Source: Flavihumibacter cheonanensis (GTDB lineage Bacteria; Bacteroidota; Bacteroidia; Chitinophagales; Chitinophagaceae). Taken from it: a DNA stretch of 64,000 nt. The notes beneath the pieces were generated by a model. The model saw only the letters and a list, made by a program, of their open reading frames with translations, did not search any database and was not told the origin of the DNA. Position numbers and translations under genes: made by a program. Within the stretch, counting starts at the first letter, position 1. Every line of letters starts with the position of its first letter. This document shows, piece after piece, positions 1-64,000 of this stretch. The stretch is from the NCBI RefSeq assembly GCF_022352215.1, contig NZ_JAKRWF010000001.1, positions 496,001 through 560,000 on the forward strand, given 5' to 3'.

Positions 1-467
1 ACCGGAATAATCCAGTTATTTTCCAGCTCATCTTTTGTGCCTGCCAGGTTGTTGAAATAAAGTGTATCCCCGGTTATAAAACCGCCTTGTATTGCTGGAG
101 CCAGTTGTGCCATTGGAATCAGCTGTATTTTATCCTTTACCACAAAAGCAAGCAGTTGCCGGTCGAACAGGTTTACGCCAAACTGTTCTTCAATTGCCTT
201 GATCATGCGAACCGAACTGTCGGTTGAACAGCCACTCACCCCAGTTTGAGTTTCATCTGCTATTAACACAATAAACTGACCGAAGAAAAGCGTAGCAAAC
301 CCCTTAACAGGCGCACCATGAGCCTGCCACTGATCGGTGAATGCGGTTAATATCTTTTCAACTTCCAGTGCTTCCATCATACCAAAAAGGCGGTTACTCT
401 GATATATCCACACTCGGGAGCCGGCATCAAAATTGACCGGTAGTAGATTTTTGTACTCGAGATTCAT
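1..467 (-). CDS. Conserved Bacteroidota protein of unknown function (3' end cut by window)
   Basis: The reading frame opens at the ATG at 467 and runs off the left end after about 155 residues, apparently close to its natural end. The translation begins MNLEYKNLLPVNFDAGSRVW and contains a GCSTDSSVRMIKAIE segment followed by FGVNLFDR. From memory this resembles a small Bacteroidota family that databases often label 'ABC transporter ATPase', but no Walker A or B motif is visible, so that label is not supported here. No signal peptide or membrane segment is seen, so it is probably cytoplasmic. A good -7 box (TAACTTTG) ends only four bases before the ATG, which suggests a leaderless or nearly leaderless mRNA. 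Function unknown. Confidence 0.75.
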   Translation of the reverse strand, partial: MNLEYKNLLPVNFDAGSRVWIYQSNRLFGMMEALEVEKILTAFTDQWQAHGAPVKGFATLFFGQFIVLIADETQTGVSGCSTDSSVRMIKAIEEQFGVNLFDRQLLAFVVKDKIQLIPMAQLAPAIQGGFITGDTLYFNNLAGTKDELENNWIIP

Positions 468-471
468 GCTG

Positions 472-479
472 CAAAGTTA
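472..479 (-). promoter_or_regulatory. -7 promoter box TAACTTTG
   Basis: Read on the minus strand this is TAACTTTG, a perfect match to the Bacteroidota -7 consensus TAnnTTTG. It lies four bases upstream of the ATG at 467. No clear TTG -33 element is visible at the expected distance. Confidence 0.5.
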
Positions 480-525
480 GGGACTTGGGCAGAAACAGTA
501 GGGCAATACTGGGCTGGTTCAGCTA

Positions 526-1218
526 TCATCCTTTTAATAATTTGAAAAAAGCTGCCCGATAGGTATCCGATACGGGTATGGAAACAGATCCAATGCGGAT
601 ACCCTCTTTATCAATGGACTCAATTTTGCTCAGGGAAACCATAAAGGATTTATGTACTCTGCAGATAGAAGTGCCGGCCAGCTCTTCTTCCAGTTCACGG
701 AAGGTTTGGAGGGTCATGATTTTGCGGTTATTAGCCAGATGGAGTTTACGGTAATCGCGCATACCTTCGATATACAGGAGATCGTCCAGGTTAATTTTTT
801 CAATCTGATGAGCCGATTTAATAAAAAGCCATTTTTTTTCCTGTAAAGGATGTTTGTTTACATTTTTCCTTGCCTTTTCCACTGCCTGGGCAAAACGCTC
901 AAAACTATAGGGTTTCAACAGGTAATCCGTCACCTGAAGATCGTATCCTTTTAGAGCATAGTCTGAATAGGCGGTAATCAGAATTACTTCAAATTTTTTA
1001 CCTGTAGTTTCCAGGAGCTGGATGCCTGAAAGTTCTCCCAGGTTGATATCCAGAAAAACAATATCAATAGAATGTGTTTGCAGGTAAACCAATGCCGCTG
1101 CGCCATCTGAGAATTTCTCCCGGATGCTTAGCCAGGGGAAACGCGCGATATAGGTACAGAGCCTTTCCAATGCCAGGGGTTCATCTTCCACTACTATACA
1201 TTCCAGGTTCATGATCAA
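526..1218 (-). CDS. LytTR-family response regulator
   Basis: A two-domain response regulator of 230 residues. The receiver domain (about residues 5-120) has the acidic triad E11-D12-E13, the phosphate-accepting D57 in VFLDINL and the conserved lysine K102 in LLKP. A LytTR DNA-binding domain fills about residues 127-230 (WLFIKSAHQIEKINLDDLLYIEG). The first 37 bases overlap the end of the upstream kinase gene, so the two are translationally coupled; an internal ATG at 1212 is an equally good start. It is the last gene of an ABC ATPase, permease, kinase and regulator unit and probably controls that transporter. Such regulators bind direct repeats near promoters. The pairing with the kinase is well supported; the target is inference. 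Confidence 0.93.
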   Translation of the reverse strand: MIMNLECIVVEDEPLALERLCTYIARFPWLSIREKFSDGAAALVYLQTHSIDIVFLDINLGELSGIQLLETTGKKFEVILITAYSDYALKGYDLQVTDYLLKPYSFERFAQAVEKARKNVNKHPLQEKKWLFIKSAHQIEKINLDDLLYIEGMRDYRKLHLANNRKIMTLQTFRELEEELAGTSICRVHKSFMVSLSKIESIDKEGIRIGSVSIPVSDTYRAAFFKLLKG

Positions 1219-2251
1219 ATATAAGCAGGTCTACAAAATAGGTTTGATCCAGGTTGTTGATCTTTAACTCATAACTTCCAGGATAAAGCAGCTCCAATCT
1301 TTTTAGTAACAATTCATTACCAAGTCCTGAATGATCACCTGGTGTGTTGTTTTTTCGATATTTATTACTGCAAAAGAAATGGATATGGTTCTCAAGTATA
1401 TCAATATTGATAATGATTGGACTGGTTGCTTTTAATTGTTCACCGTGTTTAAATGCATTTTCAATATAGGATATAAAAAGAACGGGTGCAATGGTTCGGT
1501 TAGCAGGGTTTCCCGTAACCTTGTATTGAATGAAATCCGGATTGGCCGTTCGGATTCGTTGCAAATCCAGGTATTGTTCGATGTAGCTGATTTCTTTTTC
1601 AAGCGGAATCCACTCCGGCTGTGCGTCATAGAGAAGAAAGCGAAGCAATCCGGATAATTTATTAAGATAGACAGAGGCTCTTGACGCATCTGTTTCAATC
1701 AGTACATCAATATTATTGATAGTATTGAACAGGAAATGCGGATTAAGTTGTGATTTTATTAAAGCGAGTTCAGTTTGCATGTTTTTCTTTTCCAGGTCCG
1801 CTTTTATTTTGATTTCTCCGTACCAGGTGATGAAACCCCGAAGAACCAATCCGATTACACCGTGAATAATGGCAAGAAGAGAGAGCATACCCCAAATAAT
1901 CAGCCATTTATCGAACCTTTCGGTGACTTTCCAGGGAAACCCGGGTAAGTACAGCAACAGAATGGGAATGACTCCGCTTATAAGAGCAGCAATGAGGATG
2001 CCTACAAAAAACGGAAATAGTCTTTGTTGTGTTAACCACCGGGGAAATAAAACCGCATAACAACTGTAAAAACAGAGGACGCCTGGAAGAATGGTCATCA
2101 GGAGTAACGGACTTTCAAATGCAATGATTTTAAAAGTGGCTGAGATTGGCTGTTTGGAACTGGCACCAAGGATGATCAGGAAACTGCTGATCAGTAACAG
2201 ATACAATATCCAGTATCCTGCATGCAGCAGAATTTTAATGGATCGTTTCAT
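1181..2251 (-). CDS. LytS/YehU-type membrane sensor histidine kinase
   Basis: A sensor kinase of 356 residues. Four hydrophobic stretches in the first 140 residues (about 8-30, 45-70, 78-103 and 118-140) predict an intramembrane sensor without a large periplasmic loop. The His_kinase domain (PF06580 type) starts near residue 160 and carries the phosphorylated H172 in SQLNPHFLFN. A later YIENAFKHG segment is the ATP-binding N-box, and SGLGNELLLKRLELLYPG is the glycine-rich region. The stop codon lies inside the next gene, a LytTR regulator, and the start is seven bases after the ABC permease stop. The gene arrangement suggests that it senses the substrate or stress handled by the transporter. 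Confidence 0.93.
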   Translation of the reverse strand: MKRSIKILLHAGYWILYLLLISSFLIILGASSKQPISATFKIIAFESPLLLMTILPGVLCFYSCYAVLFPRWLTQQRLFPFFVGILIAALISGVIPILLLYLPGFPWKVTERFDKWLIIWGMLSLLAIIHGVIGLVLRGFITWYGEIKIKADLEKKNMQTELALIKSQLNPHFLFNTINNIDVLIETDASRASVYLNKLSGLLRFLLYDAQPEWIPLEKEISYIEQYLDLQRIRTANPDFIQYKVTGNPANRTIAPVLFISYIENAFKHGEQLKATSPIIINIDILENHIHFFCSNKYRKNNTPGDHSGLGNELLLKRLELLYPGSYELKINNLDQTYFVDLLIFDHEPGMYSSGR

Positions 2252-2258
2252 GCAGTGC

Positions 2259-3032
2259 TTAGGTTTTATCTGCCTTGGTAAGATAAATTATATAACTGAT
2301 ACCTGTAAATAGCAGGCAATATATTGCAGGGAGCCAATGAAAATTAAACTGTGTTGTTCCGATGGTGGATTTGCCGGAAAATTCATAACTGCTGTAAATA
2401 TAGGGGAGTATAAAGCCGTATTTCCAGTTCATGCCTATCATGGAAGCAACATAGAGACCAAACCCGGCTCCGATGGGTATCAGAAAATTCCGGAATTGCA
2501 GACTCAGCAGGAACTGAAGTGCAACTATTGGAAGCATATCCAGCAGAAATTTAGCATTCCCAATAAGTAGCTTTTTGAAAGGAAAGGGGGCTGTGGGAAA
2601 AAATACATCCTGATAAAAAACTGCTGGCAAGGTGATCATTCCAAATGTCGCCAGGTTGAATAAAACAAATCCAAGTAAAAGTAAGCTAAGTATTACCGTT
2701 AGTTTGCTTAGGAAGATAAAGCCGTAGGGCAATGGGGCTGTATGAAGTTGTTTCCAGGTGTTATTCCGGACTTCCACCTGTGCCACAAGGCTGGTAACCA
2801 ATATAACGCCCATGGGCAGGAGCAGGTTTCCCATATAGGTCCAGGCTCTTGAGTAGAATTTCGTCCAAACAATGGGTGCTGCATTTTCAGCCGGAATAAT
2901 TTCATGGTTATAAAATCGGCCTATGAGTAATATAATTGGAATAAGGAGTCCGCCGGTGAGGATTAACCACCAGGCGGCGGATCTTTTTGTTTTCATCCAT
3001 TCAGCCTGAAGGCTTGCCGTCAAAAGTTTCAT
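2259..3032 (-). CDS. ABC transporter permease, lantibiotic/bacitracin-export type
   Basis: A membrane protein of 257 residues with about six hydrophobic segments (roughly 20-42, 70-90, 106-135, 165-185, 188-215 and 230-250). It starts MKLLTASLQAEWMKTKRSAAWW, the usual amphipathic entry of ABC-2 family permeases of the BcrB/MutE/EpiE kind (PF12730-like). One base separates it from the ATPase gene upstream. Two such subunits with two ATPases would form an exporter or an immunity pump for peptides or cell-wall-active compounds. There is only one permease gene here, so a homodimer is expected. Substrate unknown. Confidence 0.87.
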   Translation of the reverse strand: MKLLTASLQAEWMKTKRSAAWWLILTGGLLIPIILLIGRFYNHEIIPAENAAPIVWTKFYSRAWTYMGNLLLPMGVILVTSLVAQVEVRNNTWKQLHTAPLPYGFIFLSKLTVILSLLLLGFVLFNLATFGMITLPAVFYQDVFFPTAPFPFKKLLIGNAKFLLDMLPIVALQFLLSLQFRNFLIPIGAGFGLYVASMIGMNWKYGFILPYIYSSYEFSGKSTIGTTQFNFHWLPAIYCLLFTGISYIIYLTKADKT

Positions 3033-3033
3033 A

Positions 3034-3942
3034 TTAATTCTGATTGATAAGGTTCATGAAGGTTTGTTCAAGACTGGTTTCTGGTGCGTGAATCTGGAAG
3101 AGGTCAATTCCTTCTTTCATAAGTTCCCGGTTAATCCGGGCAATTTCCTCACGGGGTAACAAAGGCAGAATCAGGGTGTCCTGTTCCATGTCCACCAAAA
3201 TGTTAAGTTGTCTGAGAAAGGTTTGAGCCGCAAGGTTATCACTGGTTTTATAAAACAGGCTGCAGGTGGCTTGTTGTTGTTGCATGAGTTGGGAAAAAGT
3301 TCCCTGAAAAACCAGGCTCCCATTATTAATGATACCGGTATGAGTTGCCAGTTTTTCAATTTCCGATAACAGGTGACTGGAAATAAGGACCGTAATACCC
3401 AGGTTTCGGTTGATTGAGCGAAGCAGTTCCCGCATTTCGATAATGCCAGCAGGATCCAGACCATTGGTGGGTTCATCAAGAATCAATAACCGCGGATTGT
3501 GTAACAATGCAATGGCGATGGCTAATCGCTGTTTCATGCCAAGAGAAAAAGAGGAGCAGCGTTTATTGCCCGTATGCGAAAGCCCGGTGAGTTCAAGTAC
3601 ATAGGAAATCCGCTTGGGATTACATTGATAAATCCGTTGATATAACAACAGGTTTTCCCGTGCTGTGAGATGCAGGTAGAGCGAAGGAGATTCAATTAGG
3701 GAACCGGTTTGTTGCAGAATAGACAGGCGATCAAATTCCAGATCTTTACCAAAGATGCTGACCCTGCCTTTCTGCTTGCGAAGCAGACCCAAAACCAGTT
3801 TGAGGGTAGTGGTTTTGCCTGCGCCGTTAGGTCCGAGGAATCCATATATGGAACCATCGGGTACTTGCAATTGGATATTATTTAATACTGTTTCTTCTTT
3901 TCGAAATTGATAAGTGAGCCCTTCTGTTTCCAGCAGATACAT
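3034..3942 (-). CDS. ABC transporter ATP-binding protein, BcrA type
   Basis: An ABC ATPase of 302 residues. Walker A is GPNGAGKTT at residues 37-45, the signature is SFSLGMKQR near 131, and Walker B with the catalytic glutamate is LLILDEPTNGLDP near 154-166, followed by the switch histidine in ISSHLL. The C-terminal 80 residues after the ATPase core are typical of the BcrA/drug-export subfamily. It is the first gene of the four-gene unit with the permease, kinase and regulator. About 120 bases separate it from the pirin gene upstream, which should hold the operon promoter. Bacitracin or lantibiotic resistance is the usual role of this arrangement; for this copy that is inference. Confidence 0.92.
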   Translation of the reverse strand: MYLLETEGLTYQFRKEETVLNNIQLQVPDGSIYGFLGPNGAGKTTTLKLVLGLLRKQKGRVSIFGKDLEFDRLSILQQTGSLIESPSLYLHLTARENLLLYQRIYQCNPKRISYVLELTGLSHTGNKRCSSFSLGMKQRLAIAIALLHNPRLLILDEPTNGLDPAGIIEMRELLRSINRNLGITVLISSHLLSEIEKLATHTGIINNGSLVFQGTFSQLMQQQQATCSLFYKTSDNLAAQTFLRQLNILVDMEQDTLILPLLPREEIARINRELMKEGIDLFQIHAPETSLEQTFMNLINQN

Positions 3943-4063
3943 AGTAATAGGTTGAATGGTTAATGGTATCTGCTGTAAAATTAGGCCTGCTGTTTCTACA
4001 GTTCGAATTGAATCGGCAAAGGCCTATTTACTTTCTGCAAAAGGGTAAAAAGGTTCTGCATGT

Positions 4064-4933
4064 TTAGTCTAGTGTTCCAAATTTTCCAGCCCTGAACTCT
4101 TCCATTGCTTTCATTAATTCAGCCTGGGTATTCATTACAAACGGACCATAACTGGCAATTGGTTCATCAATTGGTTCGCCACTCATAACAAGGAGCACTG
4201 CATCTTTAGAAGCATGGATATTTATTTCAGTTCCCTCCTGACCAAATAATGCCATATGATGTTCTGGTACAGTCGTACCGTTTATCGCTACCTGGCCATG
4301 AAGAATAAGAATGGCGGTTGTATGAATTTCCTCTATGGATACCTGCAAATCGGTCCCCTTTTTTATTCGGACATCCCACAAATTTATTGGAGTGTAGGTG
4401 TTTGCCGGACCATTAATGCCATTGTAGTTACCTGCAATAATCCTGACAACCCCCTGGTCTTCAGGTAAAGCAACCTCCCGGATAATATCATTTGTAAGTG
4501 CCTGGTAGTGCGGTGCTTCACCTTTAAAACGGGCTGGAAGGTTCACCCATAACTGAATCATTTCAAACTTGCCCCCCTTGCTGCTAAATTCCCGTTCATG
4601 GTATTCCTTATGCAGAATACCCGATCCGGCTGTCATCCACTGCACTTCACCCGGATAAATGATACCATGATTTCCTGCACTATCGTGGTGTTCTACCGCA
4701 CCCTGGTAAGCAATCGTTACTGTTTCAAAACCTTTGTGCGGGTGCACATCCACACCACGGAGTTGTTGGGATGGGGGGAATTCAAATTCCGCCGCAAAAT
4801 CAAGCATCAAAAAAGGGCTGATCCTCCTTTGGGATATAGGTCCACCGGGGAAATAATGATAAACACGGAAACCGTCACCCACCATTCCCGGTTGTACTGG
4901 TCTGGATATAATTTTTTCAATTGCTTTTTCCAT
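4064..4933 (-). CDS. Pirin family protein
   Basis: A bicupin protein of 289 residues. The N-terminal cupin has the pirin metal-binding motif in DVHPHKGFETVTI, then AVEHHDSAGNHGIIYPGEVQWMTAGSGILHKE, which contains further candidate histidine and glutamate ligands. Pirins bind Fe or similar metals; some act as quercetin dioxygenases and others as redox-dependent regulators. I chose the ATG at 4933 (MEKAIEKI) rather than an in-frame ATG 36 bases upstream, because a -7 promoter box lies between the two. It is a single-gene unit between the transporter operon and a DUF1624 membrane protein. No signal peptide, so cytoplasmic. Confidence 0.92.
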   Translation of the reverse strand: MEKAIEKIISRPVQPGMVGDGFRVYHYFPGGPISQRRISPFLMLDFAAEFEFPPSQQLRGVDVHPHKGFETVTIAYQGAVEHHDSAGNHGIIYPGEVQWMTAGSGILHKEYHEREFSSKGGKFEMIQLWVNLPARFKGEAPHYQALTNDIIREVALPEDQGVVRIIAGNYNGINGPANTYTPINLWDVRIKKGTDLQVSIEEIHTTAILILHGQVAINGTTVPEHHMALFGQEGTEINIHASKDAVLLVMSGEPIDEPIASYGPFVMNTQAELMKAMEEFRAGKFGTLD

Positions 4934-4949
4934 GATAGATTGATTTATG

Positions 4950-4957
4950 CAAATATA
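4950..4957 (-). promoter_or_regulatory. -7 promoter box TATATTTG upstream of the pirin gene
   Basis: Minus-strand TATATTTG matches TAnnTTTG exactly and lies 16 bases before the ATG at 4933. It fixes the pirin start downstream of it. No convincing -33 TTG is visible. Confidence 0.55.
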
Positions 4958-5009
4958 ATGTTTAAACATTGAAAATGATGTTAATGGATATTTAATACAT
5001 TTTTATGGC

Positions 5010-6155
5010 CTACAGGTACCTTGCCAGGAAGCTTTTTGGGTTGTTCTGCTTAAACTTTCGGTAACGTACGCAGGCTGGGTAGAGCAGAGCCACTGCGCAT
5101 ATCCATACGAGGTAGACGACTCCGAGTGAATAACCGTTGGGTTGCTGTACCGGGCGACCAAATCCAAAGGCTCCGAAATTTAATTGATTCAGAGAATATC
5201 CATCAAGCAATAAAATAAGAATTAATGCTCCATGAATGAGATACCAATGAATGATATAATAAAACAATGGCACTGAACCATATACTTCCAGCAGGTTGTT
5301 TATTGATTCTGGCAATATTTGTTTTTTTAGGATTGCAAAAAGAAGAAAGGCTATCCCAAGCATAAACACGGTAAATAAAAGAGATGGGGGATATTTTTCC
5401 ACGCGAATAAAGGATAATCCGGTCAGAATGGTGTTCTTCTGAATTGTCCAGCCATTCGGATCACCAAATCCGGAAAAAGCGCGCAGTAGGATCCCACCTG
5501 TAAGCAGGGTTAATCCAAGACTCGCATACCAAGCGGTGTTTTTGGTACCGGGTTTAAAATAAGGGCCCATCCCAAATCCAATCAGCATGATGGCCAGCCA
5601 TGGCAAAGGAGGATAAGCAACTAGTAGGGAATGATCCGAATCAAGGGGCTGAAAAAGCTGAGAGGATAGTCCCGGGATATTTATATATTGATTAATCATG
5701 ATCAGGACCAGTCCTGCCAATAAGAGAAATCGGGGTGCAATGTGCTGAAGAAAAGCCATCGCAATAAAACCGGTTCCAATAGCTCCGATAACCTGGAACA
5801 ATATTGAGTTGAAATGTATATTAAACCAGATACCGAAATTAACTATCGTAAGCTCCAGCAATACCAGCCAGCAACCGCGTTTCAGCAGTTTGCTTTGAAG
5901 TGCAGCAGCGTTCTGTATTTTATCCTTTTGAAGAAAAATGGAAAGACCGGAAAGAAAAACAAATGTTGGTGCGCAAAGATGTGTAATCCATCGGGTAAAA
6001 AACAGGAGAGGGGTTGTTGTTTCCAGGTTGAGTGGATCTTCCGTGAGTGCACCAACATGAAACAGATCTCTCGTATGATCCAATGCCATAATAATCATTA
6101 CCAGTCCCCTCAATTGATCTATGGAATGAATCCTTTTAAGAGATAAGGCCGCCAT
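5010..6155 (-). CDS. DUF1624 / heparan-alpha-glucosaminide N-acetyltransferase-like membrane protein
   Basis: A polytopic membrane protein of 381 residues with about ten hydrophobic segments. The N-terminal motif RIHSIDQLRGLVMIIMALDHTRDLF is characteristic of the HGSNAT_cat/DUF1624 family, whose eukaryotic members transfer acetyl groups across a membrane onto glucosamine. The histidine in LDHTRD corresponds to the region conserved around the active site. Bacterial members are thought to be acyltransferases acting on envelope sugars, but substrates are generally unknown. The start is 15 bases after the ModF-like ATPase stop, so the two are probably cotranscribed. Family assignment is strong; the activity is inference. 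Confidence 0.86.
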   Translation of the reverse strand: MAALSLKRIHSIDQLRGLVMIIMALDHTRDLFHVGALTEDPLNLETTTPLLFFTRWITHLCAPTFVFLSGLSIFLQKDKIQNAAALQSKLLKRGCWLVLLELTIVNFGIWFNIHFNSILFQVIGAIGTGFIAMAFLQHIAPRFLLLAGLVLIMINQYINIPGLSSQLFQPLDSDHSLLVAYPPLPWLAIMLIGFGMGPYFKPGTKNTAWYASLGLTLLTGGILLRAFSGFGDPNGWTIQKNTILTGLSFIRVEKYPPSLLFTVFMLGIAFLLFAILKKQILPESINNLLEVYGSVPLFYYIIHWYLIHGALILILLLDGYSLNQLNFGAFGFGRPVQQPNGYSLGVVYLVWICAVALLYPACVRYRKFKQNNPKSFLARYL

Positions 6156-6170
6156 GGTTGCATGGTTTAT

Positions 6171-7685
6171 TTAGGAATTCTGAAAGGTAACCAATTTACC
6201 TTTCTCAAGTACCAGCTCCCTGTTTACGGATGCGGGAATTTCATCTGCATAGTGACTCACATAGATCAGACTGATATGCGTTTGACGGCATAGTTCATCA
6301 ACCAGGCATTTAATGCGTTCGGTTTGGTTAGGGTCAAGTCCCTGGCAGGGTTCGTCGAGGATAAGGAGGGGCGGATACTTAACCAGGGCCCTTGCTATTA
6401 ATGTAAGTCGCTGTACACTGGTTGCTACCTCTTGCAATCTGTACTTCGCATAATCCCCAATACCCAGTGCATTCATAACCGCAAGCAGTAAGGGTTCATT
6501 TTCCACTACAGGAGCCCGGTATAATCCGATAGTATCGTAGAATCCAGATTCAATCGCCTGAGCAACTGTTGTTTCTTGTGGGAAGTATTGGAACAGTTCA
6601 GGTGAAACAAAGCCAATCTTTTTTTTGATTTCCCAGATGGATTCTCCAGATCCTCTCTTTCTTCCAAACAATTTTATGTTGTTCGCATATGCCTGGGGGT
6701 TATCTCCTGTTATCAAGCTGATCAGGGTTGACTTTCCGGCTCCATTATGACCTCTGATTGACCAACGCTCGCCTTTGGCGATCTTCCAGTTAATGTTATC
6801 CAGTATGATCCGGTTTCCGTACTGAACACATCCGTTTTGAATCTCAACGATTTCATCAAATTCAGCAAAATGACCTAATCTTAACCAGTCATCTAGTAGC
6901 AGCTGATGACTGCCTGCCGTTTGTTTTTTTTCCATCACCTCCTGGTATTGTTCCCAAGTGGAAATGGCCTGGATTCGTCCATTTTTTAATTGTGCGATAT
7001 GTGTTATTGAAGCGGGTAATTCATGGTGTGATAAACTCAATACTACATGAATTCCGGATGCAATAATTTGGGCAAGCAATTGTTCAAATTCCATTCGTGT
7101 GAGCCTGTCAAGTCCGGCAGTCGGGTTATCCATCAATAAAAAGACAGGATTTTTTAATAGTGCCAGACCGATTAACAATCTTCTGGTTTCGCCATTTGAC
7201 AACAGTATTACCTGTTTGTCGAGTAGTTTTTCAAGCCTGCAAACGGCTATAACATTTTCAACCGTCCACCCAAACCAGTCCGGATGACTGGCTTCCTGGT
7301 TTAGCATCTCTGATACGGTGGGCGCATCTTCAGCATCACAGGAGTTGTATCGTTGTTGGTAATAAAAAGTAGGGGTATGGGAAAGGTTGGTAAACCGATG
7401 CCTGGCATCAATGAAGGCTACCAGGTTTCGCCAGGAAAACAAAGGGTCTTCAGGAATATTTCTGGTCATTTTAAATGACTCAAAAAATGGGGCCTCCCAT
7501 TTTCCCCCGGTAATGGGTAAATGGCCTGCAATTGCTTTCAGTAAACTCGTTTTTCCTGATCCGCTATCACCAGTTAGCGCCCAGGTTTCGCCTTGACGTA
7601 TCGTAAAATCCAATTCCTGGAACAGTCGTTTATTCTGGTATTGTATGCAGCCTTTTTCAATTTTGAACAGTACAGTTGATTCCAT
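6171..7685 (-). CDS. Tandem ABC ATPase, ModF/YlmA-like
   Basis: A protein of 504 residues with two ABC ATPase domains and no membrane segments. Domain 1 has Walker A GDSGSGKT (39-46), signature LSNGE (162-166) and Walker B LLMDNP, where the catalytic glutamate position is N187. Domain 2 has Walker A GHNGAGKST (312-320), a degenerate signature ATSVQR (421-426) and a normal Walker B LILDEP (D444, E445). One composite site should therefore be active and the other crippled on both sides. This is the ModF/YlmA-type layout of soluble duplicated ATPases with no known permease partner. It follows the large histidine kinase gene by six bases and precedes DUF1624 by 15. Function unknown. Confidence 0.85.
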   Translation of the reverse strand: MESTVLFKIEKGCIQYQNKRLFQELDFTIRQGETWALTGDSGSGKTSLLKAIAGHLPITGGKWEAPFFESFKMTRNIPEDPLFSWRNLVAFIDARHRFTNLSHTPTFYYQQRYNSCDAEDAPTVSEMLNQEASHPDWFGWTVENVIAVCRLEKLLDKQVILLSNGETRRLLIGLALLKNPVFLLMDNPTAGLDRLTRMEFEQLLAQIIASGIHVVLSLSHHELPASITHIAQLKNGRIQAISTWEQYQEVMEKKQTAGSHQLLLDDWLRLGHFAEFDEIVEIQNGCVQYGNRIILDNINWKIAKGERWSIRGHNGAGKSTLISLITGDNPQAYANNIKLFGRKRGSGESIWEIKKKIGFVSPELFQYFPQETTVAQAIESGFYDTIGLYRAPVVENEPLLLAVMNALGIGDYAKYRLQEVATSVQRLTLIARALVKYPPLLILDEPCQGLDPNQTERIKCLVDELCRQTHISLIYVSHYADEIPASVNRELVLEKGKLVTFQNS

Positions 7686-7691
7686 TTTATC

Positions 7692-10600
7692 TCAGGCTTG
7701 GAATGGCGGGTTTTTAGGCAATGTAAAATAAAACGTACTGCCTTCCCCTGGTGTTGATTCTACCCATATGGCTCCCCCCAGGTTCTCAACTATTTTTTTT
7801 ACTACAGCCAAACCAATTCCAGTTCCTCCATAATCTTCCCGTTTGTGCAGGCGCTGAAAAATGATAAAGATCCGCTCGTGATACTCCTTAGCAATACCAA
7901 TACCATTGTCTTCAATGGCAATTTTCCATTCGGTTTCTTCATCAGTTGCCCGAATACGAATGGTTGGTGGCACATCTGGTTTGCTGTATTTTACAGCATT
8001 CGTGATAAGATTTTGAAAAACCTGACGGAGCGGAGAGTGGTAACTTGATATGACCGGCAGGTCGTTCAATTCCACCTGTGCTTTTTTCTCTTCCAGTAAA
8101 TTCCTGTTTAAGGTGATGGTTTCTTCCACCAGCCGGTTCAGGTTTAGGGCAGTGCATTTTTCATTCAGCTTTCCTATTCTTGAAAAATCAAGCAGATCAA
8201 GGATGATTTGCCGCATACGCTTTGCACCATCGGTTGCGTAATAAATATACTGATGCGCTTTCTCATCAAGGTATCCATGATATTTTTTCTCCAATTGCGT
8301 AAGAAATCCGGTTACCATACGAAGAGGTTCCTGCAGATCATGCGACGCAACATAGGCAAACTGTTCAAGTTCCTGGTTGGAGATAGCCAGTTCCTTTACT
8401 TTTTTCTCTAACTCCTGGTTCAGATTTTCCAAAGAGCTTTCATACTCTTTACGATGTGATATATCAGACATGGCACCCAGGGCACGAATCACATGGCCTT
8501 TTTCATTTCTGATAAAGATGGCTTTATCAGATACGAATGCATATTCTCCGGTTGATTTTAAAAAACGGTATTCTTCATCCCAGGTTTCGGAAGCAATACT
8601 TCCACTCATATATCCCTGAATTTTTGTAACGACCTGTTCCCTGTCTTCCGGATGAATCAGGCTTATCAAAAGGGGAAAATTTGGTCTGATTTCCTGAGGG
8701 TTGTATCCAAATAGAGAATAAAATCCCTGTCCCCAGAATAATTTATCTTTTTCTACATCATAATCCCAGATGGCATCATTGGTTGCCCGCGTAATTATTT
8801 CAAATCGTTCATTGGATTGCTGGATTTGGGCTTCCGCAATTTTACGATTGGTAATGTCACGTATAAAAACTGAATTACCATTACCTGCAGGGTAAATTTC
8901 AATATCAAACCACTGGTTAGTTGACCCTTTATGAATTTCTATAGACTTTTTTTCCCGGCTGTAAAAACTGTTAAGCAGAATATCCGACTCCTGTAACTGT
9001 AATGCTTCCACCAGTACATTTGCTGCGGCTCTTTTTTCAACCTGCTGTCTTGGAAGATTGAAAATAGACTCCGCCTGTTTATTCCAATAGGTTATCTTCC
9101 CTTCCTGATTGATGGCACAAAATCCGTCACCAATACTTTCTAAAATCGTATTCCTTTCAAACAGTGCATGTTCCAGTTGTAACTGATTGTTTTTACGCTG
9201 AATGGCTGCTGCCAGATTTACAGTAACGTTCGTAAGAAAACTGATTTCAGACTCTTCCCAGAAACGTTCTTCCCGGCAGGCATCGAAACCTATAAGACCG
9301 ACGCATTGATTCTCTACCATTACAGGCAAAGCCAGGCAGGATTTGATCTGCTGATTTTCCAGAATCCAATGAAGGTCTTCATCCTTCACATTTGCAGTAA
9401 CCAGTTGTACCGGAGATCCGTTCAATAATGGATCAAAAAATCCTGGATAATTCCGGACGGGCACCTGTTGAAGATATGGGTTGTCAATTTCTTTTGAAAT
9501 ATCATCCTTTGTCCATTCATAGCGCTGACTTGAAAGTAAGGTACCCGTTTGTGTATCCTGGTGTAGTTCAAAATAATACACCCTGTCAACCTCTGCTGTT
9601 TGTCCGGTTATTTCAAAGATTCCCGGAAGGATGGTTGTCCAGTCTTCCACCTGCAGAAACCCACTGATTATTATAGAAAGTGTGTCAAGTAACCGGTTCT
9701 TTCTTGATAGTTCCAGTTCATTTGTCTTTTTATAGTGAATGTCCTGGATACTTCCATATACCTTGTTACATTGGTTGTCAATCCATTCAGCTTGCCCAAT
9801 AATCCGGACCCATTTTATATTGCCTGTATAGGTCGTTACAGGAAGTTCAAGATCAAATTCAAGGGCATCCTGCATTAATTTTTCCACAGCCTGCCTGAGT
9901 TGTTCCTTTGATGGACCTGCTGCCAAATTCAGGAAGTCATGCCAGCCAGGGGAAAGCAGGGGGCCGGTTTCCAGAATTTGCCGGGCTATCTCAGAGCAGG
10001 TAAATTCAGGCTTGTCAATATGGCTGAAGTTCAGTTCCCAGCCCCCGACAAGAGCCAGTTTGGACGCATTGTCCAGCAACTTCTGCAGTTCTTTGGTTTC
10101 GGTAATGTCGCGCATAAGTCCAACCATTCTCACAGGGTTACCATTCGCTTCCCTTATGATATGGCCTATCTCTTCCACACTGGCATACATCCCTTCTTTT
10201 CTTCGAAAACGGTAACTGTATTCCCACCTCTCCATTTGCGGATCAGCCAAAAACAAGGCCAGGCTCTCGGATACCTGTTGAACTTCATCCGGATGTATCC
10301 TTTCCATCCATCTGTCCAGTTCAATTGGCTTGTTAACCTGTTCTGTATATCCAAATAAACGACCATATCCTTCTCCGAATACCAGGTGATCCTTTTCTAT
10401 ATCCCAATCATAAATGGCATCTTTTGTACCGCGGTTGATTAGTTCAAAGCGATCATTGCTTATTTTAAGATTTTCAAGGTTGTCAAATTTGGTAATCACC
10501 AGCGATAATAAGCGCTGCGATCTTTCAATGGCAAACTCTTCAAATGCGTTTGGCCACCGGGGAGTTGAGAAATATAGGGCGAGTGTTGCAACAACTTCCC

Positions 10601-11756
10601 CCTGGTCATTTAATAAAGGATGCGACCAGCACGCAGCAAATTCAAATTTTTCAGGTAATGAAATGTGGTCAGCCCAATGCTCATCATCAAATACATTTCC
10701 TGCGATAACTTTTTCTTTTAGATAGGCAGCAGTACCACAGGAACCCTGGTTGATTCCGATTTTTATCCCATTAATAGCTTTACAATAGGCCGGTGGAAGT
10801 GAAGGGGCTGCCAGTATATACATAGCGCCATTCTGAATTTTCATAACCGATGCCTTCATATCTGGAAATAGTTTTTCCAGATCCAGGAGGTAAGCTTCAA
10901 TTATATTAATTAGCCGGGTATCCTGCTGAATGGCAGCTTCCAGTAATTTTTTTTCAATTTTATCCAGATCACTGTAAAAGTAACTGGAAGAAACATCCAG
11001 CATAAGGCCGGTGAGTTTGACTGGTTTGCCATCTTTGGACATAACCTTTACCCGGTCATGAAACCATACGTAGGAGCCAGAACGGGTTCGAAAACGGTAA
11101 TCGAAAATATGATTGTTAAGAGCGGCAGTTTCACTGTGGCAAAATCGAATGGCTGTTTCCCGGTCTTCCGGATGAATGTGGTTACTCCAGAAATTCGGAT
11201 CCGCCAGCCACTCTTCGGGAGAATATCCGGTTATTTCTTCAACCTGGGGAGATATATAGGTAAAACGAAAATCTGTTGCGTCCGCTTCCCAAAAAATTCC
11301 ATCCGCATTTTCAAGCAAAAGATGACTGGTATGGCGGGCTTCTTCCAGTTGCTGCCTTATTTCAACAAACTCAGTTATGTCATGAAAAACACCTATTAAC
11401 TTGATCGGCTTTCCCATATCATCTCTGATGATAGATGCTTTGGATTGCACCAGTATCGCCTGGCCGCTGCTGTTAATCAGTCTTTTGGTTATGTTGTATT
11501 CCAGATTTTTCTGAAGTACATCCTGCATGTGCTGTACAGCCCGTTTGCGGTCATCGGGATGGATGGTAGCCGTTCCTACTTCAAAATCAACAGAGAAGGA
11601 TTGGGGCTCATAGCCCAGCATCTTAAAAACACCGTCGGACCAATATATCGAATTCTCTTGCAGATCAAAGACCCAGGTGCCTGCTTTAATCAGCGTTTCT
11701 ACATGATGCAATTGAGTTAGTTCAGTAGAAATTGGATTGTTTACAATACTTGACAT
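7692..11756 (-). CDS. Large soluble multi-PAS/GAF hybrid-sensor histidine kinase (no receiver)
   Basis: A cytoplasmic sensor kinase of 1354 residues without membrane segments. From the sequence the order is about: PAS (15-140), PAS (145-260), GAF (270-425), PAS (435-560), PAS-like (565-690), GAF (700-870), PAS (880-1000), PAS (1005-1130), a short coiled coil, HisKA with the phosphorylated histidine in YVASHDLQEPLRMV, and HATPase with NLITNAVKY, DNGIGIAKEY and GGTGIGLAVVKKI. The repeated WxxxIHPDDR pattern is typical of PAS_3 folds that bind cofactors or small ligands. It resembles bacteriophytochrome-like kinases, but no chromophore cysteine was recognised. No response regulator is adjacent, so its partner must be elsewhere. 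It heads a run with the ModF-like ATPase six bases downstream. Confidence 0.93.
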   Translation of the reverse strand: MSSIVNNPISTELTQLHHVETLIKAGTWVFDLQENSIYWSDGVFKMLGYEPQSFSVDFEVGTATIHPDDRKRAVQHMQDVLQKNLEYNITKRLINSSGQAILVQSKASIIRDDMGKPIKLIGVFHDITEFVEIRQQLEEARHTSHLLLENADGIFWEADATDFRFTYISPQVEEITGYSPEEWLADPNFWSNHIHPEDRETAIRFCHSETAALNNHIFDYRFRTRSGSYVWFHDRVKVMSKDGKPVKLTGLMLDVSSSYFYSDLDKIEKKLLEAAIQQDTRLINIIEAYLLDLEKLFPDMKASVMKIQNGAMYILAAPSLPPAYCKAINGIKIGINQGSCGTAAYLKEKVIAGNVFDDEHWADHISLPEKFEFAACWSHPLLNDQGEVVATLALYFSTPRWPNAFEEFAIERSQRLLSLVITKFDNLENLKISNDRFELINRGTKDAIYDWDIEKDHLVFGEGYGRLFGYTEQVNKPIELDRWMERIHPDEVQQVSESLALFLADPQMERWEYSYRFRRKEGMYASVEEIGHIIREANGNPVRMVGLMRDITETKELQKLLDNASKLALVGGWELNFSHIDKPEFTCSEIARQILETGPLLSPGWHDFLNLAAGPSKEQLRQAVEKLMQDALEFDLELPVTTYTGNIKWVRIIGQAEWIDNQCNKVYGSIQDIHYKKTNELELSRKNRLLDTLSIIISGFLQVEDWTTILPGIFEITGQTAEVDRVYYFELHQDTQTGTLLSSQRYEWTKDDISKEIDNPYLQQVPVRNYPGFFDPLLNGSPVQLVTANVKDEDLHWILENQQIKSCLALPVMVENQCVGLIGFDACREERFWEESEISFLTNVTVNLAAAIQRKNNQLQLEHALFERNTILESIGDGFCAINQEGKITYWNKQAESIFNLPRQQVEKRAAANVLVEALQLQESDILLNSFYSREKKSIEIHKGSTNQWFDIEIYPAGNGNSVFIRDITNRKIAEAQIQQSNERFEIITRATNDAIWDYDVEKDKLFWGQGFYSLFGYNPQEIRPNFPLLISLIHPEDREQVVTKIQGYMSGSIASETWDEEYRFLKSTGEYAFVSDKAIFIRNEKGHVIRALGAMSDISHRKEYESSLENLNQELEKKVKELAISNQELEQFAYVASHDLQEPLRMVTGFLTQLEKKYHGYLDEKAHQYIYYATDGAKRMRQIILDLLDFSRIGKLNEKCTALNLNRLVEETITLNRNLLEEKKAQVELNDLPVISSYHSPLRQVFQNLITNAVKYSKPDVPPTIRIRATDEETEWKIAIEDNGIGIAKEYHERIFIIFQRLHKREDYGGTGIGLAVVKKIVENLGGAIWVESTPGEGSTFYFTLPKNPPFQA

Positions 11757-11826
11757 ATCCTTCGATGAAAGGGTTTAGGAATTGGACAAGGTAAATGTAC
11801 AAATTCTAAACCCAAATAAGGGTGTC

Positions 11827-13527
11827 TTATTGCAGAACCAGGGGAACTATTTTTTTGCCAGCTTTCAGATAATATATTCCAGCTGCCTGATGATCAAGTG
11901 AAATGCTGGATCGGCCTGCTGGTAAGGGTTTTGTCAATATCAGCGCCCCCCCGCTGGTAATGAGTTGAATAGTGGTCGGCATGCTTAATTCCAACTGAAG
12001 CTGACCTCCAATAACCGGATTAGACAGTACTCTAACCAGAATGGCTGCCTCCCGATGATACTGCACCTTAATTGTTTTACTGGTTGTTTGGCGACCGTTC
12101 AGATCACGTTGAACAATCCGGTAAAAATTAGTGCCCTTCAAGGGTTGTTGATCGTTCCAGGTATATTGTCTTACTACCTGCGCAGAACCCGCTGCAGGCA
12201 ACTGTCCAATGGCCTGCCATTGTTGTGAATTGGTACTTCTTTCAATAACAAAATCGAAGGTTTGTTGTTCCTGGCTGGTGCTCCAGTTCAACTGAATAAA
12301 GTCCCCCTTATCCTGGCCACTAAAACTTTGCCAGTTTAATGGCAAAAGCGTGCTGTAAATAAGTGGGTCTGAAATAGCCGGACTCAAACTGGAGGAACTG
12401 AAACGCAGGGTATGCGTATTGTTTCCATTTAGTGAGAGGTCATGGAAGAAGGCAATACCATTTGCATCCGTAACTTGAGTAAGGGTTCCTGCAACTTGTC
12501 CGTTGCCTGATTCAACGGTAACAGTTATGGCCACATTAGGTTGAAGAACCGGTTGATTAAAACTGTTCAGTAGTCGCACCTGGAATGCTGGATTCAGTAC
12601 CTGGTTTGTTTGATAAATGGTTGGTTGTGCAGAGATACCCAGTCGCGTTGGCAAGTTTACAGAAGGCTCATTAAATGCAACAAATGCAGGATCTGATTGC
12701 CCGGATGTTGTATATACCAGCTGAGTTACCTGCGTATAGTTAGTGGCAGTAATACCGAGTTGTGAAAGATCCAGTGCCAGCATCACAATTGGCCGGATTG
12801 TATTGATAAAGCTGGTGCTATTTTGTGTACTATTTACATTGTAAAAATCTGCCCGCCAGTTAGCAAGTCTTGGGAATAATGTATTACTTGTCAGGTTAAA
12901 GGTAAACTCGGTTCCAACTGTAGCGCCACTGCTATTAACGAATTTCAACCGGTCGCCAATTGAGCTAGGATCAGCAATCTGAACAAATAATATATCTGGA
13001 ATACCATCACCTATTGCACTTGCAGATATACCGCTGGCACCCAAATTGAATTGCAAAACTGATCCTGCCGGAATATTGGCAAGTCCTGTACCTATATTCA
13101 GCCCATTGATACCATCTGTGAGAAATGAGGCCAGTGTGCTGGCACTCACCGGACTACCCTGAAACGGTTGGCTGGAACTGTTATTTACACCGTTATTAAT
13201 ACCATCGTATAATTGTCCCAGTCCTACGAAATAGCTACCGCCCCCGCTGACAGGAACATTGTTAAGCGGTATAGCACGAAATGTTTGAGGTACAAAACTT
13301 ACACCGTTAGAAGTTAGTTTCGAATCATCCACACCAGTTGAGTAAGTAGTACCGTTATAAGTAAAGCCAAGCAGATTATGACTGTTATCCGGTAAGATGG
13401 AGTTGATATTGTTTGACTGCGATGAAAAATAACCGTTATAATCTGTTATTATCCTGGTTACCCTGGCCTGGCTAAAGACTGCCAGTTGCAGCAGGAGAAT
13501 CCAGCAAATAAGTACAAGTTTTTTCAC
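11827..13527 (-). CDS. Secreted protein with T9SS type A sorting domain
   Basis: An exported protein of 566 residues. A signal peptide is visible (MKKLVLICWILLLQLAVFSQA). The middle (about 100-290) is Asn/Ser/Gly rich and unrecognised; about 290-390 looks like an Ig-like invasin/Big_1 fold (AITVTVESGNGQV...VTDANGIAFF). Residues 400-480 form a fibronectin-like module (LNWSTSQEQQTFDFVIERS), and the last 75 residues are a type IX secretion C-terminal sorting domain (NPVIGG...AAGIYYLKAGKKIVPLVLQ). The protein is therefore expected at the cell surface or outside the cell, exported by the T9SS. No enzyme motif is seen. It stands alone between the kinase operon and the beta-helix gene. Confidence 0.87.
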   Translation of the reverse strand: MKKLVLICWILLLQLAVFSQARVTRIITDYNGYFSSQSNNINSILPDNSHNLLGFTYNGTTYSTGVDDSKLTSNGVSFVPQTFRAIPLNNVPVSGGGSYFVGLGQLYDGINNGVNNSSSQPFQGSPVSASTLASFLTDGINGLNIGTGLANIPAGSVLQFNLGASGISASAIGDGIPDILFVQIADPSSIGDRLKFVNSSGATVGTEFTFNLTSNTLFPRLANWRADFYNVNSTQNSTSFINTIRPIVMLALDLSQLGITATNYTQVTQLVYTTSGQSDPAFVAFNEPSVNLPTRLGISAQPTIYQTNQVLNPAFQVRLLNSFNQPVLQPNVAITVTVESGNGQVAGTLTQVTDANGIAFFHDLSLNGNNTHTLRFSSSSLSPAISDPLIYSTLLPLNWQSFSGQDKGDFIQLNWSTSQEQQTFDFVIERSTNSQQWQAIGQLPAAGSAQVVRQYTWNDQQPLKGTNFYRIVQRDLNGRQTTSKTIKVQYHREAAILVRVLSNPVIGGQLQLELSMPTTIQLITSGGALILTKPLPAGRSSISLDHQAAGIYYLKAGKKIVPLVLQ

Positions 13528-13673
13528 AGCGGGTACGGTTTTCTAAGTAGAATTTTGTAATTGCAATACAAAATTGCACTTATTCCTTCTGTTGTCTAAA
13601 CTTATTCGACGGCAGGCTACATATTTTCTTTAAATGGAATTAAGTGTTTTATTTATAGTAGAAATACGAAGAA

Positions 13674-16043
13674 TTATTTGAGCTGAATCCTCCTTTGATG
13701 GATCTGCTGATGGTGCAACAATTTCAAATCAAGTTGTCCCTGCCAGCTGTTTTGCTGCATGGCTGTAAAGAGATCTTTCAGATTATTAACAGCTTGTCCG
13801 TTAATGGCCAGGATAATGTCTCCGGCTTCCAGTTGATTGCTGCCTGCCTGGGATCCGGCGGGAACTTCCACCAGTAAAACTCCATTTCGGTCAGTGGCTC
13901 CAGAGGCGGATTGTTCTCCAAGGGTCTCAATGTTTTTAACACTGGCTCCAAGCCAGTTCATGGTACCAGTTGAGGTATTCTGCTGTAGAAACAAAACAGG
14001 CAGTACAGGTGGCTGAAGTGCCACCCTTTTCAGTTCTGCAGAGCGAACACCGAATTGATGCTGATCAATTGACTGAATACCCAAAGAGAAAACAGGTGAA
14101 TTCTGCTGTAGTCCGTAATTTCCTTCCTGAGGTTTATTGAATAATGGATCACCGCTGATACTGTGGGCGTCTGTATGCAGCTTGCGGGCTTCCTCTAAAC
14201 CCTGGGGATGGATGAAAAAATTGGAATCAACTCTCAATCCCCAGTTGCGAACACGGATAGGTGCGTAGGCGGTGGTTACGATATTTCGTGTAAATACATC
14301 CTTGCTGTTGGCATACCAGACATGAGGATGAAAACTATTGTTGATCATAAAGTTATTGCTCACGATGCGATCAAATCCTTCGCGCAATTTCAGACCTCCA
14401 TTGAGGCAAATATTATTAAAGATCCTGTAGCGACTGCTACCATCATCCAGGTCTATATCCCATCCATGAGCACAATGAAAGCGATTATTGCTGATGGTTA
14501 TAGGTTTAATTACATCAAGATAGGGAAGCAGCGGATGTTTTTGAACCAGGCTGTCAACAGCTTCAATGGAAGGTAGCCAGTAGCGGTCTCTTCCCCATGA
14601 GTTGAAAGCTCCATGATCTCCCGTTTCCAGCACGGTATTGAATACATCATTTTGATTGATTATATGTCCGCCCCAGCAACCATCTCCAATATTAATACCT
14701 GCCCTTGGTACGTTGTAGATAGTATTTGATTGCACCCATATATCCATTGCCATACTGATCTGAACTCCTGCCACCTGTTTCTCGATGGTTCCGATATCAT
14801 GAATAAGGTTGTCTTCAACCTTGCATTCGGCCGGGTAATGCACCGACTTTGGCCCCGGAGTAAGATCCATTTCCTCCAGCGTTTGAGTTTGTTCATATCT
14901 GAAAAGTGGTGAACGAACAGCACCGGGATCTCCGACAAATGCAATTCCATTTCCACCGATAGAGTGGATATGATTTGACATTATCTGACCTCTGCGATTG
15001 TATCTGCTGAAAAAAATTGCATGTCCTCCCAATTCAGTGAACTCATTGTGTTCAATCCGGATATCTTCCGTGCCTTCCAAATAAACAGCAGCACTTCGAT
15101 TGATTGTCCAATCGCTTCTCAGCAGTGGTTCACGGTCATGCATAAACGTACGGTTGGTTCCTGTAAGGGTTAGGCCGGTTATAGTCAGATTTTTTACAGG
15201 CTTTTCTGCTGTCCCTTCAATATGAAACAACTCATCCAGACGGGAAATTGAAAAACGGGTGGTTGAGAGGTTTATGCCAACTGGTGGAATGAGATATAGA
15301 AAGCCAGATTTTGAATGGTAGTACCATTCGCCAGGGGCATCGAGTTCTTCCCAAATGTTTTCTACAAACCGGTGTTGCTTGTGCATGGGGGATGGGCGAT
15401 TGTTTTGCCAACCTCCCTCCATTTTCAGACTGTCTGTACCTGTTTTACCAAGAATCCTGAAATGAAGGTCTCCCCACTCAGCCTGGTGAAGGGCATGTAT
15501 GTATCCCCCTGCGGGATTTGTCCATGTTTTGATCCGCTCAGGTTGCAATGCAACCGAAGAGGTTCCTTTAAAAAAGCGGGCGTTGGAGTCCAGGTTCGGA
15601 AACCTTGCCATGGGAAGTGAGCTGCCTTCGCAAAATAGCTGGTCAACTTTTTTGGATTTCCCTATGAAGGTTTTCCATCTTCCATGGCTATCCGGAATCC
15701 AGTTGCAGGAAAGAGGAGTTGCTCCACTGAGTACTACTTTTTCATTTTCCGCTGCCATAATTTTTACGTTATGTTCTTTTAAAACAGCAGGAGTGATCCG
15801 TATTGTTTTTGGCAGGAAATAGGTTCCTTCCCTTACAATCAGGTAAACAGAACCGGAGGGCGCTGAAGCAATCCGGGAAATGGCAGCGGTTAGATTTTTC
15901 AACGGTTGTTCCTTTGTACCTCTATTGCCGTCATTTCCTGTTGGAGCTATATAAAAGCTTGTTTGAGCCCAGGCCGATACACTCAGCAACGCCAAACAGC
16001 AGGTGGTTGTAAAAAATGGAACTAGTTTTTCTTTTACCTTCAT
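13674..16043 (-). CDS. Secreted right-handed beta-helix protein with C-terminal PDZ domain
   Basis: A protein of 789 residues with a signal peptide (about 1-26, ending SVSAWA). It then has FYIAPTGNDGNRGTKEQPLKNL, the usual entry of Bacteroidota parallel beta-helix carbohydrate-active proteins, followed by a long run of beta-helix turns (NNxF, SNTIYNV, NNRFHC) up to about residue 650. The GDHGAFNSWGRDRYW segment resembles GH141-like and related beta-helix enzymes. The last 90 residues form a PDZ domain (GVLLVEVPAGSQAG...LEAGDIILAINGQAV). A glycan substrate is likely but unidentified. PDZ domains are uncommon on this fold. It is divergent from the metallo-beta-lactamase-fold gene at 16116, 72 bases away. 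Confidence 0.83.
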   Translation of the reverse strand: MKVKEKLVPFFTTTCCLALLSVSAWAQTSFYIAPTGNDGNRGTKEQPLKNLTAAISRIASAPSGSVYLIVREGTYFLPKTIRITPAVLKEHNVKIMAAENEKVVLSGATPLSCNWIPDSHGRWKTFIGKSKKVDQLFCEGSSLPMARFPNLDSNARFFKGTSSVALQPERIKTWTNPAGGYIHALHQAEWGDLHFRILGKTGTDSLKMEGGWQNNRPSPMHKQHRFVENIWEELDAPGEWYYHSKSGFLYLIPPVGINLSTTRFSISRLDELFHIEGTAEKPVKNLTITGLTLTGTNRTFMHDREPLLRSDWTINRSAAVYLEGTEDIRIEHNEFTELGGHAIFFSRYNRRGQIMSNHIHSIGGNGIAFVGDPGAVRSPLFRYEQTQTLEEMDLTPGPKSVHYPAECKVEDNLIHDIGTIEKQVAGVQISMAMDIWVQSNTIYNVPRAGINIGDGCWGGHIINQNDVFNTVLETGDHGAFNSWGRDRYWLPSIEAVDSLVQKHPLLPYLDVIKPITISNNRFHCAHGWDIDLDDGSSRYRIFNNICLNGGLKLREGFDRIVSNNFMINNSFHPHVWYANSKDVFTRNIVTTAYAPIRVRNWGLRVDSNFFIHPQGLEEARKLHTDAHSISGDPLFNKPQEGNYGLQQNSPVFSLGIQSIDQHQFGVRSAELKRVALQPPVLPVLFLQQNTSTGTMNWLGASVKNIETLGEQSASGATDRNGVLLVEVPAGSQAGSNQLEAGDIILAINGQAVNNLKDLFTAMQQNSWQGQLDLKLLHHQQIHQRRIQLK

Positions 16044-16115
16044 AAGGATAACAAAATAATGAACAGTTCATCAGTTGAGTTGTAATTGGAGAAAAATCGA
16101 TAATTATTTGCATTT

Positions 16116-16862
16116 ATGAAACAAGTCTGCCTGCTTTTGATGCTCCTGATTTTGGCCATATCCGGCCGCGCTCAAACGGATGCCATTACTACCAGTAAAG
16201 GAATACTTGAAATCCATCCGGTTTACCATGGATCTTTCTGGATGAACTGGAACAATGTGAATATCGCTGTTGATCCTTATGGCGGGGCAGAGCGCTACAA
16301 AGAAATGGGTAAAGCCAACCTTGTGTTGATTACGGATATACACGGAGATCACCTGGATAGCAGCACACTGGTTAAATTGGACCTGACAAATACTGTGCTG
16401 GTTGTACCCAAGGCGGTAAAAGAACGATTGGTAAAATTTCTGCCACAGGATCAGAAAATACTGGATTTAGCGAATGGTGATTCCCTGGAATGGAATGGCA
16501 TCCGGGTTCATGCTATACCAATGTATAATCTGCCAGATACCTTAGGGTCCAGGCATCCCAGGGGGCGCGGAAATGGCTATGTACTAACCTTGGGGGGAAA
16601 GAGGATTTATATTTCCGGTGATACAGAAGATATTCCCGAAATGCGGAATCTGAAAAGAATAGATATAGCTTTTTTATGCATGAACAAACCCTATACAATG
16701 GATATTCACCAGGCTGCAAGTGCCGCTTTGGCATTCCAACCGGCTATTGTGTATCCTTTTCATTTCCGCCAGCCCGGAGGATTTAGTGATGTTAAAGAGT
16801 TTGCCCGACTGGTAATGGAAGGCAATACTGCCATTGAGGTTAGGTTAAGGTCCTGGTACTAA
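16116..16862 (+). CDS. Exported metallo-beta-lactamase-fold hydrolase, UlaG-like
   Basis: A protein of 248 residues with a signal peptide (MKQVCLLLMLLILAISGRAQ), so periplasmic or secreted. It carries the metal-binding segment TDIHGDHLD (residues 73-81), where the first histidine of the usual HxHxDH is replaced by D74, as in some members of the MBL_3/UlaG-like branch. Later GDTED (about 169) and the HFRQPGG histidine supply further ligands. Cytoplasmic relatives hydrolyse lactones or phosphodiesters; the exported ones are mostly uncharacterised. It is a single gene between a divergent beta-helix gene and a lipoprotein gene. Confidence 0.87.
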   Translation: MKQVCLLLMLLILAISGRAQTDAITTSKGILEIHPVYHGSFWMNWNNVNIAVDPYGGAERYKEMGKANLVLITDIHGDHLDSSTLVKLDLTNTVLVVPKAVKERLVKFLPQDQKILDLANGDSLEWNGIRVHAIPMYNLPDTLGSRHPRGRGNGYVLTLGGKRIYISGDTEDIPEMRNLKRIDIAFLCMNKPYTMDIHQAASAALAFQPAIVYPFHFRQPGGFSDVKEFARLVMEGNTAIEVRLRSWY

Positions 16863-16878
16863 TACAACTACTACTATT

Positions 16879-16913
16879 GGGGAAAGGATAGCCAAATGGG
16901 TATTCCTTTCCCC
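16879..16913 (+). terminator. Hairpin after the MBL-fold gene, possible terminator
   Basis: A 10-bp stem (GGGGAAAGGA with TCCTTTCCCC) follows the stop codon at 16862 by 16 bases. The downstream sequence ATTTCGTTTC is only weakly T-rich, so termination is uncertain. Confidence 0.4.
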
Positions 16914-17000
16914 ATTTCGTTTCATATTGGCTTTAACAATTATCAAATTCAGGCATGGCATAATCGTTGAATAGGTGTACGTGAACCTAAATACAACATT

Positions 17001-17642
17001 ATGAAATCTAAACAGTATTTAATTCTTATTGGAATAGCAGCCTCTTCCCTGGTTGCCTGCGAGAATAACAGTGCAAAAGATGAACAACTGGCTGCTGATA
17101 TTGAAAATTATGTAGATTCTGTTTCTACCAATGTGTCTAACTATACAAAGGAAACCTGGGATGATATCAGTGCTACCTATGCCGCAAAAAAAGCTGAGAT
17201 GAAAGCCGAGGGCCGTGAATTATCCGCTGAAGTGAAAGAAGAAATGGACCAAGCAGAACAAAAATTTGCTGCTCTCAGAACCAAATTTGAGTCGAATATA
17301 AAAGCCATAGAATCAAAGCAGGCCATGCGGGATGAGCTTTTTGGCGCAGGTAAAGTTGGTAATGATTTGTCATTTGCCTGGGTAACCGCCGCCAATGCAA
17401 AAGAAGTATATGTGAACTTTGTAAATACAGTAGAAAGAAATAAGGATCGTTATACACGGGAAGACTGGGACGAGATAAAAGTACTTTACGAAGCTCTTGA
17501 TAATCGTAAAAATGAAATTGAAAAAGATCTTGCAGGTGCGGATAACCGTGAGATTGCCAAACAAAAAGTAAGATTTGCGGGAATAAAGGCTGTCAATCGC
17601 CTAACCGCAAAAATGGATGAAAATACAGACTCCAAAAAATAA
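17001..17642 (+). CDS. Helical lipoprotein with an internal duplication, function unknown
   Basis: A protein of 213 residues. The N-terminus is a lipoprotein signal with lipobox LVAC and the lipidated C20. The rest is charged and predicted to be helical or coiled coil. Two segments resemble each other: YTKETWDDI (48-56) and YTREDWDEI (151-159), each followed by about 50 residues rich in Lys, Glu and Ala, suggesting a duplicated helical unit. Not assigned to a known family by me. A clean intrinsic terminator follows, and it is not obviously cotranscribed with its neighbours. Likely held on the inner face of the outer membrane or in the periplasm; function unknown. Confidence 0.82.
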   Translation: MKSKQYLILIGIAASSLVACENNSAKDEQLAADIENYVDSVSTNVSNYTKETWDDISATYAAKKAEMKAEGRELSAEVKEEMDQAEQKFAALRTKFESNIKAIESKQAMRDELFGAGKVGNDLSFAWVTAANAKEVYVNFVNTVERNKDRYTREDWDEIKVLYEALDNRKNEIEKDLAGADNREIAKQKVRFAGIKAVNRLTAKMDENTDSKK

Positions 17643-17678
17643 GTAGGTAAATAAAAGCTTAGCAGGACGGTTGGTTTA

Positions 17679-17711
17679 GCCCCTTATCTCTCGGGATAAG
17701 GGGCTTTTTTT
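17679..17711 (+). terminator. Intrinsic terminator of the lipoprotein gene
   Basis: A perfect 10-bp stem (GCCCCTTATC / GATAAGGGGC) with a six-base loop is followed by seven T. It terminates plus-strand transcription and just touches the 3' end of the convergent CCG-domain gene. Confidence 0.9.
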
Positions 17712-18486
17712 ATAAACTCGATGCAATTAATTCGGCTATATCCAAAACCTGCACACTGTCTTCCTTCTCTTTATTTTTAATACCATCTGTCATCATGGTA
17801 TTGCAAAAGGGACATGCTGAAGCTACCACCGCAGCACCGGTTTCTATGGCTTCTGCGGTTCGTTCCCAGTTTACCCGGGTTGTTCCTTTTTCTTCTTCCT
17901 TAAACATCTGCGCACCACCGGCACCACAGCAAAGTCCATTACTTCGGCATCGTTTCATCTCCACCAGTTCTGCATCCAGAGCTTCCAATACTTTACGTGG
18001 TGCTTCATAAATATTATTGGCTCTTCCCAGGTAACAACTATCGTGGAAAGTGATTTTTTTTCCTTTATAACCGCCACCATCCTTTACCCGCACTTTTCCG
18101 GTATCAATCAGTTCCTGTAGATAGGTGGCATGGTGTACGACTTCATAGTTTCCGCCCAGCTCGGGATATTCATTTTTAAGTGTGTTAAAGCAATGAGGGC
18201 AGGTGGTTACAATTTTCTTAATGGCATATCCATTCAGGATCTGTATATTCTGGTAAGCCATCATTTGAAACATGAATTCATTTCCTGCTCTGCGGACAGG
18301 GTCACCGGTACACATTTCTTCCTTTCCTAATATGGCAAAACGAACACCAACCGTGTTTAATATGTGAACAAAAGCTTTAGTGATTTTTTGAGCTCGCTGA
18401 TCAAAACTTCCTGCACAGCCTACCCAGAATAAGATTTCTGGTTGTTCGCCGCTTGCCATCAATTCTGCCATTGTTGGTACCTGCAT
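17710..18486 (-). CDS. CCG-domain (heterodisulfide reductase-like) iron-sulfur protein
   Basis: A protein of 258 residues from the ATG at 18486 (MQVPTMAELMASGEQPEILF); another ATG lies nine bases upstream. It has two cysteine-rich CCG domains: the first with CAGSF, CTGDP and TCPHCFNTL, and the second with HDSCYLGR, CCGAGG and CPFCN. These domains bind an unusual [4Fe-4S] cluster in HdrB, GlpC, LldE and related redox enzymes. In Bacteroidota a close homolog usually follows a separate 4Fe-4S ferredoxin/electron-transfer gene; no such partner is adjacent here. Cytoplasmic, probably a subunit of a quinone- or lactate-linked oxidoreductase; the partner is unknown. Confidence 0.9.
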   Translation of the reverse strand: MQVPTMAELMASGEQPEILFWVGCAGSFDQRAQKITKAFVHILNTVGVRFAILGKEEMCTGDPVRRAGNEFMFQMMAYQNIQILNGYAIKKIVTTCPHCFNTLKNEYPELGGNYEVVHHATYLQELIDTGKVRVKDGGGYKGKKITFHDSCYLGRANNIYEAPRKVLEALDAELVEMKRCRSNGLCCGAGGAQMFKEEEKGTTRVNWERTAEAIETGAAVVASACPFCNTMMTDGIKNKEKEDSVQVLDIAELIASSL

Positions 18487-18583
18487 AGTAAACACAATTT
18501 TATGTAAATCTAGAGGAATTGAATGAAATCTCCCTGCAACTGTAGAGCAGAATTTAGGTAAATTGCCGTAAACTGTTCAATGA

Positions 18584-19279
18584 ATGGGTGCAACGGATCA
18601 GCTGCTGCTAATACGTAATTACAACCTTTGGTCTGATTTGTCAGATGAGGAGTATGAGGAGTTAAATCTTATTCATCATTTTAAGGAAGCAAAACGAAAC
18701 GAATACCTCTATTTTGAATCTCATCTCCACAACAAAATTTATTTTTTGAAAGATGGTTTTATAAGAATTGGGTATATAGATGAACATGGTAGGGAGGTTG
18801 TAAAAGAAATCATACGAAAAGGTGAGGTGTTTGGACAAATTACCCTGGAACCTCACAATCTTAACGGCGAGTTTGCCCAGGCCTATAAGGGGGATGTTAG
18901 TTTATGTGCTTTTAATATTGATGACTTTGAAAAGTTACTGAACCGCAAACCTCGTATTGCATTGCGCTATAGCAAACTAGTAGGTCAACAAATGAGACGG
19001 GTGGAAAGCAGATTGATCAGTCTGCTCCATAAAGATGTAAAAACAAGGCTTGCCGGTTTTTTTCTGCTGATACTGGAAAAAGAAAATCTTCAGGGGAATA
19101 CAGCCAGCATCTCCAATTTTTTGCGACATGAAGATATTGCCCAGTTAATAGGGGCCTCCCGCCAAACCGTAAGTATGACCATCTCAGAACTCGAAACAGC
19201 CGGACTACTCACATTTTCACGCAGCCTTATTATTCTTAGGGATGTTAATGCCCTGCAAAAGCTGGCATCTGTCGGCTAG
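18584..19279 (+). CDS. Crp/Fnr family transcriptional regulator
   Basis: A protein of 231 residues. Residues about 20-130 form a cyclic-nucleotide-binding-like beta roll (YLYFESHLHNKIYFLKDGFIRIGYI), followed by the long dimer helix. A winged helix-turn-helix follows near 170-225 (RHEDIAQLIGASRQTVSMTISELETAGLL), the Crp/Fnr DNA-recognition pattern. No cysteine cluster for an Fnr-type iron-sulfur centre is visible in the N-terminus. It lies immediately upstream and on the same strand as the YHS-DoxX-DM13-barrel-YceI operon, 50 bases away, and a candidate operator sits in that gap. It probably controls that operon; the signal is unknown. Confidence 0.92.
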   Translation: MGATDQLLLIRNYNLWSDLSDEEYEELNLIHHFKEAKRNEYLYFESHLHNKIYFLKDGFIRIGYIDEHGREVVKEIIRKGEVFGQITLEPHNLNGEFAQAYKGDVSLCAFNIDDFEKLLNRKPRIALRYSKLVGQQMRRVESRLISLLHKDVKTRLAGFFLLILEKENLQGNTASISNFLRHEDIAQLIGASRQTVSMTISELETAGLLTFSRSLIILRDVNALQKLASVG

Positions 19280-19310
19280 CTGACATGGAATCGATCCTAA
19301 GCTTGCTAGT

Positions 19311-19326
19311 TTTAGTATAAACTAAA
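19311..19326. promoter_or_regulatory. Inverted repeat TTTAGT-N4-ACTAAA, candidate Crp/Fnr operator
   Basis: A perfect 6-bp inverted repeat with a four-base spacer (ATAA) ends three bases before the YHS ATG and 31 bases after the regulator stop. The geometry is like Fnr-class sites (TTGAT-N4-ATCAA). Its position over the start site would fit repression. Assignment rests on geometry and location only. Confidence 0.45.
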
Positions 19327-19329
19327 GCT

Positions 19330-19782
19330 ATGAAGTCAATTATTGTTATGATACTGGTTCTCATATTCAACCAGTTTGCGAGTGCCCAGTCTGAAAATAT
19401 TCATTGGAACCTGGAAAAAGGAATCGCCTTGCAAGGGTACGATGCAGTCGCCTATCATACGCAAAAAAAAGCCGTCCGGGGCAAACAAACCTTTTCCTTG
19501 TCGCATGGCGGTGCTCTATGGTATTTTGAAAGTTCAGCTAACCGCGAGCTCTTTCGTAAATCGCCGGCAAGCTATGAACCGGCTTATGGTGGCTGGTGTG
19601 CCTTTGCAATGGGCGATTATGGAAAAAAAGTGGAAGTTGACCCCGAAACCTTTAAACTAATTGATGGCAAACTCTACCTGTTTTACAATAAATATTTCAA
19701 TAATACCCTGACCAGCTGGAATAAAAATGAAGCTGCTTTAAAAAGACAGGGAGATAATAACTGGGCAAAGCTCATTCAATAA
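19330..19782 (+). CDS. Exported YHS-domain protein
   Basis: A protein of 150 residues with a cleavable signal peptide (MKSIIVMILVLIFNQFASAQ). The YHS-like domain covers about 25-125: GIALQGYDAVAYH, then FSLSHGGALWYFES, the cysteine in YGGWCAFAMGDYG, and VDPETFKLIDGKLYLFYNK. YHS domains are small beta folds named for a Tyr-His-Ser motif, often found with metal or redox proteins; periplasmic members are functionally unclear. First gene of a tight operon with DoxX, DM13, a barrel protein and YceI, just after a Crp/Fnr regulator. The single conserved cysteine is a candidate metal or thiol site. Confidence 0.9.
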   Translation: MKSIIVMILVLIFNQFASAQSENIHWNLEKGIALQGYDAVAYHTQKKAVRGKQTFSLSHGGALWYFESSANRELFRKSPASYEPAYGGWCAFAMGDYGKKVEVDPETFKLIDGKLYLFYNKYFNNTLTSWNKNEAALKRQGDNNWAKLIQ

Positions 19783-19799
19783 TTTAAATGCATTGTGGT

Positions 19800-20189
19800 A
19801 TGAAAAACTGGATACAATGGAGCTGCCGAATTATTGCAGCCCTTCTACTATTACAAACGCTTTTCTTCAAATTTACTGCAGATCCTGAATCCGTTTTATT
19901 GTTTACAACACTCGGAATCGAACCCTGGGGGCGTATTCTAACCGGTATATTGGAACTGATAACCTCGATACTCTTACTCTGGCCAGCCTATACACGTTAT
20001 GGTGCCCTTCTGGGAGCAGGTACAATGGCAGGAGCCATTTTTTCCCATCTCACAATCCTGGGAATTGCATTTAACGGAGATGTCCTGCTTTTCGTTTATG
20101 CATGCCTGGTATTTGGTTGTTGTTTTGTTTTACTATGGTTGGAAAGAGAGAAATTTTATTCTTTACTACTAAAAATAAAAAAGTCATGA
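19800..20189 (+). CDS. DoxX-family membrane protein
   Basis: A four-helix membrane protein of about 129 residues. I prefer the ATG at 19800 (MKNWIQWSCRI); an in-frame ATG 12 bases upstream (MHCG) is possible. Hydrophobic segments are near 8-28, 45-65, 70-90 and 97-118. The N-terminal R-I-I-A-A-L-L-L-Q-T-L-F-F-K pattern is typical of the DoxX/MauE group. Relatives occur with quinone- or thiosulfate-linked oxidoreductases and in oxidant defence. Its stop overlaps the next start as ATGA at 20186, so DM13 is translationally coupled. Inner membrane. Confidence 0.86.
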   Translation: MKNWIQWSCRIIAALLLLQTLFFKFTADPESVLLFTTLGIEPWGRILTGILELITSILLLWPAYTRYGALLGAGTMAGAIFSHLTILGIAFNGDVLLFVYACLVFGCCFVLLWLEREKFYSLLLKIKKS

Positions 20190-20602
20190 AATCAGCACTG
20201 CTTTGTGTATTGTATACTTTTTTGTTCATTTCCTGTTCAAAGGAAAAAGAAACTGCTTCTGATACATTAAATGATATCATCCCGGCAAATAGCATTGAGT
20301 TATATGGCGGCGACTTTGTTAGTGCAGCACATCCCACCAGTGGAAAAGCCAGATTAGTGTCGTCACAGGGGAAATGGTATATGATTTTAGAGAATTTTTC
20401 AACAGATCCCGGACCCGACTTGAAACTTTACCTGGCGAATAATCAGGCTGCCGCTAAGTTTGTGAATCTGGGAAATCTAAAATCTTCTAAAGGTCAGCAG
20501 GTTTATGCTATATCAGGTATGCCTGATCCAAATGAATATCCCTATGTGCTGATTTGGTGTCAGCAGTTTTCCGTTCTGTTTGGAGTCGCGAGGCTTTCTT
20601 AA
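20186..20602 (+). CDS. DM13-domain lipoprotein
   Basis: A protein of 138 residues starting at the ATG at 20186, which overlaps the DoxX stop by four bases. The signal ends in a lipobox (FISC) and C15 should be lipidated. The DM13 domain covers about 35-137: YGGDFVSAAHPTSGKARLV, then FSTDPGPDLKLYL, and PYVLIWCQQFSVLFGVARL, with the conserved cysteine near the end. DM13 domains have been proposed to be electron-transfer modules because of that cysteine and their domain partners. The neighbours (YHS, DoxX, YceI) fit a periplasmic redox or stress role. Biochemical activity unproven. Confidence 0.88.
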   Translation: MKSALLCVLYTFLFISCSKEKETASDTLNDIIPANSIELYGGDFVSAAHPTSGKARLVSSQGKWYMILENFSTDPGPDLKLYLANNQAAAKFVNLGNLKSSKGQQVYAISGMPDPNEYPYVLIWCQQFSVLFGVARLS

Positions 20603-20631
20603 TTAATTATATCAATTTTTAAACCTCAAGT

Positions 20632-21342
20632 ATGAAACATCTTCTCACCATTTTATTGGTTTTTATGATAGGCACGGTTCAGGCTCAGAACCGACTCAGA
20701 CCTTCTGTTGATCTTTCTATAGCTGCGGGAAGTTCACAGGCAACCTTTAGTATTGCTGGGTGGCATCAATGGCAGCTGGGTAAAAAACAGCGACTTTCCA
20801 TAGGAATTGGACCCAGAATAACGTCCTACGTTGGAAATAAAAAAGATTTCTGGACGGCACCGGCAAGTATTGCACGTGGTAGTTCTGCACCATTCCTTGT
20901 TGTATTCTCATCCCAGGAGACACAAAATTGGGACACCCTGAATGTGCAGCGTCCCCTTGTTTTTTCAATGAATGCAGCCGTTCAGGTTGCACACCAGATC
21001 GGCAAACGGTTTCGGGCTGGTATTAATATCGACCTGGTCGGTTTTTCTGTTGGGAGAACTTCAGGTGCAGTATTTACGTCGGATGGAAGTCAAGAGACAA
21101 CGGAAGCAAAGCCCGTACCATTTAACCTCCTGCTAACAGGAGACCTTGACCAGGGTTCTCTTAACTCAGAATTCTTCGTACAATACAGGTTGAACGAAAA
21201 ATGGAGACTTCGAGCTGTTTACCAGTTTTATTTTGTTGAGTATAAAACCAATACCAGCATCCAGCAACTACCCGAACCCAATGACCGGTTCAGGAACAAA
21301 GCGAATCTTCTGGGTATCGGACTCAGTTATTCCTTAAATTAG
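20632..21342 (+). CDS. Predicted small outer-membrane beta-barrel protein
   Basis: A protein of 236 residues with a signal peptide (MKHLLTILLVFMIGTVQA). The mature part alternates polar and hydrophobic residues and has repeated amphipathic strands (WHQWQLGKKQRLSIGIGPRI, FRAGINIDLVGFSVGR, FFVQYRLNEKWRLRAVYQFYF) ending in a short strand close to the C-terminus (LLGIGLSYSLN), which suggests a barrel of about ten strands. No named family recognised. It lies 29 bases after the DM13 gene and five before YceI, so it is inside the same operon and may be its outer-membrane component. Confidence 0.8.
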   Translation: MKHLLTILLVFMIGTVQAQNRLRPSVDLSIAAGSSQATFSIAGWHQWQLGKKQRLSIGIGPRITSYVGNKKDFWTAPASIARGSSAPFLVVFSSQETQNWDTLNVQRPLVFSMNAAVQVAHQIGKRFRAGINIDLVGFSVGRTSGAVFTSDGSQETTEAKPVPFNLLLTGDLDQGSLNSEFFVQYRLNEKWRLRAVYQFYFVEYKTNTSIQQLPEPNDRFRNKANLLGIGLSYSLN

Positions 21343-21347
21343 TGCAT

Positions 21348-21887
21348 ATGGTAAGGACTCTGTTTGTTTTTTTGATACTGGTACCGTATTTCCTGGTGGC
21401 GCAGCAGGTACTACATCCTGTTGATGCCCCCGGTGCTGTCAGTTTTGTCATAAATAACTTTGGGTCGGGGGTAGATGGCAGTTTTAAAGGGCTTAAAGGC
21501 GAAATCAGGTTTGATCCCACCAAACTCAGCGAATCGACTATGAATGTTACGGTTGACCCTGCTACCATTGAAACAGGTATCAATATGCGAAACCGCCACC
21601 TCCGGGGTGAAAAGTATTTTTTTGTAGACAAATTCCCGACTATTTCCATTTTGGGCACCCAGGTTAAATCTACCGGTAAACCGGAAACGTATACTATGAC
21701 AGCCAGGGTAACAATTAAAGGAGTCAGCAAAACAATTCCTTTGACCTTTACTGCCAAACCCCAAAAAAATGGCTTCTTTTTTGAAGGAATTTTTACCCTA
21801 AACCGAAGGGATTTTAACGTTGGTTCCGGTAGCCTTACCCTTTCAGATGAGGTGACTGTTCGGCTAAAGGTACTGGCCCAACAATAA
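21348..21887 (+). CDS. YceI-family lipid-binding protein
   Basis: A protein of 179 residues from the ATG at 21348; an in-frame GTG six bases earlier overlaps the previous stop and is less likely. Signal peptide to about residue 19 (VRTLFVFLILVPYFLVAQ). YceI lipocalin-like fold: VSFVINNFGSGVDGSFKGLKGEIRFDP, then NMRNRHLRGEKYFFVDKFPTISI and FTLNRRDFNVGSGSLTLSDEVTV. YceI proteins bind polyisoprenoids such as quinones in the periplasm. It is the last gene of the YHS-DoxX-DM13-barrel operon, and a quinone-binding end fits an electron-transfer or lipid-stress theme. Confidence 0.92.
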   Translation: MVRTLFVFLILVPYFLVAQQVLHPVDAPGAVSFVINNFGSGVDGSFKGLKGEIRFDPTKLSESTMNVTVDPATIETGINMRNRHLRGEKYFFVDKFPTISILGTQVKSTGKPETYTMTARVTIKGVSKTIPLTFTAKPQKNGFFFEGIFTLNRRDFNVGSGSLTLSDEVTVRLKVLAQQ

Positions 21888-21948
21888 TTCATTCGAAAAA
21901 TTATGGAAATAATAAAAAGACTAAATTCGAAACCAAGATTTTAAATTC

Positions 21949-22449
21949 ATGCATTTACAGTTAGCTGTTCAGAATGCATTTGGTCAGATGACAGATGTTA
22001 TGGATCAACTGACCGATGCCCAATACACCCAACCCTGTGTAAACTTATCAGGTGCTACAATTGGTCAGCATACCCGCCATATTATTGAAATGTACCAATG
22101 TTTACTGGTCGGACTGCAGGACAGTGTAGTAAATTATGAGGCCCGGCAACGGGATATCCGGATCGAATCGGATAAGGAATTTGCAGCCCAATTACTCGCA
22201 ACGATAGAAAAAGCGGTTGATCAGCCCAACCGTTCCCTTTCTCTCTGTGCCGGGTTTGATACCGATACCCGGGAACAGGTTCAACTCGATACCAATTTTT
22301 ACCGGGAAATTGCATATAACCTTGAACATACCATTCATCATATGGCGCTTATTAAGGTTGGACTACTGGAGATTTCAGGAATTGCTATTCCCGAAGGCTT
22401 TGGCGTTGCATCTTCCACCATCAAGTACAGACGTTCATGTGTACAGTGA
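21949..22449 (+). CDS. DinB-family protein
   Basis: A four-helix-bundle protein of 166 residues of the DinB/YfiT type. Metal-ligand histidines appear in IGQHTRHIIEMYQ (about 44-48) and in EHTIHHMALIKVGL (about 125-130), the usual three-histidine arrangement. Many members are thiol transferases using bacillithiol or mycothiol; bshC in this window shows that bacillithiol is made here. The gene overlaps the next (NRDE) by 13 bases, so it heads a coupled four-gene operon. A TAnnTTCG-like box lies at 21922-21929. Substrate unknown. Confidence 0.87.
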   Translation: MHLQLAVQNAFGQMTDVMDQLTDAQYTQPCVNLSGATIGQHTRHIIEMYQCLLVGLQDSVVNYEARQRDIRIESDKEFAAQLLATIEKAVDQPNRSLSLCAGFDTDTREQVQLDTNFYREIAYNLEHTIHHMALIKVGLLEISGIAIPEGFGVASSTIKYRRSCVQ

Positions 22450-23168
22450 GCTTCATTCCCGTGCCCGGAGGCGCCCTGATCTGTTCCAATAGGGATGAAA
22501 AAATACAAAGAGCCCGTGCCATTCCTCCCAAATGGTACCAGGTAAACGGTAGTTCACTCTTATTTCCAAAGGATCCAGATGCACAAGGTTCCTGGATTGC
22601 CATGAAACCAAATGGCCAGATGGCTGTTTTGCTAAATGGAGGTTGGGTCAAACACGAACCGGCTTATCCCTACAGAAAAAGCCGGGGACTGGTTTTCCTC
22701 GAAATCTGTTCAGCCGATCAGTTGCTGGATGGTTTTGAAGCTGTTCAACTTGACAAAATCGAGCCATTTACGGTGATCATTTTTCAGGATGGAATTCTCC
22801 ATGAAAATCGTTGGGATGGTGTTCAGAAGTATAGCCGGCAATTACCTGCTTCCGATCCGCATATCTGGTCCTCTGTTACTTTGTACGACCCTTCTACTAT
22901 TGAAAAAAGGAAATCCTGGTTCACCAATTGGCTTAGCGAAAATCCTGAACCCAACGCCAGTTCTATTCAGCGTTTTCACGAATTCGGCGGTGATGGAGAC
23001 CAGGAAAACGACCTGCTCATGAACCGACGCAATGAAATGCTAACGGTTAGTATTACCTGCATGGAATGGAACCGGGATACAGCCTGTATGTATTATACTG
23101 ACCTGCAAAGTCGGGAACAATTTGAATGCCGCTTGGATGCTTTTTCACTTTCTGAAATCTCTTCATGA
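22437..23168 (+). CDS. NRDE/TANGO2-family protein, predicted Ntn-hydrolase fold
   Basis: A protein of 243 residues beginning MCTVSFIPVPGGALICSNRDE; the NRDE tetrad gives the family its name (PF05742). After Met removal the N-terminal residue is Cys2, matching an Ntn-hydrolase nucleophile, and the family has been placed near such amidohydrolases. It is cytoplasmic with no signal peptide. Its start lies inside the DinB gene and its stop overlaps the ATP-grasp start as ATGA at 23165, so the three are coupled. Eukaryotic TANGO2 is linked to metabolism and haem handling, but bacterial roles are unknown. Confidence 0.9.
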   Translation: MCTVSFIPVPGGALICSNRDEKIQRARAIPPKWYQVNGSSLLFPKDPDAQGSWIAMKPNGQMAVLLNGGWVKHEPAYPYRKSRGLVFLEICSADQLLDGFEAVQLDKIEPFTVIIFQDGILHENRWDGVQKYSRQLPASDPHIWSSVTLYDPSTIEKRKSWFTNWLSENPEPNASSIQRFHEFGGDGDQENDLLMNRRNEMLTVSITCMEWNRDTACMYYTDLQSREQFECRLDAFSLSEISS

Positions 23169-24229
23169 ATTTACTGCAAAAGGTACTCCACCGACCCTTT
23201 TTTATACGGCTGTTTAATTGGGAATATTGGTCATTTGGAACAGTTTACACACCAGTTATACCTATCTGGTTCTGGTACTGTCTCCGTGCCCGATCATTCT
23301 TCTTCTTCTCTGCTTCCAATCCATCCATTGAAAATGGGGGATTCCTGATGGAATCGAAAAAGAAAATCTATGATCTGATCCCGGAAGCCTACTACCCAAA
23401 GACAATTTATGTTGAACTACCTGCTGATCCCCAAAATGTGGTGAACAAGGTCAAAAACAAAGGACTACTGTTTCCTCTTATAGCCAAACCGGATATTGGT
23501 GCCCGTGGAATGGGAGTGCGGAAATTAAATCAACCAGCAGATTTAGAACAATATTGTCTTGAATCACCCCTGGCTTTCCTGGTACAGGAATATGCCGATC
23601 TGCCTCTGGAAGCCGGTATCTTTTATTGCCGGCTGCCTGGTGAAAAGAAGGGGCGTATCACCGGTATTGTCACCAAAGAGTTTTTAACCGTTCATGGCGA
23701 TGGACAACACACCATCCGGGAACTCTGCCAGCAGGACAAACGTTTTATTCTGCAACTCGCTGCACTTGAAAAAATGCACGGAGAAATGTTGAACGAAGTA
23801 TTGCCGAAAGGAATTGCAAAAGAACTGGTTCCCTATGGGAATCATGCCAGGGGGGCCAAATTCATTGATGATTCACACCGGGCCACAGCTGCTTTAGAAA
23901 TGCAAATAGATAAGATTCTGCAGCAGGTACCCGGTTTTTATTATGGGCGAATGGATATACGGTTTCGTTCATGGGAAGAACTGGAGCAAGGCCTTCATTT
24001 TTCCATCATTGAATTAAATGGTGCCGGATCGGAACCCACGCATATGTACGATCCCAGGCATTCCATATTTTTTGCCTGGAAGGAGATCATCCGTCACTGG
24101 GACTGGTGTTATCGCATCAGTAAAATCAATCACCGGAAAGGAATACCCTTCATGAGTTTCCGGGATGGGCGAAAAATGTTTCGGGAGAATGCCCAATTTG
24201 AAAAGACGATTGCGCAACTTTATATCTAG
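23165..24229 (+). CDS. ATP-grasp ligase, D-Ala-D-Ala-ligase-like
   Basis: A protein of 354 residues. The first 55 residues are aromatic and hydrophobic (YWSFGTVYTPVIPIWFWY) and may attach it to the membrane. The ATP-grasp core follows: PLIAKPDIGARGMGVRKL (ATP-binding lysine and flexible loop), FLVQEYADLPLEAGIFY, and the Mg-binding IIELNGAGSEPTHMYD near the C-terminus. Such enzymes join a carboxylate to an amine through an acyl phosphate. It overlaps the NRDE gene by four bases and lies 11 bases before a LysE-type exporter, suggesting a product that is made and then exported. Substrates unknown. Confidence 0.87.
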   Translation: MNLLQKVLHRPFFIRLFNWEYWSFGTVYTPVIPIWFWYCLRARSFFFFSASNPSIENGGFLMESKKKIYDLIPEAYYPKTIYVELPADPQNVVNKVKNKGLLFPLIAKPDIGARGMGVRKLNQPADLEQYCLESPLAFLVQEYADLPLEAGIFYCRLPGEKKGRITGIVTKEFLTVHGDGQHTIRELCQQDKRFILQLAALEKMHGEMLNEVLPKGIAKELVPYGNHARGAKFIDDSHRATAALEMQIDKILQQVPGFYYGRMDIRFRSWEELEQGLHFSIIELNGAGSEPTHMYDPRHSIFFAWKEIIRHWDWCYRISKINHRKGIPFMSFRDGRKMFRENAQFEKTIAQLYI

Positions 24230-24240
24230 CCGATTTTTTC

Positions 24241-25032
24241 ATGAGTGCATTAATACTACTCTTTGGTGCCGGACTGCTGATCAGTTTTCTCGGAAGTCTT
24301 CCGCTGGGAACACTGAATATAACCGCCATGCAGATTGCAATCCAGGAGAGCACGCGTCGTGCCTTTTCCTATGCGTTTGGGGTTGCAATAGTTGAACTGA
24401 TGTATGTTCGGCTTTCACTAAAAGGAATCGACTGGATTCTTGCCAACCAAAGGATTTTTTATTATATGGAATGGGCAACAGTGGCGCTGTTCTTACTTCT
24501 TGGCTTAAGCAGTCTGGTTGCCGCCAGGAAAAAAACAGGAACCGCAAAACCCATCCAGCTCAACAACAGGATGCACCGGTTCTGGCTGGGTGTTTCCATG
24601 AGTGCAATCAACCCGGTTCAGATTCCTTTCTGGTTCTTATGGAGCAGTTATTTGTTCAGTACAAAACTCTTGCAGTCTGATTCGCTGCATTTCAACGTGT
24701 ATACCATTGGGATTGCAGTGGGAACGGTAGGCGGCCTGCTGCTTTTTATTTTCGGGGGCAGGTGGCTTGTGAACAGAATCAATGCTTCCCAGCGAATCAT
24801 CAATTTACTGGTAGCTGCCATTTTTCTGCTATCGGCAATTATTCAGTTGTTCCGGGTACTGAATAAGCCGATGCAGGAGCGGCTTCAACCAACTGCTTTC
24901 TCAGAACCAGCCCGGTTGGACTCGATTGCCGGAATACCAGTTGTTCTTCCCCCATTTTCGTATATCCATGCCTGTAATAAAACTCCTGTGCTCTGGTATT
25001 GGGAATATAAACGTGAAGCCAGATATGTCTGA
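24241..25032 (+). CDS. LysE/RhtB-family amino-acid exporter with unusual C-terminal tail
   Basis: A membrane protein of 263 residues. The LysE fold (about 1-210) shows six hydrophobic segments, with the family pattern GSLPLGTLNITAMQIAIQESTRRAF near the N-terminus. The expected family end is near ALNK-like sequence at about residue 210 (FRVLNKPMQ). After it the frame stays open for about 50 more residues that are antisense to the conserved C-terminal half of the GNAT gene on the other strand. The tail contains no membrane segment and may be a read-through artefact of a lost stop. It ends the DinB-NRDE-ATP-grasp-LysE operon and should export an amino acid or a dipeptide-like product. Confidence 0.84.
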   Translation: MSALILLFGAGLLISFLGSLPLGTLNITAMQIAIQESTRRAFSYAFGVAIVELMYVRLSLKGIDWILANQRIFYYMEWATVALFLLLGLSSLVAARKKTGTAKPIQLNNRMHRFWLGVSMSAINPVQIPFWFLWSSYLFSTKLLQSDSLHFNVYTIGIAVGTVGGLLLFIFGGRWLVNRINASQRIINLLVAAIFLLSAIIQLFRVLNKPMQERLQPTAFSEPARLDSIAGIPVVLPPFSYIHACNKTPVLWYWEYKREARYV

Positions 25033-25405
25033 AGCCGCGCTTACTACTTTCTTCCTCAGCCATTTTAAGCATGGCTGAACCCCAACCCCCTGAACGATGA
25101 GCTCCATCGAGGTAAAATCGTGCCAGTTCAATTCCTGTCAAATCTGGTTTTGAAAGCGCCAGCGTCGGACTACCCATACGCAGGCATCCAACAACTTTAC
25201 CCTGATGAACCAATACCAGGTAAAACCGATCCGATTTTTCAAGATCTGCTTCTATGGCTGCTGCTGAATAGTGCAGCTCACAAAACAATGCCAGGTCTTC
25301 AGGCACAAAACCGTTCTCATGTACCCTGGCGAAACCGGCACTGCATAAAGCAGCAATGGCCCCTGCATCAGGGGCCATTGCGTATCGAATTTCATATTGA
25401 TTCAT
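24839..25405 (-). CDS. GNAT-family N-acetyltransferase
   Basis: A protein of 188 residues. The GNAT fold is clear: FYLVLVHQGKVVGCLRMG (beta strands), ELARFYLDGAHRSGGWGSAM (acetyl-CoA pyrophosphate loop), and YIPNTRAQEFYYRHGYTKMGEE (the final conserved helix and strand). The last 16 residues lie beyond the fold. The gene overlaps the LysE exporter gene tail to tail by 194 bases. Its start is three bases after the stop of the outer-membrane barrel gene upstream, so it may be cotranscribed with that gene. Substrate unknown. Confidence 0.88.
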   Translation of the reverse strand: MNQYEIRYAMAPDAGAIAALCSAGFARVHENGFVPEDLALFCELHYSAAAIEADLEKSDRFYLVLVHQGKVVGCLRMGSPTLALSKPDLTGIELARFYLDGAHRSGGWGSAMLKMAEEESSKRGFRHIWLHVYIPNTRAQEFYYRHGYTKMGEEQLVFRQSSPTGLVLRKQLVEAAPASAYSVPGTTE

Positions 25406-25408
25406 ACA

Positions 25409-28051
25409 TCAGAATTGAACCCCTTCACTCATATTTTGCATGTTCTGCATATCTCCTTTAATGTTCTTACGCTTAAAGAGTGAAGTGTCAAATTTACCAA
25501 ATCTCCAGCTGAAATTAAGACGCAGGATCTGCGGGTCACGCAATCTCCAGGTATTTTGTTCAAAACTGGGAGAGGAGCTAAACTGATCATAGCGGTTAGT
25601 GCGGAAAATATCATTGATGGCCAGGGTCAGGTTTGCTCTTCTTTCTTTCAGGAATTCATATCTAAGAGCCGCTTCCACTTCATAACGCGGACGAATAAAG
25701 CCTTGCGCTGTGGTTTGCGGTCCGCCAAACATGAAGCCACCACCGCCACCTCCACCTGGAGGAAGAATGGTTTTGGAAGTATAACTTCCGCTCAACTGTA
25801 GCGTAAGCTGTTTGGCCAGTTTGATATTATTATTGATTTTGACAAAATAAGAGGTTATCGCTTCCTGGTTTGGAATACCTGGCTGATTGGCATTAATCTT
25901 TGATTGATATAGGTTGAAGTTGGAGATCAGTTCCCACCACTTGGTCAGTTTATTCCGCCCAATCAGCTCAACACCCCCGATCTGGCTGTTATCTGCATTG
26001 ATATAACTGATCACCAGTTCCTCGTTACCATTGAAAGGATTGATCAGTTCAACCTGATTGCGGGTGATAAGGTTCGTTGTATATTTATAGTAGGCGCTTG
26101 CAATAAATGAATTACCATTTCCATATTTCTTCTGGTAACTCAGTTCAAAAGATGCAGTAAACTCCGGCCGCAGGTTTGGATTACCACGGGTTAGGTTCAA
26201 TGTATCTGAATAATCCGTAAAAGGAAAGAGCTGGAAGAAATTTGGACGGTTGATCCGGCGTGTGATATTGAAAGCCAGTTCATCATCATCAGTGAGTTGA
26301 TAAGTCAGGAATGCACTCGGAAAAAGACTAAGCGGAAAACTGTTGCCGTAAGTCATAAGTGTATCCTTGCTTCCTGGAGGAGGCGTGGTAGTCAGAACTT
26401 CTCCATCATAATCTGAACTTTCTGCCCGCAGTCCCAACTGGTAGCCAAGTTTTTTCCATTTGTTAGTGTAGGTTACATATCCGGCATAAACGCGATCGGT
26501 ATAATCAAATTGGGAAGAAAGTGAAGGTATAAAAACAGCATTCCCATTTCCATCTACGAGGCTGATATTGTTCACGCTTTCCTGGCTGCGGACATTCAGC
26601 CGCAAACCTGTTTCCAGTTTTGCATTACCACTTAAGGGATTTACGAAATCAGTCTGGAATGTAATATTGGAACTGCTGCCATTACCGGTATTCAACTGAC
26701 CAAACCGGCGTGTAATAGATCCATTGGGAGCAGCTAATACATCGTTATTGATCGTGGTGTTATTATCGTTTTTACTACGGTTATAATTGATATCCGCGGT
26801 GAATTCGCGACCGGGTTTAGTGAAAAGACGTTTGTAATAAACCGAAGATCCGAGATTCCGGAAGGAACGCTCTCCATCAGATAAACGACGGCTGAAGCTG
26901 GATTGGGTATCTCCCGGAAACAGACTGTCTGTCCGGATGTTACTTTCATTATCAAAGTTGAAACTTCCCCGAACTGCATTCACGGAAAAACCAACTGTAT
27001 TTCGGTTATTCATGAAATAGTCGAGTCCGGCTCTTCCAAACATGAATTGACCTTTGTTTACACTGTAATCATCCTGGTCCAGATCCGTTACCGGGTCTTT
27101 GATAAAGGTGGTTCGCGAGGTATTACCTTCTGAAATAGACTTCCTGGTACGGATATTAGCACTTGCAAACATATTTACCTTACCCTGTTTAACATTGATA
27201 TCAGCGCCACCATTGGGTTGCCAGCGGCTGTCAATACCTGCCCTGATACTTCCGTTATAACCTGCTTTTCGGTTTTTCTTTAAAACAATATTCAGAATTC
27301 CGGCAGTACCTCCGGAGGCATCGAATTTGGCAGAAGGGTTAGTGATCAATTCCACACTCTCAATAGCGTCAGCCGGAATCTGATCGAGTGTAAGAGTTGT
27401 AGGACGGCCATCTACAAAGATTTGTGGAGCAGCATTGCGGAGTGTTACACTTCCATCAATATCTACCTGCAGGGAAGGAATATTGCGCATGATGTCTTCC
27501 GCAGTATTACCGGTAGAAACCAGGTTTTTATCTACGTTGTAAACCTTCCGGTCGATGCCCATCGACATCAACGGTTTGGACGCAGTAACTGTTACGGATT
27601 CCAGCATTTTCGGATCGGCCTCCAATTTGATATTTCCAAGGTCTTTATCAACACCGGCCAGAGCTTTTTGCATATCGCCACCTGCCATGTTTAATTCAAA
27701 CCCTACTTTTTGTTCAATTTCTTTGAACCCTATTGCCGATATCACTAATTTATAGGATGCGGCCACAGGCAGCCCCTCAAAGCTGAATTCACCTCTTCGG
27801 TCAGTAAGCATTCCCGCAATGACGGTATCTTTTCTTTTTTTGGTTGCGGCATCAAATTTGTTCTGGATCAATTGAACGGAAGCTGCGTCAACCCCTTTAT
27901 TAGTTGTTGCGTCAATAATCCGTCCGTAAAACCGGCCGATATTCATGTTGCCACCGCCTGGCCGGCCTCCGGGAGCACCCACCCCGGCAGGTATTTGTGC
28001 ATAGCTGAAGGTTCCGATAAAAATGGTCAGTAAGACCAAAACATGTTTCAT
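25409..28051 (-). CDS. Outer-membrane beta-barrel / TonB-receptor-like protein
   Basis: A protein of about 880 residues from the ATG at 28051 (MKHVLVLLTIFIGTFSYAQ, a signal peptide); an open frame extends 96 bases further upstream, but the start before the signal peptide is the natural one. A Gly/Pro-rich stretch follows, then a carboxypeptidase-like regulatory domain (FYGRIIDATTNKGVDAASVQL), a plug (RNIPSLQVDIDGSVTL, IESVELITNPSAKFDASG), and a long barrel of the OMP_b-brl_3 kind ending in LNFSWRFGKF. No SusD-like partner is adjacent, so this is probably not a Sus-type glycan importer. It precedes a GNAT gene by three bases. Confidence 0.9.
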   Translation of the reverse strand: MKHVLVLLTIFIGTFSYAQIPAGVGAPGGRPGGGNMNIGRFYGRIIDATTNKGVDAASVQLIQNKFDAATKKRKDTVIAGMLTDRRGEFSFEGLPVAASYKLVISAIGFKEIEQKVGFELNMAGGDMQKALAGVDKDLGNIKLEADPKMLESVTVTASKPLMSMGIDRKVYNVDKNLVSTGNTAEDIMRNIPSLQVDIDGSVTLRNAAPQIFVDGRPTTLTLDQIPADAIESVELITNPSAKFDASGGTAGILNIVLKKNRKAGYNGSIRAGIDSRWQPNGGADINVKQGKVNMFASANIRTRKSISEGNTSRTTFIKDPVTDLDQDDYSVNKGQFMFGRAGLDYFMNNRNTVGFSVNAVRGSFNFDNESNIRTDSLFPGDTQSSFSRRLSDGERSFRNLGSSVYYKRLFTKPGREFTADINYNRSKNDNNTTINNDVLAAPNGSITRRFGQLNTGNGSSSNITFQTDFVNPLSGNAKLETGLRLNVRSQESVNNISLVDGNGNAVFIPSLSSQFDYTDRVYAGYVTYTNKWKKLGYQLGLRAESSDYDGEVLTTTPPPGSKDTLMTYGNSFPLSLFPSAFLTYQLTDDDELAFNITRRINRPNFFQLFPFTDYSDTLNLTRGNPNLRPEFTASFELSYQKKYGNGNSFIASAYYKYTTNLITRNQVELINPFNGNEELVISYINADNSQIGGVELIGRNKLTKWWELISNFNLYQSKINANQPGIPNQEAITSYFVKINNNIKLAKQLTLQLSGSYTSKTILPPGGGGGGGFMFGGPQTTAQGFIRPRYEVEAALRYEFLKERRANLTLAINDIFRTNRYDQFSSSPSFEQNTWRLRDPQILRLNFSWRFGKFDTSLFKRKNIKGDMQNMQNMSEGVQF

Positions 28052-28207
28052 TCTTCTTTTTTTTCTCTGAGTGTGTGCAAAATTGGGCAAATATGGATGC
28101 CTAAACGTTGCGATTGGGATGAATGGTATATGACAATTGAACGGCAACTAAGTTTAACAGTTTGGGACCGGTGGACTTTTTTTGGTATGAGCGGTAAGGG
28201 AAATGGA

Positions 28208-28816
28208 TCAGGAACCTGCTAAAAAAGTAATGGCGATCTGCACCAAGCCGATCAGGAAGCCTAAAACCGCCCCAATTATTTCTACAAATCGGAATTCTCT
28301 TGCCATTATCTGGTAAAGGATCTGTTCCAGTTTATCGGAAGAAAAGGCGCTTACTTTCGCAACCACGATTTTTTCAAGATCCAGTTGATCTTTAAGTGTT
28401 CCCATATATTTTTCCATAATTACCGGGAATAAGAGGCGTAGTTCTTCCAGGAAAACGGCTTTTAACTGGGCGATGGTTTTGTCTCCAATGAACATGCTGA
28501 TCATCGGCATGGTTTCCTTCAATTTTACCCGAAGGAAATGATCTATGTGTTCTTCAATATGGGGAGAAAGGCGGTCCAGGTTTTCCGGGCTGGTAAGTTT
28601 AGTAGAAATGTCAGAAAAGGATAATAATTCCTGGCTGACCAGTTTCCCCAGTTTTTCTGCAAACTGCTGCTGACGTTTGGGAAAAATCCCCTGGATGGTA
28701 ATACCAAGGATGTTTCGGGGCTCCCGGGGATGAAACAACATTTTTATGGCAATCCAGTTGGTAAACCATCCAATAAATGCAGAAATCAGCGGTAGTAATA
28801 AAAGCCAGGGCGACAT
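28208..28816 (-). CDS. DUF445-family membrane protein
   Basis: A protein of 202 residues from the ATG at 28816. An open frame extends further upstream but that part is the tRNA-His gene read as protein and is not real. It begins MSPWLLLLPLISAFIGWFTNWIAIKMLF, the DUF445 signature, with HPREPRNI following, and ends in a membrane segment (FVEIIGAVLGFLIGLVQIAITFL). The family anchors both ends in the membrane, with a helical middle. Its 5' end lies six bases beyond the U-run of the tRNA terminator. Function unknown, probably envelope. Confidence 0.87.
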   Translation of the reverse strand: MSPWLLLLPLISAFIGWFTNWIAIKMLFHPREPRNILGITIQGIFPKRQQQFAEKLGKLVSQELLSFSDISTKLTSPENLDRLSPHIEEHIDHFLRVKLKETMPMISMFIGDKTIAQLKAVFLEELRLLFPVIMEKYMGTLKDQLDLEKIVVAKVSAFSSDKLEQILYQIMAREFRFVEIIGAVLGFLIGLVQIAITFLAGS

Positions 28817-28828
28817 AATAATAAAATT

Positions 28829-28854
28829 AAAAATCCCCCACAACAGTGGGGGAT
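28829..28854 (-). terminator. Intrinsic terminator after tRNA-His
   Basis: Read on the minus strand, a 9-bp stem (ATCCCCCAC / GTGGGGGAT) with a four-base TGTT loop is followed by TTTT. It begins six bases after the tRNA 3' end and ends just before the DUF445 start. Confidence 0.82.
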
Positions 28855-28859
28855 GGGAG

Positions 28860-28934
28860 GGAGGCTGATGGGTCTCGAACCCACGACCCTCAGAACCACA
28901 ATCTGATGCTCTAACCAACTGAGCTACAGCCTCC
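28860..28934 (-). tRNA. tRNA-His (anticodon GTG)
   Basis: A 75-base cloverleaf. The acceptor is GAGGCTG / CAGCCTC, with an encoded extra G at position -1 (base 28934) opposite the discriminator C73 (base 28860), the hallmark of tRNA-His. The anticodon stem is TCAGA / TCTGA around TTGTGGT, giving anticodon GTG; the T arm is GTGGG-TTCGAGA-CCCAT. The 3' CCA is not encoded. A promoter box lies 37 bases upstream and a terminator immediately downstream. Confidence 0.96.
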
Positions 28935-28970
28935 ATGCGGGTTATCGCAATGCTTTTTTCAAAGCGGGCA

Positions 28971-28978
28971 CAAAAATA
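28971..28978 (-). promoter_or_regulatory. -7 promoter box TATTTTTG for tRNA-His
   Basis: Minus-strand TATTTTTG matches TAnnTTTG, 36 bases before the tRNA 5' end, which allows a short leader removed by RNase P. Confidence 0.5.
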
Positions 28979-29086
28979 AGTAAAAAATCGAATCCTGATA
29001 CAGGAGCTAAAAAAAATGTCAGAAACCACTCATCATAATCCAATGTTAATTGGTGCTGTTGGCAACAAGCCTGGTTGTTTTATCGT

Positions 29087-29094
29087 TATTTTTG
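29087..29094 (+). promoter_or_regulatory. -7 promoter box TATTTTTG for the tail-specific protease
   Basis: Plus-strand TATTTTTG matches TAnnTTTG. Transcription from it would begin around 29100, just at or before the candidate starts at 29100 and 29121. Confidence 0.5.
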
Positions 29095-29120
29095 GAATAA
29101 TGCAAAATCTGGTGAAAATT

Positions 29121-31286
29121 ATGTTTAGTAAAAGAAGCCTGCCCGTGTTGTTGGTACTGTTGTGTTGTGCCTTGTTTATCGGTTTCCGTTCAATGGGAAC
29201 CAACCATGCAGATCCGCCTGGTAAATATGAAAAAATCCTTCACAATGTTGCAGATATCCTGCAACAGGTTCACTATAACCCGAAGAAGATAAACGATGAG
29301 TTTTCAAAAGAAATTTTTTCCAAGTACCTGGAAACGGTGGATGTTGAGAAAAATGTCTTTTTACAGAGCGATATCCAGGCATTGAAAAAATATGAACTCA
29401 AAATTGATGAAGAATTGTTGGGAGGTAATGTAGAATTTGTACCTGCTCTTTCTGAGATATACAAAAAAAGGGTACTGGAAGCTGAGCAACTCACCAAAGA
29501 GATTCTTGCTAAACCTTTCGAATTCCAGACGGATGAAACGATCATTCGAGACAGTGAAAAACTGGAGTTTCCCAAAAACTTGGATGAGAAAAAAGACAGG
29601 TGGAGAAAACGCCTCAAATATATGACCCTGGAGCGTTTTGCCGATATGCAGGAGAACCAGGAAAAAAACAAGGGCAAGGAGGGTTTCAAAGCACAAACAG
29701 CTGCTGAAATGGAAGCCAGTGCACGTGAAGGCGTAGCAAAAGTTGTTGGTCGAATGTTTGACAGGCTTAAACTTAAATACAACGATGATGAACGTTTCAA
29801 CCAGTTTGTAAATGTCATCACCAGCACCATGGATCCGCATACCACATTCTTTCCTCCCCGCGACAAACGTTATTTTGATGAACAGATGAGCGGACGTTTT
29901 TTTGGTATTGGTGCTTCTCTGACTTCACAGGAAGGAAATATAAAAATTGCTTCTGTAATTACCGGATCTCCGGCCTGGAAGACAAACGAGGTGACAGTGG
30001 GTGATGTGGTGCTGAAAGTGGCCCAGGGTGCGAATGAGCCCGTTGACCTTACAGGCTTTGATGTGGAGGATGCCGTTAAAATTATCCGGGGCAATAAAGG
30101 AACTGAAGTTCGGCTCACACTGCGCAAGGCGGATGGTTCTGTAAAGGTGGTATCTATCATCCGGGATGAAATAGTGCAGGATGAAAGTTTTGCAAGAAGT
30201 ACGATTGTCAGCAATGGGAAGAGTAAAATTGGATACATTATGCTTCCGGAATTCTACGCTGATTTTGAAAATCCGCGTGGGGCTCGCAGTGCAGTTGATG
30301 TAGCTAAAGAAGTGATCAAACTGAAAGAACAGAAAGTTGATGGAATCATAATTGATCTCAGAAACAATGGTGGTGGATCTTTATATGATGTGGTTCAAAT
30401 GGCCGGACTCTTTATCGAAGACGGTCCCATTGTCCAGGTTAAGGACCGTGACGGAAAACCGAGCATTTTGAAGGATCGGGACAAGAGTGTATTGTATGAT
30501 GGTCCGCTTGCTGTAATGGTAAACGAATTCAGTGCTTCCGCTTCTGAGATATTTGCTGCCGCCATACAGGATTATAAAAGAGGGGTTGTGATTGGCAGTA
30601 CCTCAACCTATGGTAAGGGAACTGTACAGCGCAATATCGGTTTGGATAAGGAAACCGGAATGTTCAGTTCCAACAGTGAACTGGGTACGATTAAATTAAC
30701 CCTGCAAAAATTCTATCGTATAAATGGTGGTTCAACCCAGCTTAAAGGCGTGGCTTCGGATATTGTAGTTCCTGATGTATTGGAAAAAAGTAAGGTCCGT
30801 GAAAAAGACGAGCCTACTGCGCTTGGATGGGATGAAATCGCGAAAGCGCAATACAATACCTGGAAATCACCTTATGATCTAAACCAGGTTGTTCGCAACA
30901 GCCAGGAACGGGTAAATCAGAATCCGGCATTCAACCTGATCAAAACAAATACAGATTGGCTGGCTGAACAAAACGATCGCGTTTATTCCCTCAATCTGCA
31001 GAAGTTCAAAGAGGAAAAGAAAAAGGTGAACTCAACAGTTAAACAAATTGAGACTCTTTATAAATTGAGCCAGGAGCTCGAAGTGGAAAGTATTCCGGGT
31101 GATGAAGAAAAGTTTGCAACAGATCCGGATAAATTGACCCGCTATAAAGCATGGAAGAAAAATCTCCGCAATGATATTTACCTGGATGAAACAATCAATG
31201 CGGTAAATGACATGATTTATCAGCAGAACCTGGCCATGAAGAAAAGTGCTGACAGCAAGCTTGAAAAGACGAAACAGGACAATTAA
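29121..31286 (+). CDS. prc: Tail-specific C-terminal processing protease (Prc/Tsp, peptidase S41)
   Basis: An exported protease of 721 residues from the ATG at 29121 (MFSKRSLPVLLVLLCCALF signal); an in-frame ATG at 29100 is the alternative. A long helical N-terminal region is followed by a PDZ domain (FFGIGASLTSQEGNIKIASVI...VGDVVLKVAQG). The S41 core carries the nucleophile in NEFSASASEIFAAA and the catalytic lysine in STYGKGTVQ. A C-terminal DUF3340-like part completes the Prc layout. It cleaves periplasmic proteins from non-polar C-termini and in other bacteria affects cell-wall enzymes. A 7-base repeat array starts three bases after the stop codon. Symbol given by homology to E. coli Prc. 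Confidence 0.93.
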   Translation: MFSKRSLPVLLVLLCCALFIGFRSMGTNHADPPGKYEKILHNVADILQQVHYNPKKINDEFSKEIFSKYLETVDVEKNVFLQSDIQALKKYELKIDEELLGGNVEFVPALSEIYKKRVLEAEQLTKEILAKPFEFQTDETIIRDSEKLEFPKNLDEKKDRWRKRLKYMTLERFADMQENQEKNKGKEGFKAQTAAEMEASAREGVAKVVGRMFDRLKLKYNDDERFNQFVNVITSTMDPHTTFFPPRDKRYFDEQMSGRFFGIGASLTSQEGNIKIASVITGSPAWKTNEVTVGDVVLKVAQGANEPVDLTGFDVEDAVKIIRGNKGTEVRLTLRKADGSVKVVSIIRDEIVQDESFARSTIVSNGKSKIGYIMLPEFYADFENPRGARSAVDVAKEVIKLKEQKVDGIIIDLRNNGGGSLYDVVQMAGLFIEDGPIVQVKDRDGKPSILKDRDKSVLYDGPLAVMVNEFSASASEIFAAAIQDYKRGVVIGSTSTYGKGTVQRNIGLDKETGMFSSNSELGTIKLTLQKFYRINGGSTQLKGVASDIVVPDVLEKSKVREKDEPTALGWDEIAKAQYNTWKSPYDLNQVVRNSQERVNQNPAFNLIKTNTDWLAEQNDRVYSLNLQKFKEEKKKVNSTVKQIETLYKLSQELEVESIPGDEEKFATDPDKLTRYKAWKKNLRNDIYLDETINAVNDMIYQQNLAMKKSADSKLEKTKQDN

Positions 31287-31355
31287 TTAGAAGTAAGAAG
31301 TTAGAAGTGAGAAGTGAGAGAAAACTTTTTCACCTTTCACTTTTTCACCTTTCAC
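31287..31355 (+). repeat. Heptamer array after prc plus a duplicated 15-mer
   Basis: Four units of seven bases, GAAGTAA GAAGTTA GAAGTGA then GAAGTGA, run from 31290 to 31317, starting three bases after the prc stop. At 31325-31354 the 15-mer CTTTTTCACCTTTCA is repeated twice in tandem. The second part is partly complementary to the first, so the transcript could fold back. A 13-bp bidirectional terminator follows at once. Confidence 0.85.
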
Positions 31356-31385
31356 AAAAAAAGCCGGCATTAGCCGGCTTTTTTT
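31356..31385. terminator. Bidirectional intrinsic terminator between prc and DinB
   Basis: A-run, GCCGGC, loop ATTA, GCCGGC and T-run form a 13-bp perfect stem (AAAAAAAGCCGGC / GCCGGCTTTTTTT). It can terminate transcription from both sides; the last two bases overlap the DinB stop. Confidence 0.92.
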
Positions 31386-31884
31386 ATAAATATCTTTCCT
31401 GTAAAATCGTAAGGTGGTGTTTTACATGTCCGGCCATAATGAAACCAATCGCAACCGCTGTTATCGGGTTGTTGGATGCATTCCCTTCGGCATTTAGTTG
31501 TTCATCCGTGAAGGATTTGATCATTCTCAGGTTGCTTTTTCTGAGCTGGCGCATCTCCTTAAGCATGTCTTCCCAGCTTCTCGAAGATACTATTGCATTG
31601 TTTGCATAGAGGTTTTCGTCAAAACCAGGAAGAGGAGTAGTATCCAGGCGGGCAATGCGTAATGCCCGGTAAGCAAAAATGCGTTCCGCATCAATAAGGT
31701 GTTGTACTACCTGTTTAATAGTCCATTTTCCTTCGGCATACGCATAATCCAGCTTTTCTTCCGGGATGGTTTCCAGGAATTCGAGCATCTCTTCGGTATT
31801 CTCTTTTAAGGTTTTCCGAAGATTATCGGACTTCACCAATTGTACATAGTTCTCAAAATATGGAGCGTAAATCAGGTTGTACAT
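31384..31884 (-). CDS. DinB-family protein (bacillithiol-transferase-like)
   Basis: A protein of 166 residues of the DinB_2/YfiT type. Candidate metal histidines are in KQVVQHLIDAERIFAYRAL (about 62) and in AGHVKHHLTILQERYL (about 153-157), giving the typical three-His site. Family members transfer thiols such as bacillithiol to electrophiles or act in detoxification; bshC in the window supports a bacillithiol background. It is a single gene, convergent with prc. A hairpin without a U-run lies just upstream of its start. Substrate unknown. Confidence 0.88.
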   Translation of the reverse strand: MYNLIYAPYFENYVQLVKSDNLRKTLKENTEEMLEFLETIPEEKLDYAYAEGKWTIKQVVQHLIDAERIFAYRALRIARLDTTPLPGFDENLYANNAIVSSRSWEDMLKEMRQLRKSNLRMIKSFTDEQLNAEGNASNNPITAVAIGFIMAGHVKHHLTILQERYL

Positions 31885-31907
31885 GTCAGTTGATTTGGTA
31901 TGATTTT

Positions 31908-31936
31908 ACCCGACCGGCAAATACCTCCGGTCGGGT
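31908..31936. terminator. Perfect 10-bp hairpin between the subtilase and DinB genes
   Basis: ACCCGACCGG and CCGGTCGGGT flank a nine-base loop, directly after the 3' end of the subtilase gene (stop at 31945). No U-run follows on either strand, so it may be a weak terminator or an mRNA 3'-end stabiliser. Confidence 0.5.
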
Positions 31937-31944
31937 GAAAAGGG

Positions 31945-33654
31945 TTATCCTTTTTTATCTTTTTTCAGGGTTGATTTTGGAGCTGGTTTGCCTTTTTTCT
32001 GGTTTTCAAGTGTGGCGGCAAGTTTGGCAGCTTCAAATGCATTCAACAAACCTCCGGTTTTACTTATTTCCGCCAATTCTACTTCCTCGTCAGAACCTGG
32101 AATTTTTACTACCATATCCGGACCAACAGCAGATTTTTCAATAGCTTCCTTGATCTGTTGAGGAGTCAGCGTAGGATAATAACTCATCAGGAAAGCAGCT
32201 ACACCTGCAACAACAGGGGAAGCCATACTGGTGCCCTGGGCATTTCCATAGGTATTCCCACCCGGGATGGTAGAATAAATCTTGGTGCCAGGTGCAAAAA
32301 CATCCACTTCTGATTTTCCATAGTTGGAGAAAGAAGCAGTCAGGCTCTTAAAGCCGGGCTCTGCCAGCGGGTCAGAGCTTGCACCCACAGTAATCCAGTT
32401 GGTAGCTCTGTATTTGTTTTTCAGGAAAACTGGATTTGGAAAATTGTCAACGGAATCAATATTTGATGCATCATTTCCTGCTGCATGCACCAACAATACA
32501 CCTTTAGATTCTGCATATTTAACGGCATCATCCACCCAGTTTTTCTCTGGTGAAAAGCTTTTGCCAAAGCTCATATTGATCACTTTTGCTCCATTGTCTA
32601 CCGCATAGCGGATGGCCAGTGCGATATCTTTATCATGCTCATCGCCATCAGGTACAGCACGAATCGCCATGATGCGAACATTGTCAGCCACACCATCTAT
32701 TCCAACGCCATTTTTACGTTTTGCAGCAATGATACCAGCCACGTGTGTGCCATGGAAAGGCGTATTTGCCATCACATCGTTGTTTCCATAAAAACGGTCG
32801 TTGATGTCGTTGTAATTGTCACCAACGATTGCTCCGCGGTAGTCTTCCGGTGCTTTTTCAGCTGCTTCTTTTTTTCTTTCTTCTCCGCTTACAAAATCAG
32901 CAAAGCCTTCCAGGAACTCACCATTACCGGTTTCCATCATATTGAAGGCTTTCAGAATATAGAGCATACCAGCTTTCGCTTTCTGCGCTTCTGGAGTAGA
33001 GGGGGCAAATTTTTCAAGTTCTTTTCCGGTATAGGAAGATGTGTCCATGGCAACACGCAGCAAACTATCGTTTTTCTGGCTGCTCTCAAGGGCACGCTTC
33101 AGGAAAATCAGATCCGCACCACCACCGCCAGCATCGCCTTCTACTTTATCCTTGGCTTTTTTCCACATTTCATAGGTGGCTTTCTCGTCTGCAGGCAGGT
33201 TTTCGGGATTGAAATCCGCCGCTCCGTATTTTGCTTTGTACTTGTGATATACACGGGCACCTTCATAGCTGTCCTGCTTCACATTCCGGCCATCTTTGCC
33301 TCCGATAAAATTCCATCCATAGATATCATCTATATATCCATTCTTATCATCATCAATTCCATTCCCGGGAATCTCTTTCGGATTTCTCCAGAGAACAGGC
33401 TTCAGATCTTCATGCAGTGTGTCAATGCCACTGTCAATTACAGCAACCACAACTGTTTTACTGGGACGGTTCTTCACAAATTCATAGGCCTGATCCAGGC
33501 TGATACCATAAAATCCATCTTTGGCACGGTCAGCCAGGTGCCAACCTTTGGGAAGTTCTTTGTTCACGGTTGCAGTCGTTCCCTGTGCAGAGGCGTTTCC
33601 GAGGCTAATTATCGCCAGGGCTGCGGTGGCTGGCAAGATTCGTAGAAAATTCAT
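31945..33654 (-). CDS. Exported subtilisin-like serine protease (peptidase S8)
   Basis: A protease of 569 residues from the ATG at 33654 (MNFLRILPATAALAIISLGNASAQ, a signal peptide); an open frame extends 27 bases upstream. The catalytic triad is visible: Asp in VVAVIDSGIDTLHEDL, His in FHGTHVAGIIAAKR, and Ser in AQGTSMASPVVAGVAAF, with the oxyanion Asn in HAAGNDASN. Between Asp and His is an insertion of about 150 residues rich in Lys, Glu and Ala. No C-terminal T9SS domain is visible; the end is lysine-rich (KGKPAPKSTLKKDKKG). Periplasmic or secreted general protease. Confidence 0.92.
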   Translation of the reverse strand: MNFLRILPATAALAIISLGNASAQGTTATVNKELPKGWHLADRAKDGFYGISLDQAYEFVKNRPSKTVVVAVIDSGIDTLHEDLKPVLWRNPKEIPGNGIDDDKNGYIDDIYGWNFIGGKDGRNVKQDSYEGARVYHKYKAKYGAADFNPENLPADEKATYEMWKKAKDKVEGDAGGGGADLIFLKRALESSQKNDSLLRVAMDTSSYTGKELEKFAPSTPEAQKAKAGMLYILKAFNMMETGNGEFLEGFADFVSGEERKKEAAEKAPEDYRGAIVGDNYNDINDRFYGNNDVMANTPFHGTHVAGIIAAKRKNGVGIDGVADNVRIMAIRAVPDGDEHDKDIALAIRYAVDNGAKVINMSFGKSFSPEKNWVDDAVKYAESKGVLLVHAAGNDASNIDSVDNFPNPVFLKNKYRATNWITVGASSDPLAEPGFKSLTASFSNYGKSEVDVFAPGTKIYSTIPGGNTYGNAQGTSMASPVVAGVAAFLMSYYPTLTPQQIKEAIEKSAVGPDMVVKIPGSDEEVELAEISKTGGLLNAFEAAKLAATLENQKKGKPAPKSTLKKDKKG

Positions 33655-33749
33655 GCAGAGCTTATTTTGTTTCTGATACAAAATGACGCAAAAAGACGGT
33701 ATTTAGTTTGCCGCTTGCGTAAATTTTGCATCCTGTTAAATGGATATTG

Positions 33750-35273
33750 TTAAAGATCAAATTTAATACCTTGAGCCAGAGGCAGTTTTGTGGTATAATT
33801 AATAGTGTTGGTCTGTCTGCGCATATATGCTTTCCAGGCATCGGAACCACTTTCACGTCCACCGCCTGTTTCTTTTTCTCCACCGAATGCTCCCCCGATT
33901 TCAGCCCCACTGGTACCGATATTCACATTGGCGATGCCACAATCACTTCCCGCAGCACTCAGGAATTGTTCCGCTTCCCGGAGGTTGAGTGTCATTATTG
34001 CTGAGGATAAGCCCTGAGGAACCCCATTTTGAAGGGCGATTGCTTCATCAATGGTTTTGTATTTCAGCAGGTATAAAATGGGGGCAAAGGTTTCGTGCTG
34101 CACGATCTGGTAATGATTTTCAGCCTCAGCAATACAGGGCTTTACATAACAACCACTTTCATAACCTTCTCCTTCCAGTACACCTCCTTCTACTACAAAG
34201 TTGCCACCCTCTTTTTTACAGGTCTCGATGGAGTTGAGGTATTGTTGTACGGCATCTTTATCAATCAGCGGACCAACATGATTTTGCTGGTCGAGCGGAT
34301 TTCCAATCCGTAATTGTTTATAAGCATTTACCAGTTTGTTCTTGAAAGTATCATACACCGATTCATGAATAATCAATCTGCGGGTAGTAGTGCAACGTTG
34401 TCCGGCTGTACCTACAGCTCCGAACACAGCACCAATAAGAGACATATCCAGGTCTGCGTCCTGAGTGATGATGATCGCGTTATTGCCTCCCAGCTCCAGA
34501 ATACTTTTACCCAATCTGGCACCAACTGCTGCTCCGACGGCTTTACCCATACGGGTGGATCCGGTGGCAGATATCAGCGGGATGCGGGTATCATGGCTCA
34601 GCCATTCACCCAAATCACGACCGCCATTTACGATGCAGCTAACACCTTCGGGTACATTGTTCTTTTTGAAAACTTCATTGATGATGTTTTGACAGGCGAT
34701 GGAGCAAAGCGGGGTTTTTTCAGATGCTTTCCAAATGCAGACATCACCGCACACCCAAGCCAGTGCTGCGTTCCAACTCCAGACTGCTACCGGGAAATTA
34801 AAAGCGGAAATAATTCCAACAATACCCAAGGGGTGCCATTGTTCATACATACGGTGACCGGGTCTTTCACTGTGCATGGTCAGGCCATACAATTGACGTG
34901 ATAAACCTACTGCAAAATCGCAGATATCGATCATTTCCTGCACTTCACCATATCCTTCCTGCAGGCTTTTTCCCATTTCATAAGATACCAGTTTGCCCAG
35001 GTTTTCTTTTTGCGCCCGAAGTGCTTCACCCACTTGCCGAACAATTTCTCCTCTGCGGGGAGCCGGCCACTGTCTCCATTCCAGAAAAGCAGCACCCGCC
35101 TGCTTAAGAATGGCCTCATAGGCAGCTTTGTCGGTGCTTTGTACAGAACCTATCAATTTACCGTCAACGGGTGAATAAGACGAGATGGATGGGCCGGTTG
35201 ATTCAAGCCAGTTTGTTCCGGTAGAGCTGCCAATATTTTGAGCATCTACCCCAAGTGCGCGTAAAAATTCCAT
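33750..35273 (-). CDS. ALDH7-family aldehyde dehydrogenase (aminoadipate-semialdehyde type)
   Basis: A protein of 507 residues. Catalytic features are present: ILELGGNNAIIITQDADLDM (general-base Glu region), GTAGQRCTTTRRLIIHESV (catalytic Cys), and ATGSTRMGKAVG (NAD binding). The C-terminal pattern NIGTSGAEIGGAFGGEKETGGGRESGSD with LPLAQGIKF is typical of the antiquitin/ALDH7A1 and AmaB group, which oxidises alpha-aminoadipic semialdehyde in lysine catabolism. A strong -7 box is 19 bases upstream of the ATG. It is a single gene; no lysine-degradation partner is in the window. Confidence 0.9.
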   Translation of the reverse strand: MEFLRALGVDAQNIGSSTGTNWLESTGPSISSYSPVDGKLIGSVQSTDKAAYEAILKQAGAAFLEWRQWPAPRRGEIVRQVGEALRAQKENLGKLVSYEMGKSLQEGYGEVQEMIDICDFAVGLSRQLYGLTMHSERPGHRMYEQWHPLGIVGIISAFNFPVAVWSWNAALAWVCGDVCIWKASEKTPLCSIACQNIINEVFKKNNVPEGVSCIVNGGRDLGEWLSHDTRIPLISATGSTRMGKAVGAAVGARLGKSILELGGNNAIIITQDADLDMSLIGAVFGAVGTAGQRCTTTRRLIIHESVYDTFKNKLVNAYKQLRIGNPLDQQNHVGPLIDKDAVQQYLNSIETCKKEGGNFVVEGGVLEGEGYESGCYVKPCIAEAENHYQIVQHETFAPILYLLKYKTIDEAIALQNGVPQGLSSAIMTLNLREAEQFLSAAGSDCGIANVNIGTSGAEIGGAFGGEKETGGGRESGSDAWKAYMRRQTNTINYTTKLPLAQGIKFDL

Positions 35274-35292
35274 TGCAAGCTGTTTTAGCCGG

Positions 35293-35300
35293 CAAAGGTA
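35293..35300 (-). promoter_or_regulatory. -7 promoter box TACCTTTG for the aldehyde dehydrogenase gene
   Basis: Minus-strand TACCTTTG matches TAnnTTTG, 19 bases before the ATG at 35273. No clear -33 TTG. Confidence 0.6.
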
Positions 35301-35328
35301 CAGTTTTCCCGATCAGTATGAGGTGACC

Positions 35329-36144
35329 TCAGTATTGTTCCTGTTCATTGGGGAAATCACCGCTGCGTACATCCTTCACGTAATTACCAACTGCTCCCAG
35401 GATCTGATCGTGCAGGTTCAGGTATTTCCGAAGGAAGCGGGGGTTAAAATCATTGTTGATGCCCAGCATGTCATGCATTACGAGTACCTGTCCATCACAG
35501 TGGTTGCCTGCTCCGATACCGATAGTGGGTATGGTAAGTGATTCGGACACTTCTTTCGCCAGAGTGGCTGGAATTTTTTCCAATACAATAGCAAAACATC
35601 CGGCTTCCTGCAATAGCAATGCGTCCTTTTTCAGTTTTTCAGCTTCGGCTTCTTCTTTTGCTCTTACTGTATAAGTTCCAAATTTGTATATGGATTGCGG
35701 TGTAAGTCCAAGATGCCCCATTACAGGTATGCCTGCATGAACAATCCTCCGGATACTCTCTGCCACTTCCTCACCTCCCTCCAGTTTAATGGAATGGCCG
35801 CCGGTTTCTTTCATGATTCGAATGGCACTTGCCAGTGCTATATCAGAATTTGACTGGTAAGATCCGAATGGGAGATCTACCACTACGAGTGATCGGTTTA
35901 CCCCTCGTACCACACATTGTGCGTGATAGATCATATGCTCCAGTGTAATGGGAACGGTTGTATCATGGCCAGCCATTACGTTACTGGCAGAATCACCTAC
36001 CAGCAACACATCTACCCCTGCTTCATCAAAAATCCGGGCGAAAGAATAATCATAAGCCGTAAGCATGGCTATCTTTTCTCCTGCAGATTTCATTTTCAGC
36101 AGGGTATTGGTCGTAACCTTTTTAACTTCTTTATGAACCGACAT
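35329..36144 (-). CDS. panB: 3-methyl-2-oxobutanoate hydroxymethyltransferase
   Basis: A protein of 271 residues. It makes ketopantoate from alpha-ketoisovalerate and 5,10-methylene-tetrahydrofolate, the first step of pantothenate and CoA synthesis. Family motifs are clear: [50 protein letters not shown] (metal/substrate Asp), VKLEGG-like [18 protein letters not shown] and [21 protein letters not shown]. Length is normal. A 7-base repeat array fills part of the gap upstream, at the end of the ppx gene. No panC or panD is adjacent. Confidence 0.96.
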
Positions 36145-36183
36145 GAAATACTGGTATTATAAATTGAATATTGATCGTTCCTC

Positions 36184-36225
36184 TCACTTCTGACGTCTGA
36201 CGTCTCACGTTTCACGTTTCACTTC
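36184..36225 (-). repeat. Heptamer array at the 3' end of ppx
   Basis: Six units in exact phase. On the minus strand in order: GAAGTGA, AACGTGA, AACGTGA, GACGTCA, GACGTCA, GAAGTGA. The ppx stop codon TGA (36205-36207) is the end of one unit, and the last ppx residues (VKRET) are encoded by the array. Confidence 0.88.
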
Positions 36226-37092
36226 CTCATAGAGGATATGCACCAACCCATCTGCTAAACCAATTTTAGGAACAAAAATTTCCTTTGCATCGGCCCATCT
36301 CATCACATTGATGTAAATACTAAGGGCGGGAACAATAACATCCGCACGGTCTTCCCGCAGATTGTAGAGCCGCATCCGTTGTGATACGGTGAAACTGCTG
36401 AGTTCGCGGTGATAATCTTTTAGAAGTTCCAGTGGAAGTGATTTGCCATCTTTCTTCTTGGACATAGAGAATATTTTGTTGATATTCCCACCGGATCCTA
36501 TACAGGTAACAGATTTTGCTCCTTTAGTGAATTGGCGGATCGTTTCCTTCATGTCTTCCCAATGCGCTTCTGTTACCTGATCTTTCAGGATACGGATCGT
36601 TCCTATGTTGAAGGATTTTTTGTACGCCAGTTTACCTTCGTTGAAAAAGGTTAATTCTGTACTACCGCCACCTACGTCAATATAAAGATAGGACTGCTCC
36701 TTATCCATATTCTCAGCAATATGATTTTCGTATATGAAGGAGGCTTCCTGATCGCCGGAAATGATTTCAATCTGGATACCGGTTTCTTTTTTTATATGAT
36801 CAATGATCGCCGGACCATTACTTGCATCCCGCATCGCAGAGGTAGCGCAAGCTTTATAATGTTGCACACCGTAAACATCTATCAATGCCCGGTAGGCACG
36901 GATGGTTTTGATAATATGCTCTTCTTTTTGCGGAGAGATTGTCTGATTTTCAAAAACATCAAACCCTAACCTGAGCGGAACCCTGACCAGGTTTAACTTG
37001 TTAAAACGTTCATTGCCCTGGTCGTCTGTGATTACCTCTGTTATCAGTAAACGTGCGGCATTACTTCCAATATCGATAGCGGCTAATTTCAA
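36205..37092 (-). CDS. ppx: Exopolyphosphatase / Ppx-GppA phosphatase
   Basis: A protein of 295 residues of the actin-like ASKHA fold: AAIDIGSNAARLLI (phosphate 1), CATSAMRDASNG, ISGDQEASFIYEN, LYIDVGGGSTELTFFN (phosphate 2, catalytic Glu/Asp region), and GSGGNINKIF. It is shorter than E. coli Ppx and lacks the C-terminal HD-like domain, as is usual for Bacteroidota. The start is 22 bases after the ppk stop, so ppk and ppx form one unit that makes and degrades polyphosphate. Its last residues and stop codon lie in a 7-base repeat array, so the tail VKRET is probably not ancestral. GppA activity cannot be excluded. Confidence 0.93.
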   Translation of the reverse strand: MKLAAIDIGSNAARLLITEVITDDQGNERFNKLNLVRVPLRLGFDVFENQTISPQKEEHIIKTIRAYRALIDVYGVQHYKACATSAMRDASNGPAIIDHIKKETGIQIEIISGDQEASFIYENHIAENMDKEQSYLYIDVGGGSTELTFFNEGKLAYKKSFNIGTIRILKDQVTEAHWEDMKETIRQFTKGAKSVTCIGSGGNINKIFSMSKKKDGKSLPLELLKDYHRELSSFTVSQRMRLYNLREDRADVIVPALSIYINVMRWADAKEIFVPKIGLADGLVHILYEEVKRET

Positions 37093-37114
37093 GGCTGCTG
37101 ATTTTCAGAAATAC

Positions 37115-39253
37115 TTATGTTTCGGTTGATTCGATTGCAGACAGTTGATTGAGACTGTCTGTAACTTGCTGGCGACTTCGCTTGGATTGAAGGTAGTTGT
37201 ATTGTTCCACTTGTGACCTTACTTTTTTCCCTTTGTTTATGACATATTGGTTTTGCAGGTGATTGTCCAGTACCCTCGCTTTCACGTTATCATCCAGTTG
37301 AATTTCCAACATGTTTTTCAATACTTTTCGAATATCCGGATCAAAAATCGGACAAGTGATTTCTACCCTGTGATCCAGGTTGCGAACCATCCAGTCGGCC
37401 GAAGATATATAAACTTTCTCTTTGCCTCCGTTGTGAAACCAAAACACCCTTGCATGCTCCAGGTATTCATCTACGATACTGATCGCCTGCACGGGTTTCC
37501 TATATTTTTTGCTCTCTGAATACATGCAGAAAATACCTCTTACAATCAAGCGTACCGGCACACCCAATCTAGCCGCTTCATACAATTTTTCAATCAGCAA
37601 TTCGTCGGATAGCGAATTCATTTTGAGTGTAATTCCGCTTGGTTTTTTTTTCTTTGCTGCCCTTATTTCATGGTTAATAAGTTTAATCAGTTCTCTTCTG
37701 AGTGTACCGGGACAAGGAATCAGCGATTTACAGCTTTTAAGAATGTCAGGTGAAGTGCGATGTTTCTCGAGGTACAAAAACACGCGGTTAATATCCGCCA
37801 TAATACCCCGATGAGCTGTCAGCAGGCAATGATCTCCATAGATAGTAGCCGTACTTTCATTCATGTTGCCGGTACTTACGAATCCGTATTGGATGGTCCG
37901 GTTATTGATTCGTTTGCGGATAATGCAACATTTCGCATGTACTTTCATGTTAGGTATGCCGATCAGTACGCGAACACCTTCCTCTTCCAGTTTTTCCTTC
38001 CATTCCAGATTGGCTTCTTCTTCAAATCTTGCCCGTAGTTCCATCATCACGGTTACTTCTTTCCCGTTTCGGACAGCATTGATCAGGGCATTAATAATTT
38101 TGGAATTGGAAGCCAGTCGATAAGCGGTGATCTTGATCGACACCACATCTTTATCAATAGCAGCTTCCCTTAAAAGATCAATCACCGGGTTAAAGGAATG
38201 GTAGGGAAAATGCAGCATAATGTCCTGCTCCAATACGATATCCGTTACCCTGGATGTGCCTGCCAGCAGGGGATGCTGGAAGGGTTTTTTCCGTTGTGAT
38301 TTTTTGCTGAAGACATTTGGAAAATCCATAAAATGGCGGAAGTTGTGAATGCGCCCTCCCGGTATTAGATTGTCTTTACTGGTCAGGTTCATTTTGCGCA
38401 TCAGAAATTCCAGCAGTGCTGCATCCATCTCTTTTTCATAAACGAATCGTACCGGTTTTCCTCTTCGACGGTTCTTTACGCCTTTTTCAATTTTCTGAAT
38501 CAGCGTAGTGGATACATCATTATCAATATCAATTTCTGCATCCCTGGTCATTTTAAAAATCCAGGATTCGAATTTTTCATAACCAAAATAAGAGAAAATA
38601 GAAGGTAGATTAAAACGGATGATATCTTCCAGCAGGATGATGTGTTTTTCACCATCGGGGGAGGGGAGCTGAATAAAACGGCCAACAGCTTTTGTCGGTA
38701 TTTCAATCAAGGCATATTTGCGTGCAAAATCGGCAGATTTCCGGCTCATCAGTACGGCGAGAAATAGTGACTTATCGCGTAAGTAGGGAAAATTCGGAAC
38801 CTGATCAATCATAAGGGGGATGGTATTTACCCTCACTTCTTCTTCAAAAAACTGTTTAACAAACTGCTTCTGTTCACGGTTGAGCTGTTTTTCTGTGATC
38901 AGGAATATTTTTTCTTTTCTCAAATCGGACTGGACCATTCCCCAGATCCTGTTGAACTCATGTTGCTGCTGCAAAACCCGAATCATGATCTCTTCCAGGA
39001 TTTTTTCCGGTAAGATTTCGAGGTGCATATTCAGTTTGGCCTTTTTTGTAGTACCCAGCTCAATCATACGCTTCAGAGTGGCTACTCGTACCCGGAAAAA
39101 TTCATCCATATTGTTGGAGAAAATACCCAGGAATTTAATGCGCTCCCGTAATGGGTTGGTCGGATCTGCTGCTTCCTGTAAAACCCTGGCATTAAAGGCA
39201 AGCCAGCTAATATCCCGGGGTATCGTCTTTCTTTTTCCATCCATATCTGTCAT
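37115..39253 (-). CDS. ppk: Polyphosphate kinase 1
   Basis: A protein of 712 residues, normal for PPK1, which reversibly makes inorganic polyphosphate from ATP. Seen: N-terminal RDISWLAFNARVLQEAADPTNPLRERIKFLGIFSNNMDEFF, the phosphorylated histidine in MKVHAKCCII, and FVSTGNMNESTATIYGDHCLLTAH with the second conserved His region. Domains run in the expected order (N, head, C1, C2). ATG at 39253 is used; MDGKRKT nine bases later is possible. It forms an operon with ppx downstream. Its upstream gap contains an 11-base repeat tract and the divergent rpmB promoter. Confidence 0.96.
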   Translation of the reverse strand: MTDMDGKRKTIPRDISWLAFNARVLQEAADPTNPLRERIKFLGIFSNNMDEFFRVRVATLKRMIELGTTKKAKLNMHLEILPEKILEEIMIRVLQQQHEFNRIWGMVQSDLRKEKIFLITEKQLNREQKQFVKQFFEEEVRVNTIPLMIDQVPNFPYLRDKSLFLAVLMSRKSADFARKYALIEIPTKAVGRFIQLPSPDGEKHIILLEDIIRFNLPSIFSYFGYEKFESWIFKMTRDAEIDIDNDVSTTLIQKIEKGVKNRRRGKPVRFVYEKEMDAALLEFLMRKMNLTSKDNLIPGGRIHNFRHFMDFPNVFSKKSQRKKPFQHPLLAGTSRVTDIVLEQDIMLHFPYHSFNPVIDLLREAAIDKDVVSIKITAYRLASNSKIINALINAVRNGKEVTVMMELRARFEEEANLEWKEKLEEEGVRVLIGIPNMKVHAKCCIIRKRINNRTIQYGFVSTGNMNESTATIYGDHCLLTAHRGIMADINRVFLYLEKHRTSPDILKSCKSLIPCPGTLRRELIKLINHEIRAAKKKKPSGITLKMNSLSDELLIEKLYEAARLGVPVRLIVRGIFCMYSESKKYRKPVQAISIVDEYLEHARVFWFHNGGKEKVYISSADWMVRNLDHRVEITCPIFDPDIRKVLKNMLEIQLDDNVKARVLDNHLQNQYVINKGKKVRSQVEQYNYLQSKRSRQQVTDSLNQLSAIESTET

Positions 39254-39329
39254 AATCAGCCATTTATATCCAAAATTCAGGATCTGGCAGATGTACCCAA
39301 ATTAAGGAATTGTTAGCGAACCAACCGTT

Positions 39330-39403
39330 GGCTAAACTGGTTATCTAAAGGTAACCTAATAGAAACCTCATGGAAACCTCATGGTTACCTCATCCAAACC
39401 TGG
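39330..39403 (+). repeat. Tandem repeat with an 11-base period upstream of the rpmB promoter
   Basis: Six full units and one partial unit in phase: GGCTAAACTGG, TTATCTAAAGG, TAACCTAATAG, AAACCTCATGG, AAACCTCATGG, TTACCTCATCC, AAACCTGG. Two central units are identical. The period is close to one DNA helical turn. The tract ends 25 bases upstream of the -33 element of the rpmB promoter and also lies upstream of the divergent ppk gene. Confidence 0.85.
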
Positions 39404-39427
39404 CTTTTTATTTTTTTAGTTTTAGTT

Positions 39428-39458
39428 TTGATTTTATTGAGATTTACTCCTACCTTTG
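39428..39458 (+). promoter_or_regulatory. Complete Bacteroidota promoter of the rpmB-rpmG operon
   Basis: A -33 TTG (39428-39430, within TTTTG) and a -7 TACCTTTG (39451-39458) are 20 bases apart, the full Bacteroidota promoter pattern. It lies 21 bases upstream of the rpmB ATG. Confidence 0.8.
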
Positions 39459-39479
39459 CCGTCCTAAATTTTGACAGTC

Positions 39480-39716
39480 ATGGCTAGAATATGTCAGGTT
39501 ACGGGTAAGACTCCGATCACTGGTCATCGGGTATCTCACTCAAATATTAAGACAAAGCGCAGATTTTTACCAAATTTGCTGACAAAGCGGTTTTATATCG
39601 CTGAAGAAGATAAGTGGATTACATTGAAACTGTCTGCTGAAGGACTGCGGACCATCAACAAAAATGGTCTGTATGCAGTAGTAAAGGAATTGAGAGCAAA
39701 AGGAGTTAAAATCTAA
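39480..39716 (+). CDS. rpmB: 50S ribosomal protein L28
   Basis: A protein of 78 residues from the ATG at 39480; the TTG nine bases upstream is not needed. [22 protein letters not shown] is the L28 N-terminus and TKRRFLPNL follows. The conserved cysteine pair expected in zinc-binding forms is reduced to one Cys (C5). First gene of the rpmB-rpmG-DUF4295 run, a conserved Bacteroidota cluster leading to ftsY and rimO. It is driven by a strong promoter and preceded by an 11-base repeat tract. Confidence 0.98.
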
Positions 39717-39764
39717 AAGAAATTAATTGCCGCTTCGGTGGCGATCCTTATAAAACGCATTACA

Positions 39765-39947
39765 ATGGCAAAGAAAGGTAACCGAGTTCAGGTGATTATG
39801 GAATGTACCGAGCATAAGACCAGTGGTCAGCCTGGTACCAGCCGTTATATCACCACCAAGAACAAGAAGAACACTCCCGAGCGTCTGGAGTTGAAAAAGT
39901 ACAATCCCATTCTGAAGAAAGTGACTGTACATAAAGAAATCAAATAA
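39765..39947 (+). CDS. rpmG: 50S ribosomal protein L33
   Basis: A protein of 60 residues from the ATG at 39765 ([21 protein letters not shown]). L33 signature: the basic N-terminus, [24 protein letters not shown] and the C-terminal HKEIK. One of the zinc-type cysteines remains (C14); the C-terminal pair is absent, so this is the zinc-free form. It lies 48 bases after rpmB and 42 before DUF4295. Large ribosomal subunit, near the E site. Confidence 0.98.
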
Positions 39948-39989
39948 GACGCTTAAACCTGATTTACAAATTTTCTAATTTATTATACC

Positions 39990-40163
39990 ATGGCAAAAGC
40001 AGCAAAAACCGCGATCAAGACCAAAGACCAGAAGGCAGCAGCTGAAGCTAAGAACTGGACTAAAGTGATCAAGGCTGTTCGCAGTCCTAAGACCGGTGCC
40101 TATACGTTCAAAGAGGCGATCGTTCACAAGGACAAAATCAAAGAATTCCTGGGCGAAAAATAA
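39990..40163 (+). CDS. DUF4295 small basic protein
   Basis: A protein of 57 residues (MAKAAKTAIKTKDQKAAAEA...KEFLGEK), strongly basic with a lysine-rich first half. The family is small, restricted to Bacteroidota, and nearly always found next to rpmB and rpmG, so it is probably ribosome-associated. Its length is below the usual cut-off for gene callers. The intrinsic terminator at 40188 follows and closes the operon. Precise role unknown. Confidence 0.93.
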   Translation: MAKAAKTAIKTKDQKAAAEAKNWTKVIKAVRSPKTGAYTFKEAIVHKDKIKEFLGEK

Positions 40164-40187
40164 TTCCGGGTACTTTTTTACCTGATG

Positions 40188-40216
40188 AGCTGTTCTGATA
40201 TCCGGAACAGCTTTTT
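40188..40216 (+). terminator. Intrinsic terminator of the ribosomal-protein operon
   Basis: An 8-bp stem AGCTGTTC / GAACAGCT with a nine-base loop is followed by five T. It closes rpmB-rpmG-DUF4295 before the ftsY promoter. Confidence 0.85.
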
Positions 40217-40271
40217 CTGTTTTATCCAATTCCTGTTCAGAAGCTATTCCTGAAAAACCGGCTGGGAGTCT

Positions 40272-40279
40272 TACCTTTG
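40272..40279 (+). promoter_or_regulatory. -7 promoter box TACCTTTG for ftsY
   Basis: A perfect TAnnTTTG box 60 bases upstream of the ftsY ATG, downstream of the ribosomal-operon terminator. No good -33 TTG. Confidence 0.55.
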
Positions 40280-40339
40280 GCATCCCACTATGGGAAGGCA
40301 TATGCCTAACATTACAACTACCACTTTACAATATCGGAT

Positions 40340-41302
40340 ATGGGTTTTTTCGACAAATTATTTGGGAAGAAAGAAAAGGAATCGCTTGACCAGGGGTTGC
40401 AGAAAACAAAGGAAAGTTTTCTTAGCAAAATCACCAAGGCGGTTGCTGGAAAAAGTTCAGTGGATGATGAAGTGCTGGACAGCCTGGAAGAAGCACTGGT
40501 TACAGCAGATGTAGGAATCGAAACCACTGTTCAGATTATTGAGCGAATCGAAAAAAGAGTATCCCGCGATAAATACCTCAATACCTCGGAGCTCAACAAT
40601 ATCCTACAGGATGAAATCCGCGCCGTATTAGTGGATGCTCCGGAAAGTAACTCTTACTCCTTCCAATCAGATCTTCCCAATAAACCTTATGTAATTCTGG
40701 TAGTTGGTGTGAATGGCGTAGGGAAAACCACTACTATTGGAAAGCTGGCTTATAATTTCAAGAAAGCAGGAAAATCGGTTTTACTGGGGGCTGCTGATAC
40801 TTTCCGTGCTGCTGCGGTTGACCAGTTAACCATCTGGAGTGAAAGGGTAGGAGTTCCAATTGTAAAGCAGGATATGGGTTCTGATCCGGCTGCCGTTGCA
40901 TTTGATACAGTACAAAGTGGTGTTGCGCGGGGTACGGATGTCATTATAATTGATACAGCTGGTCGCCTTCATAACAAAGCTCACCTGATGGATGAGCTTG
41001 GCAAAATCCGGAGGGTTATTCAGAAAGTAATTCCGAATGCTCCACACGAAGTGCTGCTTGTATTAGATGGTTCAACCGGACAAAATGCCCTCGAACAGGC
41101 TAAACATTTTACTGCTACAACAGAGGTAAGCGCACTTGCCATTACCAAACTGGATGGAACCGCAAAAGGGGGAGTGGTACTGGCCATTGCCAACCAGTTC
41201 AAAATACCCGTGAAGTTTATTGGAGTAGGTGAAAAAATGGAAGACCTCCTGGTTTTCGACAAACACGAATTTGTTGATAGCCTCTTCAGCCTTAATTCCT
41301 GA
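40340..41302 (+). CDS. ftsY: Signal recognition particle receptor FtsY
   Basis: A GTPase of 320 residues that docks SRP-bound ribosomes at the inner membrane. The N domain is followed by the G domain: GVNGVGKTTTIGKLA (G1), DTFRAAAVDQL, DTAGRLHNK (G3), TKLDGTAKGG (G4) and GVGEKMEDL. It lacks the long acidic A domain of E. coli FtsY, common in Bacteroidota. It has its own promoter after the ribosomal-protein operon, and a convergent gene follows 15 bases away. Confidence 0.97.
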   Translation: MGFFDKLFGKKEKESLDQGLQKTKESFLSKITKAVAGKSSVDDEVLDSLEEALVTADVGIETTVQIIERIEKRVSRDKYLNTSELNNILQDEIRAVLVDAPESNSYSFQSDLPNKPYVILVVGVNGVGKTTTIGKLAYNFKKAGKSVLLGAADTFRAAAVDQLTIWSERVGVPIVKQDMGSDPAAVAFDTVQSGVARGTDVIIIDTAGRLHNKAHLMDELGKIRRVIQKVIPNAPHEVLLVLDGSTGQNALEQAKHFTATTEVSALAITKLDGTAKGGVVLAIANQFKIPVKFIGVGEKMEDLLVFDKHEFVDSLFSLNS

Positions 41303-41317
41303 GGTCTTCCTGGTAGT

Positions 41318-41821
41318 TTAGAAGGTGAATCTCACCGCTGCTCCGCCCCATACATCCATATGCGGACTTCCAACCAGTTCAACATAAGGCTGGATATCCA
41401 GGCTGATGTTGATGGGAGCACCTTTGAATTTATAATCCAGGCCTAACACACCATCTACTCCGAGAGAAAAATCGCCTTCTTCGTAATAATAGTAACGATC
41501 TCCCCGACGCTTGTAATAGCCCCAGCGATCATTGTACACCCCGGTATGGAAACCCGGACCTGCATACCATTTTAAACCTGGTGCGCCATTTATATCGCCG
41601 TGAAATTCATAAAGCCCGGTGAAACGAAATCCGTGGTTCCAGAAATAGCCAATTCCCTCCAGTGCCCTGTTGTTTTTGACAAAATGTTTCACAGTAATAC
41701 CTGCTGGCCATAACTTAACTCCCAGTGCTGTGCGATACGTACTTCCCAATGATTGTGCCTGTGTTTGCCCTGCAATAGCTAGCCCTGCTACTATGCAGGC
41801 TGTAGTTATCCATGTTTTCAT
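41318..41821 (-). CDS. Small predicted outer-membrane protein, unknown
   Basis: A protein of 167 residues from the ATG at 41821 (MKTWITTACIVAGLAIAGQTQA, a signal peptide); a longer open frame upstream is not needed. The mature part has Gly- and aromatic-rich strands (GLKWYAGPGFHTGV, YKRRGDRYYYYEEGDF, GLDYKFKGAPINISLDIQPYVEL) and ends in an aromatic residue (AAVRFTF), consistent with an eight-stranded barrel. Similar proteins are frequent in Bacteroidota, usually unnamed. It is convergent with ftsY and divergent from rimO. Confidence 0.8.
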   Translation of the reverse strand: MKTWITTACIVAGLAIAGQTQAQSLGSTYRTALGVKLWPAGITVKHFVKNNRALEGIGYFWNHGFRFTGLYEFHGDINGAPGLKWYAGPGFHTGVYNDRWGYYKRRGDRYYYYEEGDFSLGVDGVLGLDYKFKGAPINISLDIQPYVELVGSPHMDVWGGAAVRFTF

Positions 41822-41909
41822 ACAAACGGTTTTGCCGCTAAAACAAAAAATTATGCCAAACTGTTTTGCAGCAAGGGAACCGCCCCTTTCCCCAGCGAGG
41901 GGAAAAGCG

Positions 41910-41917
41910 TAACTTCG
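41910..41917 (+). promoter_or_regulatory. -7-like box TAACTTCG upstream of rimO
   Basis: TAACTTCG differs from TAnnTTTG by one base and lies 19 bases before the rimO ATG. The same TAnnTTCG form is seen upstream of the DinB gene (21922) and the flavoprotein gene (49378). Confidence 0.4.
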
Positions 41918-41936
41918 CGCCTTATTAAAATAGTAC

Positions 41937-43253
41937 ATGAAAGCCAGAACGCTGAAGAAGGACAAAGTGAATATCATTACCCTGGGTTGTAGTAAAAACA
42001 TGGTGGACAGTGAGGTGCTCAGCGGTCAGTTGCTTGCCAATGATATCCAGGTAGTGCATGAAAACGCAAAACTGGATCATAACATTGTAGTGGTCAATAC
42101 CTGTGGTTTCATTGATAAGGCCAAGGAAGAATCCATCAATACCATACTCGACCAGGTTGCCCTTAAACAGAAAGGCAAACTGGATAAAGTGTATGTTACC
42201 GGCTGTCTTAGTCAGCGTTATCGGGAGGATCTTGAAAAAGAAATCCCTGAAGTGGATGCCTGGTTCGGCACCATGGAACTGCCACTGATTTTAAAAGAGC
42301 TGGAAGCAGATTACAAGGCTGAGTTGCTGGGAGAGCGTATGCTGGCTACGCCAAAACATTATGCTTATCTGAAAATTTCGGAAGGCTGCAATCGCACCTG
42401 CTCTTTTTGCGCCATTCCACTGATGCGGGGTGGTCATATTAGCCGGCCGATTGAAGATCTGGTAAAAGAAGCGGAATCCCTGGTTAAAAAAGGCGTGAAG
42501 GAAATCATGCTGATTGCGCAGGAACTGACCTATTACGGACTTGATCTCTATAAAAAAAGACAACTGCCGGAGCTGCTGCATCAATTGGCTGCCGTGCCTG
42601 GCATCGAATGGATCCGCCTGCATTATGCTTACCCATCCAAGTTCCCAATGGAAATCCTGGATGCTATCAAAGCCCATCCCAATATCTGTAATTACCTGGA
42701 TATGCCTCTTCAGCACGCTTCCAACAATATGTTAAAAGCCATGAAGCGGCAGATTACAAGAGAGGAGATGGAGACACTCATTGCTGCTATACGTGAACAG
42801 GTGCCGGGAATCTGTATCCGGACCACCCTGATCACCGGATTCCCGGGAGAAACCAGGGAGGATGTGGAAGAACTGAAAGATTTTTTAAAGCGGATGCGGT
42901 TCGACAGAGTGGGTATATTTACCTATTCACACGAAGAAAATACTACGGCTCACGACCTGGAAGATAATATCCCGGCGGAAGAGAAAGAGGCGCGTGCGCA
43001 GGAAATTATGGAAGTACAGCAGGAAATCAGCCTGGAAAAAAACCAGGAAAAACTGGGTCAGATTTTTAAGGTAATAGTTGATAAAAAAGAGGCAGGTCGT
43101 TATCTTGGAAGAACGGAATTTGATAGTGTGGAAGTGGATAACGAAGTGGTGATTAATACCAGTGAAAAACTGGTACCCGGGCAATTCGTTCAGGTAAAAA
43201 TTACCAAAGCCTATGATTACGACCTTGAGGGTGAACTGATTACTAAAATCTAG
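41937..43253 (+). CDS. rimO: Ribosomal protein S12 methylthiotransferase RimO
   Basis: A protein of 438 residues that methylthiolates a conserved aspartate of ribosomal protein S12 with two [4Fe-4S] clusters. The N-terminal UPF0004 domain has cluster cysteines in LGCSKNMVDSE, VNTCGFI and VTGCLSQRY. The radical SAM motif CNRTCSFCAIP (CxxxCxxC) binds the second cluster, followed by a C-terminal TRAM domain. Its place near ftsY and the ribosomal proteins is typical of Bacteroidota. A cytochrome c gene follows after 15 bases. Confidence 0.97.
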   Translation: MKARTLKKDKVNIITLGCSKNMVDSEVLSGQLLANDIQVVHENAKLDHNIVVVNTCGFIDKAKEESINTILDQVALKQKGKLDKVYVTGCLSQRYREDLEKEIPEVDAWFGTMELPLILKELEADYKAELLGERMLATPKHYAYLKISEGCNRTCSFCAIPLMRGGHISRPIEDLVKEAESLVKKGVKEIMLIAQELTYYGLDLYKKRQLPELLHQLAAVPGIEWIRLHYAYPSKFPMEILDAIKAHPNICNYLDMPLQHASNNMLKAMKRQITREEMETLIAAIREQVPGICIRTTLITGFPGETREDVEELKDFLKRMRFDRVGIFTYSHEENTTAHDLEDNIPAEEKEARAQEIMEVQQEISLEKNQEKLGQIFKVIVDKKEAGRYLGRTEFDSVEVDNEVVINTSEKLVPGQFVQVKITKAYDYDLEGELITKI

Positions 43254-43268
43254 CATAACCAAACGCAT

Positions 43269-43673
43269 ATGAAAAAAATTGCTGTTGCATCCGTACTTAC
43301 GTTGAGCGTAATAACACTTTCTGCCTTTGTTCAGAATCCAAAAGAAGCCAGTATAAAACGCGGTAAAGAAGTGTATGACAACAATTGTATGAGTTGTCAC
43401 CAGGAAAACGGGGAAGGAATTGAAGGAAGTTTTCCTCCACTTGCCAAATCTGATTATTTCCAAAAGGATCCGAAAAAAATCATCACAGTTATTCTGAATG
43501 GCCTAAATGAAGAAATAAAAGTGAATGGTAAAACCTACAACATGATGATGCCCGAGCAATCTTATCTTTCAGATGAAGAGATTGCCGATGTTACCAACTA
43601 TGTTGCTAACAGTTGGGGAAATAAATCCAAAGCAGTTTTCACTCCAGCCCAGGTAAAAGCGGCGCGCAAATAA
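43269..43673 (+). CDS. Exported cytochrome c (single haem)
   Basis: A protein of 134 residues with a signal peptide (MKKIAVASVLTLSVITLSAF). One haem-binding motif CMSCH, followed by ENGEGIEGSFPPLAKSDY, and a distal Met ligand candidate in NMMMPEQSYLSDEEIADV. It belongs to the class I cytochromes often associated with periplasmic oxidoreductases. It lies 15 bases after rimO but has no functional link to it. The molybdenum hydroxylase subunit is convergent, 16 bases away, so it is a plausible electron partner though not in the same transcript. Confidence 0.92.
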   Translation: MKKIAVASVLTLSVITLSAFVQNPKEASIKRGKEVYDNNCMSCHQENGEGIEGSFPPLAKSDYFQKDPKKIITVILNGLNEEIKVNGKTYNMMMPEQSYLSDEEIADVTNYVANSWGNKSKAVFTPAQVKAARK

Positions 43674-43675
43674 AT

Positions 43676-43708
43676 CAATCTGCCGTTGCTTATGCTTCCG
43701 GCAGATTG
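43676..43708. terminator. Hairpin between the convergent cytochrome and hydroxylase genes
   Basis: CAATCTGCCG and CGGCAGATTG form a perfect 10-bp stem with a 13-base loop. It contains the hydroxylase stop codon. On the minus strand it is followed by ATTTATTTG, a weak U-run, so it may end the hydroxylase transcript. Confidence 0.5.
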
Positions 43709-45870
43709 GTCAGCGAAAAAGGAAGTTTACGAATGCGCTTTCCCGTTAAATCATAAATCGCATTACACAAAGCAGGTGCCAGCGGAGGCAGACTCGGTTC
43801 TCCAACGCCACCTGCTTTTTCGTCGTTCTCCATGATGATCACTTCAATTTCAGGCGTATCCTGTATTCTTGATAAGCGATATTGATGGAAATTGGTTTCT
43901 ACTGCCTTGCCATCCCTGAAATTGGTGGCATGTATGGTAGCCGCACCCAGGGCCATGATTACACTACCTTCCACTTGCTGTTCAATAATGGTTGGGTTTA
44001 CATACCAGCCGCAGTCAATCACCACTGTTACCTTATCCACTTTCACGCCATTCTCTCCGTTTTTGGATACCTGCACTACCTCTCCGATGATGGAACCAAA
44101 ACACTCGGCAAATGCCACACCATATCCCTTGCCCCGGTTTTCCCAGTTCGTTACCTCCTTTACTTTATCGATCAGTTTATGGTAACGGTCATGGTTATCC
44201 CATATATGTGCTTTTCTGAATGCCAGCGGATCTTTTCCTGCAGCAACAGCCATCTCATCCCAAAAACTTTCAAATGCAAAAGCATTGGTGGATGAATAAA
44301 CAGATCTCCACCACATCACAGGCACAGGCGATTCTGTTGGAATATCAGCAAAGCGATAATTTGGTATGCTTTCAAAATACGGCTCCAACCAACCTTCTGT
44401 TGTGCTGCGATTGTAATCCATTTTATCGGGGTTGGGCGACCATTGATGGTCCATGTTTTGTCCGGCCAGTTTGATCTCCAGCGCATTTATGCGGTCACCC
44501 TGTAAAACTGCCCTGCATCCATAAATACCACCCGGACGGAAAGGTCCCTGGGTCATATCATCTTCCCTTGTCCAAACCACCTGAACCGGTGCATTGATCG
44601 CTTTGGAAATAGATACCGCTTCAGCTGGGTAATCGGTAAATGCTTTTCTGCCAAATCCACCACCCAGAAACGTCATATTTACTTCCACTTTTTCAATGGG
44701 CAGTTTATACCGCGTGGATAAATCCGACTGGATCCAGTCGGGCCCCTGGATAGGTCCCCAAACCCGTATGCCTTCTGAAGTATAATGAGCAGTACAATTC
44801 AGGGGTTCCATCGCACTATGACTTTCATAGGGCGTTTCATAAATGAGGTCCAGTTTTTTCTCTGCCTTATCAAAAAACCGAACCGGATCTCCCAGCGCTT
44901 TTTGTGGAAGTCCTGGTTTAGCCAGATCTTCCTTCATTCGTTGGTAAAGTGATTCTGTACTAAACTGTTCAATTCCGGAATCGTCCCATTCAATCTCGAG
45001 CAATTTTTTTGCTTTCAAAGCTGCCCAGGTATTGTCCGCAATTACTGCTATACCTTCACGGGTCCCTGAAAAAACAGGCATTTCCACTTTGATTACATTA
45101 ATCACTCCTTTGACCGCTCTGGCTTTTTTGTCATTGAAGGACTTGACTTTTCCATGGAAGCGTGGGCTGCGTTCCACTGCAGCATATTTCATTCCGGGTA
45201 AACTGACATCAATTCCAAAAACCGCCTTACCGTTTATTTTATCGGGATTATCTAACCTCGCAACCGGCTTGCCAATGTATTTGTAATCTTTTCTTGCTTT
45301 TAATTTTACGGATGCAGGAGGAGTTAAGCCGGATGCTTTTTCCACCAGTTCGCCATAACCCAATTTTTTTCCAGTGGGTCGATGAATTACCTGACCTTCC
45401 GATGCATAACAGGTTCCAGCGTCCACCTGCCAGGTTTGGGCTGCTGCGGTAATTAACATTTCCCTGGAAGCAGCACCTGTATTCAGGAGTGCTTTAAATG
45501 ACCCTCTTACAGTTGAGCTGCCTCCCGTTATCTGGCTGCCGTATTTGGAGGGGTGGCCTTTAGCGAATTCAACCTTCACTTTTGATAAGTCAACTTCCAG
45601 TTCTTCTGCCACAATTTGCGGAATGCTCTGGTAGGCGCCCTGGCCCATTTCGGCACGGTGACTAAAAATCGTTACAAGGCCTGTTTTGTCGATTCGTATC
45701 CAGGCCGTTAGATCAATTCCCGCACCTGCTGCATCGGCTGTGCTGATAATGGTTGGTTTTCCATTGGCAAGTGCTGGCATAAAATAACCGATTGTCAATG
45801 CAGCTCCGGTCATACCGGAAAGTCGAAGAAAATTTCTCCTGCTGAGTGAAGAAGAGGACTGGTCGCTCAT
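43690..45870 (-). CDS. Molybdenum hydroxylase large subunit, IorB/xanthine-dehydrogenase type
   Basis: A protein of 726 residues. A Tat signal is present (SRRNFLRLSGMTGAALTIGYF), so it is exported folded to the periplasm. The molybdopterin-cytosine-dinucleotide-binding fold is seen in GGSSTVRGSFKALL, FLGGGFGRKAFTDYP, and the catalytic glutamate region GGVGEPSLPPLAPALCNAI. It resembles isoquinoline 1-oxidoreductase beta subunits, which hydroxylate N-heterocycles or aldehydes. The small [2Fe-2S] subunit (IorA) normally adjacent is missing on both sides. The Tat signal, the lack of a partner and the nearby cytochrome c are the points to note. Confidence 0.9.
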   Translation of the reverse strand: MSDQSSSSLSRRNFLRLSGMTGAALTIGYFMPALANGKPTIISTADAAGAGIDLTAWIRIDKTGLVTIFSHRAEMGQGAYQSIPQIVAEELEVDLSKVKVEFAKGHPSKYGSQITGGSSTVRGSFKALLNTGAASREMLITAAAQTWQVDAGTCYASEGQVIHRPTGKKLGYGELVEKASGLTPPASVKLKARKDYKYIGKPVARLDNPDKINGKAVFGIDVSLPGMKYAAVERSPRFHGKVKSFNDKKARAVKGVINVIKVEMPVFSGTREGIAVIADNTWAALKAKKLLEIEWDDSGIEQFSTESLYQRMKEDLAKPGLPQKALGDPVRFFDKAEKKLDLIYETPYESHSAMEPLNCTAHYTSEGIRVWGPIQGPDWIQSDLSTRYKLPIEKVEVNMTFLGGGFGRKAFTDYPAEAVSISKAINAPVQVVWTREDDMTQGPFRPGGIYGCRAVLQGDRINALEIKLAGQNMDHQWSPNPDKMDYNRSTTEGWLEPYFESIPNYRFADIPTESPVPVMWWRSVYSSTNAFAFESFWDEMAVAAGKDPLAFRKAHIWDNHDRYHKLIDKVKEVTNWENRGKGYGVAFAECFGSIIGEVVQVSKNGENGVKVDKVTVVIDCGWYVNPTIIEQQVEGSVIMALGAATIHATNFRDGKAVETNFHQYRLSRIQDTPEIEVIIMENDEKAGGVGEPSLPPLAPALCNAIYDLTGKRIRKLPFSLTNLPEA

Positions 45871-45931
45871 ATTCAGTCGATTTAAATTGGTACTGAAAAG
45901 TTACTGATTCTACTGATTTGTTTCTTACCGT

Positions 45932-46600
45932 TTATCCAGCATGTTTTAAGGCTTCCCTTTTGGCGAGCCCATGAATGCCTGTTGCTTCAACAAAAGCTTC
46001 CACTTTCTTTGGTGCAACACGGTAATATTGCCGGAGGGACCAGCCGATGGCTTTTTGAATAAAATATTCCTTTTTCCCCTTCAGTTCGTTGATGGCCCAG
46101 AAAAGAAAATCAGGGTCTGTCTTTTCTTTATAAAACAATTGAAAAAGGAGAGCCGTCCGGTTTTTCCAGATATTATCGGCTGCAACCCATTTTTTCATGA
46201 TACTCCGATCGGTTTGATGCTGCAAACAGCCACCTATTAATTTGGCCGCAATATAATCGACAGTATCCCACCAGGATTTATCCGTTACCAGAGAAAGGAA
46301 GAACTTTTCTGCTGCCGGATTCCATTTTTTACGTCCCGCATAGAGCAATTCCATCGCCACATATTGATATTCGCGTTCCGGTAATTTCCAAAGTTCAGCA
46401 GCATACTGAAGAATGTCAGCCATATCCAGTGTTTTCGCCGCCTGAATAAATGGCTTTGATAACTCTTTCCGGATCGGTTGGTTTATACCCAGGTATATAA
46501 ATTTACCCTTCATGTAGCGGGCCATTTGCTCTGCTTTTTCAGGATCCCTATGAAATTCCATGGCCTCCTGCAATTCTTTTACTGCCGTACTGGTTTTCAT
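45932..46600 (-). CDS. AlkD-like DNA alkylation repair protein
   Basis: An all-helical HEAT-like repeat protein of 222 residues. The pattern SWWDTVDYIAAKLIGGCL includes the tryptophan and aspartate that line the AlkD active groove; TWD/WWDTVD is the family hallmark. AlkD removes bulky N3- and N7-alkylpurines without base flipping. The sequence REYQYVAMELL earlier is also conserved. No signal peptide. Single gene between the hydroxylase and a divergent glycosidase gene. Whether this copy is a glycosylase or a non-catalytic relative is not certain. Confidence 0.88.
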   Translation of the reverse strand: MKTSTAVKELQEAMEFHRDPEKAEQMARYMKGKFIYLGINQPIRKELSKPFIQAAKTLDMADILQYAAELWKLPEREYQYVAMELLYAGRKKWNPAAEKFFLSLVTDKSWWDTVDYIAAKLIGGCLQHQTDRSIMKKWVAADNIWKNRTALLFQLFYKEKTDPDFLFWAINELKGKKEYFIQKAIGWSLRQYYRVAPKKVEAFVEATGIHGLAKREALKHAG

Positions 46601-46679
46601 TTATTTCTTTGGATAAGATTACAATTAAGATAGTAATTCTATCGTTCTATATGTATTTTACCGCGATAAACTCCGGTTG

Positions 46680-48092
46680 ATGAATAAAATCCAATACCCG
46701 ATCCTGCTTTTATTGGCAGTGCTGTTTTCAATTTCCGGCTTCTCCCAGCATCAATGGAAGCACGGCAGATTGAGAGTGAGTGCAGACGCACATTATCTTG
46801 AAACTACTAACGGTCGCCCGTTTTTCTGGCTGGCCGATACCGGATGGGAGTTGTTTCACCGACTCAGTTTTGAAGAGATCGTACAATACCTGAATGATCG
46901 CCACAAAAAAGGATTTAATGTGATCCAGGCCGTTGTTCTGGCTGAACAAGATGGACTTACAAAGGTAAATCGCTATTCTGCCTTGCCGCTTTTTCAGAAC
47001 GATCCGCTTAAGCCTAACCCAAAATATTTTCAGCTGATTGATACCACCATCCGTATGGCAGCTGAAATAGATATGTTTGTTGCGCTTCTGCCAACCTGGG
47101 GTGATAAGGTATCCAAAGAATGGGGAAAAGGCCCGGTTATCTTCAACGAGCGAAATGCCTATCTCTATGGTAAATGGCTGGGAAACCGGTACAGAAATGA
47201 TGAAAACATTATCTGGATGTTGGGAGGCGATCGCCTTCCTGTAAAGGATTCCAATGACTTCAGACCCATCTGGAGAGCAATGGCCCGGGGAATACAGGAA
47301 GCTACTGACTACAAAGCGTTTATTACCTATCATATTTCGGGTGGAGAATCCACTTCCAAATACCTGCACAAAGAAACCTGGCTGAACATGAATACCATGC
47401 AAAGCGGTCACGGCAGCGGCCATGATGTGCCTGTGTGGAAATGGATTGAGCGCGATTTTAATCTCCCTTCGCCAAAACCCACCCTGGATGCAGAACCGAA
47501 TTATGAAGATCACCCGGTGGATCCCTGGCCAAAATGGGATGAAAAAAAGGGGTATTTCACGGAATATGATGTACGTAAGCAATCCTATCGGTCGGTATTT
47601 GCTGGCGGATGCGGAGTTACCTACGGCCATCATGGTGTATGGCAGTTTTACAGCGAACGCGAAGAGCCTATCACGTATGCAGACTGGAGCTGGACGGCCG
47701 GAATGGATCGCCCAGGTGCCTACCAGGTAGGTTATCTGCGCAAGATCGTTGAATCACGTCCATACCTTGGAAGGGTATATGACCCTAAGATGATTGTAGA
47801 AGGACAAAGCCAGAAGAATTCCGAATTCATCACCGCATTTCGTGGCAAGGACAATGATTTCGCCATGATCTATATGCCGGTCGGTAAGACAATCAAAGTG
47901 GATACCCGTTTCATGAAAAGTTCGGATGTCAAGATCTGGTTTGTGGATCCAAGGATCGGGCATGTTGTGCGAGGTATATCTACCTATCGCAAAGATGTGC
48001 TTGAAATCAAGCCTCCCACCCTCGGTGTCGGTCAGGATTGGGTAATCGTTCTGGATAACCCCGATTCACAATACCGCCCTCCTATGGAGTAA
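46680..48092 (+). CDS. Secreted DUF4038 glycosidase, apiosidase-like (GH140 type)
   Basis: A protein of 470 residues from the ATG at 46680 with a signal peptide (to SGFSQ). The N-terminal TIM barrel of the DUF4038 family is seen in NGRPFFWLADTGWELFHRLS, IIWMLGGDRLP and TLDAEPNYEDHP, the last two carrying an Asp and a Glu that match GH140 catalytic candidates. The C-terminal PF12904-like beta domain follows (RIGHVVRGIS). GH140 enzymes remove apiose from rhamnogalacturonan II side chains. No other pectin-degrading gene is adjacent. The 3' end overlaps the convergent desaturase gene by 11 bases. Confidence 0.88.
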   Translation: MNKIQYPILLLLAVLFSISGFSQHQWKHGRLRVSADAHYLETTNGRPFFWLADTGWELFHRLSFEEIVQYLNDRHKKGFNVIQAVVLAEQDGLTKVNRYSALPLFQNDPLKPNPKYFQLIDTTIRMAAEIDMFVALLPTWGDKVSKEWGKGPVIFNERNAYLYGKWLGNRYRNDENIIWMLGGDRLPVKDSNDFRPIWRAMARGIQEATDYKAFITYHISGGESTSKYLHKETWLNMNTMQSGHGSGHDVPVWKWIERDFNLPSPKPTLDAEPNYEDHPVDPWPKWDEKKGYFTEYDVRKQSYRSVFAGGCGVTYGHHGVWQFYSEREEPITYADWSWTAGMDRPGAYQVGYLRKIVESRPYLGRVYDPKMIVEGQSQKNSEFITAFRGKDNDFAMIYMPVGKTIKVDTRFMKSSDVKIWFVDPRIGHVVRGISTYRKDVLEIKPPTLGVGQDWVIVLDNPDSQYRPPME

Positions 48093-49341
48093 GAGAAGGC
48101 CGTGATTGCTGCTTCACAAAATAATATACTACCAGGGTTGAGCCGATAAAATAACTTGCCAGTAAAACCGGCAGGAAAGTTCCAAGTGAACTCAATCCAA
48201 ACCAGTCTCGCTGGTAATAAAGGATGGATAAGCCCAGCAGGTTTTTCGCAACTTCCCAGTAAAGCGCATCTCTATGGTTGTCCATGAGTTCGGTATAGGC
48301 GTAAACCATCAGGAAAATAAACAGACCGTAGAGAAATATTCCAGGTGAACCTATCTGTGCTATATAACCGAAAAGATAACTGATCAGCAAGAGGCAAATC
48401 AGAATCTGAAACCAGCTCCACGATCGTAAAGTGGCAGGAACAACCGGTTCATATTTTTCAAAATGATAAGGGTCTTCAATTTTAAAAACCGGGTATTTTT
48501 CTTCCACATCTTTTGGTCGCCAGCCTGTTGGCATCAGCCAAATCCGGAATTTATCTTTCCAGCTTTGAGCTCTCCAGGCATCCTGGATCAGCAGCCATAA
48601 ATGCATGAAATTAATCTTGATGGGATTCCAGGTTCTCACCGGTCGGGTGATGCCATATACTGCAGGAACCGAATCCAGTTCTTCCTGGTAGGTGCCAAAC
48701 AGTTTATCCCAAAAAATGAAAATCTGTCCATAATTCTTATCCAGGTATTCGGGATTCAATGCATGATGCACCCGATGGTGGGAAGGTGTTACAATGATTT
48801 TTTCCAGCCATCCCATTTTGTTGATATGCTGGGTATGATACCAGAATTGCGCGAATAAATGAAGTGGAGCAACTACTGCCACCACTTGTTCCGGTACACC
48901 GAAAAAAGCAGCCGGTAAGAGAAATATGGTGAACAATTTCACAATGGAGGATATACTTTGCCGTAGAGCGCAGGCCAGGTTAAAGTCTTCACTACTATGG
49001 TGAATGATATGATTGTTCCAGAAAAAATTATACTCATGTGCGATGCGGTGTGTCCAGTAGCCGGCAAAGTCGAGTGCTATAAAAGCAATAACATAGGTAG
49101 GCCATCCATCCGGAACCTTGACAATCGCAAGATGATCTGCCAGCCATCCATAACTGATAATTGCAATACTTAAACCCAATACATCTTTGGTAACATTAGT
49201 GATGCCTGAACTAAGGCTCGAGATCATGTCCATCGTACGTACGGTTTCTTTACCCTTTCTCCATCCGTACCATTTTTCAAAAAGAACAAGCAGTAAAAAG
49301 ACCGGCATAGCAATCAGCAATATCCTTCCGTAAGTTTCCAT
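48082..49341 (-). CDS. Sterol desaturase/fatty acid hydroxylase family membrane protein
   Basis: A protein of 419 residues with several membrane segments. The di-iron histidine clusters of PF04116 are present: HRIAHEYNFFWNNHIIHHSSEDFN (HxxxH and HxxHH), TQHINK, and SHHRVHHALN. Such enzymes hydroxylate or desaturate lipids with O2. The C-terminal half has additional hydrophobic segments (about 330-410), as in the long bacterial forms. Tail-to-tail overlap of 11 bases with the glycosidase gene. Substrate unknown; an ornithine-lipid, sterol-like or fatty-acid substrate is possible. Confidence 0.9.
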   Translation of the reverse strand: METYGRILLIAMPVFLLLVLFEKWYGWRKGKETVRTMDMISSLSSGITNVTKDVLGLSIAIISYGWLADHLAIVKVPDGWPTYVIAFIALDFAGYWTHRIAHEYNFFWNNHIIHHSSEDFNLACALRQSISSIVKLFTIFLLPAAFFGVPEQVVAVVAPLHLFAQFWYHTQHINKMGWLEKIIVTPSHHRVHHALNPEYLDKNYGQIFIFWDKLFGTYQEELDSVPAVYGITRPVRTWNPIKINFMHLWLLIQDAWRAQSWKDKFRIWLMPTGWRPKDVEEKYPVFKIEDPYHFEKYEPVVPATLRSWSWFQILICLLLISYLFGYIAQIGSPGIFLYGLFIFLMVYAYTELMDNHRDALYWEVAKNLLGLSILYYQRDWFGLSSLGTFLPVLLASYFIGSTLVVYYFVKQQSRPSLTP

Positions 49342-49377
49342 GTGCAGGAATCGTTTCTACTAATTTAGGCAATTCTG

Positions 49378-49385
49378 TACATTCG
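49378..49385 (+). promoter_or_regulatory. -7-like box TACATTCG upstream of the flavoprotein gene
   Basis: TACATTCG fits TAnnTTTG with one change and lies 17 bases before the ATG at 49403. Weak on its own; supported by the same variant elsewhere in the window. Confidence 0.35.
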
Positions 49386-49402
49386 TTGCATTTTGTCAAA
49401 CT

Positions 49403-50650
49403 ATGAAAGCAATCATCATTGGAGGGGGTATAGTGGGACTAAGTTCAGCGCTGTACTTGCGTCGTTCCGGTTGGGAGGTTACAGTAATTGACCGGAACGA
49501 CCTGAGCGATAATTGTAGCTATGGCAATGCAGGATATGTATGTCCATCGCATTTTGTACCCCTGGCAACTCCGGGTATCATCAAACAGGGGTTCAAATGG
49601 ATGTGGAATAGCAAAAGTCCGTTTTATGTTCAGCCCCGGCTTAGTAAATCACTGATCGACTGGGGCCTGCTGTTCATGAAATCTGCCACTCCGGAGAAAG
49701 TGAAAGCGGCGGCCATTCCCCTTCGGGATATCGGGCTGCTAAGCCAGCAGGCGTATCTTTCCTGGCAGTCAATTCCGGGGATTGAAATGGCCTATGAGCA
49801 CAAGGGGTTGATGGAATATTTCCAGACTCCTGAAAAAGAGGAACACGCGCATCATTTTTGCGAGGATGCCCTGAAACTGGGATTGGAAGCAGAGCTGCTC
49901 AGTTATGAGCAGGTACAGGCTCTGGAACCACAAACCCGGCTCAATATAAAAGGAGCACTCTGGTTCAAATGTGATGCTCATTTGTACCCTAACAAAGTTA
50001 TGATCAGCTTGCGCCAATACCTGTTTGCAAATGGCGTGGTGTTTCGTTCGAATGAAGAAGTAACTGGATTTGATAAAAAAGCAGGAACAATTACGCATGT
50101 TCGAACTACCAAAGGGGTATACGAATCAGATAAAATAATACTGGCAGCTGGAAGTTGGAGTCGTGAATTGGCGGCGCAACTGAATACCCGCCTTCCCATG
50201 GTTGGTGGAAGAGGTTACTCTGTTACACTGGAAGATTCACCCAATAAACTCAATCATCCTGCCGTATTGATGGAGGGCAGGGTAGCGTTAACTCCCATGG
50301 ATGGAAATAAAATCCGTTTTGGTGGCACTATGGAAATAACATCTCTGAATAAACCACCCCGGTTAAGCAGGGTAGAAGGTATATTAAATGCCGTTCAGCG
50401 TTACTTCCCCGATTTTCAATTACCAAGGGCCGAAGAGGCAAATGTGTGGTATGGTTTCCGCCCCTGTTCGGCAGATGGCCTACCTTATATAGGGAGAAGT
50501 TCCAGTTATAAAAACCTCTTATTTGCCACAGGGCATGCCATGGTTGGCATGAGCCTGGGAGCAGGTACGGGACAGTTAATCAGTGAACTGGCGAATGAAG
50601 AGAAACCCTCTATGGATTTGAGGCCATTTGATCCCGAACGATTTAACTAG
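49403..50650 (+). CDS. FAD-dependent D-amino-acid dehydrogenase-like oxidoreductase
   Basis: A protein of 415 residues of the DAO family. N-terminal Rossmann motif AIIIGGGIVGLSSALYLRRSGWEVTVIDR binds FAD; the C-terminal FAD loop is TGHAMVGMSLGAGTGQLISEL. It matches DadA-type small subunits, which oxidise D-amino acids and pass electrons to quinones, and also related hydroxyproline enzymes. No membrane segment or signal peptide. It stands alone; the next gene is bshC, 100 bases downstream. The exact substrate cannot be told from sequence. Confidence 0.88.
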   Translation: MKAIIIGGGIVGLSSALYLRRSGWEVTVIDRNDLSDNCSYGNAGYVCPSHFVPLATPGIIKQGFKWMWNSKSPFYVQPRLSKSLIDWGLLFMKSATPEKVKAAAIPLRDIGLLSQQAYLSWQSIPGIEMAYEHKGLMEYFQTPEKEEHAHHFCEDALKLGLEAELLSYEQVQALEPQTRLNIKGALWFKCDAHLYPNKVMISLRQYLFANGVVFRSNEEVTGFDKKAGTITHVRTTKGVYESDKIILAAGSWSRELAAQLNTRLPMVGGRGYSVTLEDSPNKLNHPAVLMEGRVALTPMDGNKIRFGGTMEITSLNKPPRLSRVEGILNAVQRYFPDFQLPRAEEANVWYGFRPCSADGLPYIGRSSSYKNLLFATGHAMVGMSLGAGTGQLISELANEEKPSMDLRPFDPERFN

Positions 50651-50752
50651 GTTCGGTTCATCGAATCCTAACAAGGATTTATAACTTTATTGTCAGCAAC
50701 TTGTTCTATCTGCGTGGAACTTCGTGCTTCTTTTACACCTGATTATAATAAC

Positions 50753-52372
50753 ATGACCCATACAACCAGTCAGTCTTCTGTTAGTAGTCTGCCGTATGCA
50801 GCCACCGGATTTTATAACGATATCGTACTGGATTATGTAAGTGGAGATGAAAAACTTCGTCCATTTTATCAGCATCCTGTTAGCTGGGAGGGTGTGGATG
50901 CAGCAATGAAAGCACGTGCCCTGGCTCCTGTGAACCGGAAGGTACTGGTGGAAGCATTGGAACAGCAATACAAATCGGCCGGACTAAATGGTGATGCAGC
51001 AGTTGATTCGGCAATCCAATTATTGGCACAGCCCACTACCTATACAATTTGTGCGGCGCATCAGCCCAATATTTTTACGGGATATTTATATTTCATATAT
51101 AAAATTCTGCATGCGATCAGGCTTGCTGAAAGTTTGAGGGATCGTTATCCAACGTCCTCTTTTGTACCGGTTTTTTATATGGGCAGTGAGGATGCAGACC
51201 TGGATGAACTGGGAAAAATCAATCTGGGCGGGGAGAAGCTTGTTTGGAATACAAATCAGAAGGGAGCTGTTGGACGTATGCAAACAAAAGGGCTTGAACC
51301 TTTACTTCAACGAATAGAGGGGCAACTTTCTGTTCTTCCTTATGGTCCGCAATTAATGGAACTGCTACGAACAGCTTATCTTGGTTCAAAGGATATACAA
51401 ACCGCCACCTTCCACCTGGTGCATGAATTATTCAGGCAATATGGATTGGTGGTGCTGATCGCTGATCAACCGGATTTAAAAAGAATCATGCAGCCGGTAT
51501 TTGAAGATGATCTCTTTAATCAAACGGCATCTGCCATAGTAACGGATACGGTTAGTCGCTTAACAACTTCCTATAAAGTACAGGCCAATCCTCGTTCCAT
51601 TAATTTATTTTATTTGAAAGATGATATCCGAAACCGGATTGAAAGAACGGAGAATGGGTTTGCGGTAGTAGATACCGGAATTGAGTTTACAGTGGCGGAA
51701 ATGAAAAACGAGTTGGAGCAATTTCCTGAACGGTTCAGTCCGAATGTAATCCTTCGTGGTTTGTACCAGGAAACGATTCTACCCAATATCGCTTTTATAG
51801 GGGGTGGGGGAGAATTGGCTTATTGGCTTGAATTGAAAGAGTTGTTTCAGCATTACAAAGTTCCCTATCCTGTTCAGGTGTTGCGTAATTCATTTTTACT
51901 GGTACCGGAAAACCTGGCGGCCAAAATTGATCGCATGGGCTTTACCCTTCCTGATTTTTTTCAGCCAACGGATGAATTGATGAATCAACTGGTGAAACGT
52001 GATAGTTCTGTACAGGTGCATTTAAGTTCAGAGTTGCGTGATTCGCAAGCCTTTTATCAGCATCTTCAAAACCTTGCCGGAAAAATAGATACCACGTTGG
52101 TGCCCCATGTGCAGGCATTGGAAAAACAAATGCTGCATCGGTTAAAGGAACTGGAGAAAAAAATGCTTCGTGCTGAAAAAAGAAAATTCAGTGATCAGTC
52201 GCGCCAGTTACAAGCTATTCGAAACATCCTTTTTCCCAATAATGCATTACAGGAAAGAGTAGAGAATTTTCTGCCTTACTATGCGCAGCATGGGCCGGCA
52301 TTTATTGATAAAATCTATTCTGAAAGCCCGCCATTGGAACAGGCATTTAGAATTGTGAAGTATGAATTGTGA
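50753..52372 (+). CDS. bshC: Bacillithiol biosynthesis cysteine-adding enzyme BshC
   Basis: A protein of 539 residues from the ATG at 50753 (MTHTTSQSSVSSLPYAATGF); a longer open frame upstream is not needed. It adds cysteine to glucosamine-malate as the last step of bacillithiol synthesis. Family patterns: AAHQPNIFTGYLYFIYKI, PVFYMGSEDADLDELG, IAFIGGGGELAYWLELKELF, and a long coiled coil near 440-485 (ALEKQMLHRLKELEKKMLRAEK). The stop codon and the last residues (IVKYEL) lie in a 7-base repeat array, so the tail is probably not ancestral. bshA and bshB are not in the window. Confidence 0.94.
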   Translation: MTHTTSQSSVSSLPYAATGFYNDIVLDYVSGDEKLRPFYQHPVSWEGVDAAMKARALAPVNRKVLVEALEQQYKSAGLNGDAAVDSAIQLLAQPTTYTICAAHQPNIFTGYLYFIYKILHAIRLAESLRDRYPTSSFVPVFYMGSEDADLDELGKINLGGEKLVWNTNQKGAVGRMQTKGLEPLLQRIEGQLSVLPYGPQLMELLRTAYLGSKDIQTATFHLVHELFRQYGLVVLIADQPDLKRIMQPVFEDDLFNQTASAIVTDTVSRLTTSYKVQANPRSINLFYLKDDIRNRIERTENGFAVVDTGIEFTVAEMKNELEQFPERFSPNVILRGLYQETILPNIAFIGGGGELAYWLELKELFQHYKVPYPVQVLRNSFLLVPENLAAKIDRMGFTLPDFFQPTDELMNQLVKRDSSVQVHLSSELRDSQAFYQHLQNLAGKIDTTLVPHVQALEKQMLHRLKELEKKMLRAEKRKFSDQSRQLQAIRNILFPNNALQERVENFLPYYAQHGPAFIDKIYSESPPLEQAFRIVKYEL

Positions 52373-52456
52373 AGTATGAATTAGAACCTAACACGTAATC
52401 CTGATTCTCAATTCATACTTCATAATTCTCACTTCTTACTTCATAAATCATACTTG
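52350..52456. repeat. Opposed heptamer arrays between bshC and purE, forming a hairpin
   Basis: Plus strand, 52350-52384: GAATTGT GAAGTAT, then GAATTGT GAAGTAT, then GAATTAG. From 52401 to 52456 eight units run on the minus strand (GAAGTAA, GAAGTGA, GAATTAT, GAAGTAT and others). Each contains the stop of the gene it follows: bshC at 52370-52372 and purE at 52441-52443. The arms at 52364-52382 and 52410-52428 are complementary over 19 bp with one G-U pair. Confidence 0.9.
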
Positions 52457-52968
52457 TTGGGGTTTCCGTTTTGCTTTAGTTTTTCCACTTTTGCCAATAC
52501 TTCTGATTCGAGTTGTTGCTTGTAGGCAGTTACTTTATCACCAATAGAGCTGTCAAAGGCACCGATCATGGTAGCGGCGAGAATACCTGCGTTTTTAGCT
52601 GCATTAAGGGCGACCGTTGCTACCGGTATACCATTTGGCATTTGAAGTATAGATAAAACGGAATCCCATCCATCGATGGAATTAGATGATTTGATCGGAA
52701 CACCTATTACCGGAAGGGAGGTGATGGAAGCTACCATTCCAGGAAGATGCGCTGCGCCACCTGCTCCTGCTATAATAATCTTCAGTCCTCTTTCTCTTGC
52801 GGTTTGCGCATAACTAACCATTCTGAGCGGGGTCCTGTGAGCAGAAACCACGGTCAGTTCATAGGCAATTCCAAATTCAGTTAAAATATCTGCTGCAGCC
52901 TGCATAATGGGAAGATCAGAATCGGATCCCATAATGATGCCTACCTGTGGATTGGTGGAAGTTGACAT
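52441..52968 (-). CDS. purE: N5-carboxyaminoimidazole ribonucleotide mutase
   Basis: A protein of 175 residues that converts N5-CAIR to CAIR in purine synthesis (class I PurE). Family motifs: GIIMGSDSDLPIMQAA, VVSAHRTPLRMV and IAGAGGAAHLPGMVAS, which form the active-site loops. Length is normal. The stop codon and the last residues (NKYDL) lie in a 7-base repeat array. Its partner purK is 5.7 kb upstream on the same strand, separated by an RND efflux operon. It starts 41 bases after the TolC-family gene and may be read from the efflux operon. Confidence 0.96.
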   Translation of the reverse strand: MSTSTNPQVGIIMGSDSDLPIMQAAADILTEFGIAYELTVVSAHRTPLRMVSYAQTARERGLKIIIAGAGGAAHLPGMVASITSLPVIGVPIKSSNSIDGWDSVLSILQMPNGIPVATVALNAAKNAGILAATMIGAFDSSIGDKVTAYKQQLESEVLAKVEKLKQNGNPNKYDL

Positions 52969-53009
52969 ATAGAATGGCGGGTTTTTGTTTGCGCAAAGAA
53001 CCGGAATTT

Positions 53010-54326
53010 CTAGTATTCAGTCACACCTTTTAAGCGCATTAATTCAATTTCAGCCAGTTTGGCATTGAATCGGGCTGCGATCAGCCGGTTATAACCATCT
53101 GCCAGGCTGATTTGTGCTTCTCTTAATTCAAGGTAGGTGCTAACTCCCTGTTTGAATCGTTCCAATGCGATGAATACATTTTCCTTGGCCAGTAGTATGT
53201 TATCCTCTTCCAGGGCCAGGTTCTTCTTTTGCAACTCATAATCGCGAAACGCATTGTTGATCTGCACGTCCAGCAGCGTACGGGTATTATCCAGTAACAA
53301 TTCCTGCTGCATGATACCGATCCTGGCTTGTTGTTGCAGCCGTTTGGCATTCAAGCCATTCAGTATTGGTAAGGTTACACTAAGTCCGTAATTAAAGCCC
53401 AGGTTTCGGTTGAAGAGCGGTGTAAAGTTATTGATAACAGCCTGGTTGGTCAATCGGTTCAGGTTATAAGCCGAATTGAAACTGACAACAGGATATCTGT
53501 CTCCAACCCTTTCTTTATATACCAGTTTGGCAATATCGATGTTTTTGCGGGCCAGAAGTAATTGCGGACTTTGATTTTCCAGATCGGTCCGGATTTCATC
53601 GAGCGTAAGATCCTGCCTAATAGGGATGGAATCCACTACCTCGTACACAGCGTTCTTATCGAACCCAATCAATTGGTTAAGCTGTTCTTTTAATTGTTCT
53701 ATTAAGGTGTTTTGCTGGTATTGCGAGGCGGTAAATGCATTCAGATCTACTTTGGCCTGCAATAATTCTGGTTTTGCTCCAAGTCCAACACTCAATTTTT
53801 TATCAGCCAGCTTCACTCTTTCCTCGCTGATACTCTTTTGTTCTAGAATGGCTTTCAATTGTTGCTTTTGGCGAACAATATTATAGTAATTGCTGATCAC
53901 CGCTGCCGTTGTATTCACCACCTGGTTACGCAATGAGAGGATGCCCAGTTTTTCAATTTCGGCTACTCGTTCCCGTGTTGCGAACATCTTGAATCCATCG
54001 AATAACGTAAGGTTCATGTTAAGGGATGCCTGCAGGGTACTAGAACGCAATCCCGAAGTATCTCTCTTTGAACCATTGGCCAATTCCTGTTTTTGGGCAT
54101 TGGTATTCCAGACTTTGGTAGCTGTACCATTGAATCTAGGGAGAAAGGCGGCCCATGCATAATCGTTGTCCAATGCAAAGGAACTGGAGTCGTTTTTTGC
54201 CAACCGGATATCATAATTATTCCGGAGTGCGAGGTCTACGGCTGCATCCACTGTCAGCACCTGCTGTGCCATGCTTTGGTTCAGGGAAAGAATAGCAAGT
54301 AGTATTAAAAGTAAGCTGCGTGTCAT
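53010..54326 (-). CDS. TolC-family outer-membrane efflux protein
   Basis: A protein of 438 residues from the ATG at 54326 with a signal peptide (MTRSLLLILLAILSLNQSMAQ); a longer open frame upstream is not needed. Two repeats of the OEP domain with long amphipathic helices (ITEEEL-like stretches such as RQKQQLKAILEQKSISEERVKLADKKL). It forms the outer-membrane trimer channel of the efflux pump. It starts 16 bases after the RND gene stop and is the third gene of the MFP-RND-OEP operon. It ends 41 bases before purE. Confidence 0.93.
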   Translation of the reverse strand: MTRSLLLILLAILSLNQSMAQQVLTVDAAVDLALRNNYDIRLAKNDSSSFALDNDYAWAAFLPRFNGTATKVWNTNAQKQELANGSKRDTSGLRSSTLQASLNMNLTLFDGFKMFATRERVAEIEKLGILSLRNQVVNTTAAVISNYYNIVRQKQQLKAILEQKSISEERVKLADKKLSVGLGAKPELLQAKVDLNAFTASQYQQNTLIEQLKEQLNQLIGFDKNAVYEVVDSIPIRQDLTLDEIRTDLENQSPQLLLARKNIDIAKLVYKERVGDRYPVVSFNSAYNLNRLTNQAVINNFTPLFNRNLGFNYGLSVTLPILNGLNAKRLQQQARIGIMQQELLLDNTRTLLDVQINNAFRDYELQKKNLALEEDNILLAKENVFIALERFKQGVSTYLELREAQISLADGYNRLIAARFNAKLAEIELMRLKGVTEY

Positions 54327-54342
54327 AAAACTGTTCGATTGA

Positions 54343-57300
54343 TCAGGCAGATACCGGAACGGTAACAACCTCATCGAGTTCACTATGCATTTTTTTCTTG
54401 GAAGATAAATAGGAATACATGGCTGGAATCACATAAAGAGTCAGGATCAGTGAAAACATGATCCCTCCGGTGATTACAATACCTAATGGAATACGGCTGG
54501 TGGAAGCAGCTCCCAGGGAAAGTGCCAGGGGTAAAGCTCCCAGTGCCATAGCCAGACTGGTCATCAGAATGGGGCGCAGCCTGCTTACTGCCGCATCAAT
54601 CACTGCCGGAGCTTTTGCCATTCCTTCCATGCGTTTGTGGTTGGCAAATTCCACGATAAGGATACCATTTTTGGTAACCAGTCCGATCAGCATGATCATC
54701 CCGATCTGTGAAAAGATATTGAGGGTTTGGTCAAAGATCCACAAGGCAATCAGTGCCCCGGCAATCGCTAGCGGAACGGTAAACATGATAATGAATGGAT
54801 CAATAAAACTTTCAAATTGCGCAGCAAGGATCAGAAAAATCAATCCCAACGCCAGCAGGAATGCAAAACTGGTATTGCTGGAGCTTTCCTGGAAATCCCG
54901 GGATGATCCGGATAGAGCTGTTGAGAAGCTCTCATCCAGTAGCCCATCTGCGATACGCTCCATTTCCTTTATCCCATCACCGATGGTTTTGCCAGGTGCG
55001 AGTCCGGCTGAAACTGTTGCTGATTTATATCGGTTAAAGTGATAGATTGTAGGAGGGGTAGTCTCTTCTTCAAAACTTACAATATTATCCAGGGATACTA
55101 CCTGACCGGTAGAACTGCGTACATATACTGTTTTCAAATCAGTTGGCTCATCCCGATCATTTCTGGCAAGCTGTCCGATAACCTGGTATTGTTTACCGTC
55201 TTTGGTAAAATAGCCGAGTCGACGATTGCTGAGCGCCAATTGCAGTGTGGATGAAATATCTTCGACTGAAATACCAAGCTGACTTGCTTTAAGACGATCT
55301 ATATTCAGGCGCAGTTCAGGCTTGTTGAATTTCAAATCGGCATCTACTCCCTGGAATACCGGGCTGCGGTTGGCTTCTTCCAGGAATTTTGGAAGTACTT
55401 CCCGGATTTTTTCAAAGTTTACGTTCTGAATTACAAATTGAACCGGTAAGCCGCCTCTTCTGTTCACCTGAATAGTCTGCTCCTGGATTGCGAAAGCGCG
55501 ACCTTCATTAAACCTTCCCAGGTTACGGTTTACCATATCTACAATCTGTTGCTGACTTCGAACTCTCTCATCTGGATCCACCAGGGTCATCCGCAGAAAA
55601 CCGGTATTTACTGAACCTGTTCCTGAAAAACCGGGAGCAGTAACGGTGATCATTACACGCTTTTCAGGAACAGAATCGAGCATGAATCTTCCGATCCGGT
55701 CAATATAACTATCCATATAGTCAAAGGAGGTTCCTTCGGGTGCGGTTATAGATAGCCTGAACTGGCTGCGATCTTCCATAGGAGCAAGTTCCGACTGCAT
55801 ATTAGTGCCAATAAAATATATGGCGGCAAAACATATGCCGATGATCAGGAAGGCAATCCAGCGCACCCGCATAAAACCGGTCAGGGTGCGGCGATACAGA
55901 TTTTCCATTCCCACGAAAAAAGGTTCTGTTTTCCGATAAAACCAGGATGGTTTTTGAGATTTTCGGGTGAGCTTTACGTTTAGTACAGGTGTGAGGGTTA
56001 GCGAAACAAATGCCGAAATCAATACTGCCCCAGCAACTACAATTCCAAATTCTCGGAAGAGTCTTCCAACAAATCCTTCCAGGAAAACGATCGGCAGGAA
56101 TACCACGGCGAGTGTAATGGAGGTAGCAATTACTGCAAAGTAAATTTCTTTTGAGCCTTCCTTTGCAGCCTGCCATTTATCCATGCCCTTCTCCATTTTT
56201 TTGAAGATATTTTCTGTAACCACAATCCCATCATCTACCACCAGGCCGGTTGCCAGTACAATTGCCAGCAGGGTCAGTACATTGATGGTAAACCCAAACA
56301 GGTACATGATGAAAAAGGCTCCAATCAATGACACAGGGATATCAATAAGCGGACGAATGGCTATGATCCAGTCGCGGAAAAAGAAATAAATAATCAATAC
56401 CACCAATACAAATGCAATGATCAGTGTTTCTTCCACTTCCAATATGGAGCGCTTGATAAATTTCGTCTGATCCAGTGCGATGTCAAGTGAAATATCCTCC
56501 GGTACATCCTTTTTAATCTGTTCATAACGTTTGTAGAACTCATCACTGATGGCTACATAATTGGAACCGGGCTGTGGTACCAGGGCCAGGGCTATCATTG
56601 GAATAGTACTTTCTTTTAGTACGGTTTCTTCATTCTCTGGCCCTAATACAGCTTCACCAATATCTTTTAGTTTGATATCGGAGCCTCCCACATTTTTTAC
56701 AATGATATTATTGAATTCTTCTTCAGTATTAAGCAAGCCAAAGGTTCGAACGGAAAGTTCAGTAGCATTACCGGATATTTTACCGGAGGGTAATTCAATG
56801 TTTTGGGTTCTTAAAGCTGTTTGCACATCACCCGGCGTTAAACCATAGGCAGATAATTTAGCCGGATCGAACCAAATCCGCATGGCATATCGTTTCTCCC
56901 CCCAGATCTGGATGCCGCTTACGCCAGGAATGGTTTGCAGTCGCTCCAACAGGTTATTAGTGGCATATTCTGTTACCTGTAACTGGTTGCGTGTATTACT
57001 CTGAACAGTCATGGAGATAATCACATCAGAGCTTGCATCTGCTTTGGATACAACCGGGGGGGCATCCAGATCATCTGGCAATGAGCGCACAGCTTGTGAA
57101 ACTTTATCCCGCACATCATTGGCGGCGGCTTCCAGGTCGATGGACAAATCAAACTCAACGGTAATATTCGATGTGCCCTGGCTGCTGCTGGAAGTAATAT
57201 TTTTTACACCGGCAATTCCATTCACGGCTTTTTCCAGGGGCTCTGTTATCTGTGATTCAATGATATCAGCGTTGGCCCCGGGGTAGGAGGTTCGAACGTT

Positions 57301-57435
57301 AACAACAGGAGGATCAATTGCCGGGTAATCCCGAACCCCCAGAAATTTGTAACCGATCAATCCGAAAACGATGATCACCACATTCATCACGATGGCCAGA
57401 ACCGGCCTCCGCAAACTCAGTTCGGATATATTCAT
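54343..57435 (-). CDS. RND efflux transporter, HAE1/AcrB-like
   Basis: A protein of 1030 residues, normal for an AcrB-like pump. Twelve membrane segments in two sets of six, separated by two large periplasmic loops. The proton-relay aspartates are seen in LATGLVVDDGIVVTENIFKKME (TM4). N-terminal LSLRRPVLAIVMNVVIIVFGL is typical. It exports hydrophobic or amphiphilic compounds using the proton gradient, drawing substrates from the periplasm with the MFP adaptor and TolC-like channel. Middle gene of the efflux operon, six bases after the MFP gene. Confidence 0.96.
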   Translation of the reverse strand: MNISELSLRRPVLAIVMNVVIIVFGLIGYKFLGVRDYPAIDPPVVNVRTSYPGANADIIESQITEPLEKAVNGIAGVKNITSSSSQGTSNITVEFDLSIDLEAAANDVRDKVSQAVRSLPDDLDAPPVVSKADASSDVIISMTVQSNTRNQLQVTEYATNNLLERLQTIPGVSGIQIWGEKRYAMRIWFDPAKLSAYGLTPGDVQTALRTQNIELPSGKISGNATELSVRTFGLLNTEEEFNNIIVKNVGGSDIKLKDIGEAVLGPENEETVLKESTIPMIALALVPQPGSNYVAISDEFYKRYEQIKKDVPEDISLDIALDQTKFIKRSILEVEETLIIAFVLVVLIIYFFFRDWIIAIRPLIDIPVSLIGAFFIMYLFGFTINVLTLLAIVLATGLVVDDGIVVTENIFKKMEKGMDKWQAAKEGSKEIYFAVIATSITLAVVFLPIVFLEGFVGRLFREFGIVVAGAVLISAFVSLTLTPVLNVKLTRKSQKPSWFYRKTEPFFVGMENLYRRTLTGFMRVRWIAFLIIGICFAAIYFIGTNMQSELAPMEDRSQFRLSITAPEGTSFDYMDSYIDRIGRFMLDSVPEKRVMITVTAPGFSGTGSVNTGFLRMTLVDPDERVRSQQQIVDMVNRNLGRFNEGRAFAIQEQTIQVNRRGGLPVQFVIQNVNFEKIREVLPKFLEEANRSPVFQGVDADLKFNKPELRLNIDRLKASQLGISVEDISSTLQLALSNRRLGYFTKDGKQYQVIGQLARNDRDEPTDLKTVYVRSSTGQVVSLDNIVSFEEETTPPTIYHFNRYKSATVSAGLAPGKTIGDGIKEMERIADGLLDESFSTALSGSSRDFQESSSNTSFAFLLALGLIFLILAAQFESFIDPFIIMFTVPLAIAGALIALWIFDQTLNIFSQIGMIMLIGLVTKNGILIVEFANHKRMEGMAKAPAVIDAAVSRLRPILMTSLAMALGALPLALSLGAASTSRIPLGIVITGGIMFSLILTLYVIPAMYSYLSSKKKMHSELDEVVTVPVSA

Positions 57436-57441
57436 GGCTGC

Positions 57442-58512
57442 TTAATTAAGTTTGGATATGGCAATTTTGGCTTCCGGTTTAATGGAAAGCAGGCCGGTTG
57501 TTACTATGGTATCTCCCACTTTCAATCCGTCAATAATCTGGACATAACTGCTATCTCTTACACCGGTTGTAACGGTTTCAAATACGGCAGTACCATCCCT
57601 GTAAACAATCACTTTTTTGAATCTCGCCTGGGGTATTACAGCCTGGGTTGGGATCATCAGCGCATTGTTATCTTTTCCGAAATCAAGTTGCACTTTAGCG
57701 AAAGCACCTGGTATCAGTTGGGGAGCTTTACCCTGCACTACAGCACGGATGCGCAGGCTTCTGCTTTCTTCCATGACTGCTTCTTCAGTTGCCAGTACTT
57801 TTGCCGGTATCGTTTTGTCCAGTCCTTCAACACTGAATCTTACCATTGAGCCTGCTTTGATGCGGCTGCTGTATTTTTCCGGCACAGTGAACTCCAGTTT
57901 CAATTCATTTTCCTGTCGGATATTCGTAATCAGCGTAGCTGGTGTTACATAGGCACCAAGGCTCACATTACGTAATCCAAGGCGACCGGAGAAGGGGGCT
58001 CGAATTTCAGTTTTTTCAATAGAGGTTCGGATTAATTCCATATCCGCTTTGATATTGTTTACCTGCAGTACACTCAAATCATATTCCTGCTTGCTGATAC
58101 CATCTATTTTTAGGAGTTCAGCCTGGCGACTGGCTGTTTGTTCGTAAATATTTAACTGCACCTGCAGTTTTTTTAATTGTGCCTGGAGATCATCATCATA
58201 CAATTTAACCAGCAAAGTTCCTTTACCAACCTGTTGACCTTCCCGGATATTCAATTGAGTTACCCTTCCGGAAACTTCCGGCCTTAATTCAGTTGCTTCA
58301 TAGGGCATCAGAGTACCCGGTACTTCCAGTTTTTCACTTACGGATCCGGGTTTGAGAATAAATGCCTCCACTTTTATCACTTGCGATGGCCGTGCTGATG
58401 TTCCTGCAGCTGGAGGAGCAATTTTTTTCTTGTCATCTGATTTACAGGAATTCAATCCTGCAATAAGGCCGGAGAGCAGTAAAAAAGTGAACACACTGGA
58501 TATTGATCGCAT
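57442..58512 (-). CDS. RND efflux membrane-fusion (adaptor) lipoprotein
   Basis: A protein of 356 residues. A lipoprotein signal with the lipidated Cys in GLNSCKSDDKK anchors it to the inner membrane. Adaptor parts: barrel-sandwich (VSEKLEVPGTLMPYEATELRPEVSGRV, and IRAPFSGRLGLRNVSLGAYV, a lipoyl-like half), a coiled-coil hairpin (LYDDDLQAQLKKLQVQLNIYEQTASRQAELLKIDG), and a C-terminal beta barrel. It joins the RND pump and the outer-membrane channel. First gene of the MFP-RND-OEP operon; the 164-base gap to purK upstream should contain its promoter. Confidence 0.95.
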   Translation of the reverse strand: MRSISSVFTFLLLSGLIAGLNSCKSDDKKKIAPPAAGTSARPSQVIKVEAFILKPGSVSEKLEVPGTLMPYEATELRPEVSGRVTQLNIREGQQVGKGTLLVKLYDDDLQAQLKKLQVQLNIYEQTASRQAELLKIDGISKQEYDLSVLQVNNIKADMELIRTSIEKTEIRAPFSGRLGLRNVSLGAYVTPATLITNIRQENELKLEFTVPEKYSSRIKAGSMVRFSVEGLDKTIPAKVLATEEAVMEESRSLRIRAVVQGKAPQLIPGAFAKVQLDFGKDNNALMIPTQAVIPQARFKKVIVYRDGTAVFETVTTGVRDSSYVQIIDGLKVGDTIVTTGLLSIKPEAKIAISKLN

Positions 58513-58676
58513 GAAGTTTCCCTGATTTAATGTGGGTCAATGGTAAAATTAACAGATAAATCCTGCCTAATGTTGGCTGGCTTTTCAGAAGTCGTCAAAT
58601 CACTACAGATTCCTACTTTCTTGGTATGAACGGTAATTAATCAGGATGATTGGAAAAAACAAATTAGAAATGACGA

Positions 58677-59798
58677 TTAACTCTTCACCTTTAAAATGCG
58701 TTTGATCTGGTGGGCTTTTCTTACGAGGTCATGCCTGTCCTTTCCAAGCACCGTAACATGCCCCATTTTTCTACCGGGCTTCGTTTGTTTTTTACCATAC
58801 AGGTGAACATATACGTCTTCCATATTCAATACTTCCTCCAAACCTTCATAGTTTACGTCTCCTGAATAACCGGGTTCACCAATCAGATTGACCAGGGAAG
58901 AGGGCAGGAGGGCAGTGGTAGACCCAAGTGGAAAATCCAACAGGATCCGCCATAACATATCATACTGGGAGGAGGAATGGGCTTCAATAGTATGATGACC
59001 GCTGTTATGCACCCTTGGTGCGGCTTCATTTACCAGTACTTCTCCGTCTTTGTCTATGAAGAGTTCAATTGCAAACAAACCCGGAGATTCAAGTGCTTTC
59101 ACCAGTTTCAGTGCAATAGCCTCCACTCTCCAGAGCGTTTTGTCTTCCAAATCTGCCGGAGCAATCTGGTAATCCAGCAAATTCAGATTGGGGTCAAATA
59201 CCATTTCAACAGGAGGGTAGATGGCCTGCTCTCCCTTATTATTAATAGCTACCAACACTGCAATTTCTTTTTCAATGGCTACTTTCTTTTCAAGTACACT
59301 GGGCGCATCAAAGGCCAGCTCAAATTCTTCAAATGAATGAAGCAATTGGACACCTTTTCCATCATAACCACCCTCGCCCAGTTTTTGAGCAGCCGGTAAA
59401 AATTCCAAATGGGATTTGAGTGCTTCCTTATTGGGCACCGTTACAAATGCAGCCGTTGGGATTCCATTGGCCTGGTAAAATTCTTTCTGTATTATTTTAT
59501 TCTTGATGGTTCTCAACGCAGACGGCTTCGGAATCACTTTTACACCCTCTTTTTCCAACTGTTCCAGTGCATCGACGTTTACGGATTCAATTTCGATGGT
59601 AATTGCATCCAGTTGTTTGCCAAATTGGTATACATCATCAAAGGAGCGAATATTTCCGGTTACAAAATGATGGCAGAGATGTGCTGCGGGGCAAGTGGGA
59701 TCGTTTTCCATTACCCAGGTTTCGACAGGGTAATTGGCCGCTTCCTGTAACAACATTCTACCTAATTGTCCGCCTCCAAGTATTCCAACTTTTTTCAT
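58677..59798 (-). CDS. purK: N5-carboxyaminoimidazole ribonucleotide synthase
   Basis: An ATP-grasp enzyme of 373 residues that makes N5-CAIR from AIR, bicarbonate and ATP. Family motifs: VGILGGGQLGRMLLQEAANYPV, KLGEGGYDGKGVQ (ATP-binding loop), FIDKDGEVLVNEAAPRVHNSGHHTIEA and KPGRKMGHVTVLG. Length is normal. Its partner purE lies 5.7 kb downstream, with the RND efflux operon between. It is divergent from the hppD leader region. No repeat array follows its stop. Confidence 0.97.
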   Translation of the reverse strand: MKKVGILGGGQLGRMLLQEAANYPVETWVMENDPTCPAAHLCHHFVTGNIRSFDDVYQFGKQLDAITIEIESVNVDALEQLEKEGVKVIPKPSALRTIKNKIIQKEFYQANGIPTAAFVTVPNKEALKSHLEFLPAAQKLGEGGYDGKGVQLLHSFEEFELAFDAPSVLEKKVAIEKEIAVLVAINNKGEQAIYPPVEMVFDPNLNLLDYQIAPADLEDKTLWRVEAIALKLVKALESPGLFAIELFIDKDGEVLVNEAAPRVHNSGHHTIEAHSSSQYDMLWRILLDFPLGSTTALLPSSLVNLIGEPGYSGDVNYEGLEEVLNMEDVYVHLYGKKQTKPGRKMGHVTVLGKDRHDLVRKAHQIKRILKVKS

Positions 59799-59841
59799 GG
59801 CGCAAAAATAATGATTCCGCTGCCTGCAGGTTCAGGATTCT

Positions 59842-59849
59842 TATATTTG
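59842..59849 (+). promoter_or_regulatory. -7 promoter box TATATTTG upstream of the hppD leader
   Basis: A perfect TAnnTTTG box. Transcription from it would start at about 59855, just at the start of the 32-codon frame at 59854 and 155 bases before hppD, giving a long leader. Confidence 0.55.
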
Positions 59850-59853
59850 TACC

Positions 59854-59952
59854 ATGACTCCGGATTATCCACATAAACTCTTTTCGGATCACAGACAGCA
59901 GTACTGTCTGCTGATGGAGTCATTGGCGATGGATTCAACTTCACTGGTTTAA
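59854..59952 (+). CDS. Possible 32-codon leader reading frame upstream of hppD
   Basis: ATG at 59854 to TAA at 59952: MTPDYPHKLFSDHRQQYCLL, then MESLAMDSTSLV. The start is five bases after a good -7 box, so the frame would be at the very start of the hppD mRNA. An imperfect palindrome (CAGACAG, CAGTA, CTGTCTG) lies inside it and a GC-rich hairpin follows it. This may be a leader peptide or a chance frame; there is no homology I can recognise. Confidence 0.3.
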   Translation: MTPDYPHKLFSDHRQQYCLLMESLAMDSTSLV

Positions 59953-59962
59953 GTTTTCAACA

Positions 59963-59980
59963 GGTCCGGGTTTCCGGGCC
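59963..59980 (+). promoter_or_regulatory. GC-rich hairpin in the hppD leader
   Basis: GGTCCGG and CCGGGCC form a 7-bp stem (one G-T pair) with a four-base loop, ten bases after the leader frame stop and 31 before hppD. No U-run follows, so it is not a classical terminator; it could be an mRNA regulatory structure. Confidence 0.35.
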
Positions 59981-60011
59981 CCATTCTTCATTTCTTATAC
60001 TTACCCGCAAA

Positions 60012-61139
60012 ATGAACCAGGTATTAGCCAAACTTCAGCAGCATGCTGCAACTGATTTTCTTCCCTTGCAGGGAACGGATTATGTTGAATTTTATGTAGG
60101 GAATGCCAAACAGGCCGCCCATTTTTACAAGACCGCCTTTGGGTTCCAGAGCCTGGCCTATGCAGGACCGGAAACCGGCGTAAAGGACCGCGCGAGTTAT
60201 GCCGTTCGGCAACATAAACTGACTTTCGTATTTACTACCCCATTGAGACCCGATAATCCTATTGCGGATCATATTTATCGCCACGGAGATGGTGTTAAAA
60301 TGCTGGCGCTTCGGGTTGATGATGCCACAAAAGCCTGGAATGATACGACTTTGCGGGGAGCAGACTCCTATATGGAACCACAGCTTTTTACAGATGAATA
60401 CGGCGAACTGATAATGAGTGGTATTAAAACCTATGGTGATACGGTTCATCTTTTTATTGAACGCACCAATTATGCAGGACCTTTTCTTCCTGGTTACCGG
60501 GACTGGAAATCGGAATACAATCCCACAGAAACGGGGTTGTTGTATGTTGACCACTGCGTTGGAAATGTGGGTTGGAACCAGATGGAGAAATGGGTTGGAT
60601 TTTATGAAAATGTAATGGGCTTCCGGAATATTCTGAGTTTTGATGACAAGGATATTTCAACAGAATATTCCGCCTTGATGAGCAAGGTGATGTCTAACGG
60701 AAACGGATATGTGAAATTCCCCATAAATGAACCTGCAGAGGGTAAGAAAAAAAGCCAGGTGGAAGAATTCCTGGATTATTACAATGGGGAAGGATGCCAG
60801 CATGTGGCCCTGGCTACCAATAATATTATTGAAACGGTTTCGGCATTGCGGCAAAGAGGGGTGGAGTTTTTGAAGGTACCCCTGTCTTATTACGATGAAT
60901 TGCTGGATCGGGTGGGACAAATAGATGAAGACCTGGCACCTTTACGTGAGTTGGGTATCCTGGTTGATCGGGATGAGGAAGGTTATTTATTGCAGATATT
61001 TACCAAGCCAGTGGAAGATAGACCTACCCTGTTTTTTGAGATCATTCAGCGAAAAGGGGCAAAAAGTTTTGGTAAGGGAAATTTCAAGGCTTTGTTCGAA
61101 GCCATTGAACGTGAGCAGGAAAAAAGAGGGAATTTATAA
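60012..61139 (+). CDS. hppD: 4-hydroxyphenylpyruvate dioxygenase
   Basis: A protein of 375 residues of the vicinal-oxygen-chelate fold; it converts 4-hydroxyphenylpyruvate to homogentisate in tyrosine degradation. Iron ligands are visible: His in YVDHCVGNVG, His in GCQHVALATNNI, and Glu in TLFFEIIQRKG. Two VOC half-domains run from about 15-160 and 175-355. It has a leader region of about 160 bases with a promoter box, a short frame and a hairpin, and a strong terminator after the stop. Other tyrosine-pathway genes are not in the window. Confidence 0.95.
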   Translation: MNQVLAKLQQHAATDFLPLQGTDYVEFYVGNAKQAAHFYKTAFGFQSLAYAGPETGVKDRASYAVRQHKLTFVFTTPLRPDNPIADHIYRHGDGVKMLALRVDDATKAWNDTTLRGADSYMEPQLFTDEYGELIMSGIKTYGDTVHLFIERTNYAGPFLPGYRDWKSEYNPTETGLLYVDHCVGNVGWNQMEKWVGFYENVMGFRNILSFDDKDISTEYSALMSKVMSNGNGYVKFPINEPAEGKKKSQVEEFLDYYNGEGCQHVALATNNIIETVSALRQRGVEFLKVPLSYYDELLDRVGQIDEDLAPLRELGILVDRDEEGYLLQIFTKPVEDRPTLFFEIIQRKGAKSFGKGNFKALFEAIEREQEKRGNL

Positions 61140-61144
61140 TAAAC

Positions 61145-61178
61145 ATCCCCGGAAGAGCGTTTCCGGGGATTATTTTAT
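61145..61178 (+). terminator. Intrinsic terminator of hppD
   Basis: A perfect 10-bp stem ATCCCCGGAA / TTCCGGGGAT with a six-base loop is followed by TATTTTAT, five bases after the hppD stop. Confidence 0.8.
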
Positions 61179-61227
61179 GGCTTTCTTATCAATTGTTTGT
61201 ATTATTTTAGTGCAGTTCTGATCAACT

Positions 61228-62427
61228 ATGAAAAAAATCAGCATCACCCTATTGATCCTTAGCTGGGTACTTGCTGGATTCTCCCAAACTGCCTACAATG
61301 CCAGTTTTGCAGATTACCAGCGAAATTTTCCCCGCCTCCATGATATCCTTCGCAAAAAAGAAGACAGTCTTCGCCGGCAGTTTATGGAAAAGGGACTATC
61401 CTGGCCAGCTAAATATATCTACCTGCGTTCCTTCAAATATGACAGCCAGCTCGAAGTATGGGTAAAAAACGATAAAAAAGAACCTTTCCAGCTATTTAAA
61501 ACCTACAAGGTTTGTGCAATGGCAGGTACGCTCGGTCCCAAGCGTATGGAGGGTGATTACCAGGTGCCTGAAGGATTTTATTATATCAATGAATTTAATC
61601 CCCGCAGTGTTTACCATTTATCTCTTGGTTTAAACTATCCCAACGCGTCGGATCGTTACCTGAGTGATGCCATTCAGCCTGGTGGAGACATCTATATTCA
61701 TGGCAGTTGTGTTACTACAGGGTGTATCCCGATTACTGATTCCCAAATCGAAGAGTTGTATGCGCTGGCTACTTATGCCAAATCATCCGGGCAAGACTTC
61801 ATACCGGTTCATATATTCCCCGTACGCTTCAATGTAAAAAAGAGTGCAGATTACCTGGGCAGATATGTGCGTGACTTCGCAGATTATGCTCATCTCGCCA
61901 ACAGTTTGAAGGAAGTGTTTTATTATTTCGAAAAACACAAGCAATTGCCATTGATCATGGTTAATAACCGTGGCAGTTATGTGTTGGATGAAGACGTAAA
62001 GAATGCGCTGCCATCTGCAGAAAAAAAGGTGCTGCCCGCACCGGTGGTAAAAAAGAAACGCAGGCATACCGAATTTGATGAGTCAGAAATTCCCACCACT
62101 GTTCATAAATTACCAGAGTTTCCCGGTGGTTCGGATGCCTTCCGTCAATACCTAAGGGATCTGAATAAAAAATTAGGTCCCTATCTTAACGACGATCAGC
62201 ACACCGCTTATGTGTTGGTTGAATTCATCGTAACTGGAAAGGGCAAGGTTTTAAACCCCCGAATCATTCGCGGCGGCAATGATTTGCTCAATGAACACCT
62301 GTTGGATGCACTTGAAGAAATGCCCGACTGGTTACCTGCGGTCCGCGAAGGAAAATCGGTTCCAATGAAACTTAAGCAGACCATCGTAATTGAAAATAAG
62401 CTGCCGGGGGTACAGGTAGGAAGCTAA
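61228..62427 (+). CDS. L,D-transpeptidase (YkuD) fused to a TonB C-terminal domain
   Basis: A protein of 399 residues with a signal peptide (MKKISITLLILSWVLAGFSQ). The YkuD catalytic motif is HGSCVTTGCIPI near residue 160, with the nucleophilic Cys and the His; such enzymes make 3-3 peptidoglycan crosslinks or attach proteins to it. A linker rich in lysine (about 265-285) leads to a TonB_C domain (about 295-395): LPEFPGGSDAFRQYLR, VLVEFIVTGKGKVLNPRII and AVREGKSVPMKLKQTIVI. The fusion is unusual. A 7-base repeat array starts three bases after the stop. Confidence 0.87.
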   Translation: MKKISITLLILSWVLAGFSQTAYNASFADYQRNFPRLHDILRKKEDSLRRQFMEKGLSWPAKYIYLRSFKYDSQLEVWVKNDKKEPFQLFKTYKVCAMAGTLGPKRMEGDYQVPEGFYYINEFNPRSVYHLSLGLNYPNASDRYLSDAIQPGGDIYIHGSCVTTGCIPITDSQIEELYALATYAKSSGQDFIPVHIFPVRFNVKKSADYLGRYVRDFADYAHLANSLKEVFYYFEKHKQLPLIMVNNRGSYVLDEDVKNALPSAEKKVLPAPVVKKKRRHTEFDESEIPTTVHKLPEFPGGSDAFRQYLRDLNKKLGPYLNDDQHTAYVLVEFIVTGKGKVLNPRIIRGGNDLLNEHLLDALEEMPDWLPAVREGKSVPMKLKQTIVIENKLPGVQVGS

Positions 62428-62429
62428 TG

Positions 62430-62478
62430 GAAGTGTGAAGTATGAAGTGAGAACTTAGAAGTAAGAATTTAGAAGTTT
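62430..62478 (+). repeat. Heptamer array after the L,D-transpeptidase gene
   Basis: Seven units in exact phase: GAAGTGT GAAGTAT, GAAGTGA, GAACTTA, GAAGTAA, GAATTTA and GAAGTTT. It starts three bases after the stop codon at 62425-62427 and ends 34 bases before the next gene. Confidence 0.9.
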
Positions 62479-62512
62479 GATTGGGGATAATCTAATTTGA
62501 ATAGTCCATTTG

Positions 62513-63016
62513 ATGGCAAAAAGGGTGCGGCAGCTATTACCGGAATTGGTTTGGGTCATACTTTCTATCTTATTGACCTTTCTACTAACCAGGATCTTAT
62601 TCGGTGCTTTTCATTTAGCGGGTTCGATAGATATCCACTTGCATGATTCCTATTATATAATTCAGAGTTGGGTATTGCTGACCCCCATGATGTTATTCAC
62701 TACGTTTTTTTTATTTATCATCAAAACAAGCATCCGGATATTTTCATCCCTATAAAGCTATTGGGTACTCCTTGCTTCCGGAATTTTCCTGATGGGATCA
62801 ATAAGTTTCCTGATAAAAAAACTCTCACAGGTTGCATCAGCTTGCTGGTCCGTATATCCGCGGTTAGCTGAATCTGGACAGCAACATTTTCCAGTTCCGC
62901 AACCAGACCCAATATCCCATACCCTAACCATTTTTTTGCTACTGGTTCAGCTGCTGATTTTGATCACAACTGTATTCTTTGCATACCGACTTGGGACATC
63001 CGCTCAAAAACAATAA
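62513..63016 (+). pseudogene. Four-helix membrane protein gene with one in-frame stop
   Basis: Two frames in the same phase, 62513-62755 (80 residues) and 62756-63016 (86 codons), are separated only by a TAA at 62753-62755. The second half has no start codon before a membrane segment (SYWVLLASGIFLMGSISF) that is cut if translation begins at the ATG at 62792. Together they give a protein of about 166 residues with four hydrophobic segments and a SIDIHLHDSYYII motif, like the HDTYxVI motif of small membrane proteins common in Bacteroidota and of haem-copper oxidase subunit I. It is probably one gene broken by a recent nonsense mutation, unless the two halves are made separately. Confidence 0.65.
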
Positions 63017-63019
63017 AAG

Positions 63020-63121
63020 ATTGTCTCCCGTTTCCTTTGTCTCCCTTCTTCCTTTGCTCCATCTTCCATTCCTCCATTCTCACGTCTGACTTCTCACGTC
63101 TGACTTCTCACTTCTGAAAAG
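63020..63121 (-). repeat. Heptamer array and purine tract at the 3' end of the aspartokinase gene
   Basis: Five exact units at 63080-63114 (minus strand): GAAGTGA, GAAGTCA, GACGTGA, GAAGTCA and GACGTGA. The aspartokinase stop TGA (63080-63082) is the end of the last unit, and its final residues (RSEKSDVRSQT) are encoded by the array. Beyond the stop, 63020-63079 is a degenerate purine-rich tract on the same strand that seems to keep the period. Confidence 0.85.
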
Positions 63122-64000
63122 CCCCTGCACTGTCTCTGTAGTTTCCTGTTTCAGTACCAATTTTTTTCCGGTGCTTAGTTTTTCGAAAAGCTCTGGTACA
63201 AAGTGACGGATGGTAAGCAGCGACAACCCTTTTTCTAAGGAAACTTCAAACTGGCCCGCTGCTGAATGTGCCAGTTCATCCATTTTTTCCGGGTTATCAT
63301 CCAGCACGCAGGTAAAACTAATGGCCCCATTCTGTGTCATATTAGGCCGAAGCGATAAATGAGCAAATGTTTGATACAATTGCGCAACGGGTTGTTCTCC
63401 TACAAAGGAGAAATCTTTGGATTTAAATTGAAGGAGCACCTGGTTCTCTTTCCATACAATGATGGGTGGAAGATCTTTCACCGGCTTGTTGTGAATGAGG
63501 GTGCCAGGCAAACTGGTATCAAGAAAACACTTTACCTGTAAAGGGATGCTTTTATTCTGAAGCGGCTTGATGGTTTTCGGGTGTATTACCTGGGCTCCAT
63601 AATAGGCCATTTCAATTACTTCGGTATAATTGAGCGTGGAGATGAGTTTTGCATCCTGGAACCGTTTGGGATCTGCATTCATTACACCTGCAACATCTTT
63701 CCAAATGGTTTGTGCACTGGCATCCAGCAGGTTGGCGAATACAGCAGCACTGTAGTCACTTCCTTCACGACCAAGGGTGGTGCTTTCGTTTTCATCCGTT
63801 GAGCCAATGAACCCCTGCGTAAGTACAATGCTGGTTTTACTGAACAGTGGCTTAACCACCTGATTGACTTTAAGAGCACTGTATTCCCAGTCGATATTTG
63901 CATCGCGGAAATTGTCATCTGTGCGGAGTACGTCTCTGACATCCAGCCATTGGTTAGGAATTCCTGCTTCATTCAGAAATGCACTGACAATAGCCGTAGA
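63080..64000 (-). CDS. Aspartokinase (5' end cut by window)
   Basis: The C-terminal 306 residues of a monofunctional aspartate kinase; the frame is open to the right end and about 120-140 N-terminal residues are missing. Seen: STAIVSAFLNEAG, WLDVRDVLRTDD, IVLTQGFIGSTDENESTTLGREGSDYSAAVFA (aspartate/ATP site), WKDVAGVMNADPKRF, IEMAYYGAQVIHPKTIKPL, then two ACT-like regulatory modules (FSFVGEQPVAQLYQTFAHLSLRP and LSLLTIRHFVPELF). It phosphorylates aspartate at the start of Lys, Thr and Met synthesis. The last 11 residues come from a 7-base repeat array. lysC- and thrA-type forms cannot be told apart here; no homoserine dehydrogenase part is attached. Confidence 0.93.
   Translation of the reverse strand, partial: STAIVSAFLNEAGIPNQWLDVRDVLRTDDNFRDANIDWEYSALKVNQVVKPLFSKTSIVLTQGFIGSTDENESTTLGREGSDYSAAVFANLLDASAQTIWKDVAGVMNADPKRFQDAKLISTLNYTEVIEMAYYGAQVIHPKTIKPLQNKSIPLQVKCFLDTSLPGTLIHNKPVKDLPPIIVWKENQVLLQFKSKDFSFVGEQPVAQLYQTFAHLSLRPNMTQNGAISFTCVLDDNPEKMDELAHSAAGQFEVSLEKGLSLLTIRHFVPELFEKLSTGKKLVLKQETTETVQGLFRSEKSDVRSQT

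Follow-up and report, generated by a model that had tools for sequence, protein, structure and literature searches.

Tandem arrays of seven-base units are a real and genome-wide feature of Flavihumibacter cheonanensis (the host genome, G000), and they are linked to the coding strand and to the 3' ends of genes in a strongly non-random manner. An earlier note on this DNA had taken them for a 3'-end element or an end-specific repeat, a description that held in part: the link to strand and 3' end is supported, exclusivity to gene ends is not. Across 1.2 Mb of this genome, a PWM scan detected 92 arrays as compared to 5 in a local Markov-shuffled copy, the PWM having been set by hand after a first scan and hence shaped on the same data, while TRF (score 40) reported 76 period-7 rows and none in the Markov shuffle. 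A reversed-sequence control (94 vs 34 at score 18) was dropped because reversed arrays resemble the unit, and the Markov shuffle was used instead. The arrays were anchored at stops and biased to the sense strand, and thus not random: a single one of the 92 PWM arrays lay inside a gene, and within 10 bp of a stop the purine strand was on the coding strand in 53 arrays and on the opposite strand in 4, gene ends being those of a simple ORF caller, which gives rough starts and perhaps missed small genes or called spurious ones.

The window, that is, the whole stretch of 64,000 nucleotides analysed, contained period-7 arrays at all five loci for which they had been claimed, and Pfam confirmed the genes named at six arrays (tail-specific protease for prc, Ppx/GppA, BshC, AIRC for PurE, YkuD for the L,D-transpeptidase, and AA_kinase). 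BshC is 96% identical to its Flavihumibacter fluminis counterpart, and a search with Rfam at the gathering threshold found one tRNA and nothing else in the window. As described before, each array lies near or across a stop. That of prc (31290–31317, plus strand; purine-strand units GAAGTAA, GAAGTTA, GAAGTGA and GAAGTGA) begins 3 bases behind the stop of the gene, which ends at 31286, and the seven units at the L,D-transpeptidase gene (62430–62478, plus; gene 61228–62427, plus; detected by PWM) begin 2 bases behind its stop. The remaining four, found by both TRF and PWM, contain the stop: six units span that of ppx (36184–36225, minus; gene 36205–37092, minus), and the last codons and stop are covered in bshC (52350–52398, plus; stop 52370–52372), purE (52408–52456, minus; gene 52441–52968, minus) and the aspartokinase gene (63077–63114, minus, five units; gene from 63080 onward, minus). 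All six were thus present, yet a seventh had been overlooked, an arm of TTTCACC type at 31328–31355 (minus) that faces a convergent DinB-family gene (31384–31884, minus) and makes the prc locus two-armed; it was detected by TRF only, being below the PWM threshold, and beyond it, up to ~31385, lie a GC-rich hairpin and a T run.

The strand bias of these arrays is real genome-wide, but the chance of 1 in 64 once attached to it was overstated, since bshC converges on purE and the L,D-transpeptidase gene on the aspartokinase gene, every one of these stops having its own arm. Four of the six arrays thus form two arm pairs and, with arms at convergent stops co-occurring, the six are not independent. 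Array density was 3.25 per kb in convergent gaps, 0.59 in tandem and 0.17 in divergent ones, and where the outer end of an array lay at a gene 3' end, the median distance to the stop was −2.5 bp in convergent and 1 bp in tandem gaps. Tandem gaps overall showed a mild bias in the host genome (outer end at a 3' end in 26 arrays vs a 5' end in 18). The earlier statement that no array lies upstream of genes failed at genome scale, where 25 of 91 intergenic arrays had their outer end at a gene 5' end, 7 of these between divergent genes; separately, 4 arrays adjoined a stop in antisense. Most gene ends carry no track, and 3' ends without arrays were biased scarcely or not at all toward purines or toward G over C, which argues against a general purine bias of 3' ends as the cause.

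The earlier note had also pointed out that units with stops place them in all three frames, and such fail-safe stops against read-through would explain why several unit families carry a sense-strand stop (judging by their letters, RANGTGA, GAAKTAT, RGATGAC, GGTRAAC, GGTGAAT and part of GCAGKRA) and why TGA is the stop supplied by 25 of 29 overlapping sense arrays (TGA being used by 266 of 973 genes). As a general cause this does not hold, and we regard it as highly improbable: the stop-less GAAGGGA (at prc in G014), GACGTCA and GGATGTT, as well as GGGAATC of Xanthomonas, occupy the same kind of place, and the sense orientation persists behind an intact stop, with a sense-to-antisense ratio of 25:1.

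Arms at convergent genes tend to come together. Among 50 convergent gaps, 11 had arms at both stops, 9 at one and 30 at none (Fisher p 4.6e-5), and the purine arm came first in 20/20 two-strand clusters. Strong hairpins were predicted at both two-armed window loci folded, the prc locus (31287–31385, z −7.3, a segment that includes the terminator-like GC-rich hairpin) and bshC–purE, whose arms pair as one long hairpin (z −7.05), while two single arms gave no stable structure, among them that of ppx (z 0.24), which lies in a tandem context and for which no partner arm was seen. The two-armed hairpins by themselves have no T run behind them. Spacing between arms is loose, from 0 to ~275 bp in clusters and ~600 bp between the L,D-transpeptidase arm and its aspartokinase partner (62478–63077). 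Up to 38 of 63 clusters held a single array, an upper bound given that the count overlooks weak partners (e.g., 31328–31355) and those more than 350 bp distant. Of the 24 adjacent pairs in G000, 5 were not inverted.

The convergent enrichment and the hairpins, together with the finding of Rho in 8/8 genomes searched, including the array-free G006, would suit bidirectional terminators or Rho sites whose C-rich strand meets, and blocks, incoming antisense message. Nevertheless, in the 50 convergent gaps arrays were independent of the gene's own (p 1.0) and its neighbour's (p 0.66) intrinsic terminator, and many arms are single or lie in tandem contexts, so that we consider this explanation very unlikely. 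An intrinsic terminator was found at 12/33 convergent ends with an array vs 28/71 without, and at 2/21 vs 50/289 tandem ends, respectively; with no association, both terminator replacement and an antisense guard were rejected, as arrays neither replace nor accompany terminators.

The regular order of the arms and their co-occurrence at convergent stops also fit a dispersed repeat of the REP/BIME type, copied around by an enzyme acting in trans and tolerated at the ends of genes; both arms would then be a single inserted hairpin. Unit families are indeed patchy and lineage-restricted, some with more than 100 matches, and unit order is common to distant loci (80 pairs with a shared three-unit word vs 27.7 ± 5.9 when order was shuffled within arrays). 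RAYT-type PF01797 matches over the cut-off occurred in the array-bearing G014, G034 and G041. Against this, the arms hug their stops at widely varying spacing, the spacer at one locus measuring ~600 bp in G000, 207 bp in G008 and 255 bp in G014; PF01797 was over the cut-off in none of G000, G004 and G008, with one sub-threshold match in G000; and RVT_1 had no match in G000, G004, G008, G034 or G041. Neither a RAYT nor a reverse transcriptase was retained as the array maker, given that their presence does not track the arrays, and an inserted repeat of this kind seems unlikely to us.

The most frequent track in G000 consists of four copies of GTSARA with one free base between copies. Strict runs in the rotation NGTSARA comprised four units (~27 bases) in 46 of 85 cases, three in 10 and five in 5, this rotation having been picked after viewing all seven; in the rotation RANGTSA four units accounted for 35 of 82. 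Across the seven rotations the four-unit counts were 35, 37, 46, 46, 18, 7 and 20, with rotations 4–6 peaking at three units, a dependence expected from a track of ~27 bases. Neighbouring same-strand runs were separated by 1–3 bases in 9/11 cases and by 8–9 in two, in-register neighbours being invisible to this count, as they would fuse into longer runs. The two arms of a locus resembled each other in G034 (30.1 vs 14.5 permuted, 0/5000) and in G000 (p 0.021); in G041 there was no arm likeness (p 0.51), and inverted pairs made up only 4 of 7 adjacent ones.

Arm likeness of this kind fits copying across an inverted pair, as would occur if the arrays were a functionless product of transcription-coupled mutation, whereby purine-rich nascent RNA, clear of ribosomes once past the stop, forms a stable RNA–DNA hybrid on the pyrimidine template that disturbs replication, and seven-base slippage and template switching become likely at that place and in that strand sense, the arrays being harmless past the stop and therefore persisting. 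Such a process would account for the stop anchoring, the sense strand, the convergent enrichment and the free choice of unit, and we hold it to be a possible though rather doubtful explanation. Slippage alone predicts falling lengths rather than a peak at four with few fives, and neither the short gaps between same-strand runs nor the retention of array sites in G014, whose aligned blocks are 67–79% identical, is what it would lead one to expect.

Comparison with congeners and relatives shows that units are lineage-restricted, whereas an array's position, period and strand can be retained. A period-7 array was found at the prc 3' end in 6/6 congeners examined, in four unit types. The bshC–purE gap was without an array in G014, G002, G009, G001 and G013 (one genome per species). 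TRF arrays mapped no more than 150 bp from a G000 array in 7/7 cases in G004, 8/8 in G008 and 7/8 in G014, these counts including an array each from G008 and G014 that was assigned manually to 62430–62478 of the window, itself sub-threshold in the mapping run; over 80 syntenic kb, the figure was 1/2 in both G012 and G011. Other units, too, favoured the sense strand within 15 bp of a stop (sense:antisense 12:0 in G034, 7:1 in G012 and 5:0 in G014; G041 had 1 stop-adjacent array). Convergent gaps were not denser in G034 (1.17 per kb vs 1.33 in tandem gaps). The congener G006 gave zero period-7 TRF rows in 200 kb, and the element is therefore dispensable.

The reading we prefer, tentatively and as something short of probable, is that these are cis-acting tracks at mRNA 3' ends that may be kept for their geometry. 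Each track is a heptamer run that mostly begins at or contains the stop and is purine-rich on the coding strand, and at convergent genes a track at one stop makes one at the other likely, in the layout stop-R ... Y-stop. Transcription and translation define what is a stop codon and which strand is sense, and it is to the stop, rather than to one another or to terminators, that the tracks are attached; we therefore infer that they act or arise on the message directly after the stop, where it is free of ribosomes. What may be retained is a purine-rich sense track with a seven-base pitch and about four units, since in the congeners compared the unit is replaced and yet an array often keeps its period, place and strand; slippage and locus-to-locus copying could renew the letters. 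It might be read by a putative RNA-binding factor or exert an effect on 3'-end stability, and the coexistence of several unit families within one genome is awkward for a single sequence-reading factor. If place, pitch and strand are conserved without sequence, such an element would escape sequence searches and RNA family libraries alike, and gene-end signals of a whole class may have stayed uncatalogued.

Among known systems, the REP/BIME elements of enterobacteria are hairpin-forming repeats scattered downstream of genes and frequently found where two genes converge; they have a conserved palindrome with a foot motif, are accompanied by a RAYT transposase and lack a heptamer rhythm. The Flavihumibacter arrays are likewise dispersed behind genes and in convergent gaps, with hairpins at two-armed loci, but they have the heptamer rhythm, and G000 has no RAYT (Y1_Tnp) match over the cut-off. 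The STRR heptanucleotides of heterocystous cyanobacteria are also tandem heptamers in many copies; we know of no tie between them and stop codons, in contrast to the arrays described here.

No stop-anchored heptamer family in Bacteroidota was found among the literature matches listed, in line with the earlier note, while a very similar family has been published for Xanthomonas. TAACTGA direct repeats, according to MacGregor 2015 (PMC4679880), occur in Beggiatoaceae, some cyanobacteria and five Bacteroidetes, for which that paper also notes longer arrays of mixed heptamers. The TAACTGA repeats too are dispersed and intergenic, yet differ from the arrays of G000 in unit and place, lying mostly just upstream of start codons in their main host. 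A single array located behind a stop, but reversed in orientation, is mentioned there for Flexibacter.

The closest likeness is to the G-rich heptamers GGGAATC and GGGGAYT of Xanthomonas and Nostoc, as presented by Rehm et al. 2015 (PMC4692102). These are dispersed, intergenic seven-base tandem units that lie near the stop (mean 28 nt), on the coding strand and mostly between aligned ORFs, form inverted pairs, are rare between divergent genes, and have most sites common to two species with differing length and sequence. They share a four-unit preference with G000 (not evident in G034), which their authors tie to the quadruplex that the GGG tracts form in vitro. In Flavihumibacter, neither RANGTSA nor GAAKTAT contains a G tract, the fixed Gs of 46 aligned modules being isolated ones in GTSA only, so that these units should be unable to form quadruplexes; a similar rule without G tracts turns the Xanthomonas fours near stops into a testable puzzle. 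Stop-anchored heptamer tracks might even be a general class of bacterial 3'-end elements in at least two phyla, in which geometry (purine-rich sense strand, seven-base pitch, four units, breaks of 1–3 bases) would be the signal for a putative reader, the letters rewritable in each lineage and the Xanthomonas quadruplex a special case, an extension we think improbable. The Flavihumibacter arrays differ further from the published heptamers (PMC4692102) in lying closer to the stop, in being densest between convergent genes and in the kind of unit, which varies among congeners.

The earlier note had placed tandem repeats of seven bases at five places in the window (C110:496001-560000, part of a 4.84 Mb genome of 241 contigs), namely the 3' ends of prc and ppx, the bshC/purE gap and the stretches behind the L,D-transpeptidase and aspartokinase genes. 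Direct reading, TRF and a unit scan of the window recovered all five and added a seventh array, at 31328-31355; the gene names given were right. The BshC encoded here is 96% identical to that of a Flavihumibacter fluminis record. The window also holds an 11-base tandem unit, AACCTCATGGA, at 39353-39401 (4.5 copies, TRF), and a tRNA gene on the minus strand (28860-28933) is its sole Rfam match at the gathering threshold.

Genome-wide, GAMGTNNGAMGTNNGAMGT with up to 2 mismatches gave 609 overlapping matches, compared to 120 with the reversed pattern. Over the initial 1.2 Mb of the contig that holds the window, TRF returned 76 period-7 rows against 0 in a Markov shuffle (88 and 1 with the score lowered), and a PWM scan found 92 arrays against 5 in the shuffled copy. 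The rise over the shuffle was smaller at other periods; exceptions were period 15, with 23 rows and 4 in the shuffle, and the multiples of 7. A pyrimidine-rich repeat of another type, TTCCTTTGCTCCATC-like and of period 15-16, adjoins the aspartokinase array at 63021-63077.

Only 1 of the 92 PWM arrays lies inside a gene. The outer end, 5' of the purine strand, faces a gene 3' end in 66 of the 91 others and a 5' end in 25, and 53 of those 66 overlap a stop codon or lie within 10 bp of one; four antisense arrays abut a stop. Arrays whose start falls between 2 bp inside and 15 bp past an intact stop number 25 in sense and 1 in antisense (11 and 1 for tandem genes only), and the stop is TGA, as the unit would give, in 25 of 29 stop-overlapping sense arrays, compared to 266 of 973 genes. 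Within 15 bp of stops, sense to antisense counts were 45:4 in the host genome (G000) and 12:0, 7:1, 5:0, 5:1, 3:0 and 1:0 in the compared genomes G034, G012, G014, G004, G008 and G041, respectively. TRF arrays (n=72, including 3 without a clear strand) occur at 3.25 per kb of convergent gap, 0.59 of tandem gap and 0.17 of divergent gap, and the first 40 bases of host 3' ends are 64-70% purine with arrays versus 48-53% without.

Grouping the arrays yielded 63 clusters, 5 with two same-strand arrays, 20 with both strands and 38 single, the last an upper bound since weak partners (31328-31355) and partners more than 350 bp off (62430/63077) leave an array counted as single. The purine arm came first in all 20 two-strand clusters, and both stops had a track in 11 of the 50 convergent gaps 40-600 bp long, one stop in 9 and neither in 30 (Fisher p 4.6e-5). 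Arms of one locus resembled each other more than arms of different loci in G034, of another genus (30.1 versus 14.5, 0/5000 permutations; 13/13 pairs inverted), and in the host (p 0.021; 19/24 inverted); the values were p 0.16 (3/3) in G012 and p 0.51 (4/7) in G041, also of another genus. Both two-armed window loci that were folded gave a strong predicted RNA fold, one stretch including a canonical terminator, and the two single window arrays folded gave none. Arm-to-arm spacing inside clusters ranges from 0 to about 275 bp, with each arm close to its own stop, and so we take the stop to be a stronger anchor for each arm than its partner. The ~600-bp spacer between the 62430 and 63077 arms gives the impression of a broken small coding region (62480-63020); in G008 and G014, where both arms are kept, it measures about 207 and 255 bp, respectively.

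Run lengths were also uneven. In the NGTSARA rotation, the 85 runs of at least 2 units comprised 16, 10, 46, 5, 3, 3 and 2 runs of 2 to 8 units, and in the RANGTSA rotation the numbers were 15, 20, 35, 4, 4, 2 and 2, compared to a mean of 2.4 two-unit runs and none longer in shuffles. Rotations starting inside GTSARA peak at three, and the object of set size is therefore a track of ~27 bases with four GTSARA. Neighbouring same-strand runs (11 pairs) are separated by 1-3 bases in 9 cases and by 8-9 in 2, in-register neighbours being invisible to this count as they would fuse; the 1-3 base gaps give four-unit modules a pitch near 30-31 bases. Distant loci share two-, three- and four-unit words beyond within-array shuffles, with no such excess for five-unit words. 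G041 had 17, 5, 9 and 2 runs of two to five units, and G034 showed no clear peak.

In the syntenic 80 kb, TRF arrays lay within 150 bp of a host array in 7/7 cases in G004, 8/8 in G008, 7/8 in G014, 1/2 in G012 and 1/2 in G011, including one G008 and one G014 array paired manually with window 62430-62478. The prc 3' end carries RANGTGA-type arrays in the host, G004 and G008, a GAAGGGA arm opposite one of AAGGTGA type in G014, GCAGTGA/GCAGGAA arrays in G012 and GGTGAAT arrays in G011. The bshC-purE gap holds arrays in the host, G004 and G008 and is short and free of them in G014, G002, G009, G001 and G013, with matching differences in the final codons and stop of bshC. In Paraflavisolibacter caeni, a near-perfect hairpin 3' of bshC (arm GAATGGC GAATGAA) also steps by seven bases, with a different unit. 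Congener gaps further contain short palindromes, ACCCGWCGGGT or ACCCGSCGGGT (L150 and L152 of G011, L176 of G013 and L128 of G003), some as tandem 14-mers, possibly another dispersed palindrome family.

Among 15 congeners searched, three RANGTGA in a row were frequent in G000, G004, G005, G008 and G014, matched once in G013 and were absent from the other nine; they were also frequent in G034 and G041, and 65 of 395 sampled genomes of the phylum had a match, most of them few. Further patterns were tested in 16 genomes: GCAGKRA and GGTRAAC occurred only in G012, GAAKTAT only in G000, G004 and G008, GGTGAAT in six genomes but not in those three, and RGATGAC 250 times in G034, 5 in G018 and in none of the other 14. 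Given this distribution, the unit families are lineage-restricted, though not always private to one genome.

What makes a stop codon or a sense strand is expression and not DNA alone. Being anchored to both, spelled with other letters at matching sites in relatives and frequently of set length, the tracks suggest a process or function that concerns the message immediately behind the stop. Mere mutation is the alternative, and we favour function over it by a small margin, mainly because of the length peak and the retention of sites; the congener G006, whose 200 kb sample held no arrays by TRF, and the lack of any link found between arrays and terminators call for caution.

Heptamer repeats have precedents. 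TAACTGA repeats, described by MacGregor (2015, PMC4679880), lie mainly upstream of starts in their main host. According to Rehm et al. (2015, PMC4692102), Nostoc heptamers prefer the non-coding strand, and the GGGAATC heptamers of Xanthomonas have much the same geometry as the present tracks, with 24 of 183 lacking an assignable transcript; their function is given there as not established, quadruplex formation being the idea pursued. The units described here share this geometry but lack G tracts. As heptamers of like geometry have already been published, we file the present tracks under a known, unexplained kind, as a variant of it.
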